Assembly (NCBI RefSeq): GCF_902833145.1
Contig: NZ_CADFEN010000004.1
Location: 1-64,000 of the forward strand
DNA from: Burkholderia sp. BCC0506
GTDB taxonomy: Bacteria; Pseudomonadota; Gammaproteobacteria; Burkholderiales; Burkholderiaceae
DNA length: 64,000 bases
Direction of reading: 5' to 3'
In this document: one piece after another, positions 1-64,000 of the stretch
Position numbering within the stretch: position 1 is the first letter of the stretch
Layout of the letters: each line of letters opens with the position of its first letter
Notes under the pieces: generated by a model
The model's input: only the letters and a program-made list of their open reading frames with translations
Told to the model about the DNA's origin: nothing
The model's database searches: none
Made by a program: the position numbers and the translations under genes

Positions 1-626
1 CCGGACGCGAGCCCGCCACCGCCGATCGGCACGAAGATCGCGTGGATCGGGCCCTGGTGCTGGCGCAGGATCTCCATCGCGATCGTGCCCTGGCCGGCGA
101 TCACGTACGGGTCGTCGAACGGGTGGACGAACGTGAGGTCGCGCTCCTGCTGGACCTTGACCGCGTGCGCGTACGCATCGCTGTACGATTCGCCCGCCTG
201 GATCACCTCGACGCTCGGGCCGCCATGCGCGCGCACCGCGTCGACCTTCACCTGCGGCGTCGTGACCGGGACGACGATCACGGCCTTGATTCCCATCCGC
301 GCCGCCGAGAACGCGACGCCCTGCGCGTGGTTGCCGGCCGACGCGGTAATCACGCCGCGCGCGAGCGCATCCGCCGGAATGTGCGCCATCTTGTTGTACG
401 CGCCGCGCAGCTTGAACGAGAACACCGGCTGGTTGTCCTCGCGCTTCAGGTACACGGCGTTGCGCAGCCGGGCCGACAGGTTGCGGGCCGGCTGGAGTTC
501 GGTTTCACGCGCGACGTCGTACACCCGGGCGGTGAGAATTTTCTTGACGTAGTCGATCGGAGGTTGAGCCTGCTTGACAGGCGCGGTGCAAGCGTCAGGC
601 GAGCTTCGGAACAAGGACACGGTCAT
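1..626 (-). CDS. ilvA: Threonine ammonia-lyase, biosynthetic (3' end outside window)
   Basis: Pyridoxal-phosphate enzyme that deaminates threonine to 2-oxobutanoate, the first step of isoleucine synthesis in the cytoplasm. Reading from position 626 the protein shows the cofactor lysine in FSFKLRGAYNKM (about residue 72), the SAGNHAQG loop and, at the window edge, the phosphate-binding GGGGLASG motif, all classic for IlvA. The start at 626 is preceded by AAAGGA at a good distance. The first 25 or so residues are a loose N-terminal extension before IDYVKKIL. The C-terminal third, with the regulatory ACT-like domain if present, lies outside the window, so biosynthetic versus catabolic type is judged from the upstream attenuator and not from the regulatory domain. 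Confidence 0.93.
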   Translation of the reverse strand, partial: MTVSLFRSSPDACTAPVKQAQPPIDYVKKILTARVYDVARETELQPARNLSARLRNAVYLKREDNQPVFSFKLRGAYNKMAHIPADALARGVITASAGNHAQGVAFSAARMGIKAVIVVPVTTPQVKVDAVRAHGGPSVEVIQAGESYSDAYAHAVKVQQERDLTFVHPFDDPYVIAGQGTIAMEILRQHQGPIHAIFVPIGGGGLAS

Positions 627-669
627 TTCCTTTCGAGGGCGGGTTTGAAATGCCCTGGGCGGAAATGAA

Positions 670-694
670 ACAACCCGCCTCAGGGGCGGGTTGT
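670..694 (-). terminator. Attenuator-type terminator hairpin upstream of ilvA
   Basis: A perfect 10-bp inverted repeat, ACAACCCGCC with GGCGGGTTGT and a 5-base loop, followed on the minus strand by TTTCATTTCC. It sits between the leader peptide stop (716) and the ilvA start (626), exactly where an attenuation terminator belongs. Confidence 0.75.
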
Positions 695-715
695 CGTCGT
701 TGAGCCGGATGCGCG

Positions 716-778
716 CTAACCCACCATTCGAAGAATGGTGCGAATAATCAGCGCGATGGTGGATGCTTGGCGGCTCAT
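716..778 (-). CDS. Leader peptide of the ilvA attenuator
   Basis: A 20-residue open frame, MSRQASTIALIIRTILRMVG, ends 90 bases before the ilvA start. It is loaded with Ile, Leu, Thr and Val codons (4 Ile, 2 Leu, 2 Thr, 1 Val), as expected of a peptide whose translation senses charged branched-chain tRNAs. Its 3' half contains a perfect hairpin (CACCATTC / GAATGGTG, 722-740) that could act as the pause or antiterminator arm, and the terminator hairpin at 670-694 follows. A TTGACA hexamer at 815-810 on the same strand is a candidate -35 element, but the -10 is poor. The peptide-plus-terminator arrangement is seen directly; attenuation is inferred from the known ilv and thr leaders of other proteobacteria. 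Confidence 0.72.
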   Translation of the reverse strand: MSRQASTIALIIRTILRMVG

Positions 779-844
779 GTGCTGAAGCATCGACCATTGC
801 AGTGGTAGTTGTCAACCGTTCGAATCAGCGCGCCGCGCGGCGCA

Positions 845-1825
845 TTACTTCGCCGCCAGCGCACTCGCCACGGTTTTGTCGACCCACGCGTTGTCGGCCA
901 CGCTCAGCTTCTGCGGAATCAGCTTCGCCGCGTAGAACGCATCGGCCACGCCTTGCTGGGCGGCGACGATGCGCGCGTCGATCGGCACCGCACCGAACGG
1001 CACGCGCTTGATCCACGTCTCGACGAGCGCCTCGGGCAGCCCGACCTTCGGCGCGAGCAGCGCGGCCGTGTCGGCCGGATGCCCGTTGACCCACTGGCCG
1101 GTTTCGCGCGCCTGTTTCAGGATCGCGCCGACCACGTCGGGATGCTGTTGCGCGAAACCGCGCGTCGCCTCGTAGAAGTTGTTGGTCGCCGCGAGCCCCG
1201 TGTAGTCGGACAGCGTGCGCACCTTCAGCGCGTTCTGCGCGGCCGCGTAGTACGGATCCCAGACAGCCCACGCGTCGACGTTGCCGCTTTCGAACGCGGC
1301 ACGCGCGTCGGCCGGCGCGAGATACACCGGATGGATTTCGTCATAGCGCACGCCGGCTTTCTTCAGCGCCTCGAGCAGCAGGTAGTTCGCGCTCGAGCCT
1401 TTCTGCAGCGCGACCTTCTTGCCGCGCAGGGCGGCCACCGTCCGGATCGGCGAATCGGCCTTCACGAACACGGCTTCGTTGTGCGGCGCCGGCGGTTCCG
1501 CGCCGACATAGACGAACTGCACGCCGGCCGCCTGCGCGAACACGGGCGGCGGCGCGCCCGTGTAGCCGAAATCGATGCTGTTCGCGTTCAGCGCTTCGAG
1601 CAGTTGCGGGCCGGCCGGGAATTCGAACCATTGAACGCCGTAGCCGAGCGGCTTGAGCCGCGCTTCGAGCGCGCCCTGCGCCTTGACGATCGACAGCAGG
1701 CCGGCCTTTTGATAACCGATGCGCACGATCTTGTCGGCGCCGGCTTGCGCGAATGCCGACGCGGCAGACAGCGCAACGAGCGAGACGGTGGCGGCGCGGG
1801 CGATCCAGCGGGTGAAACGAATCAT
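845..1825 (-). CDS. Aliphatic sulfonate ABC transporter substrate-binding protein, SsuA type
   Basis: Periplasmic binding protein that would capture alkanesulfonates for sulfur supply. The 326-residue product has a signal peptide ending in SAASAFAQA, then the family hallmarks: KIVRIGYQK at the start of the mature domain, LKPLGYGVQWFEFPAGP, IDFGYTGAPPPVFAQ, KGSSANYLL, and DAWAVWDPYYAAAQ. These match SsuA, TauA and nitrate/bicarbonate NrtA-like proteins, best with SsuA. The start at 1825 has GGAG eight bases upstream; longer readings run through non-signal-like sequence. It is an orphan: no permease or ATPase gene is adjacent, so it must share a transporter encoded elsewhere or have another role. 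It runs in the same direction as the MerR and GNAT genes upstream. Confidence 0.85.
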   Translation of the reverse strand: MIRFTRWIARAATVSLVALSAASAFAQAGADKIVRIGYQKAGLLSIVKAQGALEARLKPLGYGVQWFEFPAGPQLLEALNANSIDFGYTGAPPPVFAQAAGVQFVYVGAEPPAPHNEAVFVKADSPIRTVAALRGKKVALQKGSSANYLLLEALKKAGVRYDEIHPVYLAPADARAAFESGNVDAWAVWDPYYAAAQNALKVRTLSDYTGLAATNNFYEATRGFAQQHPDVVGAILKQARETGQWVNGHPADTAALLAPKVGLPEALVETWIKRVPFGAVPIDARIVAAQQGVADAFYAAKLIPQKLSVADNAWVDKTVASALAAK

Positions 1826-1949
1826 CGAACGAACTCCATGCGAGACATCTTCGGGGGAGCGGCCGGTGCCGCTCGGTTGGAAGAATCGTCGCACGGGCGA
1901 TCGTGCCCGCAAACGAAGCATTGCCGATATGGATATGACGGCGACGGCG

Positions 1950-2798
1950 CTATGCTTTGTCGTCGTTGCCTGCCGAATCGGACGTATCCGTCGTGCCGGA
2001 CTGCCGCGCGGCCTCGTCGCTGAGCTTCTTGTCGAGGATCGTGGCAACGCGCCCGCCGAGATACGCGCCGGCCGCGGTTTCGAGCGCGCGGTTCGTCTCG
2101 CCTTCGACGAACACGGCCGCGAGCGGGCGCAGGCGCCAGATCGCGTCGACCAGTTCGGGCACGTCGGTGGCCGGCGGCAGCGTGCCGGCGTCGTAGCGGT
2201 CGAGCCGCTTCACGACGAGATCGACGAGCAGCCGCGCGATCGCGTCGAAATGCGGCCGCGCGAGGCTGATCACGTCGAGCAGCTCGCGCGGCGGAATCCC
2301 TTCCTTCGTCATCGCGGCCGCCGCCTCGAGCAGCGCGGGGCTCTTCGCGACGAACGACAGGCCGCGCCGTTCGAGCAGCCCGAGCTCGGTCACGCGCGAC
2401 AGTTGCGTGGTCGCCTGCGGGCCGAACATCTGCGCGAGTTGCGCGATCGAGTAGGTTTTCGGCAGCTCGTGCGACCAGCGGCCGCCGATCGCGTTTTCGA
2501 GGCCGAGGATCGAGCGCAGATCGTGGCCTTCGTCGATCGCCTTGATCAGGTCCTGGATGTTCGACAGCGTGTAGCCGCGCGCGAGCAGATGGTTGATCAG
2601 CTTCAGGCGCGCGACGTGCGTGTCGTCGTAGATGCCGACGCGCCCGCGTTTTTCCGGCGGCGCGAGCAGCCCGCGATCCTGGTAGGCGCGGACGTTGCGC
2701 ACGGTCGTATCGGACACGCGCGCGAGTTCGTCGACCGTGTACTCGTTGCGGGAATCCGGCGTGGCCTCGTCGGGCGTGGAATGAGTCTGTTTTGACAT
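1950..2798 (-). CDS. MerR family transcriptional regulator
   Basis: A 282-residue DNA-binding regulator. Residues about 18-90 form the MerR winged helix: YTVDELARVSDTTVRNVRAYQDRGLLAPP, then RVGIYDDTHVARLKLINHLLARGYTL. The remaining 190 residues are a mostly helical effector or dimerisation region without the cysteines of metal-sensing MerR proteins, so the signal is not metal by sequence. Its start lies 10 bases after the end of the GNAT gene, suggesting one transcript. The C-terminus is acidic and polar. Target genes are unknown; self-regulation together with the acetyltransferase is the natural guess. Confidence 0.85.
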   Translation of the reverse strand: MSKQTHSTPDEATPDSRNEYTVDELARVSDTTVRNVRAYQDRGLLAPPEKRGRVGIYDDTHVARLKLINHLLARGYTLSNIQDLIKAIDEGHDLRSILGLENAIGGRWSHELPKTYSIAQLAQMFGPQATTQLSRVTELGLLERRGLSFVAKSPALLEAAAAMTKEGIPPRELLDVISLARPHFDAIARLLVDLVVKRLDRYDAGTLPPATDVPELVDAIWRLRPLAAVFVEGETNRALETAAGAYLGGRVATILDKKLSDEAARQSGTTDTSDSAGNDDKA

Positions 2799-2807
2799 GC
2801 GGCCATT

Positions 2808-3368
2808 CTAGCGCGCCGACGCCGGCTCGGGCGAGGCGGGGCGTGCGTTCGCGCCGCCGCCGAGCGGGCGCTGCAGCAGCGCCGTGTCGATCCAGCGGCC
2901 GTGCTTGAAGCCGACCGCTTTCAGCAGGCCGGCCGGTTCGAAGCCGAACGCGCGATGCAGCGACGTCGAGCCGCCGGTGCCGCCGTCGGCGATCACCGCG
3001 ATCATCTGCCGCCACGGGCCGCCCTCGCAGCGCGCGATCAGCGCCGCGAGCAGCGCACGGCCGATCCCGCGCCCGCGCTGCGCATCGTCGATGTAGATCG
3101 AATCCTCGATCGTGAAGCGGTACGCGCTGCGCGTGCGGTACGGCGTCGCGTACGCATAGCCGGCCACGCGGCCGTCGCATTCGGCGACGAGATACGGCAG
3201 CCCGTGGTTCAGCACCGCGTCGCGGCGTGCGCGCAGTTCGGCGACGTCGGGCGGCGTTTCCTCGAACGACGCGACGCTGTGGCGAACGTGGTGCGCATAG
3301 ATCGCGTGGATCGCATCGAGATCGGCGTCGGTCGCGTCGCGCACGACGCAGGCGGAAGCGGTGGACAT
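2808..3368 (-). CDS. GNAT N-acetyltransferase, phosphinothricin acetyltransferase-like
   Basis: A 186-residue acetyl-CoA-dependent acetyltransferase. The GNAT core is clear: VRDATDADLDAIHAIYAHHV at the start, the phosphinothricin-type ASFEETPP, GYAYATPYRTRSAYRFTIEDSIYI, the acetyl-CoA loop QRGRGIGRALL, and GFKHGRWIDTALLQRPL near the end. These segments follow the Pat/Bar and methionine sulfoximine acetyltransferase subfamily (PA4866 type), which acetylates glutamate analogues and methionine sulfone. The C-terminal 15 residues (GGANARPASPEPASAR) look disordered. It precedes the MerR gene at 10 bases. The true substrate cannot be told from sequence. Confidence 0.85.
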   Translation of the reverse strand: MSTASACVVRDATDADLDAIHAIYAHHVRHSVASFEETPPDVAELRARRDAVLNHGLPYLVAECDGRVAGYAYATPYRTRSAYRFTIEDSIYIDDAQRGRGIGRALLAALIARCEGGPWRQMIAVIADGGTGGSTSLHRAFGFEPAGLLKAVGFKHGRWIDTALLQRPLGGGANARPASPEPASAR

Positions 3369-3448
3369 GGCGGCAGGGCGGTTGAAGTCAAAACGCTACT
3401 ATGCCGTCCGCCGCCGCGCGTGGCAAAGCCGTTTGCGGTGTCGGCGGC

Positions 3449-4369
3449 TTACAGGCGGCCGTCCGCCGCATGAACCGCATCGGCGATCGCGTCGGCGACG
3501 CGTTGCACGCGCGGCGACCGGCGCACGTCCGGGTGAACGACGAGCCAGATCTCGCGCTCGATGTCGCAACGCGGCGCGGCCGTCAGCTCGACGAGCGGCG
3601 CGCCGGCGTGCGCGGCCGGATCGTCGACGAGAAACCGCGGCAGCAGCGCGACGCCGGCCCCGGCTGCGCATGCGCGATGCTGCGCGGCCAGGTCGTTGGC
3701 GATGAACGCGAAGCGGCGCCCGGCCGCGAAGCGTTCGAGCCATTGCTGCTGCGGCGTTTGCGCGAGCGCGTCGTCGTAGCCGACGAACGGCCAGGTGTCG
3801 GGCGGCGCATCCGCCCATTCCGGTGCCGCGCACAGCGCGAAGCGCATCGTCCCGAGCCGGCGCGCGGCGAGCCCCGGCTCGCTCGGCCGCGACAGCCGCA
3901 CCGCGAGATCGGCTTCGCGCGCATACAGGTTCGCCGCATACATCTCGCCCATCAGGTCGATCCGCAGCGCCGGCCACGCGCGCAGCGCGCGGGCCAGCCG
4001 CGGCGCGAGGAAATGGCTGGCGAACACCGGCGACGCCGATACGCGCACCACGCCGTCGAGCGCGGCCGCGCCTTGCGCCGCGCGCGCGAACGCATGCGCG
4101 TCGGCTTCGAGGCGCGCGGCGTGTTCGGCGAGATGCAGCCCTTCGTCGGTCGGCGGCCAGCCGCGCGGCAGCCGGTCGAACAGCCGGATCCCGAGCGCCG
4201 ACTCCAGCGCGTCGATGCGCCGTGCGACCGTCGAGTGCTGGACCTGCAGCGCCCGGGCGGCGGCCGACAGGCTGCCGCCGCGCATCACCGCGAGGAAGTA
4301 GCGGATGTCGTCCCAGCTCATCGGCAGCGCGGATGGGGTGACAGAATCGCGATCGGTCGAATTTTGCAC
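3449..4369 (-). CDS. LysR family transcriptional regulator
   Basis: A 306-residue regulator. The N-terminal winged helix (residues about 17-75) reads WDDIRYFLAVMRGGSLSAAARALQVQHSTVARRIDALE, the standard LysR layout; the rest is the substrate-binding-like effector domain. The protein is divergent from the quinone oxidoreductase gene with 83 bases between the two start codons, so it probably controls that gene and itself from the shared region. The substitution of the usual S/P-rich recognition helix by VQHSTVARRI is common in one Burkholderia-rich LysR subgroup. The inducer is unknown. Confidence 0.88.
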   Translation of the reverse strand: MQNSTDRDSVTPSALPMSWDDIRYFLAVMRGGSLSAAARALQVQHSTVARRIDALESALGIRLFDRLPRGWPPTDEGLHLAEHAARLEADAHAFARAAQGAAALDGVVRVSASPVFASHFLAPRLARALRAWPALRIDLMGEMYAANLYAREADLAVRLSRPSEPGLAARRLGTMRFALCAAPEWADAPPDTWPFVGYDDALAQTPQQQWLERFAAGRRFAFIANDLAAQHRACAAGAGVALLPRFLVDDPAAHAGAPLVELTAAPRCDIEREIWLVVHPDVRRSPRVQRVADAIADAVHAADGRL

Positions 4370-4452
4370 AGTAATTGGGCGTTCTACGTGAATTCCGTTC
4401 GATTATGCACGATGGGATGATGGTGTCACTTCATTCGATAGCGAGGAACGTG

Positions 4453-5451
4453 ATGACCCAAACTGCCAATGCCATCCGGATCGGAATCGACCGTTACGGC
4501 GACGCCGGCGTGCTGCGCCGCGTCGATGCGCCCGTTGCGCCGCCGGGCGCCGGCGAGGTGCGGATTCGCCAGACCGCGATCGGCGTGAATTTCGTCGACA
4601 TTTATTTCCGGACCGGCGCGCACGCGTTGCCCGCGCTGCCGGATGCGCTCGGCGTCGAGGCGGCCGGCGTGATCGACGCGGTCGGGCCGGGCGTGACGGC
4701 GCTCGTGCCCGGTCAGCGCGTCGCGTATGCGGGCATGCCGACCGGCAGCTATGCGAGCCTGCGCACGATGCCGGCCGAGCGCGTGCTGCCGATTCCCGAC
4801 GCGCTGAGCGACGAAGCCGCCGCCGCCGGGCTGTTGAAGGGGATCACCGTCTACATGCTGTTGCATCGCGTCCGGCAGGTCGGCGCCGGCGATACGGTGC
4901 TCGTGCATGCGGCGGCCGGCGGCGTCGGGCTGCTCGCGACGCAGTGGGCGCGTGCGCTCGGCGCGCGGGTGATCGGCACGGTCGGATCGGCCGCGAAAGC
5001 CGCGCTCGTGCGCACGCACGGCGCCGAAGCGGTGGTCGATTATCGCGAGGAGGATTTCGTCGCGGCCGCGCGGGCGTTCGGCGGCGGGGCGGGCGTCGAC
5101 TACGCGATCGACGGAATCGGCGGCGACGTGCTGACCCGCACGCTCGGGGCGATCCGACCGTTCGGCATGGTCGCGAGCATCGGGCAGGTGGCCGCGATCG
5201 GCGCGCGGCAAACGTTCGATCTCGACGAACTCGGGCCGGCCCGTTCGATCGCGCTCGCGCGGCCGAGCGTGCTCGGTTTCATCGCGCGCGACGTCGGCGC
5301 GTATCGAGAGGCGGCGCGCGCGACGCTCGACCGGCTCGCGGGCGGAATGCACGTCGAAATCGGCGCGCGGCTGCCGCTCGAACAGGCGGCCGATGCGCAC
5401 CGGTTGCTGGAGTCGCGCGCGACGACGGGCGGGGTCGTGCTGCTGGCGTGA
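4453..5451 (+). CDS. NADPH:quinone oxidoreductase, zeta-crystallin type
   Basis: A 332-residue medium-chain dehydrogenase/reductase without structural zinc, which would reduce quinones with NADPH in the cytoplasm. Visible signatures are VNFVDIYFRTGAH, the GVEAAGVIDAVGPGV stretch, VLVHAAAGGVGLLATQWARALGARVIGTVG (the nucleotide-binding fold at about residues 140-170), and VVDYREEDF. The start at 4453 has GAGGA just upstream and agrees with the usual family N-terminus; an upstream in-frame ATG would add 26 residues unlike the family. The divergent LysR gene is the likely regulator. Length is typical. Confidence 0.9.
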   Translation: MTQTANAIRIGIDRYGDAGVLRRVDAPVAPPGAGEVRIRQTAIGVNFVDIYFRTGAHALPALPDALGVEAAGVIDAVGPGVTALVPGQRVAYAGMPTGSYASLRTMPAERVLPIPDALSDEAAAAGLLKGITVYMLLHRVRQVGAGDTVLVHAAAGGVGLLATQWARALGARVIGTVGSAAKAALVRTHGAEAVVDYREEDFVAAARAFGGGAGVDYAIDGIGGDVLTRTLGAIRPFGMVASIGQVAAIGARQTFDLDELGPARSIALARPSVLGFIARDVGAYREAARATLDRLAGGMHVEIGARLPLEQAADAHRLLESRATTGGVVLLA

Positions 5452-5470
5452 CGGCGGGTGCGGGTGGAAC

Positions 5471-5496
5471 GCGACGCGGCCCGACGGTCGCGTCGC
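5471..5496. terminator. Candidate shared terminator between convergent genes
   Basis: Inverted repeat GCGACGCG / CGCGTCGC with a 10-base loop lies between the ends of the quinone oxidoreductase and the efflux pump genes, which converge here. No T-run follows, so termination strength is uncertain. Confidence 0.4.
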
Positions 5497-5510
5497 GATT
5501 GGCCCGCCGC

Positions 5511-7040
5511 TCAGTGGTGCTTGCGCAGCGGCGCGTCCTCGACGAACCACGCGAGCACGAACGCGATCGCGATCACCGTCGCGGCCGCCAGATACACGAC
5601 GTGCAGCGAGCCGGCGAACGCGTGCAGGTACGCGTCGCGCACGGCATCCGGCAACTGGTGCACGGCGGCCGGGCCGAGCGCGGGCGGCAGCTCGGTGCCG
5701 GCCGGCAGCGCCTGCATCAGCCGCGACTGCAGCCCGTGCGAGAACAGCGCGCCGAACGCGGCGACGCCGAGCGAGCCGCCGATCGAGCGAAACAGCGTCG
5801 CGCCCGACGTCGCTACCCCCATGTGCCGGAATTCGACCGTGTTCTGCACGGCGAGCGTCAGCACGGGCATCACCATGCCGAGCCCGATCCCGAGCAGCGC
5901 CATATATGCGTACATCGTGTGCAGCGGCGTATCGAGCGCCAGCGTCGACAGCAGCGCCATCGCGACGCCGCCGATCAGCGTCCCCGCGATCGGGAACGGC
6001 CGGTACGAGCCGAGCCGCGAGATCAGCCGCCCGCTGACGATCGACGTCACGAGCATCCCGCCCATCATCGGCAGCAGCTGCATGCCGGCCTGCGACGGCG
6101 TCGAGCCTTTCACGACCTGCAGGTAGAGCGGGATGAACGTCACCGAGCCGAACAGCGCGATGCCGACCACGAAGCCGATCAGGCTGACCAGCACGAAGGT
6201 GCGATGCCGGAACAGCTCGAGCGGCATGATCGGTTCGGCCGCGAGGCGCTCTTCATAAATGAAGCCGCCGATCGAGACGAGGCCGAGCACGAGCGTCATC
6301 CACAGCTGCGGCGACGTCCACGGCAGCAGCGAGCCGCCTTCGCTCGTGAACAGGATCACGCAGGTGAGGGCCGTCGCGAGGAACGCGGCGCCCATGTAGT
6401 CGATCCGGTGCTTCACGTGCGCGGTGTGCGGCCGGAACGCCATGCCGATCACCGCGAGCGCGAGTGCGCCGAGCGGCAGGTTGATCGTGAAGATCCAGCG
6501 CCATGAAAGATGCTCGACCAGGAAGCCGCCGAGCAGCGGGCCGACGATCGTCGCGAGGCCGTAGACGCCGCCGAACATCCCCTGATAGCGCGCCCGGCGA
6601 TCGGGCGGCACCAGATCCCCGATCGCGGCCATCGTGACGACCATCAGGCCGCCGCCGCCGAGCCCCTGCAGCGCGCGCAGCACGATCAGTTGCGTCATGT
6701 CCTGCGCGACGCCGCACAGCGCGGAGCCGGCGAGGAACAGCACGATCGCGGCCTGCAGCACGATCTTGCGGCCGTACAGGTCGCCGAGCTTGCCGTACAG
6801 CGGCAGCACGACGGTGGACGACAGCAGGTACGCGGTGACGACCCACGACAACTGGTCCAGCCCGCCGAGTTCGCCGACGATCGTCGGCAGCGCGGTCGAC
6901 ACGATCGTCTGGTCGAGCGCGGACAGCAGCATGACGAGCAACAGCGCGGCGACGATCAGGCCGGTCGGCGCGTCGCGGCGAGCCGTATCGGCGGCCGGCG
7001 GAGTGAGGAGGGTATCGGTTGTCATCGAGATATCTGCCAT
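5511..7040 (-). CDS. MFS multidrug efflux transporter, DHA2 (EmrB/QacA) family
   Basis: A 509-residue inner-membrane drug:proton antiporter with 14 predicted hydrophobic segments. Motifs are clear: LDQTIVSTALPTI in the first helix (the DHA2 signature), the cytoplasmic loop GKLGDLYGRK, and RALQGLGGGGLMVVTMAAIGDLVPPDRRARYQG in the middle of the N-terminal half. There is no adjacent EmrA-type adaptor, so it probably works without a periplasmic partner. Two in-frame ATGs (7040 and 7025) are both possible. The promoter just upstream carries a perfect palindrome, see the entry at 7059-7088. No regulator gene is adjacent, so the repressor must be encoded elsewhere. Confidence 0.92.
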   Translation of the reverse strand: MADISMTTDTLLTPPAADTARRDAPTGLIVAALLLVMLLSALDQTIVSTALPTIVGELGGLDQLSWVVTAYLLSSTVVLPLYGKLGDLYGRKIVLQAAIVLFLAGSALCGVAQDMTQLIVLRALQGLGGGGLMVVTMAAIGDLVPPDRRARYQGMFGGVYGLATIVGPLLGGFLVEHLSWRWIFTINLPLGALALAVIGMAFRPHTAHVKHRIDYMGAAFLATALTCVILFTSEGGSLLPWTSPQLWMTLVLGLVSIGGFIYEERLAAEPIMPLELFRHRTFVLVSLIGFVVGIALFGSVTFIPLYLQVVKGSTPSQAGMQLLPMMGGMLVTSIVSGRLISRLGSYRPFPIAGTLIGGVAMALLSTLALDTPLHTMYAYMALLGIGLGMVMPVLTLAVQNTVEFRHMGVATSGATLFRSIGGSLGVAAFGALFSHGLQSRLMQALPAGTELPPALGPAAVHQLPDAVRDAYLHAFAGSLHVVYLAAATVIAIAFVLAWFVEDAPLRKHH

Positions 7041-7058
7041 GGCAGGAAACTGGATCGA

Positions 7059-7088
7059 AATATAGTCATGGATGATTGACTAGTCAAT
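7059..7088 (-). promoter_or_regulatory. Promoter with palindromic operator for the efflux pump
   Basis: On the minus strand TTGACT (7087-7082), a 17-base spacer and TATATT (7064-7059) make a near-consensus sigma-70 promoter about 20 bases before the pump start. The -35 hexamer is embedded in the perfect 14-bp palindrome ATTGACTAGTCAAT (7075-7088). A repressor bound there would block polymerase; the size and symmetry suit a MarR- or TetR-type dimer. Confidence 0.65.
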
Positions 7089-7257
7089 TTCTGCCGAGCC
7101 TCGATATGTTGCAGTCGTAACAGGAGGTTGCCCCGCCCGAAAAATTGACGACGATCAGCCGGAAAGCAGGCGCGGACTCAAGTTTTTTGCAGGCAAACCG
7201 TAATACAGCGTGCCGCGGACCGATTGCCGCGGCCTTTTTCATCGCTCACGTGCCGTC

Positions 7258-8817
7258 ATGAACCTGAACGCCCTGTTTTCCCGTTTCTCGATCCGTACGC
7301 GGATCTTCTCCACGCTCGGCCTCGTCGCCGCGCTGCTCGTCGTGTCGGGGCTGATCGGCCTCGCGGGCATGCAGAGCTCGAACCGCGCCCTCGACGAGGC
7401 TTACACGCGGCAACTGGCGGCGAAGACCGCGCTGTCCGCGGCGAGCCTGAACCTGACGATCGTGCGCACCACGCTCGACCGTGCGCTGCTGCATCCGGAC
7501 GCGCCGGAGGTGCCCGATCTCGTGAAGAAGGCCGAGGGCTATCTCGCGAAGGCCGACACGGCGTGGCGCACCTACGCGGCGATGCCGCACGACGGCGACG
7601 AGGGCCCGCTCGCGAGCCGCCTCGACGCCGCGCGCCAGGCGCTGATCGGGCAGGCGCTGAAGCCGATGATCGATGCGATTCGCGAAGGGCGGCGCGACGA
7701 AGCCGACCGCTTGCTGATGACGGTCGCACCGCCGCTGTCGGTCGCGCTCACGCAGGCGACCGACGCGCTCGATGCGTACCAGGCCGCGCGTGGCAAGGCC
7801 GTGTACGACACCGCGCAGACCTATTACGGCTGGATGCGCATGGGCGCGATCGCGGGCATCGCATTCGGGCTGGCCGCGTGCCTCGGCTGCGCGATCGGCC
7901 TGCATTTCGCGATCACGCAACCGGTGAACCGCCTGCTGTCGCATTTCCGTCGCCTGTCGGACGGCGACCTCACGTCGGAAGTGCGCTGGTCGTCGCGTGA
8001 CGAGATGGCCGAACTGGTGAAAGGCGTGACGGGCATGCAGCGCAGCCTCGCGGATACGGTGCGCCAGGTCAGCCAGGGTACCGAAGCGATCTCGACGGCG
8101 ACGCACCAGATCGCGGCGGGCAACACCGACCTGTCGCAGCGCACCGAGGAACAGGCGTCGGCGCTGCAGCAGACGGCCGCGAGCATGGAGCAGCTGACGG
8201 CGACCGTGAAGCAGAACGCCGACCACGCGCTGGAGGCGCAGGCTTGCGCGGACAGCGCGAGCGAGATCGCGACGCGCGGCGCGACGGTCGTCGGCGAGGT
8301 GATCGGCACGATGAACGAGATCGACCGGAGCTCGCAGAAGGTCGCCGACATCATCGGCACGATCGAAGGCATCGCGTTCCAGACCAACATCCTCGCGCTG
8401 AATGCGGCGGTCGAAGCCGCGCGCGCGGGCGAGCAGGGCCGCGGCTTCGCGGTGGTCGCGGGCGAGGTGCGCACGCTGGCGCAACGCTCGGCGTCCGCGG
8501 CGAAGGAAATCCGCACACTGATCGGCGAATCGGTCGAACGTGTCGCGAACGGCTCGCGGCTCGTCGGCGTCGCCGGCACGACGATGCAGGATATCCAGCA
8601 GGCGATCGGACGCGTGACGGGCATCATGACCGAGATCGCGGCCGCCTCGAGCGAGCAGCGCGACGGAATCGAGCAGGTGAATCGCGCCGTGTCGCAGATG
8701 GATCAGGTGTCGCAGCAGAATGCGGCGCTCGTCGAGCAGGCGGCGGCCGCGGCTGCGTCGCTCGAGGAGCAGGCGGATGGGTTGCGTCGGGCGGTGGGGG
8801 CGTTTCGGGTGGCTTGA
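7258..8817 (+). CDS. Methyl-accepting chemotaxis protein, Tar/Tsr-like
   Basis: A 519-residue chemoreceptor of the inner membrane. Order: short cytoplasmic N-terminus, membrane helix at about 13-35, a four-helix-bundle periplasmic sensor domain (TarH type) to about 190, second membrane helix at about 195-216, HAMP domain (QPVNRLLSHFRRLSDGDLTSEV), then the signalling domain with the conserved hairpin tip IEGIAFQTNILALNAAVEAARAGEQGRGFAVVAGEVR. The start at 7258 gives a normal signal-anchor N-terminus. No C-terminal NWETF-type CheR/CheB tether is present; it ends AVGAFRVA. No other chemotaxis gene is near, so it is one of the dispersed receptors common in Burkholderia. Ligand unknown. Confidence 0.92.
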   Translation: MNLNALFSRFSIRTRIFSTLGLVAALLVVSGLIGLAGMQSSNRALDEAYTRQLAAKTALSAASLNLTIVRTTLDRALLHPDAPEVPDLVKKAEGYLAKADTAWRTYAAMPHDGDEGPLASRLDAARQALIGQALKPMIDAIREGRRDEADRLLMTVAPPLSVALTQATDALDAYQAARGKAVYDTAQTYYGWMRMGAIAGIAFGLAACLGCAIGLHFAITQPVNRLLSHFRRLSDGDLTSEVRWSSRDEMAELVKGVTGMQRSLADTVRQVSQGTEAISTATHQIAAGNTDLSQRTEEQASALQQTAASMEQLTATVKQNADHALEAQACADSASEIATRGATVVGEVIGTMNEIDRSSQKVADIIGTIEGIAFQTNILALNAAVEAARAGEQGRGFAVVAGEVRTLAQRSASAAKEIRTLIGESVERVANGSRLVGVAGTTMQDIQQAIGRVTGIMTEIAAASSEQRDGIEQVNRAVSQMDQVSQQNAALVEQAAAAAASLEEQADGLRRAVGAFRVA

Positions 8818-8944
8818 GCGTGACGAGGTGAATTGCCGCGGATCTGTGCGCTGATGCGACTTGTTTTCGCGGGTTGGTCGATGCTCTCGTCGGTGATCCG
8901 AGCGCGCAGTCTGTCTTATAAATCAAAAACTTAGGTTGTAACCC

Positions 8945-9376
8945 TTAAAACAAAGGCAATCTGGCGCGAAGCCAATCCCACTTGGACGGCGGGATTGTCA
9001 GATATTTCTTGTAATTCGATTCATCGGTCAAGTCGATATAGCGAACCAGGTTGCCCTCGTAACGCAGGGGCGGGTGAGAGCTATCTCCGTGATACCAGTT
9101 GACGGAGAAATATCGTCTCGCAAGAAGCTCGCCATTTTCACTAAACACGCTTAGTTCGATGTCGTCGTCGGTCGCGTCCTGATCATTCCCGCCAGTGCCA
9201 CACAGCTTGAATCGATACCAAACGCCGTTCATGTTTTTTATGCCGCCATCTAATGTATCCGGGCGATCATGGAAATCACATTGGCCGTAGGTGGGGCGAT
9301 TGAAATGAATGGCCAAACCTGTGCATATATAAATGGCAATGGCTAGGCCAATGTATCTGATGGCTCTATTCGGCAT
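8945..9376 (-). CDS. Hypothetical membrane-anchored protein
   Basis: A 143-residue protein not recognised. Residues about 7-26 (RYIGLAIAIYICTGLAIHF) form one hydrophobic segment, either a membrane anchor or an uncleaved signal; the rest is polar and rich in Asp, Tyr and Trp with two cysteines (QCDFHD, KLCGTGG). Base composition is visibly more AT-rich than the flanking genes, a sign of recent acquisition. It lies directly downstream of, and in the same direction as, the broken DUF6402-like gene, so the two were probably acquired together. A role as an immunity or accessory protein to that gene is possible but only a guess. Confidence 0.6.
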   Translation of the reverse strand: MPNRAIRYIGLAIAIYICTGLAIHFNRPTYGQCDFHDRPDTLDGGIKNMNGVWYRFKLCGTGGNDQDATDDDIELSVFSENGELLARRYFSVNWYHGDSSHPPLRYEGNLVRYIDLTDESNYKKYLTIPPSKWDWLRARLPLF

Positions 9377-9462
9377 ATCTCACCAAGATTAAAGTTGTTT
9401 TCCATTGAAAGAGTGGTTGTCTTTCACGTAAACATAGATGTGCGTGATTTTTCCAGAGGCGC

Positions 9463-9971
9463 TTAGGCAATAGAAGGTGCCCGATTTTTCGTATTTAAAG
9501 TATTTTTCGCTGAAAATTTCAACATTTCCGATGGCTGCATGTCATTCAGCGGCTGGGCTGACGCTGGATCGTTATTGTAAATATGCGCAGCGCCCGCAAA
9601 CCAGATCCGCGCAAGCCTGGCTGAAACCTTCCAGCCCAGATTGTCCATTGCGATTGGCACATCCTGGAGGTCGAAAGGGGGCGGGTTTTCGAAACCTCGG
9701 AATCCGCCTGCGTTGGTGGCCTTTTGGTTATCGCCTGATCGGCTTGCGGCGGCGGTTGAGGGGCGGCAGGAGGCTTCGGGGCATTCGAAGGCCTGGAAAT
9801 CGGTTTCGGTGGCGGAGGAGGCGGCTTTTCCCCCGGTGCAAGCCTGTCGATCGACACGCTCCTTTGCGTATCGAGCGGAACGCACCCTCGGGAACCCTTG
9901 TATTCCCTCAACTCCGATCCGAACAACCCTTTTTTCGGTTTGTAGTAAGGCAGCTTTTTTGCGTCGGCCAT
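9463..9971 (-). pseudogene. Frameshifted, truncated DUF6402-like gene
   Basis: Two minus-strand frames together spell one protein. The first, from 9971, reads MADAKKLPYYKPKKGLFGSE, then a proline-rich stretch (PPPPPPKPISRP, PKPPAAPQPPP). The second frame takes over near 9690 with GFENPPPFDLQDVPIAMDNL and WFAGAAHIYNNDPASAQPLND, after which the sequence diverges into an unrelated tail ending at 9463. The second part resembles the core of DUF6402 proteins as I remember them (a LQDVP..MD..GW....ARL...WF.G..Y.Y.ND pattern). The frame change falls in a run of A and C bases (around 9672-9690). Both the frameshift and the loss of most of the domain suggest a decayed gene. DUF6402 proteins often sit in secretion-associated or polymorphic-toxin loci, but their function is not established. 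Confidence 0.55.
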
Positions 9972-10168
9972 GGGCTATCCCGTTTGCAACGAATGGCCTG
10001 GCATCGTAAAAGCCGGCTGCAAACGGACAAACCGTCAGGTATTGCCGAAACAGGTCGAAACGAGCGTGGACAAGGGCGCGGAGCATCGCGAAATGTGCCC
10101 GATTGTGTCAACAACCACGATGTCGGTGATCGTTCCGGTAACGGGCAGGGGCGTGCCCGCCTGCCGCG

Positions 10169-11842
10169 TCAACCCGCCGCGTGCGCCAGTTGCGCCGCCG
10201 CGCGCGACGACGCGACGATCAGCAGCTTCATCGTCGCGCGTGTCGCGCCGACGAACAGCTTGCGCGCGGCTCGCGCGTCGAGCGTGTCGAAGTCGACTTC
10301 GGTGAGGATCACGCACGGCGCCGACTGGCCCTTGAAGCGGTAGATCGAATCGAGCAGCACGTCGCCTTCGCGATATTCGGGATTACCAAACAGGTCGTAC
10401 TTGCCGGTGAAGCGCTTGATCCGGTGCGGGCCGAGCTGATCGAGCGGCGCGAGCACCGACCCTTCGCGACCGCGGTACGACAGCACCGCGATGTCCTGCT
10501 TGCGAAAGCCCAGCGACAGCGCCTGCGTGATCGCGCGCTTGGTCGCGTCGATGCAGGCTTGCGCCAATGCGTCGCCCGACGCGCCGTCTTCCCCGTATGC
10601 CGACACCGACGGATCGGAACCGTCGAACGGGCTGCCCGAGCGCAGTTCGGCCGCGAGCGGTTCGACCCGGCCGACGACGTCGCGCACGAATTCGAGCAGG
10701 TCGCGCGGGCTGCGGTAATTCGTGAGCGCCTTCAGCGTGACCCAGCCGGGCAGCGCGACGGGTTCGCGCATGTACAGGTTTTGCAGCGGATCTTCCAGCC
10801 ACCACCATGCGCCGTCCGGCGCCAGCAGCCGCTCCAGCGCGGCGGCCCACGGTGCATGGAAATCCTGCCCTTCGTCGACGATCAGCACGTCGAAGCGCCA
10901 GCGCTCGGGAATCGGCGCGTCCGCGAACCGCGCTTCAAGTCGTTCGAATTCGCCGGGCACCTGGAAGTCGGGCGTGTAGCCGCCGTCGCGCGCGACCCAG
11001 TCGCACAGCTGGTGGTAGTTCGCGATCTTCGCGCCGGGCGGCGCGATGCGCGCGATGTAGTCGGCGAGCGGCCGGTTGAAGCATACGTAGAGCACGCGCC
11101 GGCCGGCCGCGACGGCATCGCGCATCACCTGCACCGCGAGCTGCGTCTTGCCCGAGCCGGCGGTGCCGGTCACGCGCAACCGGAACGGCGTGAACTCGAG
11201 CTGGCGTGCCCATGCGGCGAGCCCGCCCGACAGCCGGGTGACGAGCGTGCCGGCCTGCCCGACGAGCGCGCTCGTGTCGGGCGTGAGCGCGAGCTCGTCC
11301 GCGAGGAAATGGTGGAGCTTCGGCGCGTTCGGAAAGGGTTCGTCGTCCTCGGGCAGGATCCGCAGGATCACTTGCGCGAGCTGCGCCTTGCGCGACGCAT
11401 CGACGATGCGCTCGGGTGCGACGCCGGCGATCGACGCGTCGCGGATCGCGTAGTCGGGGCAGTACAGCAGCGCCTCGACGCCGTAGACGCCCGCGCCGAG
11501 CGCGGCCGTCAGGCGCCGGTGCAGCGTCTCCTGCGTACGCGCGAGCTGGATCGGGACATTGCGCTCCTTCTGCAGGTAGACCTTCACGAGCCCTTTCGGG
11601 GTTTCGCGCAGGAAACCGGCCTTCTGCTCGATCAGCAGCACGCGGCCGGCCGGGCTCACGACGACGAACGCGGCTTCGCCGAACACCGAGAACGCCTGGT
11701 CGGCGCGCGTCCAGTGGACGCCGTGATACACGGTGTAGCTGTCGGGCAGCGCGTGCTCGAGCGCGGCGAGCGTTTCGCGCTCGCGTTCGGCCGCGCCGGT
11801 CGCGGCGAGGCTTTTCCAGTCGTCGGGGATGAGGCGGGCCAT
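10169..11842 (-). CDS. NERD-domain / superfamily I helicase-like ATP-binding protein
   Basis: A 557-residue cytoplasmic protein. The N-terminal part (about 20-130) looks like a NERD nuclease-related domain: AAFVVVSPAGRVLLIEQKAG, where E and K of the EQK motif would be catalytic. A superfamily I helicase ATPase follows: Walker A RVTGTAGSGKTQLA (Lys232), Walker B VLIVDEGQDFH, motif III-like LEDPLQNLY, LTNYRSPRDLLEFV, and C-terminal motifs YRFKGQSAPCVILTEVD and KLFVGATRATMKLLI. This combination is typical of UvrD/Rep-related proteins with a fused NERD domain, which are suspected in DNA repair or defence. The gene stands alone on the minus strand with ordinary codon use. Confidence 0.82.
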   Translation of the reverse strand: MARLIPDDWKSLAATGAAERERETLAALEHALPDSYTVYHGVHWTRADQAFSVFGEAAFVVVSPAGRVLLIEQKAGFLRETPKGLVKVYLQKERNVPIQLARTQETLHRRLTAALGAGVYGVEALLYCPDYAIRDASIAGVAPERIVDASRKAQLAQVILRILPEDDEPFPNAPKLHHFLADELALTPDTSALVGQAGTLVTRLSGGLAAWARQLEFTPFRLRVTGTAGSGKTQLAVQVMRDAVAAGRRVLYVCFNRPLADYIARIAPPGAKIANYHQLCDWVARDGGYTPDFQVPGEFERLEARFADAPIPERWRFDVLIVDEGQDFHAPWAAALERLLAPDGAWWWLEDPLQNLYMREPVALPGWVTLKALTNYRSPRDLLEFVRDVVGRVEPLAAELRSGSPFDGSDPSVSAYGEDGASGDALAQACIDATKRAITQALSLGFRKQDIAVLSYRGREGSVLAPLDQLGPHRIKRFTGKYDLFGNPEYREGDVLLDSIYRFKGQSAPCVILTEVDFDTLDARAARKLFVGATRATMKLLIVASSRAAAQLAHAAG

Positions 11843-11972
11843 GGCGTCGGGCGGCGGATGCCGGCGTGGGCGTGAACGGGTGCGGCTATTGTACTGAGGA
11901 ACCCGTTCATGCCCGCGGCGCCGTGTAGGCGTGCGCCGTTCGCCATTCGGGCGCCCGGCCCGGCGGTCGACG

Positions 11973-12827
11973 TCAGCCGCGCGCGAGCCGCTTCGCGAGA
12001 TCGGCGCTGAGGATCGCCATGCGCGCGGGTTTTTCGTAGCACACCACGTCGAACGCGCGGATCACTTCGCTGATGTCGGCTTCGCTCGCGCGGCCGGTGA
12101 GCAGGTCGCCCGTCAGCACGAAAATCGGCGCGCCCGGGTTGTCGGACGTGCGCACGGCCTTGATCGCGGTGGCGGCCGTGCCGTCGTCGAACAGCCATTC
12201 GGTGAGGACCGCGTCGAAGGCCTGGCCCTGCAGCGCGTCGACGAACGCCGCGAGACCGTTGAACGCGGCCGTCGCGAAACCCTGCCGTTCGAGATAGCGG
12301 CACAGCTCGGTTGCGCTGACGCGATCGGGGTCGATCACCGCGACGACGAGCTTGTCGCTCTCCGCGCGGCGCGGATAGATCTCGATCTTGTGCACGTCGT
12401 ACGCGTTCTGGTACAGCACGCCGGTATGGCGCAGCACGCGCCAGCGGCCGTGCTGTTCGTACGCGACGAACTCCGGGCGCGCGCCGGCTTCGAGCGGCGC
12501 GCCGATCCAGGCGGTGCACGGAATCTCGGCGACGCCCGCATACAGGACGGCTTCCTGGGAATAGGCGCCGACCATGCCGGGGTCGAGCGTTTGCGCGCCG
12601 AACAACTGGGCGGCGGGTTCGCCGTACGCTTCGGCGACTTTCTTGATCTGCGCGAGCGTCCAGGGGCTGCTGCCGCGCAGTTTGCGGTGGCCTTGCGAGA
12701 AACTCAGATCGAGAATGCGGCACAGCTCGGTGGTCTGCTGGCGCTTGCCGATGCCGTTGCGGGTCATCAGCTCGCGCACGCGCTCGGCAACCGCGAGGGA
12801 ATCCGTGGTGATTGCTTCAGTGGTCAT
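11973..12827 (-). CDS. BetR-type helix-turn-helix protein with a receiver-like domain
   Basis: A 284-residue regulator. Residues about 8-75 are a BetR-like helix-turn-helix (RVRELMTRNGIGKRQQTTEL, SFSQGHRKLRGSSPWTLAQIKK). Residues about 165-284 resemble a CheY receiver: KLVVAVIDPDRVSATEL, then FDAVLTEWLFDDGTA, PIFVLTGD and VCYEKPARM. In the receiver the normally phosphorylated Asp is replaced by Glu (Glu210, LTEWLF), while the switch Thr and the Lys of the KP motif are kept. This would give a permanently active-like or phosphorylation-independent domain. The start chosen (12827) is the first ATG before the HTH; no good ribosome site is visible, and an upstream non-ATG start is possible. Confidence 0.7.
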   Translation of the reverse strand: MTTEAITTDSLAVAERVRELMTRNGIGKRQQTTELCRILDLSFSQGHRKLRGSSPWTLAQIKKVAEAYGEPAAQLFGAQTLDPGMVGAYSQEAVLYAGVAEIPCTAWIGAPLEAGARPEFVAYEQHGRWRVLRHTGVLYQNAYDVHKIEIYPRRAESDKLVVAVIDPDRVSATELCRYLERQGFATAAFNGLAAFVDALQGQAFDAVLTEWLFDDGTAATAIKAVRTSDNPGAPIFVLTGDLLTGRASEADISEVIRAFDVVCYEKPARMAILSADLAKRLARG

Positions 12828-13278
12828 GCTACGGGAACGGATCGTGACGTTCAGAACGACGCCTTGCGGCAGTCTCGGCGGACAGTCTTCATGACGTCCA
12901 ATGGCGAGCCGACCGGCCACGCACGGAAAAGATAACTTTACCGCAAAATGGTCGTCATTCAGTGTGGTGAACGGTGCGTTTGTGTGAAAGGTGTGTCATG
13001 ACGTTACGCGCGGCCGGCGTCGAAGCGAGCGCGTGAAGCGGCGTTCGACACCTTCAGGTCGGGATTCGGGGAGCCGGGATGCGATTCCCCACGAGACGGC
13101 GGGTAATCGCGGCGCGCTGCACCAGCGCAGGGCGTACTGGCCGGACCGGGGGCCTCCCGTCCGTTTTTGCCGGGCGATTCGATCGACGGTTTCCTCTACT
13201 GAAACCGACGCGGATACATTTTGAGCGCTCGCGCAGCTGCGTGCTACGATTTCGCCGTCTCAAAAAAGTGTTGAACCG
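12828..13278. other. Intergenic region, no gene seen
   Basis: About 450 bases between the divergent BetR-type gene and a small plus-strand gene. It holds only short frames with poor codon use. An A/T-rich patch (12929-12950) lies about 105-120 bases upstream of the BetR-type gene and is a candidate promoter region. Confidence 0.4.
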
Positions 13279-13488
13279 ATGCAGAAGAAATTCTTGATGC
13301 GCGGATACGAAATGAACTGCGAGCCGCGCGTGACGGAGGCCGGCAAATACGCCGCGCAGGTCGAGGTCACGAAGGTAGGTTTCAGCCGTGAGGCTGCATT
13401 CCGCAAGCTGGGTGAATTCGACACCGAAGCCGAAGCGGTCGCGTACGCGAGACAATTCTCCGAAGAATGGCTGAGCCGCTACGCGTAG
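13279..13488 (+). CDS. Small hypothetical protein
   Basis: A 69-residue protein, not assigned to a family. The sequence EAGKYAAQVEVTKVGF followed by EFDTEAEAVAYARQFSEEWL reads like a small alpha/beta fold whose last helix (EAEAVAYARQF) is a common element of short Burkholderia proteins of unknown role. There are three close in-frame ATGs (13279, 13297, 13312); the third gives the most protein-like N-terminus (MNCEPRVTEAG), so the true start is uncertain. Codon use is ordinary. It is alone on the plus strand. Confidence 0.6.
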   Translation: MQKKFLMRGYEMNCEPRVTEAGKYAAQVEVTKVGFSREAAFRKLGEFDTEAEAVAYARQFSEEWLSRYA

Positions 13489-13659
13489 CGCAGCGTATGC
13501 GCATGCCCGTGCCGCGGACATCGGGTCGACCGGGAGCGCGACACGCCGAACGGTTGCCATTCATGCCTGAATATTGCGAATGCGTCGGGAAATTTGTAGA
13601 TTGACGACTCCTGTTGTGAGGTATCGATCGCCCGGAAGCAACGCAATCGGAGACTGCGA

Positions 13660-13935
13660 ATGGCCACCTTGTGCATGCAGACCGTCGTTCACGGCAAAAC
13701 CGTCCAGGTCGTGCTGTCGCCGGAGAGGCGCACCGCCCGGATCGACATCGTCGACGACGAAACCGGCTGCTATCCACCCCGCACGATGAGCATCGAGCAG
13801 TACGTCAACGCCGGCATGGCCGACGACGAAATCGCGCGGCACGTGCTCGAAGTCGTCACGATGTCGATCGAGCAGCTTGCGAGGCTGCAGCCGTTCGACC
13901 GCACGGCAGGCACCCAAGCGCGCCATTCGCATTGA
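13660..13935 (+). CDS. Small hypothetical protein
   Basis: A 91-residue protein of unknown function. It begins MATLCMQTVVHGKTVQVVLS, continues with ARIDIVDDETGCYPPRTMS and a helical EQYVNAGMADDEIARHVLEV, and ends in a polar tail rich in His and Arg. CGGAGA lies nine bases before the start, supporting translation. There is no signal peptide or membrane segment. Its 3' end lies 13 bases from that of the convergent SOS-controlled gene. Confidence 0.6.
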   Translation: MATLCMQTVVHGKTVQVVLSPERRTARIDIVDDETGCYPPRTMSIEQYVNAGMADDEIARHVLEVVTMSIEQLARLQPFDRTAGTQARHSH

Positions 13936-13948
13936 TTGCGCGTTCGCG

Positions 13949-14596
13949 CTACGCCGGCAGGTACATGAACGGCTCGCCGTCTTCCCGCTCGACGGACAGC
14001 AGCCGCTGGAGCTGATCGAGTGCGAACAGTTGCTTGCCATCCGCCGCCGCCTCGGCGATCGCGGCGTCGACCAGCTTGCGCGCCCGCGCCAGGATCACGG
14101 AGCGCTGGCGTGCAATCTCGAGCACCATCCGTTGCTCGACGTTCTGCCGATTCGACTTCTTGTCGCTCAGGTGACGCCAGCGATCGCGAAGCTCGGCCCA
14201 GGTGATGCGCTGAAATTCCGGAATCGTGCGCGGCAGCGTGCCGGCCTCGGCCGGCCCGGGCTGCGCGCGCAACGCGCAGCGCAGTGCCGCGCGGGCACGC
14301 CATTCGTCCGAAAACGGCGCATATACGTCGCGCGTACGCCCGATCGGATTCGCGCGCTCGATCTCCTTTTCGAGCAGGTAGCCGAGCCGCCGAAGCGCGG
14401 ACCCGTGCGCGAGCATGTCCGGATCGAGCACGCGGATGCGGCGCGATGCGTCCGCGACGTGGGCTTTCAACTCCCAGAGCGTCAGGCGCAGGTGCTGCAC
14501 TTCGAGTATCAGACGCTGGACGTCCGCGTAGGTGCACTGCGTCCACCATTCGGTGAGGTCGTTCAGCTTGGGGGGATCGAATGGGGGGAGGATCAT
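13949..14596 (-). CDS. Hypothetical protein controlled by a LexA box
   Basis: A 215-residue, mostly helical cytoplasmic protein that I cannot place in a family. It starts MILPPFDPPKLNDLTEWWTQ, has a coiled-coil-like section (VQRLILEVQHLRLTLWELKA), the motif ITWAELRDRWRHLSDKKSNR in the middle, and a helical C-terminal region ending LLSVEREDGEPFMYLPA. There is no signal peptide or membrane segment. The promoter directly upstream overlaps a near-perfect LexA site (14613-14628), so the gene should be induced by DNA damage. It is not the ImuA, DnaE2, RecA or UvrA type of known SOS gene. No partner gene shares the transcript. Confidence 0.7.
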   Translation of the reverse strand: MILPPFDPPKLNDLTEWWTQCTYADVQRLILEVQHLRLTLWELKAHVADASRRIRVLDPDMLAHGSALRRLGYLLEKEIERANPIGRTRDVYAPFSDEWRARAALRCALRAQPGPAEAGTLPRTIPEFQRITWAELRDRWRHLSDKKSNRQNVEQRMVLEIARQRSVILARARKLVDAAIAEAAADGKQLFALDQLQRLLSVEREDGEPFMYLPA

Positions 14597-14612
14597 TTTT
14601 ACCGCGATGACA

Positions 14613-14657
14613 CTGTATGGATATACAGTTTATCCTGCGGCGATCCGGGGTCGTCAA
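14613..14657 (-). promoter_or_regulatory. SOS promoter with LexA box
   Basis: CTGTATGGATATACAG (14613-14628) fits the LexA consensus CTGT-N8-ACAG perfectly in both half sites. On the minus strand TTGACG (14657-14652), a 17-base spacer and GATAAA (14634-14629) form a promoter whose -10 element abuts the LexA box. The box lies 17 bases before the start of the unknown gene at 14596. Confidence 0.8.
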
Positions 14658-14808
14658 GCCGAAAAAACGGGGACGGTCGGCGGGAAGCGGCGAGCGGGCC
14701 TGCGTTTGCGAATGCGCGGGCGCCCGGCTCGCGCACGCCGCCCGCTTCATGTGACGACGTTGCCGGGATAAGCTTTGCCGGCCACGCACCGACATCCGAC
14801 AGAAAACA

Positions 14809-16143
14809 ATGACCACCACCTATCCGCTGCACGACGCATTCAGCCACGCCGAGACGGCGTTTCCGCCCGAAGCCGACGTCGTGATCGCCGGCGCCGGCAT
14901 CATGGGCTGCGCGGCCGCTTATTACCTCGGCCTGCGCGGGTTGAAAGCCGTCGTGCTCGACAAGTCGCGCATCGCCGGCCAGCAATCGACGCGCGCGTGG
15001 GGCTTCGTGCGGCAGCAGGGGCGCGAATCCGCCGAAGTGCCGCTGATGATGGCCGGCATGCGGATCTGGGAAGGCCTCGAGCAGGCGCTCGGCTTCGATC
15101 TCGAATGGCGGCAGGGCGGCTGCCTCTACCTGGCGGACAACGAAGACGACTGGGCCTCGTTCCAGGCGTGGCTTGCCGTGGCGCGCGAGCACGGGCTCGA
15201 CACGCGCACGCTGACGCGCGCCGAGATCGACGAACGCGTAAACGGGCTGTCGACGCACGCGCGTACGCTCGGCGGCTTGTATACGGCGACCGACGGGCAG
15301 GCCGAGCCGCGTCGCGTGGCTGCCGCATTCGCGGCGCGCGCGAGCGAGGCCGGCGCGCGTTTCTTCGAAGGCTGCGGCGTGACCGCGATCGAGACGGCGG
15401 GCGGCGCGGTCGTCGGCGTCGCGACCGAACGCGGCACGATCCGCACGCGGCGCGTGATCTGCGCGGCCGGCGCGACCAGTTTCCGGCTGCTCGACGGCGT
15501 CGGCATCCGGCTGCCGCAGCAGGCCGTGCGCGGCACCTGCATGCGCACCAACGTGGTCCCGCCGGTGTCGGCGGCGACGGTGTGGGGGCATGGTCTCGGC
15601 ATCCGGCAGCGCAAGAACGGCGCGATCAATCTCGCCGACGACATGCAGGTCGACGTCGATCTGACGCTCGGTCACCTGCGTGGGTTGAGCCTCTTCTGGC
15701 CGGAATTCTGGTCGCAGCGCGACAAATTCCGGCTGCACCTGAATGCGTCCGCATGGCGCGACGTGTTCGCCCGCATCAACGGCTCGACCGGGCCGATCGA
15801 GCCGCGCGATCCACAACCGCAGCCGAACCGCGCGCATGCGCCGCGCGCGCTCGCGAAGCTCAAGGCGATCTTTCCCGCGTTGAAGGATGCGCAGGTCGTC
15901 GAGGCGTGGGCCGGGCTGATCGACGTGCTGCCCGACGGCATCCCGGTGATCGATGCGCCCGGCACGCCGTCGGGGCTCGCGATCGCGACAGGGTTCTGCG
16001 GGCACGGTTTCGCGATGGGGCCGATCGTCGGCCGGCTGCTCGCGGAATGGATCGACACGGGCGCGTCGTCGCTCGACCTGTCGGCGTTTCGCGCGCGGCG
16101 TTTCGTCGACGGGACGATGGTGCGGCCGCGCAGCATGCTGTGA
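14809..16143 (+). CDS. FAD-dependent oxidoreductase, DadA/glycine-D-amino acid oxidase family
   Basis: A 444-residue flavoenzyme predicted to oxidise an amine or amino acid. The dinucleotide-binding motif is DVVIAGAGIMGCAAAYYLGLRGLKAVVLDK at about residues 24-53. The covalent-FAD or substrate region continues with STRAWGFVRQQGR, and the C-terminal FAD motif reads GLAIATGFCGHGFAMGPIVGRLLAEWI. There is no signal peptide. It belongs to the DAO family near sarcosine and N-methyl amino acid oxidases; exact substrate cannot be read off. It stands 60 bases before the potassium channel gene, which has its own ribosome site, and no obvious functional link is seen. Confidence 0.87.
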   Translation: MTTTYPLHDAFSHAETAFPPEADVVIAGAGIMGCAAAYYLGLRGLKAVVLDKSRIAGQQSTRAWGFVRQQGRESAEVPLMMAGMRIWEGLEQALGFDLEWRQGGCLYLADNEDDWASFQAWLAVAREHGLDTRTLTRAEIDERVNGLSTHARTLGGLYTATDGQAEPRRVAAAFAARASEAGARFFEGCGVTAIETAGGAVVGVATERGTIRTRRVICAAGATSFRLLDGVGIRLPQQAVRGTCMRTNVVPPVSAATVWGHGLGIRQRKNGAINLADDMQVDVDLTLGHLRGLSLFWPEFWSQRDKFRLHLNASAWRDVFARINGSTGPIEPRDPQPQPNRAHAPRALAKLKAIFPALKDAQVVEAWAGLIDVLPDGIPVIDAPGTPSGLAIATGFCGHGFAMGPIVGRLLAEWIDTGASSLDLSAFRARRFVDGTMVRPRSML

Positions 16144-16203
16144 CGGCCGGGCGCACGCGTTCCCGTCGTAGAATCGAGCCCGCATCCTTCAGGAGATTTC
16201 CCG

Positions 16204-17295
16204 TTGACGCCATCCGATCAGCGCCGCTCGTTGCGCGTGCGCCTGCGTCGCGCCCGCAACCCGTGGCAGGCGCCGCGTGCGCGCACGCTGTTCACGCGCC
16301 CCGCGACATCGCCGCGGCGCACGCTGCTGTTCCGTCTCGGCGCGGTCGTGCTGCTGTGCACGCTCGCGTTCCTCGTGCTGTATCTCGATCGCGACGGCCT
16401 GCGCGATTCGACCAAGAGCACGCCGATGACCGTGGCCGATCTCGTGTACTTCACGATGGTCACGGTCGCGACGGTCGGCTACGGCGATATCGTGCCCGTC
16501 ACGGCGCGGGCGCGCCTGCTCGATGCGTTCTTCATCGTGCCGATCCGCATCGGCATCTGGTTCATTTTCCTGGGCACGGCGTATCAGTTCGTGATCCAGC
16601 GCGTCATCGAGGAATTCCGCATGAAACGCCTGCAGAAGCAGCTGTCCGATCACATCGTCGTGTGCGGTTATGGCCTGTCGGGGTCGATCGCGGTGCGCGA
16701 GTTGCTGGAAAGCGGCGTCGATCCGGCGACGATCATCGTGATCGATTCGCAGCAGCAGGCCCTCGAGGCCGCGACGTCGCTCGGCGTGACGGGTTTGCTC
16801 GGCGATCCGGCGCACGAGGATCTGTTGCAGCAGGCGCAGGTGCGCGCGGCGAAGGCCGTGATCATTTCGGTGACCGACGATCCGACCGCGATCCTGCTGA
16901 CGCTGTCGGTGCGCAGCATCGCGCCCGATACGAAGATCGTCGTGCGGATCCAGGAGAACCTGTACCAGCGGCAATTGCGGCAGGCCGGCGCGGACGTGAT
17001 CGTGTCGTCGACGAAGATCGGCGCGCTGTTGCTGGCGGATGCGGTCCACAGCCGCTACATCGTGCCGTTCGTCAACGACATGCTGTCGACGCGCGGGCGC
17101 GCGACGCTGCTCGAGCGCGAGGCGTTGCCGCACGAGATCGGCTGCATGACGAACGTGGTGCCGGGCGCGATCGTGGTCGGGCTCGATCGCTGCGGGAAGA
17201 TCCATTCGTTTTACGAGGATCCGCCGTGCAGGATCGAGGCGGGCGATACGCTGGTGGTGATTCAGTCGGCGCGGATTCCGGATCCGGATGTTTGA
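16204..17295 (+). CDS. Potassium channel with cytoplasmic TrkA-N (RCK) domains
   Basis: A 363-residue inner-membrane K+ channel. A basic N-terminus leads into membrane helix 1 (about 42-60), the pore loop with selectivity filter TVGYGD (residues 90-95), and helix 2 (about 105-130). The cytoplasmic part has an NAD-binding RCK fold starting HIVVCGYGLSGSIAVREL and a TrkA-C-like end (GCMTNVVPGAIVVGLDR, GDTLVVIQSARI). The start is a TTG at 16204 with AGGAG about nine bases upstream. This one-gene, two-helix layout matches bacterial Kch/MthK-like channels. It is an isolated gene. Confidence 0.9.
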   Translation: MTPSDQRRSLRVRLRRARNPWQAPRARTLFTRPATSPRRTLLFRLGAVVLLCTLAFLVLYLDRDGLRDSTKSTPMTVADLVYFTMVTVATVGYGDIVPVTARARLLDAFFIVPIRIGIWFIFLGTAYQFVIQRVIEEFRMKRLQKQLSDHIVVCGYGLSGSIAVRELLESGVDPATIIVIDSQQQALEAATSLGVTGLLGDPAHEDLLQQAQVRAAKAVIISVTDDPTAILLTLSVRSIAPDTKIVVRIQENLYQRQLRQAGADVIVSSTKIGALLLADAVHSRYIVPFVNDMLSTRGRATLLEREALPHEIGCMTNVVPGAIVVGLDRCGKIHSFYEDPPCRIEAGDTLVVIQSARIPDPDV

Positions 17296-17791
17296 CGGCG
17301 TTTGGTCTTTGTAAAGCTCAAATTATTCAATGGGTTGAATGTCTTGATATCCAATGAATTGCCGGTTCTTCCTTTGTGTGTAGGCGTTGTGTAGGTGCCT
17401 GCAGGCAACATCAATCCACATCGATCTTCGTTAGAATTGATGGCTCGGAGCCCGGTTGCGCGGCGATCAGCCGAAAACACGCATATTTCTCAATAATTTA
17501 ATAAATTGGCCAATACATCTTCATCAGGGTTATGTCTCGATATCTGACGTTGTCGAAGCGATCGCAAAGTGTATAGCTCCACCTCCTAATTATAAGATGC
17601 TGATGCAGCAGTTGAACGATGCAGACGGGCGTCCCATTGACGTCAGCGATGGATCTGTCATCGGGCGGGAGATGGCAGAGTGGTTATGATCTGGATTTTC
17701 GGGCCGAACACGAACGGCAAGCGTCTCGAGGCGCTATGCCGCTGAGGCGACCCGGGTTCATTGCCATCACGCATCGGATCCGACCGCCGCT
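17296..17791. other. Intergenic region with decayed sequence
   Basis: About 500 bases, more AT-rich than its neighbours. It holds a small hairpin just after the channel gene (ATTCAA-TGGG-TTGAAT, 17325-17340), the palindrome TGCCTGCAGGCA (17396-17407) and a 77-codon plus-strand frame (17456-17689) of no recognised family, possibly a remnant. No tRNA or att site could be confirmed. Confidence 0.4.
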
Positions 17792-20200
17792 TCACCGAAA
17801 CGTAATGAACTGCGCGGACGACCACACCTTGCTGTCGTTGCGCTGCCGACCGAAGAAATACACGGGACGGAATCCGAACGATGCGTTGCGAGGCGCGACG
17901 TCGATGCTGTCCGCCAGGTCGACTGGAAGCGCGTGGTCCGTCAGACGCTCGATTGCGACGAACAACTCCGTGCCGCCGAGCGCATGCATCGCCGTCCCGC
18001 GCGCGAGCAGCTCCGCGCCGCTGATTTCGAAGCGGAACGCCGGCGCGTGCACGAACGGGTTGCGCTGCAGCGGATCGCCGACCTTCGCGAAGCTGTCGAT
18101 CGTGCCTTCGACCACGATCGTCGCGGCGGCGAGATTGCCGATGTCGAGCTCGATGCTGTCCGCGTCGCCGTAGGTGTCGCTATGGAATTCGACGTCGGTC
18201 GCGCCGGACCGCCATGCCGATTCCTCGACATGCTCGAACCCATTCGATCCGAAACGATGGATCGTGCCGTTGACGATCCGGATCCGGCCGCGCCATGCGG
18301 CCCAGCGGTAGCGGTCGCGAATGCGGGCGCCGCCCCAGCGCACCCGGACCAGGCGCTCCGCATAGCCGAGTTCCGCATGCAGGTTGCGTTCCCACAGCAA
18401 GCCGTCGTGATCGTAGGCGGCCACGTATTCCCAGCCCGATTGGCCGAGCAGCCGATAGTCGAGCCGCGCCGGCCCTTCGTGCGCGAATGCGTCGCCTTGC
18501 CGGTGATCGCCGCAGCGAACCAGCAGCGCACTGTGCTCGCCGGTGGTCGCCCACGTGTGCCGCGCGCGCAGGGCTTCGCCGACGTGCTGTCGATCGAGCG
18601 CGGGCGCGAGCACGCCCGTCAGCCCGCCATGCACGCCGAACACCTGCACGCCGGGTGCGCCGCCGCCGGGCCGGCCGCGATGTTCGTCGCCGCTGGCCGC
18701 GACGCCGAGCTGATAGCCGCGTGCGATCACGTCCTGGTACAGCCAGCCGAAATGGCCCCATGACGATGCGATCTCGACGAGGCGTTCGAGCTCCGGATGG
18801 TGCCAGTCGGGGATATAACGACGACCGCCGACGTGCGGCATCACCAGATGTTGCGCGGCATCGTCCGCATACGCATCCCACAGTTCCTCGACGGGCCAGC
18901 GGCCGAGTTCGACCGCATTCCCCTTCATGTCCTCGTTCCAGACCAGCGTCCGGTTGTGCTCGCCACGCGCGTTGTACGGGAAATCCGGTCGCGCGTCGCC
19001 GAGGAACACCACGTTGTGGTCGCCGCCCGCGGTCGAGCTGCCGCACCATTCCTGCACCGGATACGCGACGAAGCGTCCCGGCTCGTTGAAGCGTTCGACC
19101 GCGTCGACGCCGAGCCGCCAGTTCTCGTCGGTGATCTGGAAATCGTTCGCGGTATAGCCGAGCACGTCGATGCCGCCGATGTCGCGTGCGTAGCGCGCGT
19201 TGTACTCGGGGCTGTTGGTGCCGACCGTGTCGTGTGCATGCACATGAAGATCCGCATACAGCGCGCGCGGCGCGGGCAGCGACGCGTCGACCGTCAGCCA
19301 CGCTTCGGCCGCGCGCACGTCCGGGCGCGCCGGCACGTCGGCCACGATGCGCAGCGTGCCCGCGTCGACCGGCAGGTCGTCCACCGCGCAGCTCGCAAAG
19401 CCTGCGTCGGGCAGCGCGTGTTCGCGCCGGTAGACGATCTCGCCACGGGCGTCATACGCGACGACCCGCGCATGACCGCCGACCTCGCGGCACGCGTTGC
19501 CCCAGCGGTCCTGCAGCGACAGCCGGAACGGCGCGCGCGTGCCGGGCTGCACGAAGCGCGGGCCGTTCAGCAGCACGTCGGAGGGCGCGCCGGCACGGAT
19601 GTCGATCGATACGTCGCCCGGCACCGCGACGAACCGCGACGTGCCGAGCGGATCGACGTAGAGCCGGAAGCGGAAGTTGTCTTCCGCGAAGGTCTGCACG
19701 CGCGTGCCGGGGCCGCGGCGGCGGTCGCCGAGGCGGATCACGATCCGGTCGCCGGCGTTCACGTAGCCGTCGACGACGTCGACGATCACGGCCTTCTGGA
19801 ACGGCCGCTCGTGCCCCTTCTGGTCGAAGCGCACGTTCAGCGCCTGCACGGTGGCCGGGCTCTGGCCCGGCACGAGCGGCGCCGCGTGGTATTCGGCGCT
19901 GATGTAGTTCGCGGCGCTCGGGTCGCTCGTCTGGAACAGCGCCCAGTCCGAGTAGAACTTGAAGGTCGCCTTCAGCCAGCCGCCGTCGGCGATGCCGGAC
20001 GAGCCGACCTCGTAGTCGAGCACGATCTCGTTCCACTCGCCGGCTTCGAGGCGCGTGACGTTGCATTGCACGCGTCCGGCGAACGGCAGGCGCTTGTGGC
20101 GCTCGTACAGGCCTTGGGGCGCGACGTGCGGGCCCAGGCGGTCGCGCAGCGCGGCGGCGCGCGCATCGACGGTATCGAGAGTGTCGTCGGAGTCGTTCAT
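17792..20200 (-). CDS. DUF3604 domain protein, PHP-like metal hydrolase
   Basis: An 802-residue protein. The N-terminal 300 residues are beta-rich (including EWNEIVLDYEVGSSGIADGG); the middle carries the PHP-type metal centre ALYADLHVHAHDTVGTNSPE, then GGIDVLGYTANDFQITDENW, AYPVQEWCGSSTAGGDHNVV and GVAASGDEHRGRPGGGAPG, which are DUF3604 hallmarks with His and Asp ligands. No signal peptide. DUF3604 proteins have no settled reaction. The start at 20200 is the first ATG in a region where family homology begins; a much longer frame reaching 21676 runs antisense-like through the transporter gene and is not real. It follows the DASS transporter by 38 bases, surely one operon under the divergent GntR regulator, so it probably acts on the transported anion. 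Confidence 0.8.
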   Translation of the reverse strand: MNDSDDTLDTVDARAAALRDRLGPHVAPQGLYERHKRLPFAGRVQCNVTRLEAGEWNEIVLDYEVGSSGIADGGWLKATFKFYSDWALFQTSDPSAANYISAEYHAAPLVPGQSPATVQALNVRFDQKGHERPFQKAVIVDVVDGYVNAGDRIVIRLGDRRRGPGTRVQTFAEDNFRFRLYVDPLGTSRFVAVPGDVSIDIRAGAPSDVLLNGPRFVQPGTRAPFRLSLQDRWGNACREVGGHARVVAYDARGEIVYRREHALPDAGFASCAVDDLPVDAGTLRIVADVPARPDVRAAEAWLTVDASLPAPRALYADLHVHAHDTVGTNSPEYNARYARDIGGIDVLGYTANDFQITDENWRLGVDAVERFNEPGRFVAYPVQEWCGSSTAGGDHNVVFLGDARPDFPYNARGEHNRTLVWNEDMKGNAVELGRWPVEELWDAYADDAAQHLVMPHVGGRRYIPDWHHPELERLVEIASSWGHFGWLYQDVIARGYQLGVAASGDEHRGRPGGGAPGVQVFGVHGGLTGVLAPALDRQHVGEALRARHTWATTGEHSALLVRCGDHRQGDAFAHEGPARLDYRLLGQSGWEYVAAYDHDGLLWERNLHAELGYAERLVRVRWGGARIRDRYRWAAWRGRIRIVNGTIHRFGSNGFEHVEESAWRSGATDVEFHSDTYGDADSIELDIGNLAAATIVVEGTIDSFAKVGDPLQRNPFVHAPAFRFEISGAELLARGTAMHALGGTELFVAIERLTDHALPVDLADSIDVAPRNASFGFRPVYFFGRQRNDSKVWSSAQFITFR

Positions 20201-20238
20201 GGCGAAGGAAAAATGATGTCGATGGAAGAGGGCGCGCG

Positions 20239-21801
20239 TCAGTGCGCGAACGGCCAGGGCGCGCTCGCGTCCCAGACGGGGATACCCATATAGGCGTACC
20301 ACGGTGCCATCACGCAGAGGCCGTAGACGATCGCGATCAGCACCGATACCGCGCCGACCTTCGCGTAGTCGGCCGTCGAGAACGCGCCGCTGCTGTACGC
20401 GATGACGCCTGCGGTGATCTGAGTGGGCAGCAGATACGCGAAGCTGTCGGTATCGCTGACGAGCATCGTGAACGCGACCGGATGCAGCCCGAGACGCGGT
20501 GCGAGCGCCAGCGCGATTGGCGCGATCATCGTGACGGCCGCGACGTTGGACAGCATGCCGATGCGGATCACGTGCGTGCCGAGCATCACGATCGCGATGG
20601 CGAGCCACCAGCCGTGCCCGCGCGCGGCGACGTAGACGTGATCGGCGGCCCAGTTCGCGAGCCCCGACGCACTGATCGCCGACGACAGCGACAACGCACC
20701 GGCGAGCAGGAACAGCGTGCCCCAGATCGTGCGCTGTTCGACCTCGGCCCAGCCGAACCGCAGCACGCCGGGCGCGAACAGCAGCGCCAGCGCGATCAAT
20801 GCGACGATTTCCGACGGCAGGTGGTGCAGCGGCTCGGTGGCCCACAACACCGCGACGGCCGCGAACAGTGCGAGTACGGCCCAGTCGTTGCGCGCCGCGG
20901 GTGGTTGCGCGCGACGCATCGCCGCGATCGCGCCGGGGCCGCCGGGAATCGCGACGGCGCGCGAGCGGAAATGAAACTGCACCCAGGCTTGCGTGATCGC
21001 GAACATCCCGAGATAGGGCCACTGCAGTTTCAGCCACGTCAGGTACGAGATCCGGATGCCGAGCTGTTTCTCCAGCAAGCCCGACACGACCATGTTCGGC
21101 AGATGCGCCGTCAGGATGCACATGCCGCTGATCATCGCGCCGTACACGAGCGTCTGGATCACGATCGCCTTGCGCGCGGCGCGCTCGCGCGGCGTTTCGC
21201 CGAACAGCCGGACGATGCCATTCGTGACCGGCAGCAGCGTCGCGGCGCGTGCGTTCGCGGCCGGCACGACGAGGGCCATCACGCAGTTCACCGCGAACAT
21301 CGCCCAGATCACGCCGTTGGCCGTGCGCACCTTCAGCCGGTCGAGCAGTAGCAGCGCGATGCGGCGGTCGAGCCCGCTCGCCTGCATGATCGCCGAGAAC
21401 AGGAACGCGGCGAGGCACAGGAACACGACCGGCGCGGCGAAGCCGCTGGCTGCCTTCGGAAACGACGGGCTCGCGTGCGACAGCACGAGCAGCATCGGCA
21501 GCAGGATGCCGCTCACGCCGACGGGAATCGCCTCGGTGATCCATACGATCGCGACCCACGCGACGACGGCGAGCGTCGCCTTGCCTTCGGCGGACAGATG
21601 CGCAGGCGCAGGCAGCCACCACGCGATCGCGAAGAACGCGAGCCACGCGGCGGCGAAGCCGATCGCGGCACGCCACTGTGCGCTGCGCGAACGGCCCGTC
21701 GCATGCGGATCGGTGCGCGGCGCCGTGGCCGGTTCGGCCCGTGTCGGCCGGCTGGCCTGCGCGCCGTCGAGCGGCGGCGTGCCGATTGCGTTGTCAGTCA
21801 C
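20239..21801 (-). CDS. DASS family (SLC13-like) sodium:anion symporter
   Basis: A 520-residue inner-membrane transporter with 12 or more hydrophobic helices. Family features are TEAIPVGVSGILLPMLLVL, AAFLFSAIMQASGLDRRIALLLL, NCVMALVVPAANARAATLLPV, and in the second half WGTLFLLAGALSLSSAISASGLANW and LLPTQITAGVIAYSSG, matching di/tricarboxylate-sulfate carriers. The start is a GTG at 21801 with GGGGAG seven bases upstream; an upstream ATG at 21912 would add 37 residues and overlap the operator. The N-terminal 35 residues are polar and alanine-rich. Operon with the DUF3604 gene, divergent from GntR. The likely substrate is an organic anion that the DUF3604 enzyme processes. Confidence 0.88.
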   Translation of the reverse strand: MTDNAIGTPPLDGAQASRPTRAEPATAPRTDPHATGRSRSAQWRAAIGFAAAWLAFFAIAWWLPAPAHLSAEGKATLAVVAWVAIVWITEAIPVGVSGILLPMLLVLSHASPSFPKAASGFAAPVVFLCLAAFLFSAIMQASGLDRRIALLLLDRLKVRTANGVIWAMFAVNCVMALVVPAANARAATLLPVTNGIVRLFGETPRERAARKAIVIQTLVYGAMISGMCILTAHLPNMVVSGLLEKQLGIRISYLTWLKLQWPYLGMFAITQAWVQFHFRSRAVAIPGGPGAIAAMRRAQPPAARNDWAVLALFAAVAVLWATEPLHHLPSEIVALIALALLFAPGVLRFGWAEVEQRTIWGTLFLLAGALSLSSAISASGLANWAADHVYVAARGHGWWLAIAIVMLGTHVIRIGMLSNVAAVTMIAPIALALAPRLGLHPVAFTMLVSDTDSFAYLLPTQITAGVIAYSSGAFSTADYAKVGAVSVLIAIVYGLCVMAPWYAYMGIPVWDASAPWPFAH

Positions 21802-21869
21802 TGATATGCTCCCCGTGCGTCGGGGCCGTGAAACTGAAACGGCAGCCCCGATCATCTGTCGAAATGTCA

Positions 21870-21885
21870 TAATACGTATTAATAC
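21870..21885. promoter_or_regulatory. Overlapping palindromes, likely GntR operator
   Basis: TAATACGTATTA (21870-21881) and GTATTAATAC (21876-21885) are two overlapping perfect palindromes in the 164-base gap between the divergent transporter and GntR genes. HutC-type GntR proteins bind short GT/AC-ended palindromes of this kind. Confidence 0.55.
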
Positions 21886-21965
21886 AAGTTGAGCGATCCA
21901 ATTGCTTTTCATATCGATATCCGAGATCGCGCATAGCGCGGGCCGAGCACGGAAAGGAAAGACCG

Positions 21966-22751
21966 ATGACGCTGGTGCGTGAGGACGCGACGTCGCTTTA
22001 CGAGCAGATCGCGACGACGCTGCGCGACGAAATTGAACGCGGCGTGTACGAGCCGACCGGCAAGCTGCCGTCCGAGGCGCAGTTGAGCGAACGTTTCGAG
22101 GTGAGCCGCGTGACCGTCAGGCTCGCGCTCGACCGCCTGGCCGATGCGCGTATCGTCGAGCGCAAGCAGGGCAAAGGGACGTTCGCCGCGAAGCAGCGGC
22201 TGCGGCATCGGCTCGACGTGCTCCGCGGGCTCCACGATTCGATCGCCGGGCAGGGCGCCCGCGCGCGAATGGAATTGCTGCGAATGGAAACATGTGACGT
22301 CCCGCCGGGCTTGCAGCAAGTATTCGCAGCCGACGTCACGCGCTGCATTTATCTCGAACGCCTGCACTGGGTCGACGACGAGCCGATCGCGCTCGCGCAG
22401 ACCTGTCTGTTGCCCGAGGCACGTGACGTCGCTTATGCGCAAGCCGATAGCATGCCGACTTACGAACTGCTGGAGCAGTTGCTCGGCTGGCGCATTGCCG
22501 ACGCCGACATGTCGGTGACGGCCGTGGCCGCGCCGGACGATATCGCCGCCCTGCTAAAGACCGGCAAGCAGGGGCCGCTGCTGGTGTTGCGGCGTACGTC
22601 TCGTCTGGCTGACGGCCGCACGTGCGAGTCCACGCTGTTTCATATTCGGCCGGAGCGCTTCGACCTGGTGGTGCGAAGCGGTGTCGAAGCGCGATTTGTC
22701 GCCTGCGGCGCGCCTTCCGTCGTGGATCATGGCGATGGCGCCGCGCAGTAA
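21966..22751 (+). CDS. GntR family regulator with UTRA domain (HutC type)
   Basis: A 261-residue repressor-type regulator. The N-terminal winged helix reads LYEQIATTLRDEIERGVYEP, KLPSEAQLSERFEVSRVTVRLALDRL and ERKQGKGTFAAKQ (residues 11-80). The C-terminal part is the UTRA ligand domain (YLERLHWVDDEPIALAQTCLLP, MPTYELLEQLLGW, GPLLVLRRTSRLADGRTCES). A strong GGAAAGGAAAG precedes the ATG. It is divergent from the DASS/DUF3604 operon and should control it through the palindromes between them, with the transported compound or its breakdown product as ligand. Confidence 0.9.
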   Translation: MTLVREDATSLYEQIATTLRDEIERGVYEPTGKLPSEAQLSERFEVSRVTVRLALDRLADARIVERKQGKGTFAAKQRLRHRLDVLRGLHDSIAGQGARARMELLRMETCDVPPGLQQVFAADVTRCIYLERLHWVDDEPIALAQTCLLPEARDVAYAQADSMPTYELLEQLLGWRIADADMSVTAVAAPDDIAALLKTGKQGPLLVLRRTSRLADGRTCESTLFHIRPERFDLVVRSGVEARFVACGAPSVVDHGDGAAQ

Positions 22752-23102
22752 ATCGATTGGACAGTTCATTCGGATCCCTGGGAAATCCCGTCCTGATTCA
22801 GCTTTCCGATTGACTCTTTCTTGGAATTTCGTCGTTCCGCCATGTCGGCGGCACGGCGCGTGTCGACTGCCGGCCTGACGCATCACGGGAGCAGCAAGCA
22901 CCCGGTCAGCCATCACCCGGTTCATCGGCAGCGTCATGGACGGAGCGAAGTTATCTGACTCCCCTCGGGCAGCGCTGAATACGCGATATAGAAAGCTCGA
23001 ATACTTGGATGGGCCGGTGCGAATGCTTCGCTAGTATCCGACGCTCCCATCGGGCCGGAACCGGAAGGATCCGGCTGCGCCGCGCGCGTCGACCGATCCC
23101 GG
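22752..23102. other. Intergenic region, no gene seen
   Basis: About 350 bases after the GntR gene with stops in all frames and no recognisable product. It leads into the gene-fragment mosaic that starts near 23103. Confidence 0.4.
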
Positions 23103-23300
23103 GACGCGCTTCTCGGTCGTCGAGATCGCGCTGCGCGACGGCGACACGCTGCGGCAGCGCACCGAACGCCTCGTCGGCACCGACGACCTCGCCGCGAAGT
23201 TCGCGGATGCGACCGCGCACGATCCCGCGCTCGCGTTCGTGCCGGAACTGATCGACACGATGCGCAGCACGGCCGATCTCGCACGTCCTTTTTCACACCT
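23103..23300 (+). pseudogene. Gene fragment, possibly C-terminus of an MmgE/PrpD-like protein
   Basis: The frame reads TRFSVVEIALRDGDTLRQRT, then RLVGTDDLAAKFADATAHDP and ELIDTMRSTADL. A strand of V-E-(V/I)-x-L-x-D-G followed by a K-F-x-D helix is the pattern at the C-terminus of MmgE/PrpD proteins. There is no start and the frame runs on into unrelated fragments, so it is a remnant. Family assignment is tentative. Confidence 0.35.
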
Positions 23301-23339
23301 TTACGTCGCTTCAATCACGAGCACCGATCGCAGCACACC

Positions 23340-23430
23340 TTCCCGCCGCCAGATGCGCCTGGGGCTGTTCCTCCAGGGTGCCGGGCACTACGTCGCCGGC
23401 TGGCGCCACCCCGACGCCGAATCCGATTCC
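23340..23430 (+). pseudogene. Fragment of a flavin-dependent (NtaA/SnaA-type) monooxygenase N-terminus
   Basis: MRLGLFLQGAGHYVAGWRHP from 23353 is the characteristic N-terminus of LLM-class nitrilotriacetate/alkanesulfonate monooxygenases. About 30 residues later the frame passes into an SdhB-like stretch, so only the N-terminus survives. Confidence 0.5.
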
Positions 23431-23460
23431 TGGCGAGGCGACATCAACGCCACGACGCCG

Positions 23461-23790
23461 CCCGCGCGCGAGCGGCTGCAATCGCCGGCAGGGTGCGATC
23501 AGTTCGACGGGCTGTACGGATGCATCCCGTGCGCGTGCTGTTCGAAGTCGTCCGAGTTACTGGCGGAACCCGGACAAGGTCGTCGGCCCGGCCTGGCTGC
23601 AGCAGCGTTCCGCTTCATCGCCGATTCGCGCGATCTCGCGACGGCCGAGCGGCTCGACGATCTCGAGGATCCGTACCGGCTGTTCCGCTGCCGGACGATC
23701 ATGAACTGCACGTACGTGTGCCCGAAGAGGCTGAAGCCGACCAAGGCGATTTCGGAGATTCGGACGATGCTGGTCAAGCGGACGGTTTAG
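23461..23790 (+). pseudogene. sdhB: Frameshifted 3' fragment of sdhB (succinate dehydrogenase iron-sulfur subunit)
   Basis: The end of SdhB can be read in two frames: QFDGLYGCIPCACC, then in another frame PSYWRNPDKVVGPAWLQQR, then back to FRFIADSRDLATAERLDDLE and DPYRLFRCRTIMNCTYVCPK followed by LKPTKAISEIRTMLVKRTV and a stop at 23790. In working SdhB the two cysteine clusters bind [3Fe-4S] and [4Fe-4S] centres. Here two compensating frameshifts destroy the region between them and there is no N-terminal ferredoxin domain, so it cannot function. The real sdhB must lie elsewhere. It joins fragments of other genes upstream in one frame. Confidence 0.78.
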
Positions 23791-24209
23791 TGGCGCATGA
23801 GCGATGCTGGAAGGGCACGAGAACGGCGCTCGTGGTTACCGGGACGGCGCGCGAAGGCGGGCGATCGCGCCGAGAGATCCCGAGCATCAGACTCGTCTCG
23901 TCAATTCTGGCAAAGTCCGTTGAAAACGAGACGATGTCTTATTTCCGGGTGTGACCTTCACAGATAGACTCGACCGGTATTGGTTTTCAAGATCCTTTCG
24001 GAATCGACCGGCGCGGGTATTCATGATTCGCATCCGCACCGGTCTTGTCGAATCGGCAAATATCCCGTCAACGTCCTGTCGCGATCGCGCCATCCCGTTA
24101 GTGAAAAGTTCCATCGGCCGGTTGCCGGATGGCCCGTCCGGGCGACACGCGGCGTCGCGCCACGCGAGCGGGTGAAGCGGCGTGCGCGCATGAATCCGAG
24201 TACCGAGAA
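23791..24209. other. Intergenic region before the accessory island
   Basis: About 420 bases with no convincing gene. It becomes more AT-rich from about 23930 and probably contains the promoter of the adhesin gene at 24210, but no clear -35/-10 pair was found. Confidence 0.4.
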
Positions 24210-25172
24210 ATGAACTTGTATCGCCTTTTTGCAGGCTGCCTGATGACGGCGTCGTTGGCGACGCCGGGTGACGCGGACGCAGCCTGCCAATTCATCAACA
24301 ACAAGACCGAGCTGATCGTCAATGTCGCGTTGAAGCCGCAATATCACGTGGCGCCGGGCACCGCTGTCGGCACTGTACTGGACGACGTGGGCGTCGCGAC
24401 CGATGCCGTTTCGTTCGCACGGTGCAGTGCGCCCGGGCGATCCAATCGGAGTGTTCAAGGCGGAGCCAGGGTCGGCAGCAGCGTGACGCCCTTTACGTTT
24501 GCGACCACGGTGCCGGGTATCGGGCTTGCATTTTATGACAAGCAGGCCGGCACGTCTGCGCCACGGTACTGGGGCGAAGGGGACGGCGGCGCTTGGACCG
24601 GCGACTGGGGATGGAGCAACTCGACGCTCGGCGCGAGGCTCGTCGTGACGGGGCCGGTCGGCGTCGGCGACGTCCCGGCCGGTTCCGTCTTTGCGCAGAT
24701 GAAACTGGATGGCCTGACGGTTGCGACGTTGAAGACCGTGGGTTTCAGAATCACGACGCCGGCCTGTTCGATGCCGAGCATCAGCGTGAACATGGTCAGA
24801 CCGACGACGAACCGCTTCACCGGCGTTGGGTCGACGGCTGGCGAGACGCCGTTTGATCTTCGGCTCAACGCGTGCCCGGCGGGCCGCACGGGCATCTACT
24901 ACCGGTTCGACCCGACGACGAAGATCGTGCCGGGGACCGGGGATTCGGTCGCGACGTTGAACGGGTCGTCGAGCGCGACGGGGATCGGTCTGCAATTGCT
25001 CGACGAAAGTGGGAAGCCGCTTGCGTTCGGGACGACGACGAAAATGACCGGCTATTCGGGCGCAGCCGGCTCCTACAGCGTGCCGTTTCGGGCGCGCTAC
25101 TACCAAACCGCCGCTGCGGTAACCGGCGGCAGCGCCAATGCATCGATCACCGTCACGATGAGCTATGACTAG
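24210..25172 (+). CDS. Two-domain fimbrial tip adhesin-like protein (copy 1)
   Basis: A 320-residue exported protein. A signal peptide (MNLYRLFAGCLMTASLATPG) is followed by a receptor-binding-like N-terminal domain with one early cysteine pair, then a pilin-type domain from about residue 190. The latter has CSMPSISVNMVRPTTNRFTG, TPFDLRLNACPAGRTGIYYR and an alternating hydrophobic end, PFRARYYQTAAAVTGGSANA then SITVTMSYD, typical of donor-strand exchanged fimbrial subunits. This is the FimH layout, so it should sit at a pilus tip after passing the usher. It is the first gene of the island, 226 bases before the first double-glycine peptide gene and about 11.6 kb from the pilin gene. Two similar proteins are encoded at 31713 and 41183. 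Confidence 0.75.
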   Translation: MNLYRLFAGCLMTASLATPGDADAACQFINNKTELIVNVALKPQYHVAPGTAVGTVLDDVGVATDAVSFARCSAPGRSNRSVQGGARVGSSVTPFTFATTVPGIGLAFYDKQAGTSAPRYWGEGDGGAWTGDWGWSNSTLGARLVVTGPVGVGDVPAGSVFAQMKLDGLTVATLKTVGFRITTPACSMPSISVNMVRPTTNRFTGVGSTAGETPFDLRLNACPAGRTGIYYRFDPTTKIVPGTGDSVATLNGSSSATGIGLQLLDESGKPLAFGTTTKMTGYSGAAGSYSVPFRARYYQTAAAVTGGSANASITVTMSYD

Positions 25173-25265
25173 CGGCGTCGCGCGTCATTCACGCGAAGGG
25201 GTTCCCACCTGCTCGAGTTTCGCGGTGCGAAAACGAATGCGTCCATTCATCTCGAAATAGAAGGA

Positions 25266-25303
25266 CGTGTCCGATTCGAATTAGCGTGCGTGTCCAATTG
25301 AAA
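25266..25303 (+). repeat. Tandem direct repeat upstream of the first precursor peptide gene
   Basis: CGTGTCCGATTCGAA (25266-25280) is followed by CGTGTCCAATTGAAA (25289-25303), 23 bases from start to start, about two helical turns. It lies 96 bases before the peptide gene at 25399, a position suited to a response-regulator binding site. The function is inferred. Confidence 0.4.
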
Positions 25304-25398
25304 TGGATCGGCACGAACGTAACATTCAAACGTCGTCGTCAATGCCGCGGCGGCGGATTTAAGAAATTCGGATTTGGTGATTTTTTCAGGTGAAAACG

Positions 25399-25698
25399 AT
25401 GCGTGAATTGAGTAATGGCGATGTGCGCCGGATATCGGGTGCGGGCCTGACGGCCGGCGGCAGTATTCTCGGCTTCAACGGCGGGAACGCGCTGTCGTGC
25501 ATCAGTATCGGCACGGGCGCGCACGTCGTCGTCAACGGCAGGCCGGTCTCGGCGACATCCGCTTCTGTCCACGGTGTCAATATCGACGTGTCGATCGCCG
25601 CTATTCATCCGGCCGAGGGCCGCTGGTCCGTATCGTTCGCGGATTTCTTCTCGTTCCTTTCCGGTCTGAACCTGGGCCGGCGAAATTTCCTTCGATAA
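25399..25698 (+). CDS. Double-glycine-type leader precursor peptide 1
   Basis: A 99-residue precursor. Its leader MRELSNGDVRRISGAG has the same MRE(L/I)...(E/D/R)xx(I/V)SG(G/A) pattern as the other two precursors in the island and resembles class II microcin leaders such as that of colicin V; cleavage would follow SGA or GA-G. The mature part is not glycine-zipper-like: it has one cysteine (ALSCISIGTG), a beta-rich middle and an aromatic end (SVSFADFFSFLSGLNLG). The ATG at 25399 has CAGGTG seven bases upstream; a GTG at 25390 in frame would add three residues and overlap that site. The gene stands immediately before the three secretion genes. Activity of the mature peptide is unknown. Confidence 0.7.
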   Translation: MRELSNGDVRRISGAGLTAGGSILGFNGGNALSCISIGTGAHVVVNGRPVSATSASVHGVNIDVSIAAIHPAEGRWSVSFADFFSFLSGLNLGRRNFLR

Positions 25699-25862
25699 AT
25701 TCAGTATTACAGATAAAAGATCGATGCCGGACGGGGATGGCTTCCGACGGCGCGACCGCATCCGCACCGGATTTTTCCGGCGGAATCCCGAATCGATTCT
25801 GGGCCATGCCGAACTGCAGCATCGTGCCGCCTCGAATCGGACCTTTGCTACCTGGACTTTCA

Positions 25863-27356
25863 ATGCCGTCGATAGTACTCGCCGCGACGATCTCCGTCGA
25901 TCGATCGCGGAAAGCACACCTTGCGGGTGCCGTGCCGCGCAGCTGGACGGCGCGCGCCGGGCGATGCGTGCGGCCGGCCGGCGGTGCGACGCGGCCGCGC
26001 GGCGCGTCGCTCGTCGGGATCCTGCTGTTGTTTGTGTCGTCGGCCCATGCGACGGATCTCGCTGATGCGGTGAATGCCGCGCGCGGGTTCGACGCCGGGT
26101 TCGCCGCGGCGCACGACGCGCAGCTCGCCGGCCGTGAAAAGCGCTGGCAAGGGCTGGCCGGTTTGCTGCCGCGCGCCCAACTCGACGGCGCCTATACGAA
26201 GCAAGACCAGCCGACGGCCGCCTATGCGGCGGCCGTGCGCCGGCACAACGTGACGGCGAGCATCGTGCAGCCGCTGTTCGATGTGACGCGATTCGCGCAG
26301 TTCCGGCGCGGCAGCGCACTTGCCGACGAAGCCGATGTCGAGTTTACGAAGGCAGGCCAGACGTTGATCTCGACGGTCGCCGACGCCTATTTCGACGTGC
26401 TGCACGCCCGCGAGGTGTTGCAGGCGGTCGAGGCCGCGCGAAAGACGTTTCAGGCGCAGTTCGACCGGGCCCGCGCGGCGCTGCAGGTCGGCGACGGCAT
26501 CTTGACCGATGTCGACGAAGCACGGGCCAATCTCGATGACGCGCTCGCGCGCAAGGTCGGCACGCAGAACGATCTCGAAGTCGCGCGCGGCACGTTTCGC
26601 CGCCTGACGGGCCTCGACGCCGACACGATCGACCCGGTCGAATGGCGTTGCGTGCCGGACACGATGCCGTTCGATCTGCGGGCCGCGATGGACGAGGCGG
26701 CTCGAGAAAATCTCGACGTCCGGATCGCCGAGGAACGACTCGATCAATCGAAGGCGGACGTCGTGGCGGCGACCGGTGCGCACCTGCCGCTCGTCAGTCT
26801 TCAGGCGACCTACGGGACGAACTGGAGCCGCGGGGCGAACGAGAACGTGCTGGACAACGTTTTCGGCACGACGTCGAAGACGCGTTCCACGACGGTCGGC
26901 GTGACGGTCACGATTCCACTGTTCGCCGGTGGCGGGCAATTGTCGGCGTCTCGCGAAGCGTATCGCCGCCGGGACCAGTCCCGCGATGCAGTGGAGGATG
27001 CGCGGCGTAAGGCGCGCGAAGCGGCGCGCGCCTCGTATCTCGGCATCGTGAACGGTCTCGCGATGATGCGCGCGCGCGAGCGCGCCGTGGCATCGGCAGA
27101 CAGCAAAGTGAAATCGACCCGGTACGGTCGCGACGTGGGGTTGCGCACGCAAATCGATGAACTCAATGCACAGCAGCGGTACTTCGAGGCGCTTCGCGAT
27201 GTCGCGGATGCCCGATATCGCTATCTGCGGGCCCGCATCCAGTTGTCCGCGGCGCTCGGCACGCTCAGCGACGCCGACGTCGCGTCGTTGGCCTGCCGGG
27301 GAGGCGCCATCCCGTCGCCGGCTGCGGCGCCGGCTTCGCGCGGAGCGCGCACATGA
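25863..27356 (+). CDS. TolC-family outer-membrane factor of a type I secretion system
   Basis: A 497-residue protein with the TolC/OprM architecture: a signal peptide whose hydrophobic core is SLVGILLLFVSSAHA (about residues 49-64), then two similar halves of coiled-coil helices and beta strands. Signs are LADAVNAARGFDAGFAAAHD, AQLDGAYTKQ, the long helical AYFDVLHAREVLQAVEAARK, and in the second half LVSLQATYGTNW and TVTIPLFAGGGQLSASREAY. The signal peptide is preceded by about 45 arginine-rich residues from the ATG at 25863, so a downstream GTG (25932) could be the real start. Its stop overlaps the adaptor start by 4 bases. It would form the outer-membrane exit duct for the peptides. Confidence 0.85.
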   Translation: MPSIVLAATISVDRSRKAHLAGAVPRSWTARAGRCVRPAGGATRPRGASLVGILLLFVSSAHATDLADAVNAARGFDAGFAAAHDAQLAGREKRWQGLAGLLPRAQLDGAYTKQDQPTAAYAAAVRRHNVTASIVQPLFDVTRFAQFRRGSALADEADVEFTKAGQTLISTVADAYFDVLHAREVLQAVEAARKTFQAQFDRARAALQVGDGILTDVDEARANLDDALARKVGTQNDLEVARGTFRRLTGLDADTIDPVEWRCVPDTMPFDLRAAMDEAARENLDVRIAEERLDQSKADVVAATGAHLPLVSLQATYGTNWSRGANENVLDNVFGTTSKTRSTTVGVTVTIPLFAGGGQLSASREAYRRRDQSRDAVEDARRKAREAARASYLGIVNGLAMMRARERAVASADSKVKSTRYGRDVGLRTQIDELNAQQRYFEALRDVADARYRYLRARIQLSAALGTLSDADVASLACRGGAIPSPAAAPASRGART

Positions 27357-28612
27357 CCGATCTCCTGTTTCGCGACGAAGCCCTCGACGCAACCAAGCAC
27401 AAGCTGATGGGCACCGTCAGTCTGTATTCGCCCCCGTCGCGCTGGATCACGATCGGCGTTGCCACGACGCTCACGCTCGCGTTCGTCGCGTTCATCGTGT
27501 TCGGCAGTTACACGAAACGCGAGCGCGTGGCCGGTCAGTTGCTGCCTGCCAAGGGGCTTCTGACGGTTGCGCCGCCGATGACGGGCACGGTAATCGACAC
27601 GCGCGTGCACGAAGGTCAGCAGGTCGAAGCCGGGGCAGAGCTGATGACGGTCTCCGGCGAGGTGGCGAGCGAGCTGGGCAGCACGCGCGAGATGGTCGGC
27701 CGGCAACTCGCATACCAGCGCTCGCGACTTCAGGCCGATCTCGAGAGCCAGCTTCGATTGAGCGAAGAGACGCGGCGTGGCCTCGTCGCGCGGAGCAATG
27801 CGCTGGCCGGGCAGAGGGTCCAGATCGGCCTGGAACGCACGCAGCGCCTGCGTCAGGTGGATCTTGCGACGAGCCAGCTCGACAAGCTGAAGTCGATGCG
27901 CGCACAGGGCTACGCATCCAACAGCCAGGTCGAGCAGCAGGAAGCCGCGCTGCTCGACGCGCAGGCACGGTTGCAGGATCTCGCACGGCAGCGGCTCGAC
28001 GTCGAACAGCAGATGGACCAGTGCCGCCAGCAGCTTCGGGAGCTTCCGCTCAATACGCGCAACCAGCAGAGCGCCATCGAGCGCAAGCTCGCCGAGCTCG
28101 ACCAGTCGATCGCCGAAAACGAGGCACGCCGGGTCGTCGTCCTGCGTGCGCCGCAGCCCGGTGTCGTGGCCGCGCTGCTTGCGAAGCCAGGGCAGGCCGT
28201 CAATGCAGGGCAGTCGGTGGTGTCGATGCTGCCGGTCAGCGCCGGTCTCGAAGCGCAGCTGATGGTGCCGAGCCGCGCGATCGGCTTCGTGCGGCCGGGC
28301 GCGCGCGTGGTGCTGCGCTACGACGCCTATCCGTTCCAGAAATTCGGCCAGCAGTTCGGCCGGGTGACGGAGGTGTCCCGCACCGCGCTGACGCCGCAGG
28401 AGGCGGCAACCCTCACCGGCCGTACCGACGTCCGGGAGCAGTTGTACCGCGTCACCGTCGCGCTCGATCGGCAGGACGTGATCGCGTACGGCAAGCGCGA
28501 AGCGCTGCGACCCGGCATGGCGCTCGAAGCCGACGTGCTGATCGACACGCGCAGGCTGATCGAGTGGGTGCTCGAGCCGCTGTACGCGCTCGGGCGCCGC
28601 GCATCGGCATGA
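27353..28612 (+). CDS. HlyD-family membrane fusion protein (CvaA-like)
   Basis: A 419-residue adaptor linking inner-membrane transporter and outer-membrane factor. It begins MTDLLFRDEALDATKHKLMG, as CvaA-type adaptors do, then one membrane helix (about 33-53), a lipoyl-type half motif (VAPPMTGTVIDTRVHEGQQV), a long coiled-coil hairpin (about 105-255), the second lipoyl half (APQPGVVAALLAKPGQAVNA), and a beta-barrel domain ending at ALRPGMALEADVLIDTRRLI. The ATG overlaps the stop of the preceding outer-membrane gene (ATGA), indicating coupled translation, and the ABC transporter gene follows after 39 bases. Length and order match the colicin V adaptor family. Confidence 0.9.
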   Translation: MTDLLFRDEALDATKHKLMGTVSLYSPPSRWITIGVATTLTLAFVAFIVFGSYTKRERVAGQLLPAKGLLTVAPPMTGTVIDTRVHEGQQVEAGAELMTVSGEVASELGSTREMVGRQLAYQRSRLQADLESQLRLSEETRRGLVARSNALAGQRVQIGLERTQRLRQVDLATSQLDKLKSMRAQGYASNSQVEQQEAALLDAQARLQDLARQRLDVEQQMDQCRQQLRELPLNTRNQQSAIERKLAELDQSIAENEARRVVVLRAPQPGVVAALLAKPGQAVNAGQSVVSMLPVSAGLEAQLMVPSRAIGFVRPGARVVLRYDAYPFQKFGQQFGRVTEVSRTALTPQEAATLTGRTDVREQLYRVTVALDRQDVIAYGKREALRPGMALEADVLIDTRRLIEWVLEPLYALGRRASA

Positions 28613-28651
28613 CGGCGCGGACGATCGACTGACTCGTGATGAAGCGGAGCA

Positions 28652-30796
28652 ATGATGAAATGGCTTGATGCATTGCACTTCGGCTGGCGGCGACGCCTGC
28701 CGATGCTGTTGCAAACCCAGGCGGCCGAGTGCGGGTTGGCGTGCGTTGGCATGGTCGCAGCCTACTTCGGCTACGACATCGATCTAGTGAGCCTGCGACG
28801 TCGCTTCAGCCCATCGCTGAAAGGCACGACGCTCAACGACGTGATGGGCATCGCGTATCGGCTCGGGCTCGCGTCGCGCGCGCTGCGGCTCGATCTCGAC
28901 GAGCTCGGCAAGCTTCGCCGCCCGTGCATCCTGCACTGGGACATGAATCATTTCGTCGTGTTGAAGTCGGTGTCGCGCGGCAGGATCACGATCCACGATC
29001 CCGCACGCGGCATACGGGACGTACCGATCGCCGACGCGTCCCGGCACTTTACCGGCGTGGCGCTCGAGATCATGCCGTCGCCATCGTTCAAAACGGCGCA
29101 GGTTCGCGAGTCGATCTCGATGTCGGGCCTCGTCGGCAGCGTGACGGGAATCCGCTCGACGTTGACGCAGGTCCTGCTGCTGTCTGCGGTGCTCGAAGTG
29201 TTCGGTGTCGTGACGCCGTTCTACATGCAATGGGTGATGGACCAGGTGCTCGTATCGGCGGATGCCGACCTGCTCACGTTGCTCGGCACCGGCTTCCTGC
29301 TTGTCGTGGTGTTCCAGAGCGCGGTGACCGCGCTACGCTCGTGGGTCGTCACGTGGTTCTCCAGCCTGCTCGGCGTGCAGTGGACGGCCAATGTCTGCGC
29401 GCACCTGTTCAAGCTCCCGCTCGCGTATTTCGAGCAGCGGCACATCGGCGACGTCGTATCCCGGTTCGGCGCGATTCACACGATCCAGGGCACCCTCACC
29501 ACGCAGTTCGTCGGCGCGCTGCTAGATGGAGTGATGGCGACGATCACGCTGGCGATGCTGTTCGTCTACAGCGCGACATTGACGTGGCTGGTGCTGGGGC
29601 TGTTCGCGGCCTATGGCGTGATCCGGTGGATTGCATACCGGCCGTTCAAGCAGGCGAACGAGGAGCAGATCGTGTACGACGCACGCGCGCAATCGAACCT
29701 GCTCGAGTCGATCCGCGGCGTGCAGGCGATCAAGCTCGCGAACCGGCAGGAGGCGCGTGTCGCCACCTATGCGAATGCCGTGGTCGAGACCGCCAACAGG
29801 CATGTCGTCGTCCAGCGCCTGTCGATCGGGTTTTCGACGGTGCAGGGCTTGATTGCCGGCGCGGGCCGGGTCGTGCTCGTCTGGCTGGCGGCGCGGCAGG
29901 TACTCGCCGGCCAGTTTTCGGCGGGGATGCTCGTCGCATTCGTCAGCTTCGCGGATCAGTTCATGTCGCGTGGCGCGGGCCTGATCGGCACGGTCATCGA
30001 TTTCCGGATGTTGCGACTGCATGGCGAGCGGCTTGCCGACATCGTGTTGACCGACACCGAGAGCGACATGGAGTCGTCGGCGGGCATTCGCTTGCCGGAT
30101 GCGGACGCGCCGGCAATCGACGTTCGCGGCATCAGCTTTCGCTATGCGGAGACGGAGCCGTGGGTCCTGGACAATTGTTCGTTCTCGATCGCGGCCGGCG
30201 AGTCGGTCGCGATCGCCGGGCCGTCGGGACAAGGCAAAACGACGATGGCGAAGATCCTGCTCGGCCTGCTCGTGCCCGAGCGCGGCACCGTGACGGTGGA
30301 CGGCATCGATATCCGCAAATTGGGATTGCGTGCCTATCGCGAGCGGATCGGCAGCGTGATGCAGGACGACATTCTGTTCGCAGGGTCGGTGGCCGACAAC
30401 ATCTGCTTCTTCGATGCCCAGCCGGATCACGCACGCATCGAGGAGGCCGCGCGGCTCGCGCAGATTCATGACGACATCGTTGCGATGCCGATGGGTTACC
30501 AGAGCCTGGTCGGCGACATGGGGTCGTCGCTGTCCGGGGGGCAATGCCAGCGTGTTCTGCTAGCGCGCGCGTTCTACCGACGCCCGTCGATTCTGGTGCT
30601 CGACGAGGCCACCAGCCATCTCGACGTGGCGTGCGAGCGGCTGATCAACGACGCGGTGAAGGGAATGCGCATCACGCGGATCATCATCGCGCACCGGCCC
30701 GAAACCATCCGCAGCGCGGATCGCGTCATCGTGCTCGAGCGCGGAAGAGCGCACGAAACGGAACCGCAGGAGGCCGGCGTAGCGGCTGTCGTCTAG
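28652..30796 (+). CDS. Peptidase-containing ABC transporter (CvaB-like bacteriocin exporter)
   Basis: A 714-residue inner-membrane transporter that would cut double-glycine leaders and export the peptides with ATP. Residues 1-135 are a C39 peptidase: oxyanion Gln21 and catalytic Cys27 in QTQAAECGLAC, His100 in DMNHFVVL and Asp116 in IHDPARG. Six membrane helices follow (about 160-440). The ATPase domain has Walker A GPSGQGKT, signature LSGGQCQR (Cys where Lys or Arg is usual), Walker B ILVLDEATSHLD and the H-loop IIAHRP. The start has GGAG upstream. All catalytic residues are intact, so a working processing-exporter is predicted. Confidence 0.93.
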   Translation: MMKWLDALHFGWRRRLPMLLQTQAAECGLACVGMVAAYFGYDIDLVSLRRRFSPSLKGTTLNDVMGIAYRLGLASRALRLDLDELGKLRRPCILHWDMNHFVVLKSVSRGRITIHDPARGIRDVPIADASRHFTGVALEIMPSPSFKTAQVRESISMSGLVGSVTGIRSTLTQVLLLSAVLEVFGVVTPFYMQWVMDQVLVSADADLLTLLGTGFLLVVVFQSAVTALRSWVVTWFSSLLGVQWTANVCAHLFKLPLAYFEQRHIGDVVSRFGAIHTIQGTLTTQFVGALLDGVMATITLAMLFVYSATLTWLVLGLFAAYGVIRWIAYRPFKQANEEQIVYDARAQSNLLESIRGVQAIKLANRQEARVATYANAVVETANRHVVVQRLSIGFSTVQGLIAGAGRVVLVWLAARQVLAGQFSAGMLVAFVSFADQFMSRGAGLIGTVIDFRMLRLHGERLADIVLTDTESDMESSAGIRLPDADAPAIDVRGISFRYAETEPWVLDNCSFSIAAGESVAIAGPSGQGKTTMAKILLGLLVPERGTVTVDGIDIRKLGLRAYRERIGSVMQDDILFAGSVADNICFFDAQPDHARIEEAARLAQIHDDIVAMPMGYQSLVGDMGSSLSGGQCQRVLLARAFYRRPSILVLDEATSHLDVACERLINDAVKGMRITRIIIAHRPETIRSADRVIVLERGRAHETEPQEAGVAAVV

Positions 30797-30813
30797 GTGC
30801 GTTGCAAGAACTT

Positions 30814-30834
30814 CCGTTGCGCGTCGCGCAACGG
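30814..30834 (+). other. Hairpin between transporter and precursor genes
   Basis: Perfect 9-bp inverted repeat CCGTTGCGC / GCGCAACGG with a 3-base loop, 18 bases after the ABC transporter stop and 61 bases before precursor 2. No T-run follows, so it is more likely an RNA-stabilising or partial-terminator element that sets different levels for transporter and peptides. Confidence 0.5.
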
Positions 30835-30894
30835 GACGGCCGATGCCGATCCGGCCCGAACGATCGGCAATACGCAAATCAACGGAGAAAACGT

Positions 30895-31209
30895 ATGCGT
30901 GAGTTGACCATGATGGAAATCGGCGAAGTGAGCGGCGGCGGCTTCTTCAGCCGGTGCGGCGCGTCCGTGGTCGGCGGTGTCGGCGGAGCGATCGCCGGTG
31001 TCTGGAAGGGGGGGGTCAGCGGCGGCAGCACCGGTGGCTACCTGGGGCTCGGCATTCTCAGTGCGGGTGTGGGCGCAATCGCCGGTGGTGTGCTTGGCAT
31101 CGTCGGCGGCGCCTTGTACGGTGTGATCAACGACGCGACGCAGACCGTCAAGGTATTCAATTCGATCATGGAAAACCTGTTCGACATGAATACGCCGGCG
31201 CCGAAATGA
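30895..31209 (+). CDS. Double-glycine leader precursor peptide 2, glycine-zipper microcin-like
   Basis: A 104-residue precursor with leader MRELTMMEIGEVSGGG, very close to the colicin V leader pattern (MRxLTxxEIxxVSGG). Cleavage after the GG would release a mature peptide dominated by glycine zippers: GASVVGGVGGAIAGVWKGGV, a GGSTGG turn, then GLGILSAGVGAIAGGVLGIV, ending in a polar amphipathic tail (FNSIMENLFDMNTPAPK). This is the make-up of pore-forming class II microcins and two-peptide bacteriocins. One cysteine near the mature N-terminus (SRCGAS) could be oxidised or modified. GGAG lies eight bases before the ATG. No DNA-coded immunity protein is adjacent. Confidence 0.82.
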   Translation: MRELTMMEIGEVSGGGFFSRCGASVVGGVGGAIAGVWKGGVSGGSTGGYLGLGILSAGVGAIAGGVLGIVGGALYGVINDATQTVKVFNSIMENLFDMNTPAPK

Positions 31210-31275
31210 CGGCGCGTCGTCCGCACGCTTCGGACATCGTGTCCAGTGTTCCATCGTTACTTCACAAGGAAAGTC

Positions 31276-31569
31276 ATGCGTGAGATCAATGCAGCCGAAC
31301 GCGCATCCGTTTCCGGCGGCGCCTCGGTGAGCGGCGTGATGAACTGGCTCGGTAACCTGCTCAAACCGCCGTCGGAACCTGCCGAGCCGTGGGTCAATCC
31401 CTTTCCGTCGGAGAGCGCATCCACCGGTGTCGTGACCGGCATCGGCTTCGTGGCGGTGGCGGCCGGGGCGGCGGTTGCGACCGTCGTGGCGGTGACGGCC
31501 GCAGGACAGCTGGGGCTGCTATCCCTCTTCGCGGGAACGGCTGGCGTGATCGCCCGCTTGCGCCGCTAA
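31276..31569 (+). CDS. Double-glycine leader precursor peptide 3
   Basis: A 97-residue precursor with leader MREINAAERASVSGGA, sharing MRE(I/L), an E at -8 to -9 from the cut and VSGG with precursor 2. The mature part starts polar and proline-rich (LLKPPSEPAEPWVNPFPSES), then a long hydrophobic stretch (GVVTGIGFVAVAAGAAVATV with VAVTAAGQLGLLSLFAGTAG) able to span the membrane once or twice, and ends in a basic tail VIARLRR. AAGGA sits upstream of the ATG. It follows precursor 2 by 66 bases and may work with it as a pair. No homologue is recognised beyond the leader. Confidence 0.78.
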   Translation: MREINAAERASVSGGASVSGVMNWLGNLLKPPSEPAEPWVNPFPSESASTGVVTGIGFVAVAAGAAVATVVAVTAAGQLGLLSLFAGTAGVIARLRR

Positions 31570-31712
31570 CCGCACGCGGGCATCCGCATCCGGAGCGGCC
31601 AATGGCGTGCATCCCGTCAGCCGCTCCGGCATCGGGCCGGCCCGCGTCGGCGAGCATGGCGTGTATGTATGGACAGACTGGCATCGAAAGTGAATACCAA
31701 TAAGGAGAGCTG

Positions 31713-32738
31713 ATGATGGGCGTGGAATCGGGAACGCGTGCACGGGTAAATTCGTCTCTCGGCGTGTTTCGGGCCGTGGCATGCGCGTGGTTGATGTGGT
31801 TCGGTACGGGTGGCGTCGCATGCGCGTCCCTCGCGAAATGCATCATCGCGTCCGGTTCGTCGGCCACGCTCGCCACGCTGCCGGCTTCCGTGAAGGTGTC
31901 GGCCGATACACCGATCAACACCGTGCTGTGGCAGCTGACCGGCGTTCAGATCCGTGCGTCGTGCGTCAAGACACCGGAGGCCATCGTGAAGCGGGTCGAG
32001 GCGACCCTGTACCGGCCGGCTAACGATCCGCAGCTTGCCGCGAATGGTCTCGCGTTGTTCGTCACTTATCGGGGTAGCCGCGGCAGCGGCATGGCGGCCA
32101 TCCCGACCGGAACCGTCATTGGCTCGGTCTTGATGCCGACGATCGTTTCCGCAACGGTCGACCTCGAACTCGTCAAGACCGGTCCGACGCCTGTTGCGCC
32201 GACGCCGCTGCCGGTCCTGTCGGTACCGACCGTCTTGATCGGGGGATCGGGCAGTGGCGACGATTCCGATGCGGCGCGCTTCCTGACGCGCGGATTCGAC
32301 AACATCTCGTTCCAGGCGACGACGTGCGCAACCACGACCCCGGCCGTCTCCGTCGATCTCGGCACGTACACGGCACGCCCCGGTGCCGCGGTCGGAACGA
32401 CGTCTCCGTCCCGACGATTCTCGATCGGGCTGCGTTGCGATACGGGCGTGGCAGGCAAGTTCGGATTGGCGATGCGGCTCGACGGCAACAACCCGGTCGA
32501 TGCATCGGCCGGCCTGCTGGCGCTGACATCCACCAGCACGGCGAGGGGGATGGCGATTCAGGTGCTGAAGGATGACGGAAGTCCGTTGCCGCTGGGCGAG
32601 CCGTGGGAAGTGGCGGCATCCGTGTCGTCGGCGGAGACGATCGCGGTGCCGTTGCAGGCGCGCTACTTCCAGACCGGCGCGCCCGTCGTGCCGGGCACCG
32701 CCAACGGTCGGGCCACCTTCTCGATCGATTATCGGTGA
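31713..32738 (+). CDS. Two-domain fimbrial tip adhesin-like protein (copy 2)
   Basis: A 341-residue exported protein. A hydrophobic signal (FRAVACAWLMWFGTGGVACA) is followed by a beta-rich N-terminal domain with cysteines in SLAKCIIAS and RASCVKTPE, and a C-terminal pilin domain from about residue 200: ATTCATTTPAVSVDLGTYTA, RRFSIGLRCDTGVAGKFG, and the end VPLQARYFQTGAPVVPGTAN, RATFSIDYR. The TARYxQTGAxVxPGxAN ending is shared with copies 1 and 3. GGAG precedes tandem ATGs. It follows precursor 3 by 143 bases and precedes the NlpD-like gene, so it is inside the peptide-secretion operon and not in the pilus operon. Confidence 0.75.
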   Translation: MMGVESGTRARVNSSLGVFRAVACAWLMWFGTGGVACASLAKCIIASGSSATLATLPASVKVSADTPINTVLWQLTGVQIRASCVKTPEAIVKRVEATLYRPANDPQLAANGLALFVTYRGSRGSGMAAIPTGTVIGSVLMPTIVSATVDLELVKTGPTPVAPTPLPVLSVPTVLIGGSGSGDDSDAARFLTRGFDNISFQATTCATTTPAVSVDLGTYTARPGAAVGTTSPSRRFSIGLRCDTGVAGKFGLAMRLDGNNPVDASAGLLALTSTSTARGMAIQVLKDDGSPLPLGEPWEVAASVSSAETIAVPLQARYFQTGAPVVPGTANGRATFSIDYR

Positions 32739-32836
32739 CGACCCGAGAGGCCGACAGTTCGCGTCGGACGGGCGCCGCCTCGGCAGTGTGACGCGATGGT
32801 CGCCGACTTTGATGAATTGAAGTGAAAGGAGTGGAA

Positions 32837-33349
32837 ATGAACTGGAAAATGATCCCGCTGTTGATGGCCGTAGTCGGTTCGAACGTCGCGCATGCCCGAT
32901 CGGCAGCACCGCCGTCCGCGGCGCCGGCCGAGCTCGAGTCGCCGTGCGTTCGCAGGGCGACAGGCCTGTCGCAAGGTCGCTCACCGGACTTCATGTGGCC
33001 GGTGCAAGGCGAGTTGTCCTCGCCGCCGGGCCGCGATCGCGGCATCGATATTGCCGGCGACGTGGGCGCGCCCGTGAAGGCGGCTGCCGATGGCGTCGTC
33101 GTCTATGCGGGAAGCGATTTGCGAGGGTATGGCCGGCTGATCATCGTTCGGCACGACGATGTCTTTCTCACGGCGTATGCGAACAACCGAACGATGCTCG
33201 TCAAGGAGGGGGACAAGGTGCACAAGGGCCAGGTCATCGCGGAACTGGGTCGTAGCGGCGACGGCGACGCGCGGCTGCATTTCGAAATCCGCCGCGGCGG
33301 TTATGCGGTCGATCCGCTGATCTATCTGCCGGCACGTACCACGTCATGA
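32837..33349 (+). CDS. NlpD-like LytM-domain protein lacking the zinc ligands
   Basis: A 170-residue exported protein: signal peptide to about residue 20 (LLMAVVGSNVAHA), a linker, and one LytM (M23) domain from about residue 55. It matches the C-terminal domain of NlpD closely: RGIDIAGDVGAPV, ADGVVVYAGSDLRGYGRLII, EGDKVHKGQVIAELG, RLHFEIRRGGYAVDPLIYLP. The zinc-binding positions of true peptidases are lost: the first His is Asp (RDRGID), the His of YAH is Asn (YANN) and the first His of HLHFE is Arg. In NlpD and EnvC such dead LytM domains activate amidases. There is no LysM domain or lipobox. Strong AAAGGAG before the ATG; the next gene follows after 92 bases. Confidence 0.82.
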   Translation: MNWKMIPLLMAVVGSNVAHARSAAPPSAAPAELESPCVRRATGLSQGRSPDFMWPVQGELSSPPGRDRGIDIAGDVGAPVKAAADGVVVYAGSDLRGYGRLIIVRHDDVFLTAYANNRTMLVKEGDKVHKGQVIAELGRSGDGDARLHFEIRRGGYAVDPLIYLPARTTS

Positions 33350-33441
33350 CGTTTTCGCAACGTGCGATTCCGGCATTTCCGCCCCGGCTCCTGCAAGCGG
33401 AGGCGTTGCCGGCGGCGAGGGGCGGAGACCCGCAACGGCCA

Positions 33442-33942
33442 ATGCCGAAACCGGCACTCGTCGCGTCCGCTTTTTTTGTTGCGGGCGTCGCCTGCGCAGC
33501 TCAGCCGGATCCCGCGACGGTCGGCGGGATCGACGAGGATCGGGCGACGACGCACGGCGTCGAGCATCGAGTCGACGCATACCGATTCCGCTCCCCGCTC
33601 GAGCAAAACGTCGACGTCGCGACGCGCGGTCGCCCGGCCGGCACCAGCGTGACGCAGGTCGATTCGGTGGAACGTACGTTCGCCCGATCGCTCGAAAGAC
33701 TGACATGCGAGCAGCGGGAGGAGGCGAGATATCGCGAGACGATGCGGCAACTGGATCGCGAGTGGTGCGTCGGCGATTACCTGAACGGGAAAATCCGCCG
33801 CGATCCGGAAACGATCCGGACCGCTTACGGCTACTGCGATTCGTTGCCGTCTTACCGGTCCGTGCTGCGCGGGGATCTCGAGGCATACCGAATCACGCTG
33901 CATCGGCAGTATCTGTCGCGTTGCGACGACAAGACGAAGTAA
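33442..33942 (+). CDS. Exported hypothetical protein of the island
   Basis: A protein of 166 residues if started at 33442, not recognised. The start chosen gives a normal signal peptide (MPKPALVASAFFVAGVACAA); an earlier ATG at 33346 overlaps the NlpD-like stop by 4 bases and would bury this signal behind 32 residues with poor codon use. The mature part is polar and charged, with THGVEHRVDAYRFRSPLEQN, SVERTFARSLERLTCEQREE, an even number of cysteines that could pair (TCEQ, EWCVGD, YGYCDS, LSRCDD) and no membrane segment. It is probably periplasmic or secreted. Being the only wholly unknown product of the operon, it is a candidate for an immunity or chaperone function. Confidence 0.65.
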   Translation: MPKPALVASAFFVAGVACAAQPDPATVGGIDEDRATTHGVEHRVDAYRFRSPLEQNVDVATRGRPAGTSVTQVDSVERTFARSLERLTCEQREEARYRETMRQLDREWCVGDYLNGKIRRDPETIRTAYGYCDSLPSYRSVLRGDLEAYRITLHRQYLSRCDDKTK

Positions 33943-34313
33943 CCGCGCCGGCCGGCCATCCACCCCGTGATGGCAGAAGTGCCTTCGGATCAGCGCGGCG
34001 ACCATCTGGTCGCGGCACGAGTCCGCTACGCGGGCGCCGCGCGGTCGTCACTACGAAATGCAAACAGAGCCTGAGACGCGTCATATTAACGGATGGTAAA
34101 TGCAATTATATGTCTTATATAAAAATATAATTAACATCGATATGCTTTTCACCAGTAATTCGGCTTCGCGGTTTGTTCGACGCACGTTGACAGGTGTTCT
34201 CGCTGAAGCGAGCGCCCGCCCGCACCGCATGATGGTGTAGTCATCGACAGATATCGTTCGCCGCACAAGAGCCTTGACTTATCCGGGAAGTGCTTATCAC
34301 ACAAGGAAATCAA
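33943..34313. other. AT-rich intergenic region
   Basis: About 370 bases with a conspicuously AT-rich core (34080-34145) containing a perfect TATAAT (34126-34131). Nothing gene-like is seen. Such islands of AT in GC-rich DNA commonly bind H-NS-like proteins and carry promoters of acquired genes. Confidence 0.45.
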
Positions 34314-35141
34314 ATGAACTCAAGATTAGTTGTTCCGACTATGAACAAGCTAATGCTCCTGATGTCTGTCGCACTACCGAGTACAAGTGCATTTTCCGAA
34401 ATATCATCGATTACACCCGCGCGATGTGGAGCCATGCAAGCAAGAGGGGTGATATCGAGAAATTCTCCCGTTACGTGTGAACGCCTGAGAAATGTCTCGT
34501 TTTCATATGTCGATTTCTCGGGTCAACGGCGAACAGGTGTCGTTGTCGTACTCGACGCGGTCGCACCTCGGGTGCAGGTAATATTCGACCAACTATACAA
34601 GTTAAAATTCCCGCTGGCCAAGTCACGTCCGATCGATTTTTACAATGGCGGCGACATCGAGTCGATGGACGACAACAATACTTCTGCATTTAATTCGCGA
34701 CCGATCACTGGCGGTAAAAAATGGTCGCTTCATGCATATGGTGTGGCGATAGACATCAATCCCGTCCAAAATCCCTATATTTCTTTTGGAAAGAACGGTA
34801 TTGCCTCGATTCGTCCGTCTGTCGCTGCGCTGATTTCTGTCAATCGTCGCGATATTCGGCCGAACAAAGCTAAACGACCAGGGATGTCCGAGAGTGTCAT
34901 TGACATATTTGCTGACAATGGATTTCTCGGCTGGGGCGGCTACTGGAATTTTCCGATCGATTATCAGCATTTCGAAATAGGCTCGCGCGAGTTTGCTGCG
35001 CGATTGACAGTTGCTTCGCCTGATAAGGCGCAAAGGATGTTTGAAGAGTACGTGGCGGCCTACACGAATTGCATGCGCAATGAGCAAAATGTAGAGCACA
35101 CCGCGGCGCGCAAAAAATGCGTTGAACGCGTGTGGCAGTGA
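34314..35141 (+). CDS. M15 family D-Ala-D-Ala carboxypeptidase-like protein
   Basis: A 275-residue exported zinc peptidase. The signal peptide spans about 1-28 (MNKLMLLMSVALPSTSAFS core). Zinc ligands are visible: His140 and Asp147 in SLHAYGVAIDINP and His219 in DYQHFE, the M15 (VanY/L-Ala-D-Glu peptidase) triad; GWGGYWNFP precedes the last. The substrate would be the peptide part of peptidoglycan in the periplasm. AGGAAAT before the ATG at 34314 fixes the start. Codon use is much more AT-rich than the neighbours, so it was gained separately. The C-terminal 50 residues carry two cysteines (YTNCMRN, KKCVERV). Its position between the secretion operon and the pilus operon suggests local wall remodelling. 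Confidence 0.82.
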   Translation: MNSRLVVPTMNKLMLLMSVALPSTSAFSEISSITPARCGAMQARGVISRNSPVTCERLRNVSFSYVDFSGQRRTGVVVVLDAVAPRVQVIFDQLYKLKFPLAKSRPIDFYNGGDIESMDDNNTSAFNSRPITGGKKWSLHAYGVAIDINPVQNPYISFGKNGIASIRPSVAALISVNRRDIRPNKAKRPGMSESVIDIFADNGFLGWGGYWNFPIDYQHFEIGSREFAARLTVASPDKAQRMFEEYVAAYTNCMRNEQNVEHTAARKKCVERVWQ

Positions 35142-35319
35142 TCGCAAGATGCAAACGATGTCGACGTGGGCAGCGCCGCTGATGTCGGAGTCGAACGTGC
35201 GAGGCAACTGATCCGATTGTCGCAAGCGAAGCGGTCGAACTGATCTGAGCGGTGTTCGACGTATCACGATCCTGTCCGTACGCGTGACTTGAGCGTGCCC
35301 AGCGCATCGAGGCCGGGCG

Positions 35320-35720
35320 CAGGGCAGTGCGTAGCCGGATACGCGAGCTGTTCGTCGATGGCCGAAGCTCTGCCGGCAGCGGCAGCATCACGGAGATGAT
35401 GCGCGGAGAAGGTACGGCGATTGGCCGCTTCAAGGCAAGCCGCTTGACCGAAGAACCTGGATTGATCTGCAAGCAGCGGTCGCCATGCCCACAAGCAGGC
35501 CACGGTCTAGCGGATCGATGTCCCGAACCATTTCGATCGTGAATTCGAGGTTGGCGCGCATGATCGGGTCTGGTGTGGTGACACGACGGATGTCTGGGTG
35601 CAGGGCCGTTGGCGTTATTTGGCCGTGGTACTCGATCTGCTTACGGATCGGATGGTCGGCTGGGTGTTCTCGACATGCCCGGATGCCGATCTGGTCGTCC
35701 AGATGCTAGAGATGGCCTAG
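35320..35720 (+). mobile_element. Degraded IS3-family transposase (orfB) remnant
   Basis: Two frames spell the end of an IS3-type transposase: SRIRELFVDGRSSAGSGSIT and RFKASRLTEEPGL in one, VWCGDTTDVWVQGRWRYLAV and VLDLLTDRMVGWVFSTCPDA with DLVVQMLEMA and a stop at 35720 in the next. The segment WCGDTTDVW holds the first Asp of the DDE triad. The frameshift, the missing third acidic residue and missing ends make it inactive. No terminal inverted repeats were found. Confidence 0.75.
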
Positions 35721-36023
35721 GTCAGCGTTCCTCACGCCTTTTTGCGGCGCCATCGCGAGAAGCGCACCCGCTCGCGTAAAAGACACGATATCGACAGCGT
35801 CGCATCGAATGAAGTAGACGCCAGGCTACGGTCAAATGTCAAAGATCGTAAAACATAAGACTTGTCCTATTGATGGCCGAGAATTCCAGCAGGGGTCCTA
35901 TATCCGGTTTGTATCGCGATTTATAAAATTATTGACGACATGAGTTGTTCAATACCAGGTGCGGTGCATGCGGATACTGGAATTTAATAAAGAGAATTAC
36001 CTGCGGGGATTGCAGAGGTCGCG
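35721..36023. other. Intergenic region before the response regulator
   Basis: About 300 bases, AT-rich from 35830, probably holding the promoter of the regulator at 36024. TTGACG at about 35933 is a possible -35 element without a convincing -10. Confidence 0.35.
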
Positions 36024-36680
36024 ATGAAGAGTCTCAGTATCAATACAGTCGTCATGGACGATTGCCCATTAACTCTGGCTGGCATGAAATATATCGCGTC
36101 GGTTACCAATTCGATTGGCCTTGTCGGAATATGCAAAAACTCCGATGAACTATTTTCGTCTCTTCGCAATTCGAAATGCGACGTCGTCATGATGAATTAT
36201 TCGATGCGTATCAGGAATGCGATGGGCGGATTGCCGTTGCTCGGATATCTGAGACGAACGTTTCCGGAACTCCGGATCATCACGCTCCTGACGCGGGAAA
36301 ATCCCGTGATCATTCGCTCGATTCTCGAACGCGACGTCTCCGCGGTCGTCAGCAAGTTCGACGATGTCGGCTACATCATCGCCGCGATCTACGCGAGCCA
36401 CGGTGGTGGCCGGTATTTGTCGCCTTCGATCCGCAGCATGCTGGAGTCGAACGGCTTAGACCGCAATCGCCGGGCGACGAAATTGTCTGCACGCGAAATC
36501 GAGATTGTCAGGTTGTTCGGTTCAGGCATGCCGATCGTAAAAATCGCTGAACGGTTGAACAAGGCGAAACAGACGATAAGCGCACAGAAAATAAATGCGA
36601 TGAAAAAGCTTGGCGTAAAGAATGATGTCGATCTTATCAAATGTGCCATCAGTATGAATCTGGTTGGAGATATCGACTGA
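36024..36680 (+). CDS. RcsB/EvgA-like response regulator with Asn at the phosphorylation site
   Basis: A 218-residue regulator. The receiver domain (1-125) keeps the acidic pair in VVMDDCPLTLAG (Asp12, Asp13) and the switch and Lys region (ITLLT, VVSKFDD), but the phosphorylated Asp is Asn58 (VVMMNYSMR). The C-terminal LuxR-type helix-turn-helix reads LSAREIEIVRLFGSGMPIVK, IAERLNKAKQTISAQK and MKKLGVKNDVDLI, as in RcsB. The paralogue at 42444 is exactly as long and has Asp58. It is likely a phosphorylation-independent or partner-dependent regulator. AGAGG upstream of the ATG. It precedes the pilin gene by 162 bases. Confidence 0.85.
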   Translation: MKSLSINTVVMDDCPLTLAGMKYIASVTNSIGLVGICKNSDELFSSLRNSKCDVVMMNYSMRIRNAMGGLPLLGYLRRTFPELRIITLLTRENPVIIRSILERDVSAVVSKFDDVGYIIAAIYASHGGGRYLSPSIRSMLESNGLDRNRRATKLSAREIEIVRLFGSGMPIVKIAERLNKAKQTISAQKINAMKKLGVKNDVDLIKCAISMNLVGDID

Positions 36681-36842
36681 TGTTGGCCCGGTTTGAGATG
36701 GTAAAAGCGAATTTTCAAGAGTAGTTATTTTTGGGAAATAAGTTGCGCGTTCATGGAGGGTCCTGCGCGGAGTAGCTGCCCGGTGGCGGGCGTAAACATT
36801 GGTTATATCAAGTTAGTATCATCAACAACGGAGTAGATATAA

Positions 36843-37427
36843 ATGAAAAAGACCACGCTGGTGATGTCAATGTTCGGTCTCGCATGTGCTGCCGCCAATA
36901 CGGCTCATGCGTCCGATGGCACCATTAACTTTACGGGCTCGGTCGTCGCGTCGACCTGCAAGATCAACGGCGGGACGAACGACCTGACCGTCGCACTGCC
37001 GAAGGCGTCTACCAACCAGCTTGCCGCCGTGGGCGCAACCGCCGGCCGGACGCCATTCACACTCACGCTGTCGGGATGCGCGACGGACAAGAAGGACGGT
37101 GAAAGCGTCATTCCAGCACCGGTGAAGAAGGTGTCGGTCGCGTTCGAACCGGGGCCTAACGTCGACCTCGCGACCGGCCGCCTGAAGCTGACCGGTGCCG
37201 ATGCGGCGAACGGCGTGCAGATCGCGATCCTCAACGACAAGTACGACCCGATCAAGATCGGTGCCGAAAGCTCGGCGCAGGGCGCACAGACCGTCGATAT
37301 CGATACGGCTGCGGGCGGCACCGGCACGGCGACGCTGCAATTCGCCGCGCAGTACGTCGCGACGAGCGCGACCGTAACCGGCGGTTCGGCCAACTCGTTC
37401 GTCACGTATTCGCTCGTCTATCCCTGA
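36843..37427 (+). CDS. Major fimbrial subunit, type 1 pilin family
   Basis: A 194-residue pilin. The signal peptide ends NTAHA; the mature protein starts SDGTINFTGSVVASTCKING, the classic FimA N-terminus (donor strand plus first Cys), has TPFTLTLSGCATD with the second Cys, and ends QFAAQYVATSATVTGGSANS, FVTYSLVYP with the penultimate-aromatic pattern recognised by chaperones. GGAG precedes the ATG. It heads the pilus operon: pilin, chaperone, usher, adhesin. A stem-loop follows it (37451-37478), the usual device giving pilin in excess over assembly proteins. Confidence 0.92.
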   Translation: MKKTTLVMSMFGLACAAANTAHASDGTINFTGSVVASTCKINGGTNDLTVALPKASTNQLAAVGATAGRTPFTLTLSGCATDKKDGESVIPAPVKKVSVAFEPGPNVDLATGRLKLTGADAANGVQIAILNDKYDPIKIGAESSAQGAQTVDIDTAAGGTGTATLQFAAQYVATSATVTGGSANSFVTYSLVYP

Positions 37428-37450
37428 TCGCACGATGCGTTGAAGCAAGC

Positions 37451-37478
37451 GCGCCGGCTACTGGAAGGCGGCCGGCGC
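37451..37478 (+). other. Stem-loop after the pilin gene
   Basis: GCGCCGGC (37451-37458) and GCCGGCGC (37471-37478) pair around a 12-base loop, between pilin and chaperone. Hairpins here are known in other fimbrial operons to stabilise the pilin message and reduce readthrough into the assembly genes. Confidence 0.5.
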
Positions 37479-37545
37479 CGGGTGCCTGCCGATGCGCTTA
37501 CGGTGGTCTTGTTTATTCGTAGTCCATATAAAAAGAAGGGAGGAA

Positions 37546-38286
37546 ATGAAGATGATTCGTCCATATGCAATGGTCGCGATCCTGGTTTCGCTGCTGTTCG
37601 GCATGAACGCGCAAGCCAGCGTGACGTTGTCTGGCACACGCGTCGTCTTCCCCGGGAAAGAGAAGGAGGTCACGGTGCAGCTCACCAATGACGGCAAGCT
37701 GCCCGCGCTCGTCCAGGCCTGGATCGACAAGGGGAACGAGCGCGCATCGCCGGATGCGATCGACGTGCCGTTCGTAATCACGCCGACGATCTTCCGCATC
37801 GAACCGGCCAAGGGGCAGACGCTGCGAATTCTTTACACCGGCGAGCCGCTGCCGGCGAACAAGGAGTCGCTGTTCTGGCTGAACGTGCTCGATGTACCGC
37901 CCAAGGTCAACGACAAGGACGACATCAACAGGCTGCAGTTCGCGTTTCGCACGCGGGTCAAGCTGATGTACCGGCCCGCCGGACTGCCGGGCAACCCATG
38001 GGACGCGCCGGCGCGGCTGAAATGGACACTCGGCACCGACGATGCACACCGCCCTGTGTTGAGAGCCGCCAATCCGAGCCCATACGTCGTCAATCTCGCC
38101 GGCGTCGAATTGAAGTCGGGCGGGAAAACCTACGCGGCGGAACTCGGATATGTCGGTGCCGGTGAAACGGCATCTTTTCCGCTGGTCGGCGCTGACGGCG
38201 TTGCGCTCGCGGGCGGGACGGTCCTGTACAGCAGCGTGGACGACTGGGGCTCCAGCCATGCGCACGAGGCGACGATCGCGAAGTGA
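37546..38286 (+). CDS. Periplasmic fimbrial chaperone (PapD/FimC family)
   Basis: A 246-residue chaperone. After a signal peptide (VAILVSLLFGMNAQA) come two Ig-like domains: SVTLSGTRVVFPGKEKEVTV at the start, ERASPDAIDVPFVITPTIFR and EPAKGQTLRILYTG in domain 1 with the conserved basic cleft residues, FWLNVLDVPPK, then FRTRVKLMYRP leading into domain 2. It folds the pilin and adhesin subunits by donor-strand complementation and delivers them to the usher. The start at 37546 has the strong site GGGAGGA. The length is typical and no domain is missing. Confidence 0.93.
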   Translation: MKMIRPYAMVAILVSLLFGMNAQASVTLSGTRVVFPGKEKEVTVQLTNDGKLPALVQAWIDKGNERASPDAIDVPFVITPTIFRIEPAKGQTLRILYTGEPLPANKESLFWLNVLDVPPKVNDKDDINRLQFAFRTRVKLMYRPAGLPGNPWDAPARLKWTLGTDDAHRPVLRAANPSPYVVNLAGVELKSGGKTYAAELGYVGAGETASFPLVGADGVALAGGTVLYSSVDDWGSSHAHEATIAK

Positions 38287-38372
38287 CATGACGTTGGGCA
38301 ACAGCGACTCGAGCGGCCGGGGGACGCGGACGAGACGGGGGCGAGCGAATCATCAATGGGGAGCGGAAGTAC

Positions 38373-41006
38373 GTGAAGAAGAAATACAACGGCCCGCACG
38401 CGGAAATCGGGCCTCGGCTCAAGCCGATATGCGCGCTGGTTCTCTCGATCGTCGCCGGCTGGCAAACGGATGCGCGTGCGGCCTCGCACGAAGGCGCCCG
38501 GCCGCTCCAGGTCGCGCAGACGGAAATCGCGCAAGTCGAATTCGAGGGCGGATTTCTGAATAATGGCTCGGGCGCGATCGACGTGTCGCGATATTCGCGC
38601 GGCAACGTGGTGCGTGCCGGCCTCTACAGCCCGGACGTCTATGTCGACGGTAACTGGGCAGGACGGCTCGAGGTGCCGTTCAAGGCCGCGGAGGCTACGC
38701 CGGACGCCCAGCCATGCTTCGACAAGGCGCTGCTGGACCGCATCGGTGTCGATCTGAGCCGCCTGCCGCCGGATGTTCACGCGCTGCTGGACCGGGAAGG
38801 CGCGTGCGTGCGCATCGGTCAGGCGATTCCGGAGGCCTCCGTCAGCTTCGACTTCAACGAGCTCCGGCTCGACCTGAGCATCCCGCAGATATCGATGCGC
38901 CGCCACGCGCGCGGCTACGTCAGCCCCGATCAGTGGAGCGAGGGTGTGCCCGTCGCGATGGTCGGCTATAACGCGAACGTCTACAACTCGCGCACGAGCG
39001 CTGGGCACGGCAGCACGCAGGGCTACGTCGGCATCGATGGCGGATTCAACTACCGGCGCTGGCATTTCCGGCACGGCGGGTCGTTCAACTGGGACGACCG
39101 CGGCCGTCGGCGCTACGAGAACGTCGCGACCTACGTGCAGCGCGATCTGGCGTCATGGTCGTCGCAGCTCGTGATCGGCGATACGTATACGTCCGGTGAC
39201 CTGTTCGACTCGACGTCGTTTCGCGGCGTGCGGATATACACCGACGACCGGATGCTGCCGGAGTCGCAGCGCGGCTATGCGCCCGTCGTGCGTGGCGTCG
39301 CGAACACCAACGCGAAAGTGACGATTTCGCAGAACGGCGTGAAGCTGTACGAGACGACGGTCGCACCGGGCGGGTTCGTGATCGACGATTTGTATCCGAC
39401 CGGCTATGGGGGCGACCTGAACGTCGTCGTCACGGAAGCGGACGGATCGACGCATTCGTTCTCCGTGCCGTATGCGGCCGTGCCGATGTCGTTGCGTCCC
39501 GGGCAGAACCGCTACAGTTTCACCGCAGGGGCGGTGCGCAACCTGCCGAATACGACACCAGTGTTCACGCAGGCGACCTGGCAGCGCGGTTTCACGAACG
39601 GGCTGACAGGCTATGGAGGCGCGACGGCCGCGCAAGGCTACCTTGCAGCAATGGCCGGGGCGGTGCTGAATACCGCGTGGGGTGCAATCGGCGTCGACGT
39701 CACTCATGCGACGACCAGGATCTCGAACGAGCGCACGTATTCGGGGCAGAGCTTTCGCGTGAGCTATGCGAAGACGGTCGAAGCCACAGGGACGAACGTC
39801 GCGATCGCCGCATATCGCTATTCGACCAACGGCTATTTCGGCCTGAACGACGCGATGGCCGCGCGGCATCGTGCGAAGTCCAGCAGGACTTCGGGCACGC
39901 TGTACCGGCAGCGCAACCGCGCGTCGCTGACCGCGAGCCAGCAGCTCGGCGAAAAGGGCGGCAGCCTCAGCGTGACGGCGTCGACGGCGACCTACTGGAA
40001 TCGCCGTGGATCGGACGTCGATTTCACGGTCGGCTATAGCAATGCGTTCCGGAACGTGTCGTACAACGTGTCGGCGACGCGGCAGCGCGATGCCTGGGGG
40101 CAGGCCAGCACGTTGGTCTACGTCGGGCTGTCGATTCCGATCGGCCGCACCCGGCCGGCGACGCTGTCGACCAGCTTCAATCGCGACACGCGCGGGACGA
40201 CGCAGATCTCGACCAGCCTGAGCGGCTCGGCCGGTGTCGACAGCAACCTGTCGTACGGCGTGAACGTGAACCGCAGCAGCGGCGTGGGCAGCGCGCAGAC
40301 CAGCGGCGGCGCGAACGTCTCGTATCGTGGCGCGCGCACGGAAGTGAGCGGCAGTGTGGGCGCGAGCGCGGACTACCAGCAGTTCTCGATTGGGGCGCGC
40401 GGCGCGATCGTCGCGCACCGCGGCGGGCTCACGCTTTCGCAACCGCTGTCGGAGACTTTCGCGATCGTCCAGGCGAAGCACGCGGAAGGCGCGCGGGTGA
40501 CCAACGCGTCGGGCGTGAGGGTTGACCGGAACGGCTATGCAATCGTGCCGTATCTGACGCCGTTCTCGATGAACGACGTGTCGCTGGATCCCAAGGGGCT
40601 GTCCACGGACGTCGAACTGAAGGAAACGAGCCAGCGCGTCGCGCCGCTGGCAGGCGCCGTCCCGTTGTTGGTGTTCAAGACCGAGTACGGGCGATCGGCG
40701 GTGATTCGCATGCGGCAGGCGGACGGCTCGCCGGTGCCGTTCGGCGCGGTGGTCACCGATCAGGACGGCAAGGACATCGGTGTGGTCGGGCAAGCTGGCA
40801 AGCTGCTGGCGCGCGGCTTGGCGGAGAAGGGCGAACTGAACGTGGAGTGGGAAAAGGGAAATGTCAAGGCCGTGTGCCGGATTTCATATTCGCTGCCGGT
40901 GCGTACGCAGCAGTCACTGCGTAGCTTCGAATTGCCATGCGTGGATAGGGGCATGGCGAATGCTGCACCGGCCCCGTCAGATCGCGAGCCACTGCACGCC
41001 GGCTAG
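38373..41006 (+). CDS. Outer-membrane fimbrial usher (FimD/PapC family)
   Basis: An 877-residue outer-membrane pore and assembly platform. Signal peptide to about 36, N-terminal domain (VEFEGGFLNNGSGAIDVSRY), a 24-strand barrel with the middle domain (RGYAPVVRGVANTNAKVTIS, GYGGDLNVVVTEADGSTHSF), and C-terminal domains after VYVGLSIPIG, with the typical YRTRxDRNG-like element VRVDRNGYAIVPYLTPF and GAVVTDQDGKDIGVVGQAGK. The final pair of cysteines (VCRISYS, ELPCVD) is conserved in ushers. Start is a GTG at 38373 after GGGGAG. It follows the chaperone by 86 bases. Confidence 0.93.
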   Translation: MKKKYNGPHAEIGPRLKPICALVLSIVAGWQTDARAASHEGARPLQVAQTEIAQVEFEGGFLNNGSGAIDVSRYSRGNVVRAGLYSPDVYVDGNWAGRLEVPFKAAEATPDAQPCFDKALLDRIGVDLSRLPPDVHALLDREGACVRIGQAIPEASVSFDFNELRLDLSIPQISMRRHARGYVSPDQWSEGVPVAMVGYNANVYNSRTSAGHGSTQGYVGIDGGFNYRRWHFRHGGSFNWDDRGRRRYENVATYVQRDLASWSSQLVIGDTYTSGDLFDSTSFRGVRIYTDDRMLPESQRGYAPVVRGVANTNAKVTISQNGVKLYETTVAPGGFVIDDLYPTGYGGDLNVVVTEADGSTHSFSVPYAAVPMSLRPGQNRYSFTAGAVRNLPNTTPVFTQATWQRGFTNGLTGYGGATAAQGYLAAMAGAVLNTAWGAIGVDVTHATTRISNERTYSGQSFRVSYAKTVEATGTNVAIAAYRYSTNGYFGLNDAMAARHRAKSSRTSGTLYRQRNRASLTASQQLGEKGGSLSVTASTATYWNRRGSDVDFTVGYSNAFRNVSYNVSATRQRDAWGQASTLVYVGLSIPIGRTRPATLSTSFNRDTRGTTQISTSLSGSAGVDSNLSYGVNVNRSSGVGSAQTSGGANVSYRGARTEVSGSVGASADYQQFSIGARGAIVAHRGGLTLSQPLSETFAIVQAKHAEGARVTNASGVRVDRNGYAIVPYLTPFSMNDVSLDPKGLSTDVELKETSQRVAPLAGAVPLLVFKTEYGRSAVIRMRQADGSPVPFGAVVTDQDGKDIGVVGQAGKLLARGLAEKGELNVEWEKGNVKAVCRISYSLPVRTQQSLRSFELPCVDRGMANAAPAPSDREPLHAG

Positions 41007-41182
41007 ATGCACGGAAGGGGCGCGCCGACCAGAAGTCGACCAAACGGACAGACCGTGCCACAGGCGGCGCCTGCATTGAATGGCCGCGATTGCGGTATCG
41101 ATTCGTCATGCGGCTGCGGGAAGGATGGCATGCGCACGGTGGTCATCCGGTAGATGATCAACATGAGGCATGGAAACGAGTG

Positions 41183-42181
41183 ATGAAAGCGCTTTTGAAA
41201 CTGATTTTCATTTCGGCAGGTTTTGCTGCCAACGATGTATCGGCGGCTTGCAAGTCGTTGACCAGCAATGGACTGAACTACTACGTTGCGATGGTGTCAG
41301 GCTTCAGTCCACCTGAATTCGATCCTGATTCAGTTCCGGTCGGTGGTGTCATATACGAAGCTACCGGCGCGCCGATCTTCAACAATAAGGCAAGTTCACG
41401 CGCAACGGTCAGCTGTTCGCCCGGTGTGTATACTTACGTTGCTGGAGCGGGCGTTTCCGATTCAAGCGGTATTTATCCGACGGCCATTCCGAATATCGGG
41501 ATTCGCATACTTGCGGGCCCCAATCGAACCGCAGCGCCATTCAAGGGCGACTATGTCGTCAATACTTCTTGGGATGAGAATTACCCGATTACAGTTCAGT
41601 TGATCAAAACCGGAGACATTACAGCCGGAGGCGTGCTCAACGGCGCATACGCCGCCTATCGAGCGGGCAGCGTGAATGGCGATCTGCTTGTCGAGTATAG
41701 ATTCACATCGCCCGTCGTCGTCCAGCCGCGCGTGCCGACCTGCAAGGTGGCAACGCCGGAGGTCACGGTACCGATGGGCGCTGTGGCCACCGTGCAGTTC
41801 AAGGGGGTCGGAACGACCACGGTTTCTCGCATGTTCGACATCGTGTTGAATTGCTCGGGCGGAAACCTCGGGACTTCGACCAACGCGTATGTGACGCTCA
41901 CCGATGCGACCGTGCCGACCAATACGTCGACGGTACTGTCATTGAGGAAAGGCTCCACCGCCTCCGGCGTCGGTATGCAGATACGGCGCAGCGGCACGCT
42001 CGTCGGCTTCGGGCCCGATTCAGCCGCCGTTGGCAATATCAACCAGTGGCATGCGGGTACGATCACACAAGGGCAGTCGGCGCTTACCATTCCGTTGAGC
42101 GTCAGCTATGTGCAGACCGGCGCGACCGTTACACCGGGAAGCGCGAATGCGCGCGCAACATTCACATTGAGCTACCAATAG
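41183..42181 (+). CDS. Two-domain fimbrial tip adhesin-like protein (copy 3)
   Basis: A 332-residue exported protein. Signal peptide MKALLKLIFISAGFAANDVS, then an N-terminal receptor domain with cysteines in AACKSLTSNG and VSCSPGVYTY, and from about residue 180 the pilin domain: PTCKVATPEVTVPMGAVATV, FDIVLNCSGGNLG, SGVGMQIRRSGTLVGFG and the end IPLSVSYVQTGATVTPGSAN, RATFTLSYQ. It is the normal tip protein of the pilus operon, 177 bases after the usher. Its N-terminal domain differs from copies 1 and 2 while the C-terminal halves are alike, so the three could alternate at the tip. Confidence 0.82.
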   Translation: MKALLKLIFISAGFAANDVSAACKSLTSNGLNYYVAMVSGFSPPEFDPDSVPVGGVIYEATGAPIFNNKASSRATVSCSPGVYTYVAGAGVSDSSGIYPTAIPNIGIRILAGPNRTAAPFKGDYVVNTSWDENYPITVQLIKTGDITAGGVLNGAYAAYRAGSVNGDLLVEYRFTSPVVVQPRVPTCKVATPEVTVPMGAVATVQFKGVGTTTVSRMFDIVLNCSGGNLGTSTNAYVTLTDATVPTNTSTVLSLRKGSTASGVGMQIRRSGTLVGFGPDSAAVGNINQWHAGTITQGQSALTIPLSVSYVQTGATVTPGSANARATFTLSYQ

Positions 42182-42443
42182 GCGCCCGAGCGGCCGCGTT
42201 ACGCACATTTCCGCATAACGGGCACGCGCATTTGCGCGGCCGTGCCTTTACGGAATCGCCGTATTTCCACGACGACGAATGAATTGCCGGTCTTTACTGA
42301 TCTGAATTTCGCGAGACAATCGAAACACAACAGCCTTCAGGAAAACGATCTCAATTGTTATTGAGATACAATGCCTCCGCCGACTTGGCATGAACGACAA
42401 GCTGTCGTCGCGAGGCGCCAGCTGTCCAATTTGCGAACGCACG

Positions 42444-43100
42444 ATGGACGAGCTATCAGTACGTGTGATCGTGGCGGACGACCATCCGGTTTCGGGCCAC
42501 GGTATCGCGCAGATCCTGACCGAGATTCCGACGATCGACGTGGCGGCGATCGTGTCGAGCACCTCCGCGCTGATCGAGAGGCTCGCCACGACGCCGTGTG
42601 ACGTTCTCGTGCTCGATTACGTGATGCCTGCCGGTACCCACGGTGACGGTCAGTCGATCATCGAGTATCTGCAGCGCCACCATCCGGCACTGCGCATCGT
42701 GACGGTGACGATGCTCAATTCGCCGACGGTGTTCCGCGCGCTTCGGTCGCTCGGCGTCCAGTGCATCGTAAGCAAGTCCGATGCAATGTCCCATCTGGTG
42801 ACGGCCGCCCATATCGCGTACGGCAATGGCCGGTACCTGTCGCCGACGATTTCCGGATTGCTCGACCGTGCCGATGGCAATGCGGCGCGCACGAGCGCGT
42901 TGTCGCGGCGCGAATCCGAAATCGTCCGGCTGTTTCGCGAAGGCTACAAGGTGACGGAAATTGCCGAGAAACTCCATCGCAGCAAGAAGACCATCAGCGC
43001 GCAGAAGCTCGCCGCGATGCGCAAGCTCGGCATTACGCGCGACGCCGACCTGATCCGGTACGACGAGGGGATCGGCCGCGACGATGAACCGGGCGAATGA
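42444..43100 (+). CDS. RcsB/EvgA-like response regulator
   Basis: A 218-residue regulator: receiver with acidic pair in VIVADDHPVSGHG, phosphorylated Asp58 in VLVLDYVMPAG, Lys in CIVSKSD, then the LuxR-type helix-turn-helix (LSRRESEIVRLFREGYKVTE, IAEKLHRSKKTISAQKLAAM, RKLGITRDADLI). The start at 42444 (MDELSVRVIVADD) is chosen because it gives the same length and gap-free alignment with the Asn58 paralogue at 36024; an ATG at 42390 would add 18 unusual residues with CPIC. Its stop overlaps the kinase start by 4 bases, so it is the cognate regulator of that kinase. Confidence 0.88.
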   Translation: MDELSVRVIVADDHPVSGHGIAQILTEIPTIDVAAIVSSTSALIERLATTPCDVLVLDYVMPAGTHGDGQSIIEYLQRHHPALRIVTVTMLNSPTVFRALRSLGVQCIVSKSDAMSHLVTAAHIAYGNGRYLSPTISGLLDRADGNAARTSALSRRESEIVRLFREGYKVTEIAEKLHRSKKTISAQKLAAMRKLGITRDADLIRYDEGIGRDDEPGE

Positions 43101-46100
43101 CCCGGCGCGCGATGCCCGTGTTCCGTCAATGGCTCCACCGGTACAGGCGCTCGATGCGCCGGATGGAGTTCGATCCGGAGTGGATGCGCGCGTATCAGCG
43201 CGTGCTGCTGACGGTCGGCGGGGCCGCGCTCGGCGTATTCATCGTATTGTGTGCGGCCGCGGTTGTCCTGCTGGAGGTCAGCGATTTCCATGCGTCGATG
43301 CATGCGCGCTTTCTGACGGAGAAGGCGCGTCTGCTTGTCGGCATGTCGGAGAGTACGACACTGCTGAAGCGCGTCACGTCGGCTGCCGAGCGAGCGTGGG
43401 ATCCCGGCCGCCGACCGTCGCCGGAAGTCGAACGGGCTTTTGCCGTGAGAGGGAGGCTGCTGGAGCGCGATTCCTCCGATCCGAGCCTGGTCTATGCGGC
43501 CCATGCCATTCCGGATCCCGCTCATCGTTACCGCGACTATCTGCCATTGCTTGCCTTGTCCGAAAAGCTGCTCGGAAATGCCGTTGGCCGCAAGCATACG
43601 ACGATGGGACCGGATCAGGTCTATCTGATCGGGCTCGATGGGCATTTCGTCGATGCACTATTGCGCGTGGCTCCGGATTCGCCGCTGCCGCACGACAAGC
43701 TGGACAACTTGGCCGTCGTGTTGCCGCGGGCGTGGCCCGATGTCGCGGCGTTGGTGCGGGAAGTTTCGCGGCATCCCGGGCGAGCCGTGGACACGGTGAT
43801 CTGGCTGCCGCCGCGCGAGGATCCCGTCACGTCGGACATGCTGTTGCGTTGTGCGAGCTGGGTGTTCGACGAGCAGGGGCGACCGATCGCATTGCTGGTC
43901 CATTCGATCGCGCCGTTCGATCTTCCGGACGAAGGGGGCGACGGGCGCGCGGACGCCGGATTTGCCGTCGTGGATGCGGCGCAGCAGATCGTTGCGGTTT
44001 CGCCCGGCGTGCGTCGTGCCGGTTGGCACGACGCGGCGCGCGGACTGCCGGACCATCTTGCCGACGGGCTTGAGCACCGCATGAGCGACGGGCGGTTCGT
44101 CGTTCGCGGGGTGCTACCGGGAAGCGACTGGTTTCTCGTCAATGTGTATTCGATGCGAGCCGTACTCGAAGGCGTGTCGCAGCGTCTCGCCGTGACCGCC
44201 GCAGCGGCGCTGCTCGGGCTCGCGATTCTGGCCGGTTGCCTGATCGTTCTCGATCGCCGGATCCTGACGCCCTCCTATCGGCGCGCGGCGCGTCTGCAGG
44301 AAAGCGAACAGTTGAATCGAACGCTGATCCGCACGGCCCCGGTCGGTCTCGCATTGATCGACGAGGCGACCGGCGACGTATTGACATCCAATCAGGCGAT
44401 GACGCGCCACGAGCGCGGAGCGGAGCCCGGGGCGCTGACGTTCCGAATCCGGGAGACGTTCGCGCACATTCGGACGAGAGATGGCATGGCGCGTCCCGAC
44501 GGGATCCCCGCGCAAGAGATTACGCTCGAGCGGTCTGACGACGCAGGCGGCGACGCGCATTTTCTCGTCAATTTCGTGCGGGTCAAATATCGAGGCAGGC
44601 AAGCGTTGCTCGGCACCGTCGTCGACATCACGGCGAACAAGCTGATCGAGCAGTCGCTCGACGCCGCGCGGCAAGCCGCCGATCAGGCCAATCGCGCGAA
44701 ATCGGTGTTCCTCGCGACCATGAGCCACGAAATCCGCACGCCGCTCAATGCAGTCATCGGCAATCTCGAACTGATGAAGCGCGGCACATTGTCCGAAGTG
44801 CAGCGTCGGCGGCTCGCGCTGGCCGATTCGTCGTCGACGGCGCTGCTTCATATCGTCAACGACGTACTGGACCTGTCGAAGGTCGAGGCCGGCCAATTGC
44901 ACGTCGATGCCGTGCCGTTCGATTGCGTGACGTTGTTGCGCGAGGTCGCGGAATCGTTTCGTCCGCTCGCGGAGAAGAAGGGCCTGAAGTTCCGCGCCGA
45001 CATCGAGGACGGCCTCGCGCCGTACCGGATCGGCGACCCGATCAGGATCAGGCAGGTCGTGTCGAATCTCGTCGGCAACGCGATCAAGTTCACCCGAGCC
45101 GGGAGCGTGAGCGTGCTGGCTCGCGGATATCGCGCAGATGGTGCTGAACGCGTCGAAGTTCGGGTCGTCGACACCGGAATCGGCATTTCCGCGGCCGCGC
45201 AGGCGGCGATCTTCGAGCTCTACGAACAGGCCGACGACACCATTCATCGTGAATACGGCGGAACCGGTCTCGGGCTTGCGCTGTGCCAGCGACTGGTCGA
45301 TGCGATGTCGGGAACGATCGCGGTCGACAGCGAGCCGCGCGTGGGCAGCACGTTTCGTGTCGACATCCCGCTGCCGGTCACGACGGACGCGCCGGCCGAC
45401 GAGCACGACGGCGACGGGGACAACGTCGGCGCGCTGCTCGGCCCGAACGGTGCGCGATTGCGTGTGCTAGCCGTCGAAGATCATCCGGCGACGCGCATGA
45501 TGCTGGCCGATCAGTTCGGCGAACTGGGCGTTGACGCGGTGTTCGCGGAACGCGGCGAGCACGCGCTCGAGCACGTGCGTCACACGCATCCCGACGTCGT
45601 CCTGACTGACCTTGGCCTTCCGGACATGGACGGCTGGACGCTGGCCCGTTCGATACGCGAGCAGCATGCCGCTCTCCCGGTCGTCGCGATGACGGCACAC
45701 GCGAGCGCCGAAGATGAAGTGCGCGCGACCCGCTCCGGAGTCCGCACACTGTTGCGAAAACCCGTGACGCTGCACGCACTGCAGCGCGCGCTCCGGCCGT
45801 ATGCGATTGCGTCGGGCGCCGGCGAGCGACCCGCACGGCAGCATGCCGATCGGCGTCCGGTGTCGGGAATGATGGCGGTTATGCGGCGGGTCACGCTGGA
45901 CTCGCTTGCCTCGATCGACCGCGCGTTGAGCACCGGCGACGCCGACACCATCGTGCGCGAATTCCACTTCCTGAGCGGCGGCTTCCTGTCAGCCGGGAGC
46001 GACGTGCTGTCCGAGCTGTGTTCCGGCCTGCAACAAGTCGTTCACGACGAAGGGATATCGGTCGTTGCCGAATTGTGGCCGGCCCTGCGTGACGAGATCG

Positions 46101-46135
46101 TCGGCGCGCTCGATCGGTTGCCATCCGAATCGTAA
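43097..46135 (+). CDS. Hybrid sensor histidine kinase with receiver and HPt-like domain
   Basis: A 1012-residue inner-membrane kinase. Membrane helix 1 at about 38-60, a periplasmic sensor region to about 365, helix 2 at about 375-395, a PAS-like segment (RTAPVGLALIDEATGDVLTS), HisKA with His544 in FLATMSHEIRTPLNAVIGN, the ATP domain (RQVVSNLVGNAIKFTRAGSV, VDTGIGIS, GGTGLGLALCQRLV), a receiver with Asp838 (VVLTDLGLPDMDGW), and a helical end with His957 in REFHFLSGGFLSAG, where an HPt histidine would be. This is an EvgS/BvgS-like phosphorelay. It starts in the stop of the regulator gene. No substrate-binding VFT domain is seen, so the signal differs from that of BvgS. Confidence 0.92.
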   Translation: MTRRAMPVFRQWLHRYRRSMRRMEFDPEWMRAYQRVLLTVGGAALGVFIVLCAAAVVLLEVSDFHASMHARFLTEKARLLVGMSESTTLLKRVTSAAERAWDPGRRPSPEVERAFAVRGRLLERDSSDPSLVYAAHAIPDPAHRYRDYLPLLALSEKLLGNAVGRKHTTMGPDQVYLIGLDGHFVDALLRVAPDSPLPHDKLDNLAVVLPRAWPDVAALVREVSRHPGRAVDTVIWLPPREDPVTSDMLLRCASWVFDEQGRPIALLVHSIAPFDLPDEGGDGRADAGFAVVDAAQQIVAVSPGVRRAGWHDAARGLPDHLADGLEHRMSDGRFVVRGVLPGSDWFLVNVYSMRAVLEGVSQRLAVTAAAALLGLAILAGCLIVLDRRILTPSYRRAARLQESEQLNRTLIRTAPVGLALIDEATGDVLTSNQAMTRHERGAEPGALTFRIRETFAHIRTRDGMARPDGIPAQEITLERSDDAGGDAHFLVNFVRVKYRGRQALLGTVVDITANKLIEQSLDAARQAADQANRAKSVFLATMSHEIRTPLNAVIGNLELMKRGTLSEVQRRRLALADSSSTALLHIVNDVLDLSKVEAGQLHVDAVPFDCVTLLREVAESFRPLAEKKGLKFRADIEDGLAPYRIGDPIRIRQVVSNLVGNAIKFTRAGSVSVLARGYRADGAERVEVRVVDTGIGISAAAQAAIFELYEQADDTIHREYGGTGLGLALCQRLVDAMSGTIAVDSEPRVGSTFRVDIPLPVTTDAPADEHDGDGDNVGALLGPNGARLRVLAVEDHPATRMMLADQFGELGVDAVFAERGEHALEHVRHTHPDVVLTDLGLPDMDGWTLARSIREQHAALPVVAMTAHASAEDEVRATRSGVRTLLRKPVTLHALQRALRPYAIASGAGERPARQHADRRPVSGMMAVMRRVTLDSLASIDRALSTGDADTIVREFHFLSGGFLSAGSDVLSELCSGLQQVVHDEGISVVAELWPALRDEIVGALDRLPSES

Positions 46136-46455
46136 GCCGCGGACGCGGCTAGCGCGTCCAGAGTCGCCGTTGCGCAGTGCCGGATTGCCGCGGCACGGCA
46201 GGGCAGGCGACTCACCATCTGCCGACGGTTCGCCGATACCGCGACGAGACTGGTCCTAACGTCGCTGGTTTATTGAAGCGTTCGTCTGATTGTGCTGCAC
46301 GAACGAGGACTTTTAGAATCGAAGCCGGGCAGTTTTTCCCGACACATTTCCATTGTGAACCGAGCGTGAGTCGATCGGCGGCATTTCGGATCGATTCTCG
46401 CCGGAGGGTGGGCTGCCTCGATTTTCCGGTATTCGATTTCTTGTCGCGGATCAAC
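46136..46455. other. Intergenic region after the kinase
   Basis: About 320 bases without a gene. A short stem AGCCGC-GGAC-GCGGCT (46135-46150) begins at the last base of the kinase stop codon and may end the transcript. The part after 46255 is more AT-rich and probably contains the promoter of the DUF1460 gene. Confidence 0.4.
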
Positions 46456-47295
46456 ATGAAGAAAAAAACCATTTCTGCGCTGCTGCTGGCCGTTCTGGCG
46501 GGATGCGGCGGCGACGGGGCCGATAGCACGCAGGCCGACGGGGCGGCGTTCTTTCCGCCATCGGGGTCGATCGCCGTCAAGATGGACGCCGCGTCGTCGG
46601 ATCGGCTCGATATGCTGCTCGCCGAGCGTGCCGCGCACCCACTGGACGACGCCGGGCAGGCGATCGACCGCATGTCGCGCGCACTGCTCGGCACGCCGTA
46701 TCGCGACGATACGCTGGTCGGTTCGCCGAGCGTGCCCGAGCAGCTTGTGGTCGATCTGCAGGGGATGGACTGCTTCACATTCGCGGATTACGTCGAAGCA
46801 CTGCGCAAGTCCACGACGAAAATGACGTTCATGCTGAACCTCATCGACACGCGTTATGTTGACGGCGAGGTCGCCTATTTGCGACGCAAGCATTTCTTTA
46901 CCGATTGGGCGTACCGGCCATTTCGCAACGTCGACGACGTCACGGCCCGCGTCAGCCCGCGTGCGGTGACGGTCCACAAGATGCTGAACCTTCGAAGCGA
47001 CGGCCGCGCGTACGTGGCCGGATTACCGGCCACGTACCGCGCGATCACATTCATTCCGGCTGCCTTCGTCGACGCCTACGTTGTGAATCAGCTTAAGACG
47101 GGCGACTACATCGGCATCTACGCGACGGCGGACGGGCTCGATGTCACGCACGTCGGCATCTTCGTGATGACCGATCGCGGGCCCATGCTGCGCAATGCGT
47201 CGTCGCTCGACATCAATCGCAAGGTCGTCGATTCGCCGTTCGTTGCGTATGTCGCGCACACGCCGGGCATCGTCGTACTGCGGCCGAAATCATGA
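46456..47295 (+). CDS. DUF1460 family lipoprotein (NlpC/P60-like wall amidase or peptidase)
   Basis: A 279-residue lipoprotein: MKKKTISALLLAVLAGCGGD carries the lipobox LAGC (Cys17). The DUF1460 core reads PYRDDTLVGSPSVPEQLVVD, GMDCFTFADYVEALRKS with the catalytic Cys106, THVGIFVMTDRGPMLRNAS with the catalytic His, and SPFVAYVAHTPGIVVLRPK. Members of this family cut peptidoglycan (amidase or gamma-D-Glu peptidase type). The start at 46456 is the only one giving the lipoprotein signal. It is the third wall-active protein of the island and its last intact gene before the debris at 47.4 kb. It could also be a general wall-recycling enzyme unrelated to the pilus. Confidence 0.82.
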   Translation: MKKKTISALLLAVLAGCGGDGADSTQADGAAFFPPSGSIAVKMDAASSDRLDMLLAERAAHPLDDAGQAIDRMSRALLGTPYRDDTLVGSPSVPEQLVVDLQGMDCFTFADYVEALRKSTTKMTFMLNLIDTRYVDGEVAYLRRKHFFTDWAYRPFRNVDDVTARVSPRAVTVHKMLNLRSDGRAYVAGLPATYRAITFIPAAFVDAYVVNQLKTGDYIGIYATADGLDVTHVGIFVMTDRGPMLRNASSLDINRKVVDSPFVAYVAHTPGIVVLRPKS

Positions 47296-47447
47296 ACGTC
47301 ATGCGCGCGGGCCGCCGAGCGCTACGGTCGCGCCGCAATCCCGTCGAGATGCCACAGCAGATCCGCCGGATCGTCGTCGGGCTATATGATGGCCGATTGG
47401 CGACAGTGGGCAATCGCGTTCGACGGGGATTACGGCGGTCAACAGAA

Positions 47448-47680
47448 CTCCCGTGACGTCGTCGGTAGGGCGCCGAGCAACTCGGTCCTGTCGACGAGCT
47501 AGCTCGCGATCAGATGCCGCACCTGACCTTCGGCCCGTCATACGCCGTACACGGCCAACAGCGCGGCGCCGAGCGCTTCCTTCTGAAACTTCTCCAACAG
47601 ACCTGGCCAGAGGATCACGTTGACCTGCCCGGTCTCATCCTCGAGCGTCATGAACAGCACGTGTAGGCGTTCCCCGACGC
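47448..47680 (-). pseudogene. C-terminal fragment of dnaE2 (error-prone DNA polymerase) with in-frame stops
   Basis: The minus strand from about 47680 reads LFMTLEDETGQVNVILWPGL, LEKFQKEALGAALLAVYGV, then a TGA where a Trp codon is expected, RAEGQVRHLIAS, a TAG, and LVDRTELLGALPTTSREF. This is the C-terminal OB-fold and tail of DnaE2, all in one frame with two nonsense codons and no upstream polymerase body. It is a dead fragment. Confidence 0.75.
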
Positions 47681-47850
47681 GTTCTACAGCGAGCGCGAGC
47701 TCGTCGCGCTGTACGTCAAAACCTATCCGCCGGCTTCGTCGCCAGCGCTCGATCGGAAAGACGCGCGCAATAGTCGCCTGCGCGATCGCTCGGACGCCGC
47801 GCTCGCGCTGATGGAGGCGAGTCTCGTTGAGGCGCCGCAGCCGGAGCACG
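47667..47850 (+). pseudogene. Fragment resembling a DUF3701-type phage integrase
   Basis: The plus frame reads AFPDAFYSERELVALYVKTY, PPASSPALDRKDARNSRLRD, RSDAALALMEASLVEAPQPE, the pattern of the N-terminal domain of large Burkholderia integrases, as far as I remember it. It has no start and no catalytic tyrosine-recombinase domain follows, so it is a remnant. It overlaps the end of the dnaE2 fragment on the other strand. Confidence 0.45.
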
Positions 47851-48328
47851 CCCCGGCGGCCACGGCCGGGGGCGCGCCCCCGCGCGCGTCGAGCGCGTCG
47901 GGCGCGTCGGGCGCGATGTGCTGGCCGGCGTGGCACGCACGCCGACCCCCTGGGCGGCCAAACCGTGCTGTAGGTGTCTTTCGAGAACAATGATGCCTTC
48001 GATCGGCACATCGACGGTCTGTTGGTCGCGATCGCGCCGACACCCGAGTAATATCACTGCGTGTCGGAAGCGAGGTGTGTGGGCCGTCACGGGCACGTAG
48101 CGTTACCTTTGCTTCGATCAGCGTTAAAGGCCACCGACCAACTTTCTTGAGCGGAACGAGGGCTGCTCGCGGAACGTCATTCGCCTAGCACCGGGCGAGC
48201 GCGACGACTTTGGAATATCCGGGTGTCTCGGGTACAGCGAGGCGTTACGAATACGATCAGCGGTTTCATGAAACCGTCTCCACCCAACCCCGCGTCGCGG
48301 GCAGAAGCACGAGTCAGGGCCATCCCCG
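47851..48328. other. Decayed sequence at the island edge
   Basis: About 480 bases with no intact gene. One plus frame around 47950-48050 reads ADPLGGQTVL, a stop, then VSFENNDAFDRHIDGLLVAI, APTPE and a stop: a gene end of unknown family with a nonsense codon. Confidence 0.45.
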
Positions 48329-49237
48329 CTAGCGAAACGCCCGCATCTGCCCCGTCATCATCTGCAGCATCTTGTTGGCGGCCACCGAGAGCTTGCGGCC
48401 CACACGCGTGACCATGTGCGCCTCGGCGTTCTCGAGGATCGGATGCGCGATCTCGATCGCGAACAGCTCCCTGGCCTGCAGCTCGGCCGTTACCGCGAAG
48501 GCCGGCATCACCGCGATACCGAGCCCCGATTTCACGAACTCCTTCAGGATCGCGAAGGAATTGGTGGTGACGCTCGGCGTGAGCCGCACGCGCTCGGCGT
48601 ATTCCACGGCCTCCATCATCTGCCGCGTGCCGTAGGACGGGTGGGTAGCCGCCAGCGGGTAGGCGGCGAGCTGCTGCACCGTCAGCACCTTGTGGCTGCG
48701 GCGCGGGAAGTCGGGGCCGACGATCGCCATCATCGGCTGCCGCTTCGACGCGCGCGACACCAGCTTGGGCTCGGCGGGCGGGTTGTAGACGAGGCCGATT
48801 TCGCCCTCGTCGTTCGAGATCTTGCGGATCACGTCGTTGGTGCTGCCCACGTCGAGGTTGACGCGGATTCCGGGGAACTGACGGCAGAACTGCTGCATCG
48901 GCCCGGCCAGCAGATCCGAGACGAAGCCCTCGCCGAGCACGAGGCTGACCTGGCCGGTCTTGAGCCCGCGCAGCTCCTGCAGACGCGAGATCAGGTCGTC
49001 GCGGTGCGCGAGCTGCTCGCGGAAATATTCGATCACGCAGCGTCCCGCCTCGGTGGGCGTCACGCCGCGCGCGTGGCGCTCCACCAGCGTGGCGGCGAGC
49101 TCCTTCTCCAGCAGCCCGATCTGGCGGCTCACGGCCGAAGGCGCCACGTCGAGCCAGTCGGCCGCGGCGCGGATCGTGCCGCAACGCACGGCCTCGTAGA
49201 AATAGACGATCCGGCTGTCGGTCAGGGTGTCGCTCAT
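48329..49237 (-). CDS. LysR family regulator of the adjacent catabolic genes
   Basis: A 302-residue LysR protein. The winged helix reads DSRIVYFYEAVRCGTIRAAA, DWLDVAPSAVSRQIGLLEKE (residues about 8-47), followed by a standard effector domain (LKTGQVSLVLGEGFVSDLLA, HPSYGTRQMMEAVEYAERVR, SGLGIAVMPAFAV). It is divergent from the dehydrogenase gene with 143 bases between starts, so it most likely controls the 49.4-54.5 kb operon in response to its substrate. Confidence 0.9.
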   Translation of the reverse strand: MSDTLTDSRIVYFYEAVRCGTIRAAADWLDVAPSAVSRQIGLLEKELAATLVERHARGVTPTEAGRCVIEYFREQLAHRDDLISRLQELRGLKTGQVSLVLGEGFVSDLLAGPMQQFCRQFPGIRVNLDVGSTNDVIRKISNDEGEIGLVYNPPAEPKLVSRASKRQPMMAIVGPDFPRRSHKVLTVQQLAAYPLAATHPSYGTRQMMEAVEYAERVRLTPSVTTNSFAILKEFVKSGLGIAVMPAFAVTAELQARELFAIEIAHPILENAEAHMVTRVGRKLSVAANKMLQMMTGQMRAFR

Positions 49238-49380
49238 GATCCAGGCGTTCTAAAAAAGAGAACAATTCCAATATTGGCGTTGATTGATTATACGGATCGC
49301 CGGACCGAACATCGTAGCCATGCAAGGCAGGCGCAAGCTGGCGTGCCGGCCTCGAACCAACAGCTAACGGGAGTCGTCGG

Positions 49381-50253
49381 ATGAAAACGGTGGGCGTGAT
49401 CGGTCTGGGCAACATGGGGCGCGGTATCGCGGGTTCGCTGCGGCGCGGCGACTACGCGGTGCTTGGCTACGACGCGGCGCCGGGCGTGGCGGGCGCGCTG
49501 GCCGAGCAAGCGGTGCTGTCGGCGTGCGATTCGGTGGCCGAGATCGCGCGCGACGCCGACGTGCTGCTGCTGTCGCTGCCGACGTCGGCGGTGGTCGAGG
49601 CGGTGGTGCTGGGCGCGGGCGGCGTGCTCGAGAACGCGAAACCGGGCAGCATCGTGATCGACACCACCACGGCCGATCCGGACAGCACGCGGCGCGTCGC
49701 GGCGGCCCTGGCCGAGCGCGGCATCGGTTTCGTCGACGGCCCGGTGAGCGGCGGCCCGAAGGGCGCGGCCACCGCCACCATGACCATGGTGCTGGGCGGC
49801 TCCGACAGCGATATCGCAGCCGTCGAGCCGATCCTCGCGGCGATCAGCGCCAAGCGCGTGCATGTAGGCCCGGTGGGCGCCGGCCACGTCACCAAGCTGC
49901 TCAACAACCTGCTGACCGGCGTGCACCTGCTGGTCGCCAGCGAGGCGGTGCGCACGGCGCGCGCGGCCGGCGTCGATCCGGAAAAGCTCGTCGAGGCGCT
50001 CAACGGCGGCTCGGGCCGCAACAGCGCGACGCTGACCAACTACCCGACCTGGATCTTCAACGGCAAGTTCGATTCCGGTTTCACGATGAAGCTGATGCGC
50101 AAGGACGTGCGGCTCGCGCTGGGGCTGCTCGACCAGTTCGACAGCGTCGCGCCGGTGGCGCGCGAGGCGGCGCGCGTGTGGGCCGCCAGCGAGGGTTCCG
50201 TCGCCGACGGCGAGGACTTCAACCGCATCGTCGACTTCCTCGACCCCGCCTGA
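49381..50253 (+). CDS. NAD(P)-dependent beta-hydroxyacid dehydrogenase (3-hydroxyisobutyrate dehydrogenase family)
   Basis: A 290-residue cytoplasmic oxidoreductase. The N-terminal Rossmann motif VGVIGLGNMGRGIAGSLRRG, the substrate-binding GFVDGPVSGGPKGAATATMT, and the catalytic Lys in GAGHVTKLLNNLL define the family of 3-hydroxyisobutyrate, tartronate-semialdehyde and related dehydrogenases. The next gene, an aldehyde dehydrogenase, lies 53 bases on, so the pair could convert a hydroxyacid to a semialdehyde and then to an acid. Which beta-hydroxyacid is used cannot be read from sequence. Confidence 0.9.
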   Translation: MKTVGVIGLGNMGRGIAGSLRRGDYAVLGYDAAPGVAGALAEQAVLSACDSVAEIARDADVLLLSLPTSAVVEAVVLGAGGVLENAKPGSIVIDTTTADPDSTRRVAAALAERGIGFVDGPVSGGPKGAATATMTMVLGGSDSDIAAVEPILAAISAKRVHVGPVGAGHVTKLLNNLLTGVHLLVASEAVRTARAAGVDPEKLVEALNGGSGRNSATLTNYPTWIFNGKFDSGFTMKLMRKDVRLALGLLDQFDSVAPVAREAARVWAASEGSVADGEDFNRIVDFLDPA

Positions 50254-50306
50254 GGCCGGGCAGCCGCGCCACGATCCCGCTCGACTCACCCATACGGAAA
50301 CCCGAC

Positions 50307-51824
50307 ATGACCCAGCACGCAGACCAGTTGCTCGCCGCCTTCGCGCATTTCTTCCCCGGTGCCGCCACGATCGGCTCGTATATCGACGGCGAACTCGTCG
50401 CCGGCCAGGGCGACACGATCCAGCTCGACGATGCGGCGACGGGCGAGGCCACGCTCGCCTATCGCGACGCCGGCGCAGCCGTGATCGACCATGCCGCCGA
50501 CAGCGCGCGCCGCGCGCAGCGCGAATGGTGGGCGCTCACGCATGCCGCGCGCGGCCGCGTGATGCAGGAGGTGGCGCGCACGATCCGCGCCGAGGCCGAG
50601 GCGATCGCGCGGCTGGAGGCGCTGGGCTCGGGCAAGCCGATCCGCGACTGCCGGGGCGAGGTGGGCAAGGTCGCCGAGATGTTCGAGTACTACGCGGGCT
50701 GGACCGACAAGTTCTACGGCAGCGTGATCCCGGTACCGACCTCGCACCTCAACTACACCCGCCGCGAGCCGGCCGGCGTGGTGCTGCAGATCACGCCGTG
50801 GAACGCGCCGGTGTTCACCTGCGGCTGGCAGGTGGCGCCCGCGGTGGCGATGGGCAACGGCGTGCTGCTCAAGCCCTCGGAACTGACGCCCTTCACGTCG
50901 CTGGCGGTCGCGAGGCTCGGCGAGCGGGCGGGGCTGCCGCGCGGCCTGGTCAACGTGCTGGCCGGCTTCGGTCACACCGCCGGGCAGGCCGCGATCGCGC
51001 ATCGCGTCGTGAGCAAGGTGGTGTTCGTCGGCTCGCCGGCCACCGGCGCGCGCATCGCCGAGGCCGCCGCGCGCCGCGTGCTGCCGTGCGTGCTGGAGCT
51101 GGGCGGCAAGTCGGCCAATATCGTGTTCGCCGATGCCGACCTCAAGCGCGCCGCGCTGACCGCCCAGGCGGCGATTTTCGCCGGCGCGGGCCAGAGCTGC
51201 GTGGCCGGTTCGCGTCTGCTGGTGCAGCGCGCCGTCTACGACGAGTTCGTCGCGATGGTGGCGGCCGGGGCGAAGAAGATCCGCGTCGGCGCGCCGCTCG
51301 ACGATGCGACCGAGGTGGGGCCGATCAACAATCGCAAGCAGTACGACCACGTGATGTCGATGATCGAGCGCGGCGTGGCGGCTGGCGCCACGCTTGTCAG
51401 TGGCTCCGCCGAGCGCGTCGCGGAGGGCCGCGGCGGCTACTTCGTGGCGCCCACCGTGCTGGCCGGCGTGTCGAATGCGATGGAGGTGGCGCGCACCGAG
51501 ATCTTCGGGCCGGTGGTGGCCGCGATCCCGTTCGACACCGAGGAGGAGGCGATCGCGATCGCCAACGACACCGATTTCGGCCTGGCCGGCGCGGCGTGGA
51601 CCACCGACGTGGCGCGCGCGCATCGCGTGGCCGCGCAGGTGAATGCCGGCACCTTCTGGGTCAACGGCTACAAGACCATCAACGTGGCGTCGCCGTTCGG
51701 CGGCTACGGCATGAGCGGCTACGGCCGCTCGAGCGGGGTCGAGGCGTTGTACGAATACACGCAGACCAAGAGCGTGTGGGTCGAGACGGCCGAAGCGCCG
51801 CCCACCGCGTTCGGTTATCTGTAA
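50307..51824 (+). CDS. Aldehyde dehydrogenase family protein
   Basis: A 505-residue NAD(P)+-dependent dehydrogenase. The active-site Glu264 in LELGGKSANIVFADADL and Cys298 in FAGAGQSCVAGSRLLVQ are present, as are ITPWNAPVFTCGWQVAPAVA (cofactor) and EIFGPVVAAIPFDTEEEAIA. The closest resemblance is to betaine/gamma-aminobutyraldehyde and 2-hydroxymuconic-semialdehyde type enzymes. The start at 50307 matches the usual N-terminus; the open frame continues much further upstream across the dehydrogenase gene in another frame and this is ignored. Third gene of the LysR-controlled cluster. Confidence 0.92.
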   Translation: MTQHADQLLAAFAHFFPGAATIGSYIDGELVAGQGDTIQLDDAATGEATLAYRDAGAAVIDHAADSARRAQREWWALTHAARGRVMQEVARTIRAEAEAIARLEALGSGKPIRDCRGEVGKVAEMFEYYAGWTDKFYGSVIPVPTSHLNYTRREPAGVVLQITPWNAPVFTCGWQVAPAVAMGNGVLLKPSELTPFTSLAVARLGERAGLPRGLVNVLAGFGHTAGQAAIAHRVVSKVVFVGSPATGARIAEAAARRVLPCVLELGGKSANIVFADADLKRAALTAQAAIFAGAGQSCVAGSRLLVQRAVYDEFVAMVAAGAKKIRVGAPLDDATEVGPINNRKQYDHVMSMIERGVAAGATLVSGSAERVAEGRGGYFVAPTVLAGVSNAMEVARTEIFGPVVAAIPFDTEEEAIAIANDTDFGLAGAAWTTDVARAHRVAAQVNAGTFWVNGYKTINVASPFGGYGMSGYGRSSGVEALYEYTQTKSVWVETAEAPPTAFGYL

Positions 51825-51872
51825 CCACCGGCCCGCATGCGACGGCAGCCGGGCTTCAAGGGGAGACTCGTC

Positions 51873-53207
51873 ATGGAACACGCACTGGGTATCGAGCGCC
51901 GCGAGCTTGGCGGCGCGGCCACCGCCAAGGTCCTGCTTTACGCGGCCGGCATCCTGCTGGTCGCCGAATGGATCGGCTCGTTCACGTTCAAGCTGGGGCC
52001 GGGCAAGGTCGTGCTGCTGCCGATGATCTGGGCGCTGCTGCTCGGCGCCGCGGTCGGGTTGGCCAGCGCGCGCTGGAACGGCAGCGCGCGCCTGAGCGTG
52101 CCCGACCAGTTCTTCGCGGCCGCGATCCTGCAGCCGGCGCTGCTGCTGTTCGTCTCCAAGCTCGGGCTGATGGTGGGCAGCGCGCTGCCCAAGCTGGCGT
52201 CGGCGGGCTGGGCGCTGGCCTTCCAGGAATTCGGCCACTTCGTCGGCACCATCCTGCTCGGCCTGCCGCTCGCGTTGCTGCTCGGCATCAAGCGCGAGGC
52301 GATTGGCGCGACGTTCTCGGTGGGCCGCGAGCCGAGCCTCGCGATCATCGGCGAGAAGTACGGGATGGATTCGGCCGAGGGCCGCGGCGTGCTGGCCGAG
52401 TACCTGACCGGCACCGTGTTCGGTGCGGTGTTCATCGCCGTGTTCGCGGGTTTCGTGACCAGCCTCGGCATCTTCGATCCGCTCGCGCTGGCGATGGGCT
52501 CGGGCGTCGGCTCGGGCAGCATGATGGCGGCCGCCTCGGGCGCGATCGCCGCGCAGCAGGACCCGGAGACGGCGAAATCGGTGCTCGCGTTCGCCGCGGC
52601 CAGCAACCTGATCACCACCACCATCGGTACCTACTTCACGCTGTTCATCTCGCTGCCGCTCGCGGTCTGGGGCTATCGCGTGCTGGAGCCGTTGATCGGC
52701 CGCACCACGAAGGCATCGGCGCAGCCCGAGGCGGCCAGCCCGTCGCTGGGCGACGTGCGGACCGAGGCGCCCGCGCTCGGCTACGGCGGCAAGCTGCTGG
52801 CCTGGATCGTGACGGCCGCGATGGCGCTCGTGTGCGACTGGATCGCCCACGGCACCACGCCGCTCGTGGGACTGCCGGGAATCGCGATCATGGTGGGCGC
52901 GACGATCGTCGGCGATGCGCTGGCGCGCGTGACGGGGCGACGGATTCCGGCGGTCTGCTGGGTATCGGTGGTGGCGATGTTCCTGACCTCGCCGTGGTCC
53001 CCGTGGGCTGCGCAGATCGCCGCGCTCGGCTCGCACAACGATTTCCTCGGGGTGACCACGCCGATGCTGGTGTTCGCGGGGCTGTCGATCGCCAAGGACA
53101 TCCCGGCCTTTCGCCGGCTCGGCTGGCGCATCGTGCTGGTGTCCTTCGTGGCCAATGCCGGCACCTTCATCGGCGCGACCCTGGTGGCGCAGCTGTTCCA
53201 TATCTGA
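51873..53207 (+). CDS. DUF3100 family membrane protein, probable transporter
   Basis: A 444-residue integral inner-membrane protein with about 11 hydrophobic segments, matching DUF3100: FTFKLGPGKVVLLPMIWALL near the start, PDQFFAAAILQPALLLFVSK, GREPSLAIIGEKYGMDSAEG in a loop, GSGVGSGSMMAAASGAIAAQ, and a C-terminal set of helices (LVSFVANAGTFIGATLVAQL). Function is unestablished; the setting between a dehydrogenase pair and an amidohydrolase suggests substrate uptake. GGGGAG sits before the ATG at 51873. The operon spacing is 48 bases upstream and 78 downstream. Confidence 0.8.
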   Translation: MEHALGIERRELGGAATAKVLLYAAGILLVAEWIGSFTFKLGPGKVVLLPMIWALLLGAAVGLASARWNGSARLSVPDQFFAAAILQPALLLFVSKLGLMVGSALPKLASAGWALAFQEFGHFVGTILLGLPLALLLGIKREAIGATFSVGREPSLAIIGEKYGMDSAEGRGVLAEYLTGTVFGAVFIAVFAGFVTSLGIFDPLALAMGSGVGSGSMMAAASGAIAAQQDPETAKSVLAFAAASNLITTTIGTYFTLFISLPLAVWGYRVLEPLIGRTTKASAQPEAASPSLGDVRTEAPALGYGGKLLAWIVTAAMALVCDWIAHGTTPLVGLPGIAIMVGATIVGDALARVTGRRIPAVCWVSVVAMFLTSPWSPWAAQIAALGSHNDFLGVTTPMLVFAGLSIAKDIPAFRRLGWRIVLVSFVANAGTFIGATLVAQLFHI

Positions 53208-53285
53208 TGCCTCGCGGCGCGGCGGCGGCCGGCATGGACCGGCCCGCCGTCCTGTCGCGACGATGACAAAAGCGCTTCCCTCCGC

Positions 53286-54476
53286 ATGAAACTGATCGAT
53301 TCCATCGTCGCGTACGCCGACGAACTGACGGCGATCCGCCGCGATATCCATGCCCATCCCGAGGTCGGCTACGACGTGTTCCGCACCGCCGAACTCGTCG
53401 CCGAGCGGCTCGAGCAATGGGGCTATGCCGTCACGCGCGGCGTCGGTCGCACCGGTGTCGTCGGCACCTTGAAGCGCGGAAGTCGCGCGCGCGCAATCGG
53501 CCTGCGCGCCGACATGGATGCGCTGCCCGTGCAGGAGGCCAACACTTTCGCGCATCGCTCGACGGTGCCCGGCGCGATGCACGCCTGCGGCCACGACGGG
53601 CACACCGCCATGCTGCTGGGGGCCGCGCGCCACCTGGCGCGGCATGGCGAGTTCGACGGCACCGTGCAGTTGTTTTTCCAGCCGGCCGAGGAAGCGGGCG
53701 GCGGCGCACGCGCGATGATCGAGGATGGCCTGTTCGAGCGTTTCCCGGTGGATGCCGTGTTCGGGCTGCACAACTGGCCCGGCATCGCGGCCGGCGATTT
53801 CGCGGTGCGGCCGGGGCCGCTGATGGCCTCGACCAGCCTGTTCCGGATCGACTTGCGCGGTGCCGGCTGCCACGCGGCCATGCCGCACCTCGGCCGCGAT
53901 CCGGTGTTCGCGGCGGGCCAGGTGCTGAATGCGCTGCAGGGGATCGTCACGCGCAACCGCAATCCGGTCGACGGCGCGGTGCTGTCGGTCACGCAAGTGC
54001 ATGCGGGCGAGGCGATGAACGTCGTGCCGACCGATGCCTGGCTCGGTGGCACGGTGCGGACCTTCTCCGATGCGACGCTCGACCTGATCGAGACGCGTAT
54101 GCGCGCCGTGGTGGCCGCGACGGCCGCGGCCTTCGATTGCGAGAGCGAGGTGGATTTCCAGCGCCAGTATCCGGCTACCGTGAACGACGCCGAGCAGACG
54201 GCCGTGGCGGTGGCGGTGATGCGCGAGCTGGTGGGCGACGCGCATGTGAACGCTGCCGTCGATCCGACCATGGCGGCGGAGGATTTCTCGTTCATGCTGC
54301 GCGAGAAGCCGGGTTGTTATGCATTCCTCGGGAACGGGGCGGGAGACCATCGCGTGCATGGTCATGGCGGCGGGCCTTGCCTGCTGCACAACGCCAGTTA
54401 CGACTTCAACGATGCGTTGCTACCGGTCGGGGCGAGTTATTTCGTGAGGTTGGTGGAGCGCGTGTTGGGGCGATAG
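53286..54476 (+). CDS. M20 family amidohydrolase (hippurate hydrolase-like)
   Basis: A 396-residue cytoplasmic metallo-hydrolase that would split an N-acyl amino acid. It begins IRRDIHAHPEVGYDVFRTAE, has the metal-binding HACGHDGHTAMLLGAARHLA and QPAEEAGGGARAMIEDGLFE, the lid domain (RIDLRGAGCHAAMPHLGRDP), and a C-terminal AEDFSFMLREKPGCYAFLGN. These are marks of hippurate hydrolase and indole-acetyl-amino acid hydrolase-type M20D enzymes. It closes the cluster, so an acylated amino compound could be imported by the DUF3100 protein, hydrolysed here and oxidised by the two dehydrogenases, but the substrate is not known. Confidence 0.88.
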   Translation: MKLIDSIVAYADELTAIRRDIHAHPEVGYDVFRTAELVAERLEQWGYAVTRGVGRTGVVGTLKRGSRARAIGLRADMDALPVQEANTFAHRSTVPGAMHACGHDGHTAMLLGAARHLARHGEFDGTVQLFFQPAEEAGGGARAMIEDGLFERFPVDAVFGLHNWPGIAAGDFAVRPGPLMASTSLFRIDLRGAGCHAAMPHLGRDPVFAAGQVLNALQGIVTRNRNPVDGAVLSVTQVHAGEAMNVVPTDAWLGGTVRTFSDATLDLIETRMRAVVAATAAAFDCESEVDFQRQYPATVNDAEQTAVAVAVMRELVGDAHVNAAVDPTMAAEDFSFMLREKPGCYAFLGNGAGDHRVHGHGGGPCLLHNASYDFNDALLPVGASYFVRLVERVLGR

Positions 54477-54859
54477 GCAGGCGCTGCCGACACTGCAGGG
54501 GGAGTCGACGCCGCTTTGCGCGACACAACGGTCGGCGACGATTTTATTTCGTTGGACGAATAGACTGGATTCCGGGGAAGTCTTGCGGGTCCGCGTCGGC
54601 GTCGGCCGATGAAGCGCCATGTGTACTTCGCAAACGGTGACGACCTTTGCTCTGTTCTACGGCTGTGCCCGGCCGCCTCGTGCATGCCTCGATCCTTGCA
54701 TCATCGATGTGACAAGTGCGTGTCATCGGTGAATTTGTTATTTTCCGCTTGATTGGATCCCTATCACACTGGATAGAATGCTTCCCGTTCCTGATGAATA
54801 CGGAACGGATAGTACATTTTTGTCGCGTTGACGATAGCTAAAAAACAGGGGATCCAGAC
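54477..54859. other. Intergenic region before the polysaccharide-lyase gene
   Basis: About 380 bases with no gene; AT-rich from about 54700. It probably contains the promoter of the lyase gene, but no clear promoter pair or operator was identified. Confidence 0.4.
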
Positions 54860-57157
54860 ATGCGAGACAAGGGAGCATCGACGATGCTGTCCGAGGAAAT
54901 CGTCCCACTCGGCGACATCGAGAATATTGCACGACGCCATTTCGTGATGGGTCTCGGTGCAACGCTTCTGACCGGATGCGGCGGTGACGGAGGTAACGCG
55001 GTTACAGACGCTGAGGGTACATCGGCAAACAACAGCGCCCTGGCGTCCGGAGTTGCTCCAACTTCTGGCGGTATCGACGCACGCGCGACGTCGGCAGGCA
55101 CTGCCCGAACCCGCACCTTCACGCATCCCGGCTTGCTGCATACCGAGGCGGATTTCGAACGCATGCGCGCGAAAGTCGGCGCGCAAGCGTCCCCGTGGGT
55201 CGACAGCTGGAACGTGCTCGTCGCCAACGGTCACACGCGCCTGACGAACAAGCCGAACCCGCAGGCCGGCATCTATCGCGGCAATGATCCCACTCATGGC
55301 CAGAACTACGGCGCGCTCTACAACGACATCGCCGCCGCCTATGGCGACGCGCTGCGCTGGAAGGTGTCGGACGACAAGCGCTACGCCGACAAGGCGGTGG
55401 AGTATCTGGACCAATGGGCCTCGACGCTGACGACGCTCGGCGGCAGCGACGTGGCGCTCGCCGCCGGCATCTATGGCTACGAGTTCGCCAACGCTGCCGA
55501 AATCATGCGCAGCTACAGCGGCTGGAGCCCGGCCGGCCTCGCCGCGTTTCAGGCGATGATGCGCAATGTGTTCTACCCGGTCAGCCATGCTTTCCTGACC
55601 CGTATCGACACCGCAATGGACACGCACTACTGGGCCAACTGGGGACTGGCGAACATCGCGTGCGTCCTGGCCATTGGCGTGCTGTGCGACGATGCCGAGC
55701 TCGTCAACGAGGCCGTCACGCATTTCAAGAGCGGTGGCAGTAACGGCTGTATCCGGCAAGCCGTGTACTACATGCATCCCGGCAACCTCGGGCAATGGCA
55801 GGAAGCCGGCCGGGACCAGGGGCACAGTGTGCTCGGCATTGCATTGACCGGCGCCATTTGCGAGATGGCGTGGAATCAGGGCATCGACCTGTACGGCTAC
55901 GACAACAACCGCTTCCTCGCAGGCGCGGAATACGTGGCCAAGGCCAACCTGACGCAGGCGGACGGCGCGTTCCACACGGTGCCTTTCGTCACGTACCAGA
56001 ACAGCGCCGGCGTCATCCAGACGCAGCTCTCCACCGGCGGGCAAGGCAGCGCCCTGGGGCGGCCCTGCTGGGCGCTGGTGGCCAACCATTACATCAACCG
56101 CAAAGGTCTGGCGGCGCCTTACACCAAGCGCGCAGCCGAGCTTGTGGCACCGGAAGGCGGCGGCGGCAACTACGGCCCCAACAGTGGCGGATTCGACCAG
56201 CTTGGCTACGGCACGCTCACCTGCACGCTCGACCCCGGCACCCCTGCCGCCACGCCGAGCGGCCTGACCGGCCACGCCAGTGCGGGCAAGGTGGTGCTGT
56301 CGTGGTGGGGTAGCAGCAACGCCGTCAGCTACAACGTCAAGCGCGCCACCATTGCCGGCGGACCGTACAGCACCATCCAGAGCGGGATCACCGATCTGCT
56401 GACTTATACGGATATGCCAGCCGGTGCCGGCACGTATTTTTATGTCGTGACGGCGCAAACGATTGCGGGCGAATCGGCGCACTCGAACGAAGTGAAAGTG
56501 ATCACGGCGCAGCAGTTGCTCGCGCACTTCGCGTTCGATGAAGGCAGCGGCATCACGGCCGCCGATAGCTCGGGCAACGGGCGCAATGGCACGCTCAACG
56601 GCGCTACGTGGGCAACGGGGCGCAGCGGCAACGCGGTCTCGCTCAACGGCTCGGGCGCGTATGTGGCGCTGCCCGACGCTCTGCTGGCCGATGTGTCGGA
56701 CTTCACCATCGCCAGCTGGGTGTTCTGGAACGGCTCGCAGACGTGGGCACGCCTGTTCGACTTCGGCACGGGCTTTCACCGCTACATGATGTTCACGCCG
56801 CGCGGGCAGATGCGCAACGGCTGGGCCGGCATGCGCTTCGCCATGACGGCCAACGGCCCCGGTGACGGCCCTCCGGAACAGATCATCGACGCGCCCACCG
56901 AGCTGCCGAGCAAGCGATGGGTGCATGTGGCCGTCACGCTGTCGGGTTCGACCGGCACGATCTACGTGGACGGCACGCCCGTCGGTACCAACACGGCGAT
57001 GTTCCAGGCGCCGTTCCGCCTCGGCGGTACCACGCAGAACTGGCTGGGCAAATCGCAATACAGTGCCGACGCCACGTTCCACGGCCTGATCGACGATTTC
57101 CGCATCTATCGCGGTGCGCTCGGCGCTGCGCAGATTGCATCGCTCATGGCGAATTGA
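54860..57157 (+). CDS. Exported alginate-lyase-fold lipoprotein with Fn3 and LamG-like domains
   Basis: A 765-residue secreted protein. ARRHFVMGLGATLLTGCGGD (residues about 25-44) combines a twin-arginine motif with a lipobox (LTGC), suggesting Tat-dependent lipoprotein export. Residues about 85-460 are the (alpha/alpha) barrel of alginate lyase family proteins: TFTHPGLLHTEADFERMRAK, NYGALYNDIAAAYGDALRWK, DTHYWANWGLANIACVLAIG, QWQEAGRDQGHSVLGIALTG. A fibronectin type III-like domain (about 455-545, ATPSGLTGHASAGKVVLSWW) and a laminin-G/concanavalin-type domain (about 550-765, LAHFAFDEGSGITAADSSGN) follow and may bind carbohydrate. Acidic polysaccharide cleavage is expected, though the exact substrate is open. 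A strong hairpin follows, then a GH74-like gene. Confidence 0.78.
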   Translation: MRDKGASTMLSEEIVPLGDIENIARRHFVMGLGATLLTGCGGDGGNAVTDAEGTSANNSALASGVAPTSGGIDARATSAGTARTRTFTHPGLLHTEADFERMRAKVGAQASPWVDSWNVLVANGHTRLTNKPNPQAGIYRGNDPTHGQNYGALYNDIAAAYGDALRWKVSDDKRYADKAVEYLDQWASTLTTLGGSDVALAAGIYGYEFANAAEIMRSYSGWSPAGLAAFQAMMRNVFYPVSHAFLTRIDTAMDTHYWANWGLANIACVLAIGVLCDDAELVNEAVTHFKSGGSNGCIRQAVYYMHPGNLGQWQEAGRDQGHSVLGIALTGAICEMAWNQGIDLYGYDNNRFLAGAEYVAKANLTQADGAFHTVPFVTYQNSAGVIQTQLSTGGQGSALGRPCWALVANHYINRKGLAAPYTKRAAELVAPEGGGGNYGPNSGGFDQLGYGTLTCTLDPGTPAATPSGLTGHASAGKVVLSWWGSSNAVSYNVKRATIAGGPYSTIQSGITDLLTYTDMPAGAGTYFYVVTAQTIAGESAHSNEVKVITAQQLLAHFAFDEGSGITAADSSGNGRNGTLNGATWATGRSGNAVSLNGSGAYVALPDALLADVSDFTIASWVFWNGSQTWARLFDFGTGFHRYMMFTPRGQMRNGWAGMRFAMTANGPGDGPPEQIIDAPTELPSKRWVHVAVTLSGSTGTIYVDGTPVGTNTAMFQAPFRLGGTTQNWLGKSQYSADATFHGLIDDFRIYRGALGAAQIASLMAN

Positions 57158-57160
57158 TTG

Positions 57161-57186
57161 CGCAGGGCCCGACGGCGGGCCCTGCG
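57161..57186 (+). terminator. Hairpin between lyase and GH74-like genes
   Basis: Perfect 11-bp stem CGCAGGGCCCG / CGGGCCCTGCG with ACGG loop, starting 4 bases after the lyase stop. No T-run, so it may attenuate rather than stop transcription into the next gene. Confidence 0.55.
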
Positions 57187-57215
57187 ATGAACCTCTTCCT
57201 TCAAGGATTTCTCCG

Positions 57216-59552
57216 ATGACCGTGTTTTCTCAGCGATGGATTGCCGCTGCGGCGGTGGCGTGTACGTTATGGGGCTGTGGTGGTGGATCCGACAGCACGA
57301 CAGGCGCGTCCAGTCTGGCCGCCAATGTCGCCGCCAATCGTGGCCAGATCGGCGGAAACGGCAGCGGCAGCAACCTGCCGGCGGCGAGCTGGACCAGCGT
57401 CAAGTGGGGCGGGGGCGGCTACGTCACCGGCCTGATCTATCATCCGACCAACGCGAGCCTGCTGTACGCACGCACCGACGTCGGCGGCGCGTACCGCTGG
57501 AACGCGACCAGCTCGACATGGACGCCGATCACCGACGGCATCGGTTTCGGTGCGGGCGAGGGCGACTTCCACGGCGTCGAAAGCCTCGCACTCGACCCGA
57601 ACGACGACCAGCTCGTCTACATGATGACCGGCATTACGGTGACGCAGGGGCACAACGGCCGCATCTACATCTCCAGCGATCGCGGCAACACCTGGACGCA
57701 CTACGACCTGCCGTTCCCGGTAGGCGGCAACGACAACGGCCGGGCCACCGGCGAGCGCCTGCAGGTCGACCCGAACAATCCGTCGACGCTGTTCTACGGG
57801 TCGCGTACGGCCGGCCTGTGGAAGAGTGGCGATTCGGGCCGCACATGGGCGCAGGTTGCGGGGCTGTCTTCCACCACGATCAGCGGCGGCAGTTCCCCGA
57901 TCGGCGTCGAACAGGTGATCTTCGATACGTCGGGCAAGGGTAGCGGCCAGCCGACCTGGATCATGTGGGCCACCGTCGCCCCGGACTACGCGAACGCGGC
58001 GGGCCTGACGTCGACGCTGTACAAGTCCACCAACGGCGGCTTCTCGTGGACCCCGGTGCCCGTCCCGCCGACGGTGTCCGGCTACTACATCCCGCACGTC
58101 GTGCGCACGTCCGACGGCAACTTCTACGTGGTGTTCAACGCGGGCGTCGGCCAGGGCATCGGGGGGCCGAGCTATCTCTACCGGTTCGGCGGCAGCAACG
58201 ACGGCAACTGGACGCTGCTCGACAGTTCCGACAGCAACGGCTTTGGCGGCCTGTCCGTCTCCGGTCTGGGCGCGTCCGCCCGAATCGCACTGGGCATGAC
58301 CGGCTGGAGCGACACCAGCAAGACCATCCAGCTATCCGACGACGGCGGCAGCACGTGGCGCGAAATCGAGGCCGGCATGCCGCATACCGGCACGGCATCG
58401 GATGGCTGCGCCGGCTGGGTGGAAAGCGTCGCGATCGACCCCGCCAATCGCGATCACATCATGCACGTCCACGGCGGCGGCATCTGTGAAACCATGAACG
58501 CGTCGTCGCCCACGCCGACCTGGAGCCCCAAGGTCGACAACCTCGAGGAAACCGTGACGCTCGCGCTCGTCACGGCGCCGCCCGGTGCGTCGTACAACTT
58601 CATCAACAGCGCCGGCGACATCGGCACGTGGGTCAATACGGACCTCTCGACGAGGCCGACGAAAGGCCCGTTGAACACGTGGAGCAGCGGCAATTCGGCC
58701 GATATGTCGTGGTCCGATCCGACGTACATCGCCGCCGCGGGCGTCGACAACGCCAACGGCCATGCCACCAAGGGCTTCTGGTCGGGCGACGGCGGCAATA
58801 GCTGGGCGACGTTCGCGTCGCTGCCCAACGGTGCCGCGGCAAGCCAGAGCAACGTGGGCAACCTGGTCGTCCCGTCCCGCAACAACGTGACCTGGGCACC
58901 GCCGGACTCGGTGCCGTCGTACACCACCGACAATGGCGCCAGCTGGACGGCGACCAACCTGCCGGCGTTCAGCGCCGTCTGGAACGGCTTCCCGCGTGCC
59001 TACCGCCTGGCCGCGGACCGCAAGAACCCGAACAAGGTCTATGCGTACGATTCGGGCGGTGCGTCGTGGAGCTGGCAGCGCGGCAAGATCTACGTCTCGA
59101 ACGACGGCGGCCACACGTTCACGCTGAGCCAGGGCTCGGTGAACGCGAATCTGGCGTGGAATGCGTGGCGGGATACGTCGATGGCGGTCAATCCGAACGC
59201 GGAGGGCGATCTTTGGCTGGCCGACGGCACGGCCGTGTACCACTCGGTGGACGCGGGGGCGACCTGGGCGAAGCTCGGCGCCTTTGCGTCGGCCAACGGC
59301 ACGCCGGGCGCCACCGTGATCGCGTTGGGCAAGGCACCGACCGGTTCGCCGTACTCGGCCGCGGTCTACGTGGAAGGCACGTTGAACGGCGTCTGGGGCA
59401 TTTACCATTCCGACGACGGCGGCGCGACGTGGGCGCGCTTCAACGACGACGCGCACCAATTCGGCGACTCCGGCGTGATGGCCGGCGACTGGAACACCTA
59501 CGGCCGGATTTACGTCAATGGCGCCGCTCGCGGTCTGATCTTCAGCAATTGA
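57216..59552 (+). CDS. Exported GH74-like beta-propeller glycosidase
   Basis: A 778-residue exported protein. Its signal peptide is lipoprotein-like (AAAAVACTLWGCGGGSD). The rest is two seven-bladed beta-propellers built of Asp-box-like repeats: VKWGGGGYVTGLIYHPTNAS, YARTDVGGAYRWNATSSTWT, GRIYISSDRGNTWTHYDLPF, LWKSGDSGRTWAQVAGLSST, YKSTNGGFSWTPVPVP, IYVSNDGGHTFTLSQGSVNA, IYHSDDGGATWARFNDDAHQ. The opening is the hallmark of GH74 xyloglucanases. The catalytic Asp pair was not assigned, so activity on xyloglucan is inferred. AAGGA before the ATG. With the upstream lyase it suggests use of plant cell-wall polysaccharides. Confidence 0.85.
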   Translation: MTVFSQRWIAAAAVACTLWGCGGGSDSTTGASSLAANVAANRGQIGGNGSGSNLPAASWTSVKWGGGGYVTGLIYHPTNASLLYARTDVGGAYRWNATSSTWTPITDGIGFGAGEGDFHGVESLALDPNDDQLVYMMTGITVTQGHNGRIYISSDRGNTWTHYDLPFPVGGNDNGRATGERLQVDPNNPSTLFYGSRTAGLWKSGDSGRTWAQVAGLSSTTISGGSSPIGVEQVIFDTSGKGSGQPTWIMWATVAPDYANAAGLTSTLYKSTNGGFSWTPVPVPPTVSGYYIPHVVRTSDGNFYVVFNAGVGQGIGGPSYLYRFGGSNDGNWTLLDSSDSNGFGGLSVSGLGASARIALGMTGWSDTSKTIQLSDDGGSTWREIEAGMPHTGTASDGCAGWVESVAIDPANRDHIMHVHGGGICETMNASSPTPTWSPKVDNLEETVTLALVTAPPGASYNFINSAGDIGTWVNTDLSTRPTKGPLNTWSSGNSADMSWSDPTYIAAAGVDNANGHATKGFWSGDGGNSWATFASLPNGAAASQSNVGNLVVPSRNNVTWAPPDSVPSYTTDNGASWTATNLPAFSAVWNGFPRAYRLAADRKNPNKVYAYDSGGASWSWQRGKIYVSNDGGHTFTLSQGSVNANLAWNAWRDTSMAVNPNAEGDLWLADGTAVYHSVDAGATWAKLGAFASANGTPGATVIALGKAPTGSPYSAAVYVEGTLNGVWGIYHSDDGGATWARFNDDAHQFGDSGVMAGDWNTYGRIYVNGAARGLIFSN

Positions 59553-59569
59553 GGTCGATCGGCCTGTCG

Positions 59570-59600
59570 ACCGTCCGGTTGCGGTTTGCAACCGGACGGT
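59570..59600 (+). terminator. Strong terminator-like hairpin after the GH74-like gene
   Basis: Perfect 13-bp stem ACCGTCCGGTTGC / GCAACCGGACGGT with a 5-base GGTTT loop, 17 bases after the stop. No T-run follows. It is the strongest hairpin seen in the window. Confidence 0.65.
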
Positions 59601-59775
59601 GCGCGTGGTTGAATGGCGGCAAGGGCGAGGATCTCATGCTTTCTCGTGCTCGTCAGCGGGATCGATCCGAGCAGCGCAACATCGGCGGCGCGTCCGGATC
59701 GACGTACCGAGCGCCCCGCGAAGCGGGCGTATCCCGCGGGCGCCTTCCGACCAATCTTGCAGAGGCATACGCGTG

Positions 59776-60978
59776 ATGCGTGTCGACCAGCCGGCCTTTC
59801 TGGGTTCTCTCTTTCTGTCGCGGCTTGCAGACCAGATGCTGCTCTTCCTGGTGCCGCTCGTCGTCTTTCAGGTCACGCAGAAAGCGACGTGGTCCGGGCT
59901 CGCGTTTTTCATCGAAACGCTTCCGCGATTCATTGCCTTCCCGATCTGCGGTGCACTGAGCGACCGCGTGTCACCGATTCGCGTGCTGCGGGTGAGCCAG
60001 GCCAGCCGGGCCGCCGCTTGCCTGATCGGCATCGTCGGCTATGTCGCGTGGAACGGGATCGGCTGGCTGATCGCGCTGTCCGCCGTATGCGGCGCGCTCA
60101 CGAGCCAGGGTCTCGTCGCCCGGGAGGTGCTGCTGCCGCAGATTTTTCCGCAACAGCGCTTCGAGAAAGTGCTGGCCCATACGCAGCTCGCCGATCAGTT
60201 GGGCGTCGTGCTCGGGCCGATCGTCGCGGCGGCGCTGCTGGGGTGGCGCACCTGGGAGTGGGCCGTCGCCGGCGCGGCGTTACTGTTTGCCGCGGCGGAC
60301 ATGTTGATTTTCGTCTGGCAACGGACCAGCACGGCGCGTGTCGCGCCTCCCGAACGCTTCGACGGGCCGTGGTATGCGCCGTTCGGCGTGGCGCTGACGC
60401 ATGTCGCCACGCTGCCGGGGCTCGGGCGGCTGGTCCTGCTGGCGGCGGCGGAAAACCTCGTGATCGGGACGACACTTGCGACGTCGGCTGCAATGGTCAC
60501 CGGTGCGTTCCGGCAATCCGGCGGTTTCTATGCGGGACTGCAGGTCGCGGGTGCCGTCGCGACGGTCGCGATCCTGTTGTTCGTCGCGCGTATCGAGGTG
60601 TCGCGCGTGCGGCTCGGCATCGTCGCATTCGTTGCGATCGCGGCAGGCGGCCTCGTGATGGGCATGTCGGGTTCGATCGCGATGTACGTGGCCGGCTTCC
60701 TGATGGTCATCGGTTTCGACAAGATGTTCAACGTGTACATCCGCAGCGCACGGCAGGCGATCATCCCCCCTCGGGACTACGGCAAGACGACGGGCGTCAT
60801 CGTCCTGCTGAACAACGCGACGCAGCCGCTTGCCGGGCTGCTCGTGGGGCTCTTCTCCGGTCGCGGGCGCGTTGCGCTCGTCGTGACGCTGACCGCCGCC
60901 GGCATGGCGATACTGGGCGGCATGGTCGTTGCCGTCGGCGCCGCCCGGACGCGATCGACCGCACGCGTGTCGGACTGA
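59776..60978 (+). CDS. MFS transporter
   Basis: A 400-residue inner-membrane transporter with 12 hydrophobic segments. After SLFLSRLADQMLLFLVPLVV comes the family loop (FPICGALSDRVSPIRVLRVS), then GLVAREVLLPQIFPQQRFEK and, in the second half, the repeat GFDKMFNVYIRSARQAIIPP with GKTTGVIVLLNNATQPLAGL. This pattern is like the MdfA/EntS-related group of small-molecule exporters (siderophore or drug type). The start at 59776 is used because family homology begins there. Substrate is unknown; it stands alone after the strong hairpin. Confidence 0.85.
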   Translation: MRVDQPAFLGSLFLSRLADQMLLFLVPLVVFQVTQKATWSGLAFFIETLPRFIAFPICGALSDRVSPIRVLRVSQASRAAACLIGIVGYVAWNGIGWLIALSAVCGALTSQGLVAREVLLPQIFPQQRFEKVLAHTQLADQLGVVLGPIVAAALLGWRTWEWAVAGAALLFAAADMLIFVWQRTSTARVAPPERFDGPWYAPFGVALTHVATLPGLGRLVLLAAAENLVIGTTLATSAAMVTGAFRQSGGFYAGLQVAGAVATVAILLFVARIEVSRVRLGIVAFVAIAAGGLVMGMSGSIAMYVAGFLMVIGFDKMFNVYIRSARQAIIPPRDYGKTTGVIVLLNNATQPLAGLLVGLFSGRGRVALVVTLTAAGMAILGGMVVAVGAARTRSTARVSD

Positions 60979-61010
60979 CGCCCAGACCGGTACGCATGGG
61001 CGGCATCGGC

Positions 61011-61742
61011 CTACGCAGCGGGCGCCACCGACGCGCCGGCAATCTTGTGCCGCGCGAGGGCCTCGGCGACGAATCCGGACGCCTTCGCTTGCTCGACGAA
61101 GGCGCGCAACGTTTCGGCTGCCGCCGTCCCGCGGCACTTCGGCAAACCCATCGCCTGACGGATCACCATGAATCGCTCGTCGAGCAAACGCAGGCCCGGG
61201 GTTCGACGTGCGTCCGCCTCGAGCTGCTGCTTGACGCCGGCGGCGACTTCGAGGCCTTGATCGAGGAACGTTCGGACGACGGCCGGGGATGACGGCGCCC
61301 GAACGATCCGCGCATGCTTCAATTCGCGCGTCAGGAACAAATCGTAGGCGCTTCCGTCACCCACTGCCACGCGGATCGACGGCTGGTCGACATCGTCGTT
61401 GGCGCGAATCGACGATTCGTCGCGCACCATGTAGTAGCCTTCGATCAGCACGTACGGATCGGTAAACGCGATGGTTTCGCCTCGTCGCGGATCGATGGCG
61501 AAGAAGCCGATGTCTGCCCGCTCGTCGCTGACCGCCTGAACCGACTTGCCCGCCGTATCGAACACCACCAGTTCGAGCGGCACGCCGAGCGTTGCGGCGA
61601 AGGCGCGCGCCAGGTCGACCGACACGCCGGTCGGGGCGCCCGACATGTCCTTGCCCGCGAGAATCGGGTTCCCGAGATTGATCGATGCCCGCAGCTTGCC
61701 GGCCGGTGTGAATGCGCGAATGACGGATGGATCGGGTTTCAT
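61011..61742 (-). CDS. Solute-binding protein family 3 member without signal peptide
   Basis: A 243-residue protein of the amino acid-binding (SBP_bac_3) fold: FTPAGKLRASINLGNPILAG, GVSVDLARAFAATLGVPLEL, AVSDERADIGFFAIDPRRGE, IAFTDPYVLIEGYYMVRDES. It has no signal peptide at all; it starts MKPDPSVIRAFTPAGKL, so it is cytoplasmic unless the real start lies elsewhere, and no upstream in-frame signal was found. No permease or ATPase gene is adjacent. Such signal-less copies exist in Burkholderia and may be sensors or enzymes rather than uptake proteins. Confidence 0.75.
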   Translation of the reverse strand: MKPDPSVIRAFTPAGKLRASINLGNPILAGKDMSGAPTGVSVDLARAFAATLGVPLELVVFDTAGKSVQAVSDERADIGFFAIDPRRGETIAFTDPYVLIEGYYMVRDESSIRANDDVDQPSIRVAVGDGSAYDLFLTRELKHARIVRAPSSPAVVRTFLDQGLEVAAGVKQQLEADARRTPGLRLLDERFMVIRQAMGLPKCRGTAAAETLRAFVEQAKASGFVAEALARHKIAGASVAPAA

Positions 61743-61786
61743 GTTGATCGTGTGCAGAACGGAGATTCACAGGTGGGCACGGGCCG

Positions 61787-62077
61787 TCAGCCACAGACCC
61801 GCGCATCGCTCGACTTGCGCTGCGCGAGCGCTCGCGGCCTCAGCAGTATCGCCACGGCCAGCACGCTGGCCAGCGCGATACCGCCGGCGAGAAAGAACGC
61901 GCTGAGGAACGTATGGCTTTCCTGCACGAGAAAACCGGTGGCAGCCGGGCCGACGATGCCCGCGCAGTTCGCGATCGCATGCACGCATCCGCCGACACTG
62001 CCGAGTTTCGGGCCGGGGATCGTGTCCTGGATCAGCGCCCAATAGGCGCTGCCGCTCAGATCCGGCATCAACTTCAT
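61787..62077 (-). pseudogene. Truncated MFS transporter, last 96 residues only
   Basis: The frame holds two to three C-terminal helices of an MFS carrier: SAYWALIQDTIPGPKLGSVG, GCVHAIANCAGIVGPAATGF, FLVQESHTFLSAFFLAGGIA, ending ARVCG. The pattern is that of the anion:cation symporter (hexuronate/glucarate) group. The first 300 or so residues are missing; the coding sequence stops abruptly at 62077, where a truncated gene on the other strand begins. Confidence 0.75.
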
Positions 62078-62942
62078 GGACGTTCACACGCGACAGGGGA
62101 AGTACCGCGATTCGCGCACCTATCCCGTGCGGATTCCGTGCACGCTCGGCATGGAGGGCGCAGGGGAGGTCGTCGAGGTGGGGGCGGGCGTCACATCCGT
62201 GCGCGCGGGCGATCGCGTCGCGTGGTGCATCGTGTGGGGAGCGTACGCCCAGTATGCAGTCGTCCCCGCCGCGCGGCTTGCACGCATCCCGGACGACATT
62301 GCGTACGATCTCGCCGCGGCAGCGATCTTCCAGGGCTCGACCGCGCATTATCTGTTCGACGACGTCGGGAAGCTCGAAGCCGGCATGACCTGCCTCGTCC
62401 ATGCGGCATCAGGCGGTATCGGCCAATTGCTGGTGCAATTGGCGAAGCGGCGCGGCGTCGACGTGTTCGCCACGACGAGCACGGCGGACAAGGCCGCGAT
62501 CGCGCGGGCGCGCGGTGCGGATCACGTCCTGCTTTACGAGAACGGCGGCTTCGCGGATCGCATCCGCGAACTGACCGATGGTCGAGGTGTGGACGTGGTG
62601 TTCGATGCCGTCGGCAGGACGACTTTGCGCGACAGCTTCCGCGCGACCCGCGTGCGCGGGCTGGTCGTCAACTACGGCTCGGTGACAGGCCCGATCCGCG
62701 ATCTCGATCCCTACGAACTCGGCGAAGCCGGCTCGCTTTTCCTGACACGCCCGCGGCTCGCCGATCATCTCGCCGACGCGCGCACCGTGCAGCGCCGCGC
62801 CGACGACGTGTTCGCCGCCATCGGGCAGCGCGCGCTGCATGTCGAAATCAACGGACACTACACGCTGGACAACGTCGAGGAAGCGCATGCGGCCCTCGAG
62901 GAGCGCCGCCAGTCGGGCAAGGCGGTGATGGACATCGGGTAG
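62076..62942 (+). CDS. Quinone oxidoreductase family protein, N-terminally truncated
   Basis: A 288-residue zinc-free medium-chain reductase: MDVHTRQGKYRDSRTYPVRI (normally preceded by a VNF motif and about 40 residues), TLGMEGAGEVVEVGAGVTSV, nucleotide fold LVHAASGGIGQLLVQLAKRR (about 105-125), and DVVFDAVGRTTLRDSF. The first strand-helix block of the catalytic domain is missing and the frame begins at the family's FMDVHTR position, two bases into the end of the truncated MFS gene on the other strand. The Rossmann part is intact but the enzyme is probably impaired. A complete member is encoded at 4453. Confidence 0.75.
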   Translation: MDVHTRQGKYRDSRTYPVRIPCTLGMEGAGEVVEVGAGVTSVRAGDRVAWCIVWGAYAQYAVVPAARLARIPDDIAYDLAAAAIFQGSTAHYLFDDVGKLEAGMTCLVHAASGGIGQLLVQLAKRRGVDVFATTSTADKAAIARARGADHVLLYENGGFADRIRELTDGRGVDVVFDAVGRTTLRDSFRATRVRGLVVNYGSVTGPIRDLDPYELGEAGSLFLTRPRLADHLADARTVQRRADDVFAAIGQRALHVEINGHYTLDNVEEAHAALEERRQSGKAVMDIG

Positions 62943-63070
62943 TCCCCGCCGAGCGTTCATACGACGCAGATGCCGGTGCGGCGATGTGCATGCGTCACCG
63001 GTGACGAACGCGTTCCTCGGCCCGACAGGAACGGCGTTTCGCATGCGGCGTGCCGCAGCGGCATGCACGA

Positions 63071-63538
63071 TCAAAGCGGAAGCACGGAAGTCTGCTTGAT
63101 CTTCTGCATCGGAATCTCGGTCTTCACGCTCTGCACGCCCTCTATCCGGGTCAAGTGGTCGATCTGGAGTTTCCGGTACGCGTCGATATCGGCGGTCACG
63201 ACACGCAGCAGGCAATCGCAATCGCCCGCCATCAGGTGGCACTCGAGCACCTGTGGAAGACGTTGAACCGCCTCGGTGAAACGGTCGACGGTTTTCGCGT
63301 CCTGGCTCGTCAGCCAGATGCGGACGAAGACGGTCAACCCCGCGCCGATCTTCGATGCGTCGAGCAGCGCCGCGTAGCGCTCGATGACACCCGCCTGTTC
63401 CAGTTGCCTGACGCGACGCAGGCACGGTGACGGCGACAAGCCCACTTTCTGCGCCAGTTCCACGTTTTGGATGCGCCCGTCTTCCTGGAGCGCTCTCAGA
63501 ATGCGGCGGTCCATTTCGTCCAGCTCGATCATGGCCAT
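63071..63538 (-). CDS. Lrp/AsnC family transcriptional regulator
   Basis: A 155-residue regulator. The N-terminal helix-turn-helix reads IELDEMDRRILRALQEDGRI, LAQKVGLSPSPCLRRVRQLE and the linker GVIERYAALLD; the C-terminal RAM domain (VFVRIWLTSQD, CDCLLRVVTADIDAYRKLQI, EGVQSVKTEIPMQKIKQTSV) binds amino acids. It is divergent from the branched-chain aminotransferase gene (175 bases between starts) and likely controls it in response to Leu or another branched-chain amino acid. Two in-frame ATGs, 63538 and 63532, are both possible starts. Confidence 0.92.
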   Translation of the reverse strand: MAMIELDEMDRRILRALQEDGRIQNVELAQKVGLSPSPCLRRVRQLEQAGVIERYAALLDASKIGAGLTVFVRIWLTSQDAKTVDRFTEAVQRLPQVLECHLMAGDCDCLLRVVTADIDAYRKLQIDHLTRIEGVQSVKTEIPMQKIKQTSVLPL

Positions 63539-63712
63539 TGATCCGGTACGGTGGGTTGAGGCATGCGATGCCTGGATAGTCGATTTTCGAAGCATTGCAT
63601 TGCTGAACTGCCTCGATCTTAAGTCGAACACGCAACCTGAAATTATTTTTTCTACGATAAATTTTTGCCCGTAGCAGCCGGGACGGTCCCGCTGCCGATC
63701 AAGGGGCAAACG

Positions 63713-64000
63713 ATGAGCACCGATTCCGTCCAGCACTTCGAATTCGAACCAAATCCTCACCCCGTCGCGGCGGCCGAGCGCGCGGCGCTGCTCGCCAATC
63801 CCGGTTTCGGCCGGGTCTTCACGGATCACATGGTGACGATCCGCTACTCGGCGGAACAAGGGTGGCATCACGCGAAAATCGGGCCGCGCGAGCCGTTCCG
63901 GTTCGATCCGGCGACGCTCGTGCTGCACTACGCGCAGGAAATTTTCGAGGGCCTGAAAGCCTACCGGTTGCCGGACGGCGGCGCGGCGTTGTTTCGCCCC
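63713..64000 (+). CDS. ilvE: Branched-chain amino acid aminotransferase (3' end outside window)
   Basis: The 96 residues in the window are the start of a class IV PLP aminotransferase that transfers the amino group between glutamate and Val, Leu or Ile: FGRVFTDHMVTIRYSAEQGW, HHAKIGPREPFRFDPATLVL and HYAQEIFEGLKAYRLPDGGA, the motif around which the substrate loop is built. AAGGGG lies before the ATG at 63713. This is the BCAT II subgroup. The divergent Lrp gene is its probable regulator. With ilvA at the other end of the window, both ends of the segment are branched-chain amino acid genes. Confidence 0.92.
   Translation, partial: MSTDSVQHFEFEPNPHPVAAAERAALLANPGFGRVFTDHMVTIRYSAEQGWHHAKIGPREPFRFDPATLVLHYAQEIFEGLKAYRLPDGGAALFRP

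Follow-up and report, generated by a model that had tools for sequence, protein, structure and literature searches.

Double-glycine peptide export and chaperone-usher pilus genes are joined in a candidate operon of Burkholderia and its relatives

Genes for the export of small double-glycine peptides and genes for a chaperone-usher pilus belong together, as the first-pass annotation of the 64,000-nucleotide stretch of Burkholderia sp. BCC0506 DNA analysed here (the window) had proposed, and they co-occur in relatives far above chance. Comparative searches revealed the order OEP-HlyD-ABC-pepA-pepB-FimA-PapD-Usher-tip adhesin in Burkholderia, Andreprevotia, Mixta, Intestinirhabdus, Enterobacter and Erwinia, with operon-like gene spacing at the conserved loci and a regulator gene accompanying the operon at most canonical loci. 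Judged from sequence, this putative conserved operon spans Beta- and Gammaproteobacteria. It is not described in the titles and abstracts searched, and the Cdz-like clusters of one study (PMC5380434) may already include these loci. The conserved and sometimes plasmid-borne pairing suggests that hairs and peptides cooperate. That they work together we consider very likely; that they form a pilus-coupled, surface-acting peptide system, namely contact-dependent antagonism for which the pilus supplies the grip, we give an even chance.

The window contains every part previously listed for its island: an exporter with outer-membrane factor, three precursors, pilin-chaperone-usher, three adhesins, M23, M15 and DUF1460 proteins, and a set of regulators and kinase (Table 1). 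All three precursors share a common MRE leader, and a C39 ABC exporter together with a double-glycine leader, one feature of class II microcins (microcin V type), is present. The pilus genes encode a pilin, a PapD-type chaperone, an usher with N and C domains, and a two-domain tip adhesin. The GC content falls to 0.52-0.53 across the 34-36 kb stretch of the window, and this low-GC patch, together with apparent IS3-type remnants, indicates that the island is composite. Rather than the standard form of the conserved pilus-peptide module, the window carries a rearranged copy; a second, intact copy of the operon is located elsewhere in the same genome. The fimP2 product is related to the tip protein that the conserved operon encodes. 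The window pilus was also considered as the native partner of the exporter and was ruled out by the usher tree, the usual type being found at G000:C12.

Table 1. Features of the island, in window positions
Feature	Position	Strand	Basis
fimP1, fimbrial adhesin-like	24210..25172	+	PF00419 1.9e-14, weak MrkD domain (Pfam); likely start 24210, ORF opens 24129
pepC, double-glycine-type (GA) precursor, 99 aa	25399..25698	+	leader MRELSNGDVRRISGAG
OEP, TolC-like outer-membrane factor	25700..27356	+	PF02321 4.7e-47; start unsure, ORF opens 25497
HlyD-family adaptor (CvaA-like)	27353..28612	+	HlyD_3 PF13437 7.7e-17; overlaps OEP stop
ABC exporter, N-terminal C39 peptidase (CvaB-like)	28652..30796	+	Peptidase_C39 PF03412 9.1e-32, ABC_membrane PF00664, ABC_tran PF00005; tree placement
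pepA, 104-aa glycine-zipper double-glycine precursor	30895..31209	+	MRELTMMEIGEVSGG; family A1; dN/dS of relatives <1; two-helix AF2 model
pepB, double-glycine precursor, hydrophobic C-terminus and basic tail	31276..31569	+	MREINAAERASVSGG; family A2
fimP2, two-domain tip adhesin	31713..32738	+	PF00419 1.6e-17; 51% to L013 tip; FimH/LpfD/CupB6-like fold
M23 (LytM/NlpD-like) exported protein	32837..33349	+	Peptidase_M23 PF01551 8.1e-29; genus search
P198, without Pfam match	33346..33942	+	overlaps M23 stop
M15 D-alanyl-D-alanine carboxypeptidase-like	34290..35141	+	Peptidase_M15_4 PF13539 7.5e-19
Probable IS3-type transposase remnants, low-GC patch	35264..35835	+	six-frame reading by eye; GC
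RR1, RcsB-like regulator, Asn replacing phospho-acceptor Asp	36024..36680	+	RcsB 7.3e-28; alignment
FimA-like major pilin	36843..37427	+	PF16970 3.7e-19
PapD-like periplasmic chaperone (PapD_N/C)	37492..38286	+	PF00345 1.7e-43
Outer-membrane usher (PapC_N-Usher-PapC_C), not usual partner lineage	38373..41006	+	PF00577 5.5e-168; usher tree
fimP3, fimbrial adhesin-like, MrkD-like domain	41186..42181	+	PF00419 7.1e-22, PF22003 4.1e-9; ORF opens 41090
RR2, RcsB-like response regulator, phospho-Asp intact (GerE/Response_reg)	42390..43100	+	RcsB 4.9e-41; alignment
Hybrid histidine kinase HisKA-HATPase-REC-Hpt	43097..46135	+	domains; receiver vs RcsC 1.4e-23
PF07313 (DUF1460/AmiA-like) lipoprotein	46450..47295	+	PF07313 2e-73; in 9/65 genus genomes

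Far from never co-occurring in relatives, the two gene sets were found together at all eight strong pepA loci with sufficient flank in 299 Burkholderiaceae genomes, and an usher was linked to five of five strong non-seed pepA matches in this family. The genome of the window encodes 5 ushers in 7.29 Mb, so that a random 20-kb stretch would hold one at about 1.4%; both of its strong pepA loci have an usher within 10 kb, and the linkage is therefore not due to chance. A background of 35 ushers in 37.5 Mb from seven genomes gave about 1.9% as the chance level for such pepA matches. Sixteen weak pepA matches in the Burkholderiaceae sample comprised 12 that were inspected (11 loci, no usher), one that was the PepB of a strong locus, and three that were left unfetched (G117 C38, C5 and C9). 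For the Erwinia oleae family, an usher was present within 10 kb at 15 of 20 fetched non-seed loci, two of which came from one genome (G1126) and one of which (L163) was truncated by a contig end. The 49 matches in that family consisted of 23 in the 20 fetched loci, 5 seeds, and 21 unfetched, all of the last from the weaker end except G691:C30.

We also approached the pairing from the side of the exporter, with a set chosen by exporter similarity alone (the best 80 among the matches listed). The rows of the exporter tree were reduced from 113 to 106 by removal of duplicates and then to 73 by removal of 33 with a flank of <8 kb and no usher. An usher was located within 13 kb in 20 of 23 exporters of one clade versus 0 of 30 outside it. 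The flank rule spared linked rows, with the clade rows dropped including L016, L033 and L072; when it was applied to linked rows also, the count in the clade was 19 of 22 (L019 removed). Clade exporters without a nearby usher were L014, L021 and L030. The window exporter, which was missing from this tree because it had been taken as a copy of L001, itself dropped for short flanks, was placed in a second tree. At L015 and L148, exporter and pili were present and pepA was not found, and the exporter-pilus loci L019, L022 and L023 seemingly encode another, Cys-containing kind of double-glycine peptide, so that the pairing extends beyond glycine zippers. In genome G1160, the exporter is separated from the pilus by 3.4 Mb along the contig (1.2 Mb if circular), and pepA nevertheless remains about 0.6 kb upstream of FimA.

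In the usher tree, from which eight duplicates were taken out, every row of a 25-row clade was accompanied by pepA, an exporter or both, at the locus or a contiguous neighbour. Technical reasons left four of these rows without an exporter label: for L009 the exporter lies in the contiguous L010, for L153 and L155 it is truncated at the end of the stretch, and for L152 it is encoded at another place in the genome. Exporters were also paired with at least four other usher lineages, making at least five in total; the count of 14 changes on this tree rests on uncorrected exporter labels. These results suggest that pilus and peptide export have been joined repeatedly.

The distribution of the module is patchy. 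Among 398 genomes sampled across the phylum, only the genome of the window gave a match at 1e-6, and among 394 genomes of the order two did so at 1e-20, one of these being a seed genome. The operon is intact on the Burkholderia ubonensis conjugative plasmid pRF23 and rearranged on the Pantoea vagans C9-1 plasmid pPag1. A tblastn search of plasmids with the pepA of L027 yielded nothing at 1e-5; the pPag1 and pRF23 loci, found via the exporter, do contain pepA relatives. At L043 pepB was not found, and at L026 pepA is broken. A DcrB/PF08786 gene, belonging to the family of the Eag chaperones that serve hydrophobic T6SS effectors, was present at 12 of 51 loci scanned, with five of five tested confirmed by Pfam; some of the 12 are exporter loci without a pilus.

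PepA appears, from its sequence, to fit most of the published criteria for Cdz-like glycine-zipper peptides (length, leader, zipper and exporter distance, as given in the portion of PMC5380434 consulted). All 17 members of its family A1 have a length of 101-114 aa, within the range of 60-151 residues; the leader ends in G followed by G, A or S in 16 of 17, that of L017 ending in GT; and each contains 9-17 GxxxG/A/S motifs that overlap one another, as well as a run of 27-47 residues without charge or proline. The exporter adjoins pepA at canonical loci, within the limit of ~10 kb, with the exception of G1160. The dN/dS ratio was <1 for pepA in five of five pairs of relatives and for pepB in four of five, the fifth being 1.16. 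Conservation of mature PepA was similar to that of FimA, PapD and Usher, with beta-gamma means of 43% versus 47, 40 and 43%, respectively, and the evolution of PepA resembles that of a structural subunit, not that of a toxin under diversification. For pepC, no relatives were found among the fetched loci (best E 0.055), so that the call of this gene as a precursor depends on leader and position.

The AF2 model of PepA has two helices (pLDDT 69), and a Foldseek search with it, uninformative for a two-helix model at this pLDDT, returned nothing below E 4.8. No Pfam bacteriocin family scored above its cut-off for PepA or PepB: the best scores shown were 19.3 bits for MccV (L160; cut-off 27) and 20.9 for Bacteriocin_IIc (L010; cut-off 27.1). 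Six precursors tried against NCBIfam gave no match. The nearest profile to PepA was DUF5862 (PF19180, of unknown function), which 12 of 17 members matched at 0.1, with a best score of 32.0 bits (L017); each PepA member shown, however, scored below the curated cut-off of 33.3 bits, and PepA is therefore not a DUF5862 member by Pfam's rule.

Inspection of both strands from ABC to FimA at 18 canonical loci for ORFs of ≥35 aa with at least two hydrophobic segments revealed none besides the peptide genes and one L025 ORF of 57 aa, out of frame inside pepA. An immunity gene could be encoded outside the operon. We inspected six orphan pepA relatives (L125, L126, L156, L157, L164 and L169), and at L157 an ORF of 134 aa that lies about 0.8 kb off on the opposite strand and has three hydrophobic segments is a possible immunity candidate. 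A 238-aa seven-segment ORF near L169 and a 282-aa two-segment ORF near L126 are seemingly unrelated.

The description of the regulatory genes as an Rcs-like relay held for both response regulators, whose closest solved structure is RcsB and which are full-length RcsB relatives, and less so for the kinase. In the Rcs phosphorelay, the hybrid kinase RcsC and the Hpt protein RcsD are distinct polypeptides, whereas the window kinase combines HisKA, HATPase, REC and Hpt in one chain. Unlike RcsB, RR1 and seven others of 20 aligned regulators possess Asn or Glu at the phospho-acceptor position and are therefore not ordinary phospho-relay outputs. Kinase genes were present at few exporter-pilus loci. 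The role in the system that had been proposed for the wall proteins was not borne out: the window M23, M15 and PF07313 queries gave no match at 1e-6 in any other exporter-pilus locus stretch, and wall enzymes were ruled out as a system part since other loci do not conserve them. Relatives of the M23 protein are present in at least 64 of 65 genus genomes, its own included, with an identity of ≤58% among the matches listed. Those of the PF07313 protein are present in nine of 65, its own included; G205 is the only other of the nine with a strong pepA locus, and its PF07313 relative lies on a different contig.

We propose that the RcsB-family regulators probably switch the module on and that the C39-ABC/HlyD/TolC-like exporter, as its family would suggest, cuts the double-glycine leaders and secretes PepA, a glycine zipper predicted to form a two-helix hairpin, and PepB, a putative hydrophobic helix with a basic end. 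The conserved operon would also build a type 1-like chaperone-usher pilus bearing a two-domain tip adhesin. By analogy with CdzC and CdzD, the peptides are most likely kept at or near the producer surface, and they may act on the membranes of cells gripped by the pilus. That the effect is antagonism we rate slightly short of even. In a bolder version, which we regard as rather unlikely, these would be a class of chaperone-usher pili that depend on a second secretion route for their function: the dedicated type I exporter would load glycine-zipper peptides onto or around the pilus, and the pilus so armed would grip a neighbour and disrupt its membrane. Different lineages of exporter and usher would then have arrived at the pairing by convergence, more than once.

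Contact-dependent antagonism is the more probable reading, and a structural role is less likely. The exported peptides might be components of the surface or the pilus, for instance a layer that is amyloid-like or anchored in the membrane, and might stabilise pili, make sister cells clump or aid biofilm formation without killing. The failure to find an immunity gene in the conserved core, the pilus-like conservation of PepA and its dN/dS below 1, the persistence of pepA beside the pilus in G1160 and the association of CdzC with surface fibrils (stated in the part of PMC5380434 consulted) all favour such a role, which we nevertheless hold doubtful. PepA is similar to the precursors of Cdz-like peptides and of class II bacteriocins, the DcrB-type genes suggest handling of membrane-active cargo, and the orphan at L157 lies near a possible immunity gene. 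Moreover, well-studied chaperone-usher pili, to our knowledge, need no type I exporter.

A diffusible class II microcin might instead hitch-hike beside fimbriae in a horizontally moving island, with no functional link. The CvaAB-like exporter, a leader presumably similar to those of the microcin V type, the plasmid locations and IS remnants, and orphan peptides elsewhere in some genomes are all compatible with this explanation; we judge it improbable given a linkage that lies far over background and recurs in five or more lineages of usher, the operon-like spacing, the retention of pepA by the pilus when split from the exporter, and an operon in which an immunity gene was not found. Less probable still is that the peptides are signals, exported and sensed to control pilus expression via the adjacent RcsB-like regulators. 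Most canonical loci do include a regulator gene, and some a hybrid kinase, but the peptides, with about 50-100 aa left once the leader is removed, are long and of membrane type, kinase genes are few, and the altered phospho-acceptors argue against this possibility as well. Cooperation of peptides and pilus at the cell surface, our preferred reading, would provide a candidate role for "hypothetical protein" genes beside fimbrial operons, such as those on the Pantoea vagans C9-1 and Burkholderia ubonensis plasmids.

The operon shares FimA, PapD, a PapC_N/PapC_C usher and a two-domain tip adhesin of FimH/LpfD/CupB6-like architecture with type 1-like chaperone-usher pili, and differs from them in additionally encoding a peptide exporter and its peptides. 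With class II microcins (microcin V/H47 type, CvaA/CvaB) it has in common the C39 ABC exporter and HlyD adaptor. Class II microcins described so far come with an immunity gene and rely on the housekeeping TolC. PepA and PepB score below every Pfam cut-off, MccV included. The words "fimbria", "usher" and "pilus" are absent from the available text of a paper on contact-dependent killing by Proteus (PMC8386478). Cdz of Caulobacter crescentus (CdzC/CdzD, the CdzAB exporter and CdzI; PMC5380434) resembles the operon in its type I exporter and in a pair of neighbouring small double-glycine peptides, of which in the operon PepA at least is a glycine zipper. According to the consulted portion of that study, carriers of Cdz-like clusters include Burkholderia cepacia, Klebsiella pneumoniae, Serratia marcescens and Erwinia, and adhesion genes "such as thin aggregative fimbriae", mentioned in passing, occur in many of these regions. 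Caulobacter cdz itself, as described there, has CdzI and lacks adhesion genes, whereas the operon here includes a chaperone-usher pilus with tip adhesin and its own outer-membrane factor, an immunity gene not having been found in it. Killing by Cdz requires cell contact, and the adhesion system that provides it was left open by its discoverers in the same text (PMC5380434); this question can be put directly to the test with an operon that combines the peptides with a tip-adhesin pilus.

The first-pass annotation had listed, within an island at 24.2–47.3 kb of the window, a double-glycine peptide exporter with its precursors, a chaperone-usher pilus and cell-wall proteins; we confirmed this parts list, and its core proved to be a conserved pilus-peptide module. 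All genes lie on the + strand. The first half of the island contains fimP1, pepC, the exporter genes (a TolC-like outer-membrane factor, OEP; an HlyD adaptor; and a C39-peptidase ABC protein), pepA, pepB, fimP2, M23, P198 (no Pfam match) and M15, where pepA–C are precursor genes and fimP1–3 encode fimbrial adhesin-like proteins. The remainder contains an apparent transposase-remnant patch, RR1, FimA, PapD, the usher, fimP3 and RR2, followed by a hybrid kinase and a lipoprotein of family PF07313 (DUF1460); RR1 and RR2 are RcsB-like regulators. All three precursors have an MRE leader in common, with GG or GA as its last two residues. Given that OEP and HlyD overlap at 27353/27356, that the M23 gene overlaps that for P198, and that the coordinates leave short gaps of 98 bp (ABC-pepA), 66 bp (pepA-pepB) and 143 bp (pepB-fimP2), the exporter, pepA, pepB, fimP2, M23 and P198 look like a single transcription unit. 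The window also contains a match to the Rfam family P9 Pseudomonas sRNA (58.6 bits; 670–751, − strand).

Loci for comparison were chosen by exporter similarity alone (best 80 of at least 574 relatives) and annotated with the window proteins. Among these best 80, the canonical order OEP-HlyD-ABC-pepA-pepB-FimA-PapD-Usher-tip adhesin was also found in Burkholderia sp. lig30, Andreprevotia, Mixta tenebrionis, Intestinirhabdus, Enterobacter, Erwinia oleae and Erwinia typographi. It is retained in Mixta theicola, where no pepB was recognisable, and in Erwinia sp. ErVv1, whose pepA is broken; in Erwinia endophytica, the exporter half follows the peptide-pilus half. In an exporter tree of 73 rows, an usher lay within 13 kb at 20 of 23 of the loci chosen in this way inside one fully supported clade, to which the window exporter belongs, and at 0 of 30 outside it; with the 8-kb flank rule applied to usher-linked rows as well, the count in the clade was 19 of 22. 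Mixta-type loci carry a long ORF (~1040–1070 amino acids) after the tip gene that is autotransporter-like by eye. C39 exporters of Aquimarina (Bacteroidota; L058, L073, L076, L077, L079 and L082), 48–49% identical to the window exporter, had no nearby usher.

Searches with the pepA profile gave matches at 1e-3 in 17 of 299 Burkholderiaceae genomes, with nine strong matches (below 1e-29) from eight genomes. A pilus was present at all eight strong loci with enough flank, five of which were non-seed (G211, G083, G110, G205 and G263); the ninth, on an 8.5-kb contig ending 335 bp past the peptide, was left out. No usher was found at 11 loci with weak matches. In the family of Erwinia oleae, pepA was matched at 1e-10 in 30 of 392 genomes, and an usher lay within 10 kb at 15 of 20 non-seed loci fetched from the top of the list, the background density being ~1.9% per 20 kb (seven genomes totalling 37.5 Mb hold 35 ushers). 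Matches were confined to the own genome in a phylum sample (1/398 at 1e-6) and to 2 of 394 genomes in an order sample at 1e-20; the module is therefore patchy.

In a tree of 74 ushers, every member of a 25-row clade (SH-aLRT 98) lies beside pepA, the exporter or both, and exporter-linked ushers occur in at least four further places. Loci of the Raoultella/Rahnella/Pantoea type have the exporter, then a DcrB gene, then pepA; another linked type has pepA between the tip gene and HlyD-ABC, with an exporter from a different clade. The window type also comprises ushers from B. cepacia LK29 and B. stagnalis and is interspersed with unlinked ushers. The type at L019, L022 and L023, also exporter-linked, occupies a separate place, and its loci seem to carry Cys-containing double-glycine-like peptides. 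With the labels of four rows uncorrected, the exporter label changed 14 times on the tree versus 23.8 in shuffles. In genome G1160, the contig places the exporter 3.4 Mb from the pilus, or 1.2 Mb should the contig be a circle; pepA remains ~0.6 kb upstream of FimA, and the exporter retains a different double-glycine peptide. The module is also carried by the conjugative plasmid pRF23 (B. ubonensis), beside two regulators and a kinase combining the domains SBP_bac_3, HisKA, HATPase, REC and Hpt, and by pPag1, typed as mobilizable, of the biocontrol strain Pantoea vagans C9-1; the peptide genes of both are annotated as hypothetical proteins.

The own genome contains further exporter copies, one on contig C12 (84% identical) and two on C2 and C3 (53%). 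The C12 copy carries OEP-HlyD-ABC-pepA-pepB-FimA-PapD-Usher-tip plus a regulator, and no usher was found in the 20 kb fetched around the C2 and C3 exporters. In the window, pepB is followed immediately not by FimA-PapD-Usher-tip but by fimP2, a relative of the canonical tip gene (51% to that of L013), and the FimA-PapD-Usher set sits 4 kb further on and belongs to a different usher lineage. The simplest account would be that the native FimA-PapD-Usher set was lost and a second pilus operon arrived. The usher most identical to that of the window (58%) belongs to an operon (G000:C4:108000-122000) ~49 kb beyond the window end, with a fragmentary M23 match ~4 kb from it.

Among 20 aligned RcsB-like regulators beside the operons, Asn or Glu replaces the phospho-acceptor Asp in eight. 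Of 51 scanned loci with an exporter, a pilus or both, 12 had a DcrB (PF08786) gene; this family includes Eag chaperones of type VI secretion systems.

Features located in the window and in fetched loci (L-numbers)
Feature	Locus	Position	Remark
Regulator with Asn/Glu at phospho-acceptor site	window	36024-36680	
Regulators with Asn/Glu at phospho-acceptor site	L020, L024, L025, L027, L028, L032, L034		
DcrB gene	L020	18068-18490	PF08786
DcrB gene	L025	18120-18542	PF08786
DcrB gene	L027	17696-18136	PF08786
DcrB gene	L146	16171-16599	PF08786
DcrB gene	L147	14212-14646	PF08786
Cys-containing double-glycine-like peptide	L023	20401-20819	near exporter-pilus locus
Cys-containing double-glycine-like peptide	L022	18661	near exporter-pilus locus
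Cys-containing double-glycine-like peptide	L019	12092	near exporter-pilus locus
Autotransporter-like ORF	L018	18360	after tip gene; by eye
Autotransporter-like ORF	L043	18208	after tip gene; by eye
Autotransporter-like ORF	L154	15894	after tip gene; by eye
Possible immunity gene	L157	10992-11393	134 aa, three hydrophobic segments; ~0.8 kb from orphan pepA relative

That the peptides and the pilus act jointly is well supported by the comparative evidence and seems to us very probable; we stop short of a still firmer statement because of the even-handed clade count (19 of 22) and the exporter-pilus loci without pepA. For the peptides themselves, contact-dependent antagonism is the favoured but tentative reading and a structural role its main rival. 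The 17 PepA members are 101–114 amino acids long, with 20–27% glycine in the mature part and 9–17 overlapping GxxxG/A/S motifs in each, and the AlphaFold2 model consists of two long helices (mean pLDDT 69). Mean identity between beta and gamma loci was 43% for mature PepA, compared with 47% for FimA, 40% for PapD, 43% for the usher, 28% for the tip protein and 26% for PepB; dN/dS (Nei-Gojobori) was 0.07–0.56 for pepA (five pairs) and 0.10–1.16 for pepB. No Pfam family matched the peptides above cut-off, the nearest being DUF5862 (L017; 32.0 versus 33.3 bits), with Bacteriocin_IIc at best 20.9 versus 27.1 and MccV 19.3 versus 27 bits. On both strands of the ABC-FimA interval at 18 canonical loci, no ORF of at least 35 amino acids with two hydrophobic segments was found beyond the peptide genes, except an out-of-frame ORF inside one pepA. 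Around six orphan pepA relatives, one possible immunity ORF was seen, near the relative in Erwinia endophytica (L157).

Judged by titles and abstracts, our literature search found no account of this chaperone-usher operon, its peptide families or their repeated pairing. Surface-bound glycine-zipper proteins of the Caulobacter crescentus Cdz system are reported to kill in a contact-dependent manner, and carriers of Cdz-like clusters are said to include Burkholderia cepacia, Klebsiella pneumoniae, Serratia marcescens and Erwinia (PMC5380434). The same article contains the nearest earlier statement on a pilus-peptide link that we found, namely that many Cdz-like regions include adhesion genes, such as those for thin aggregative fimbriae (PMC5380434).
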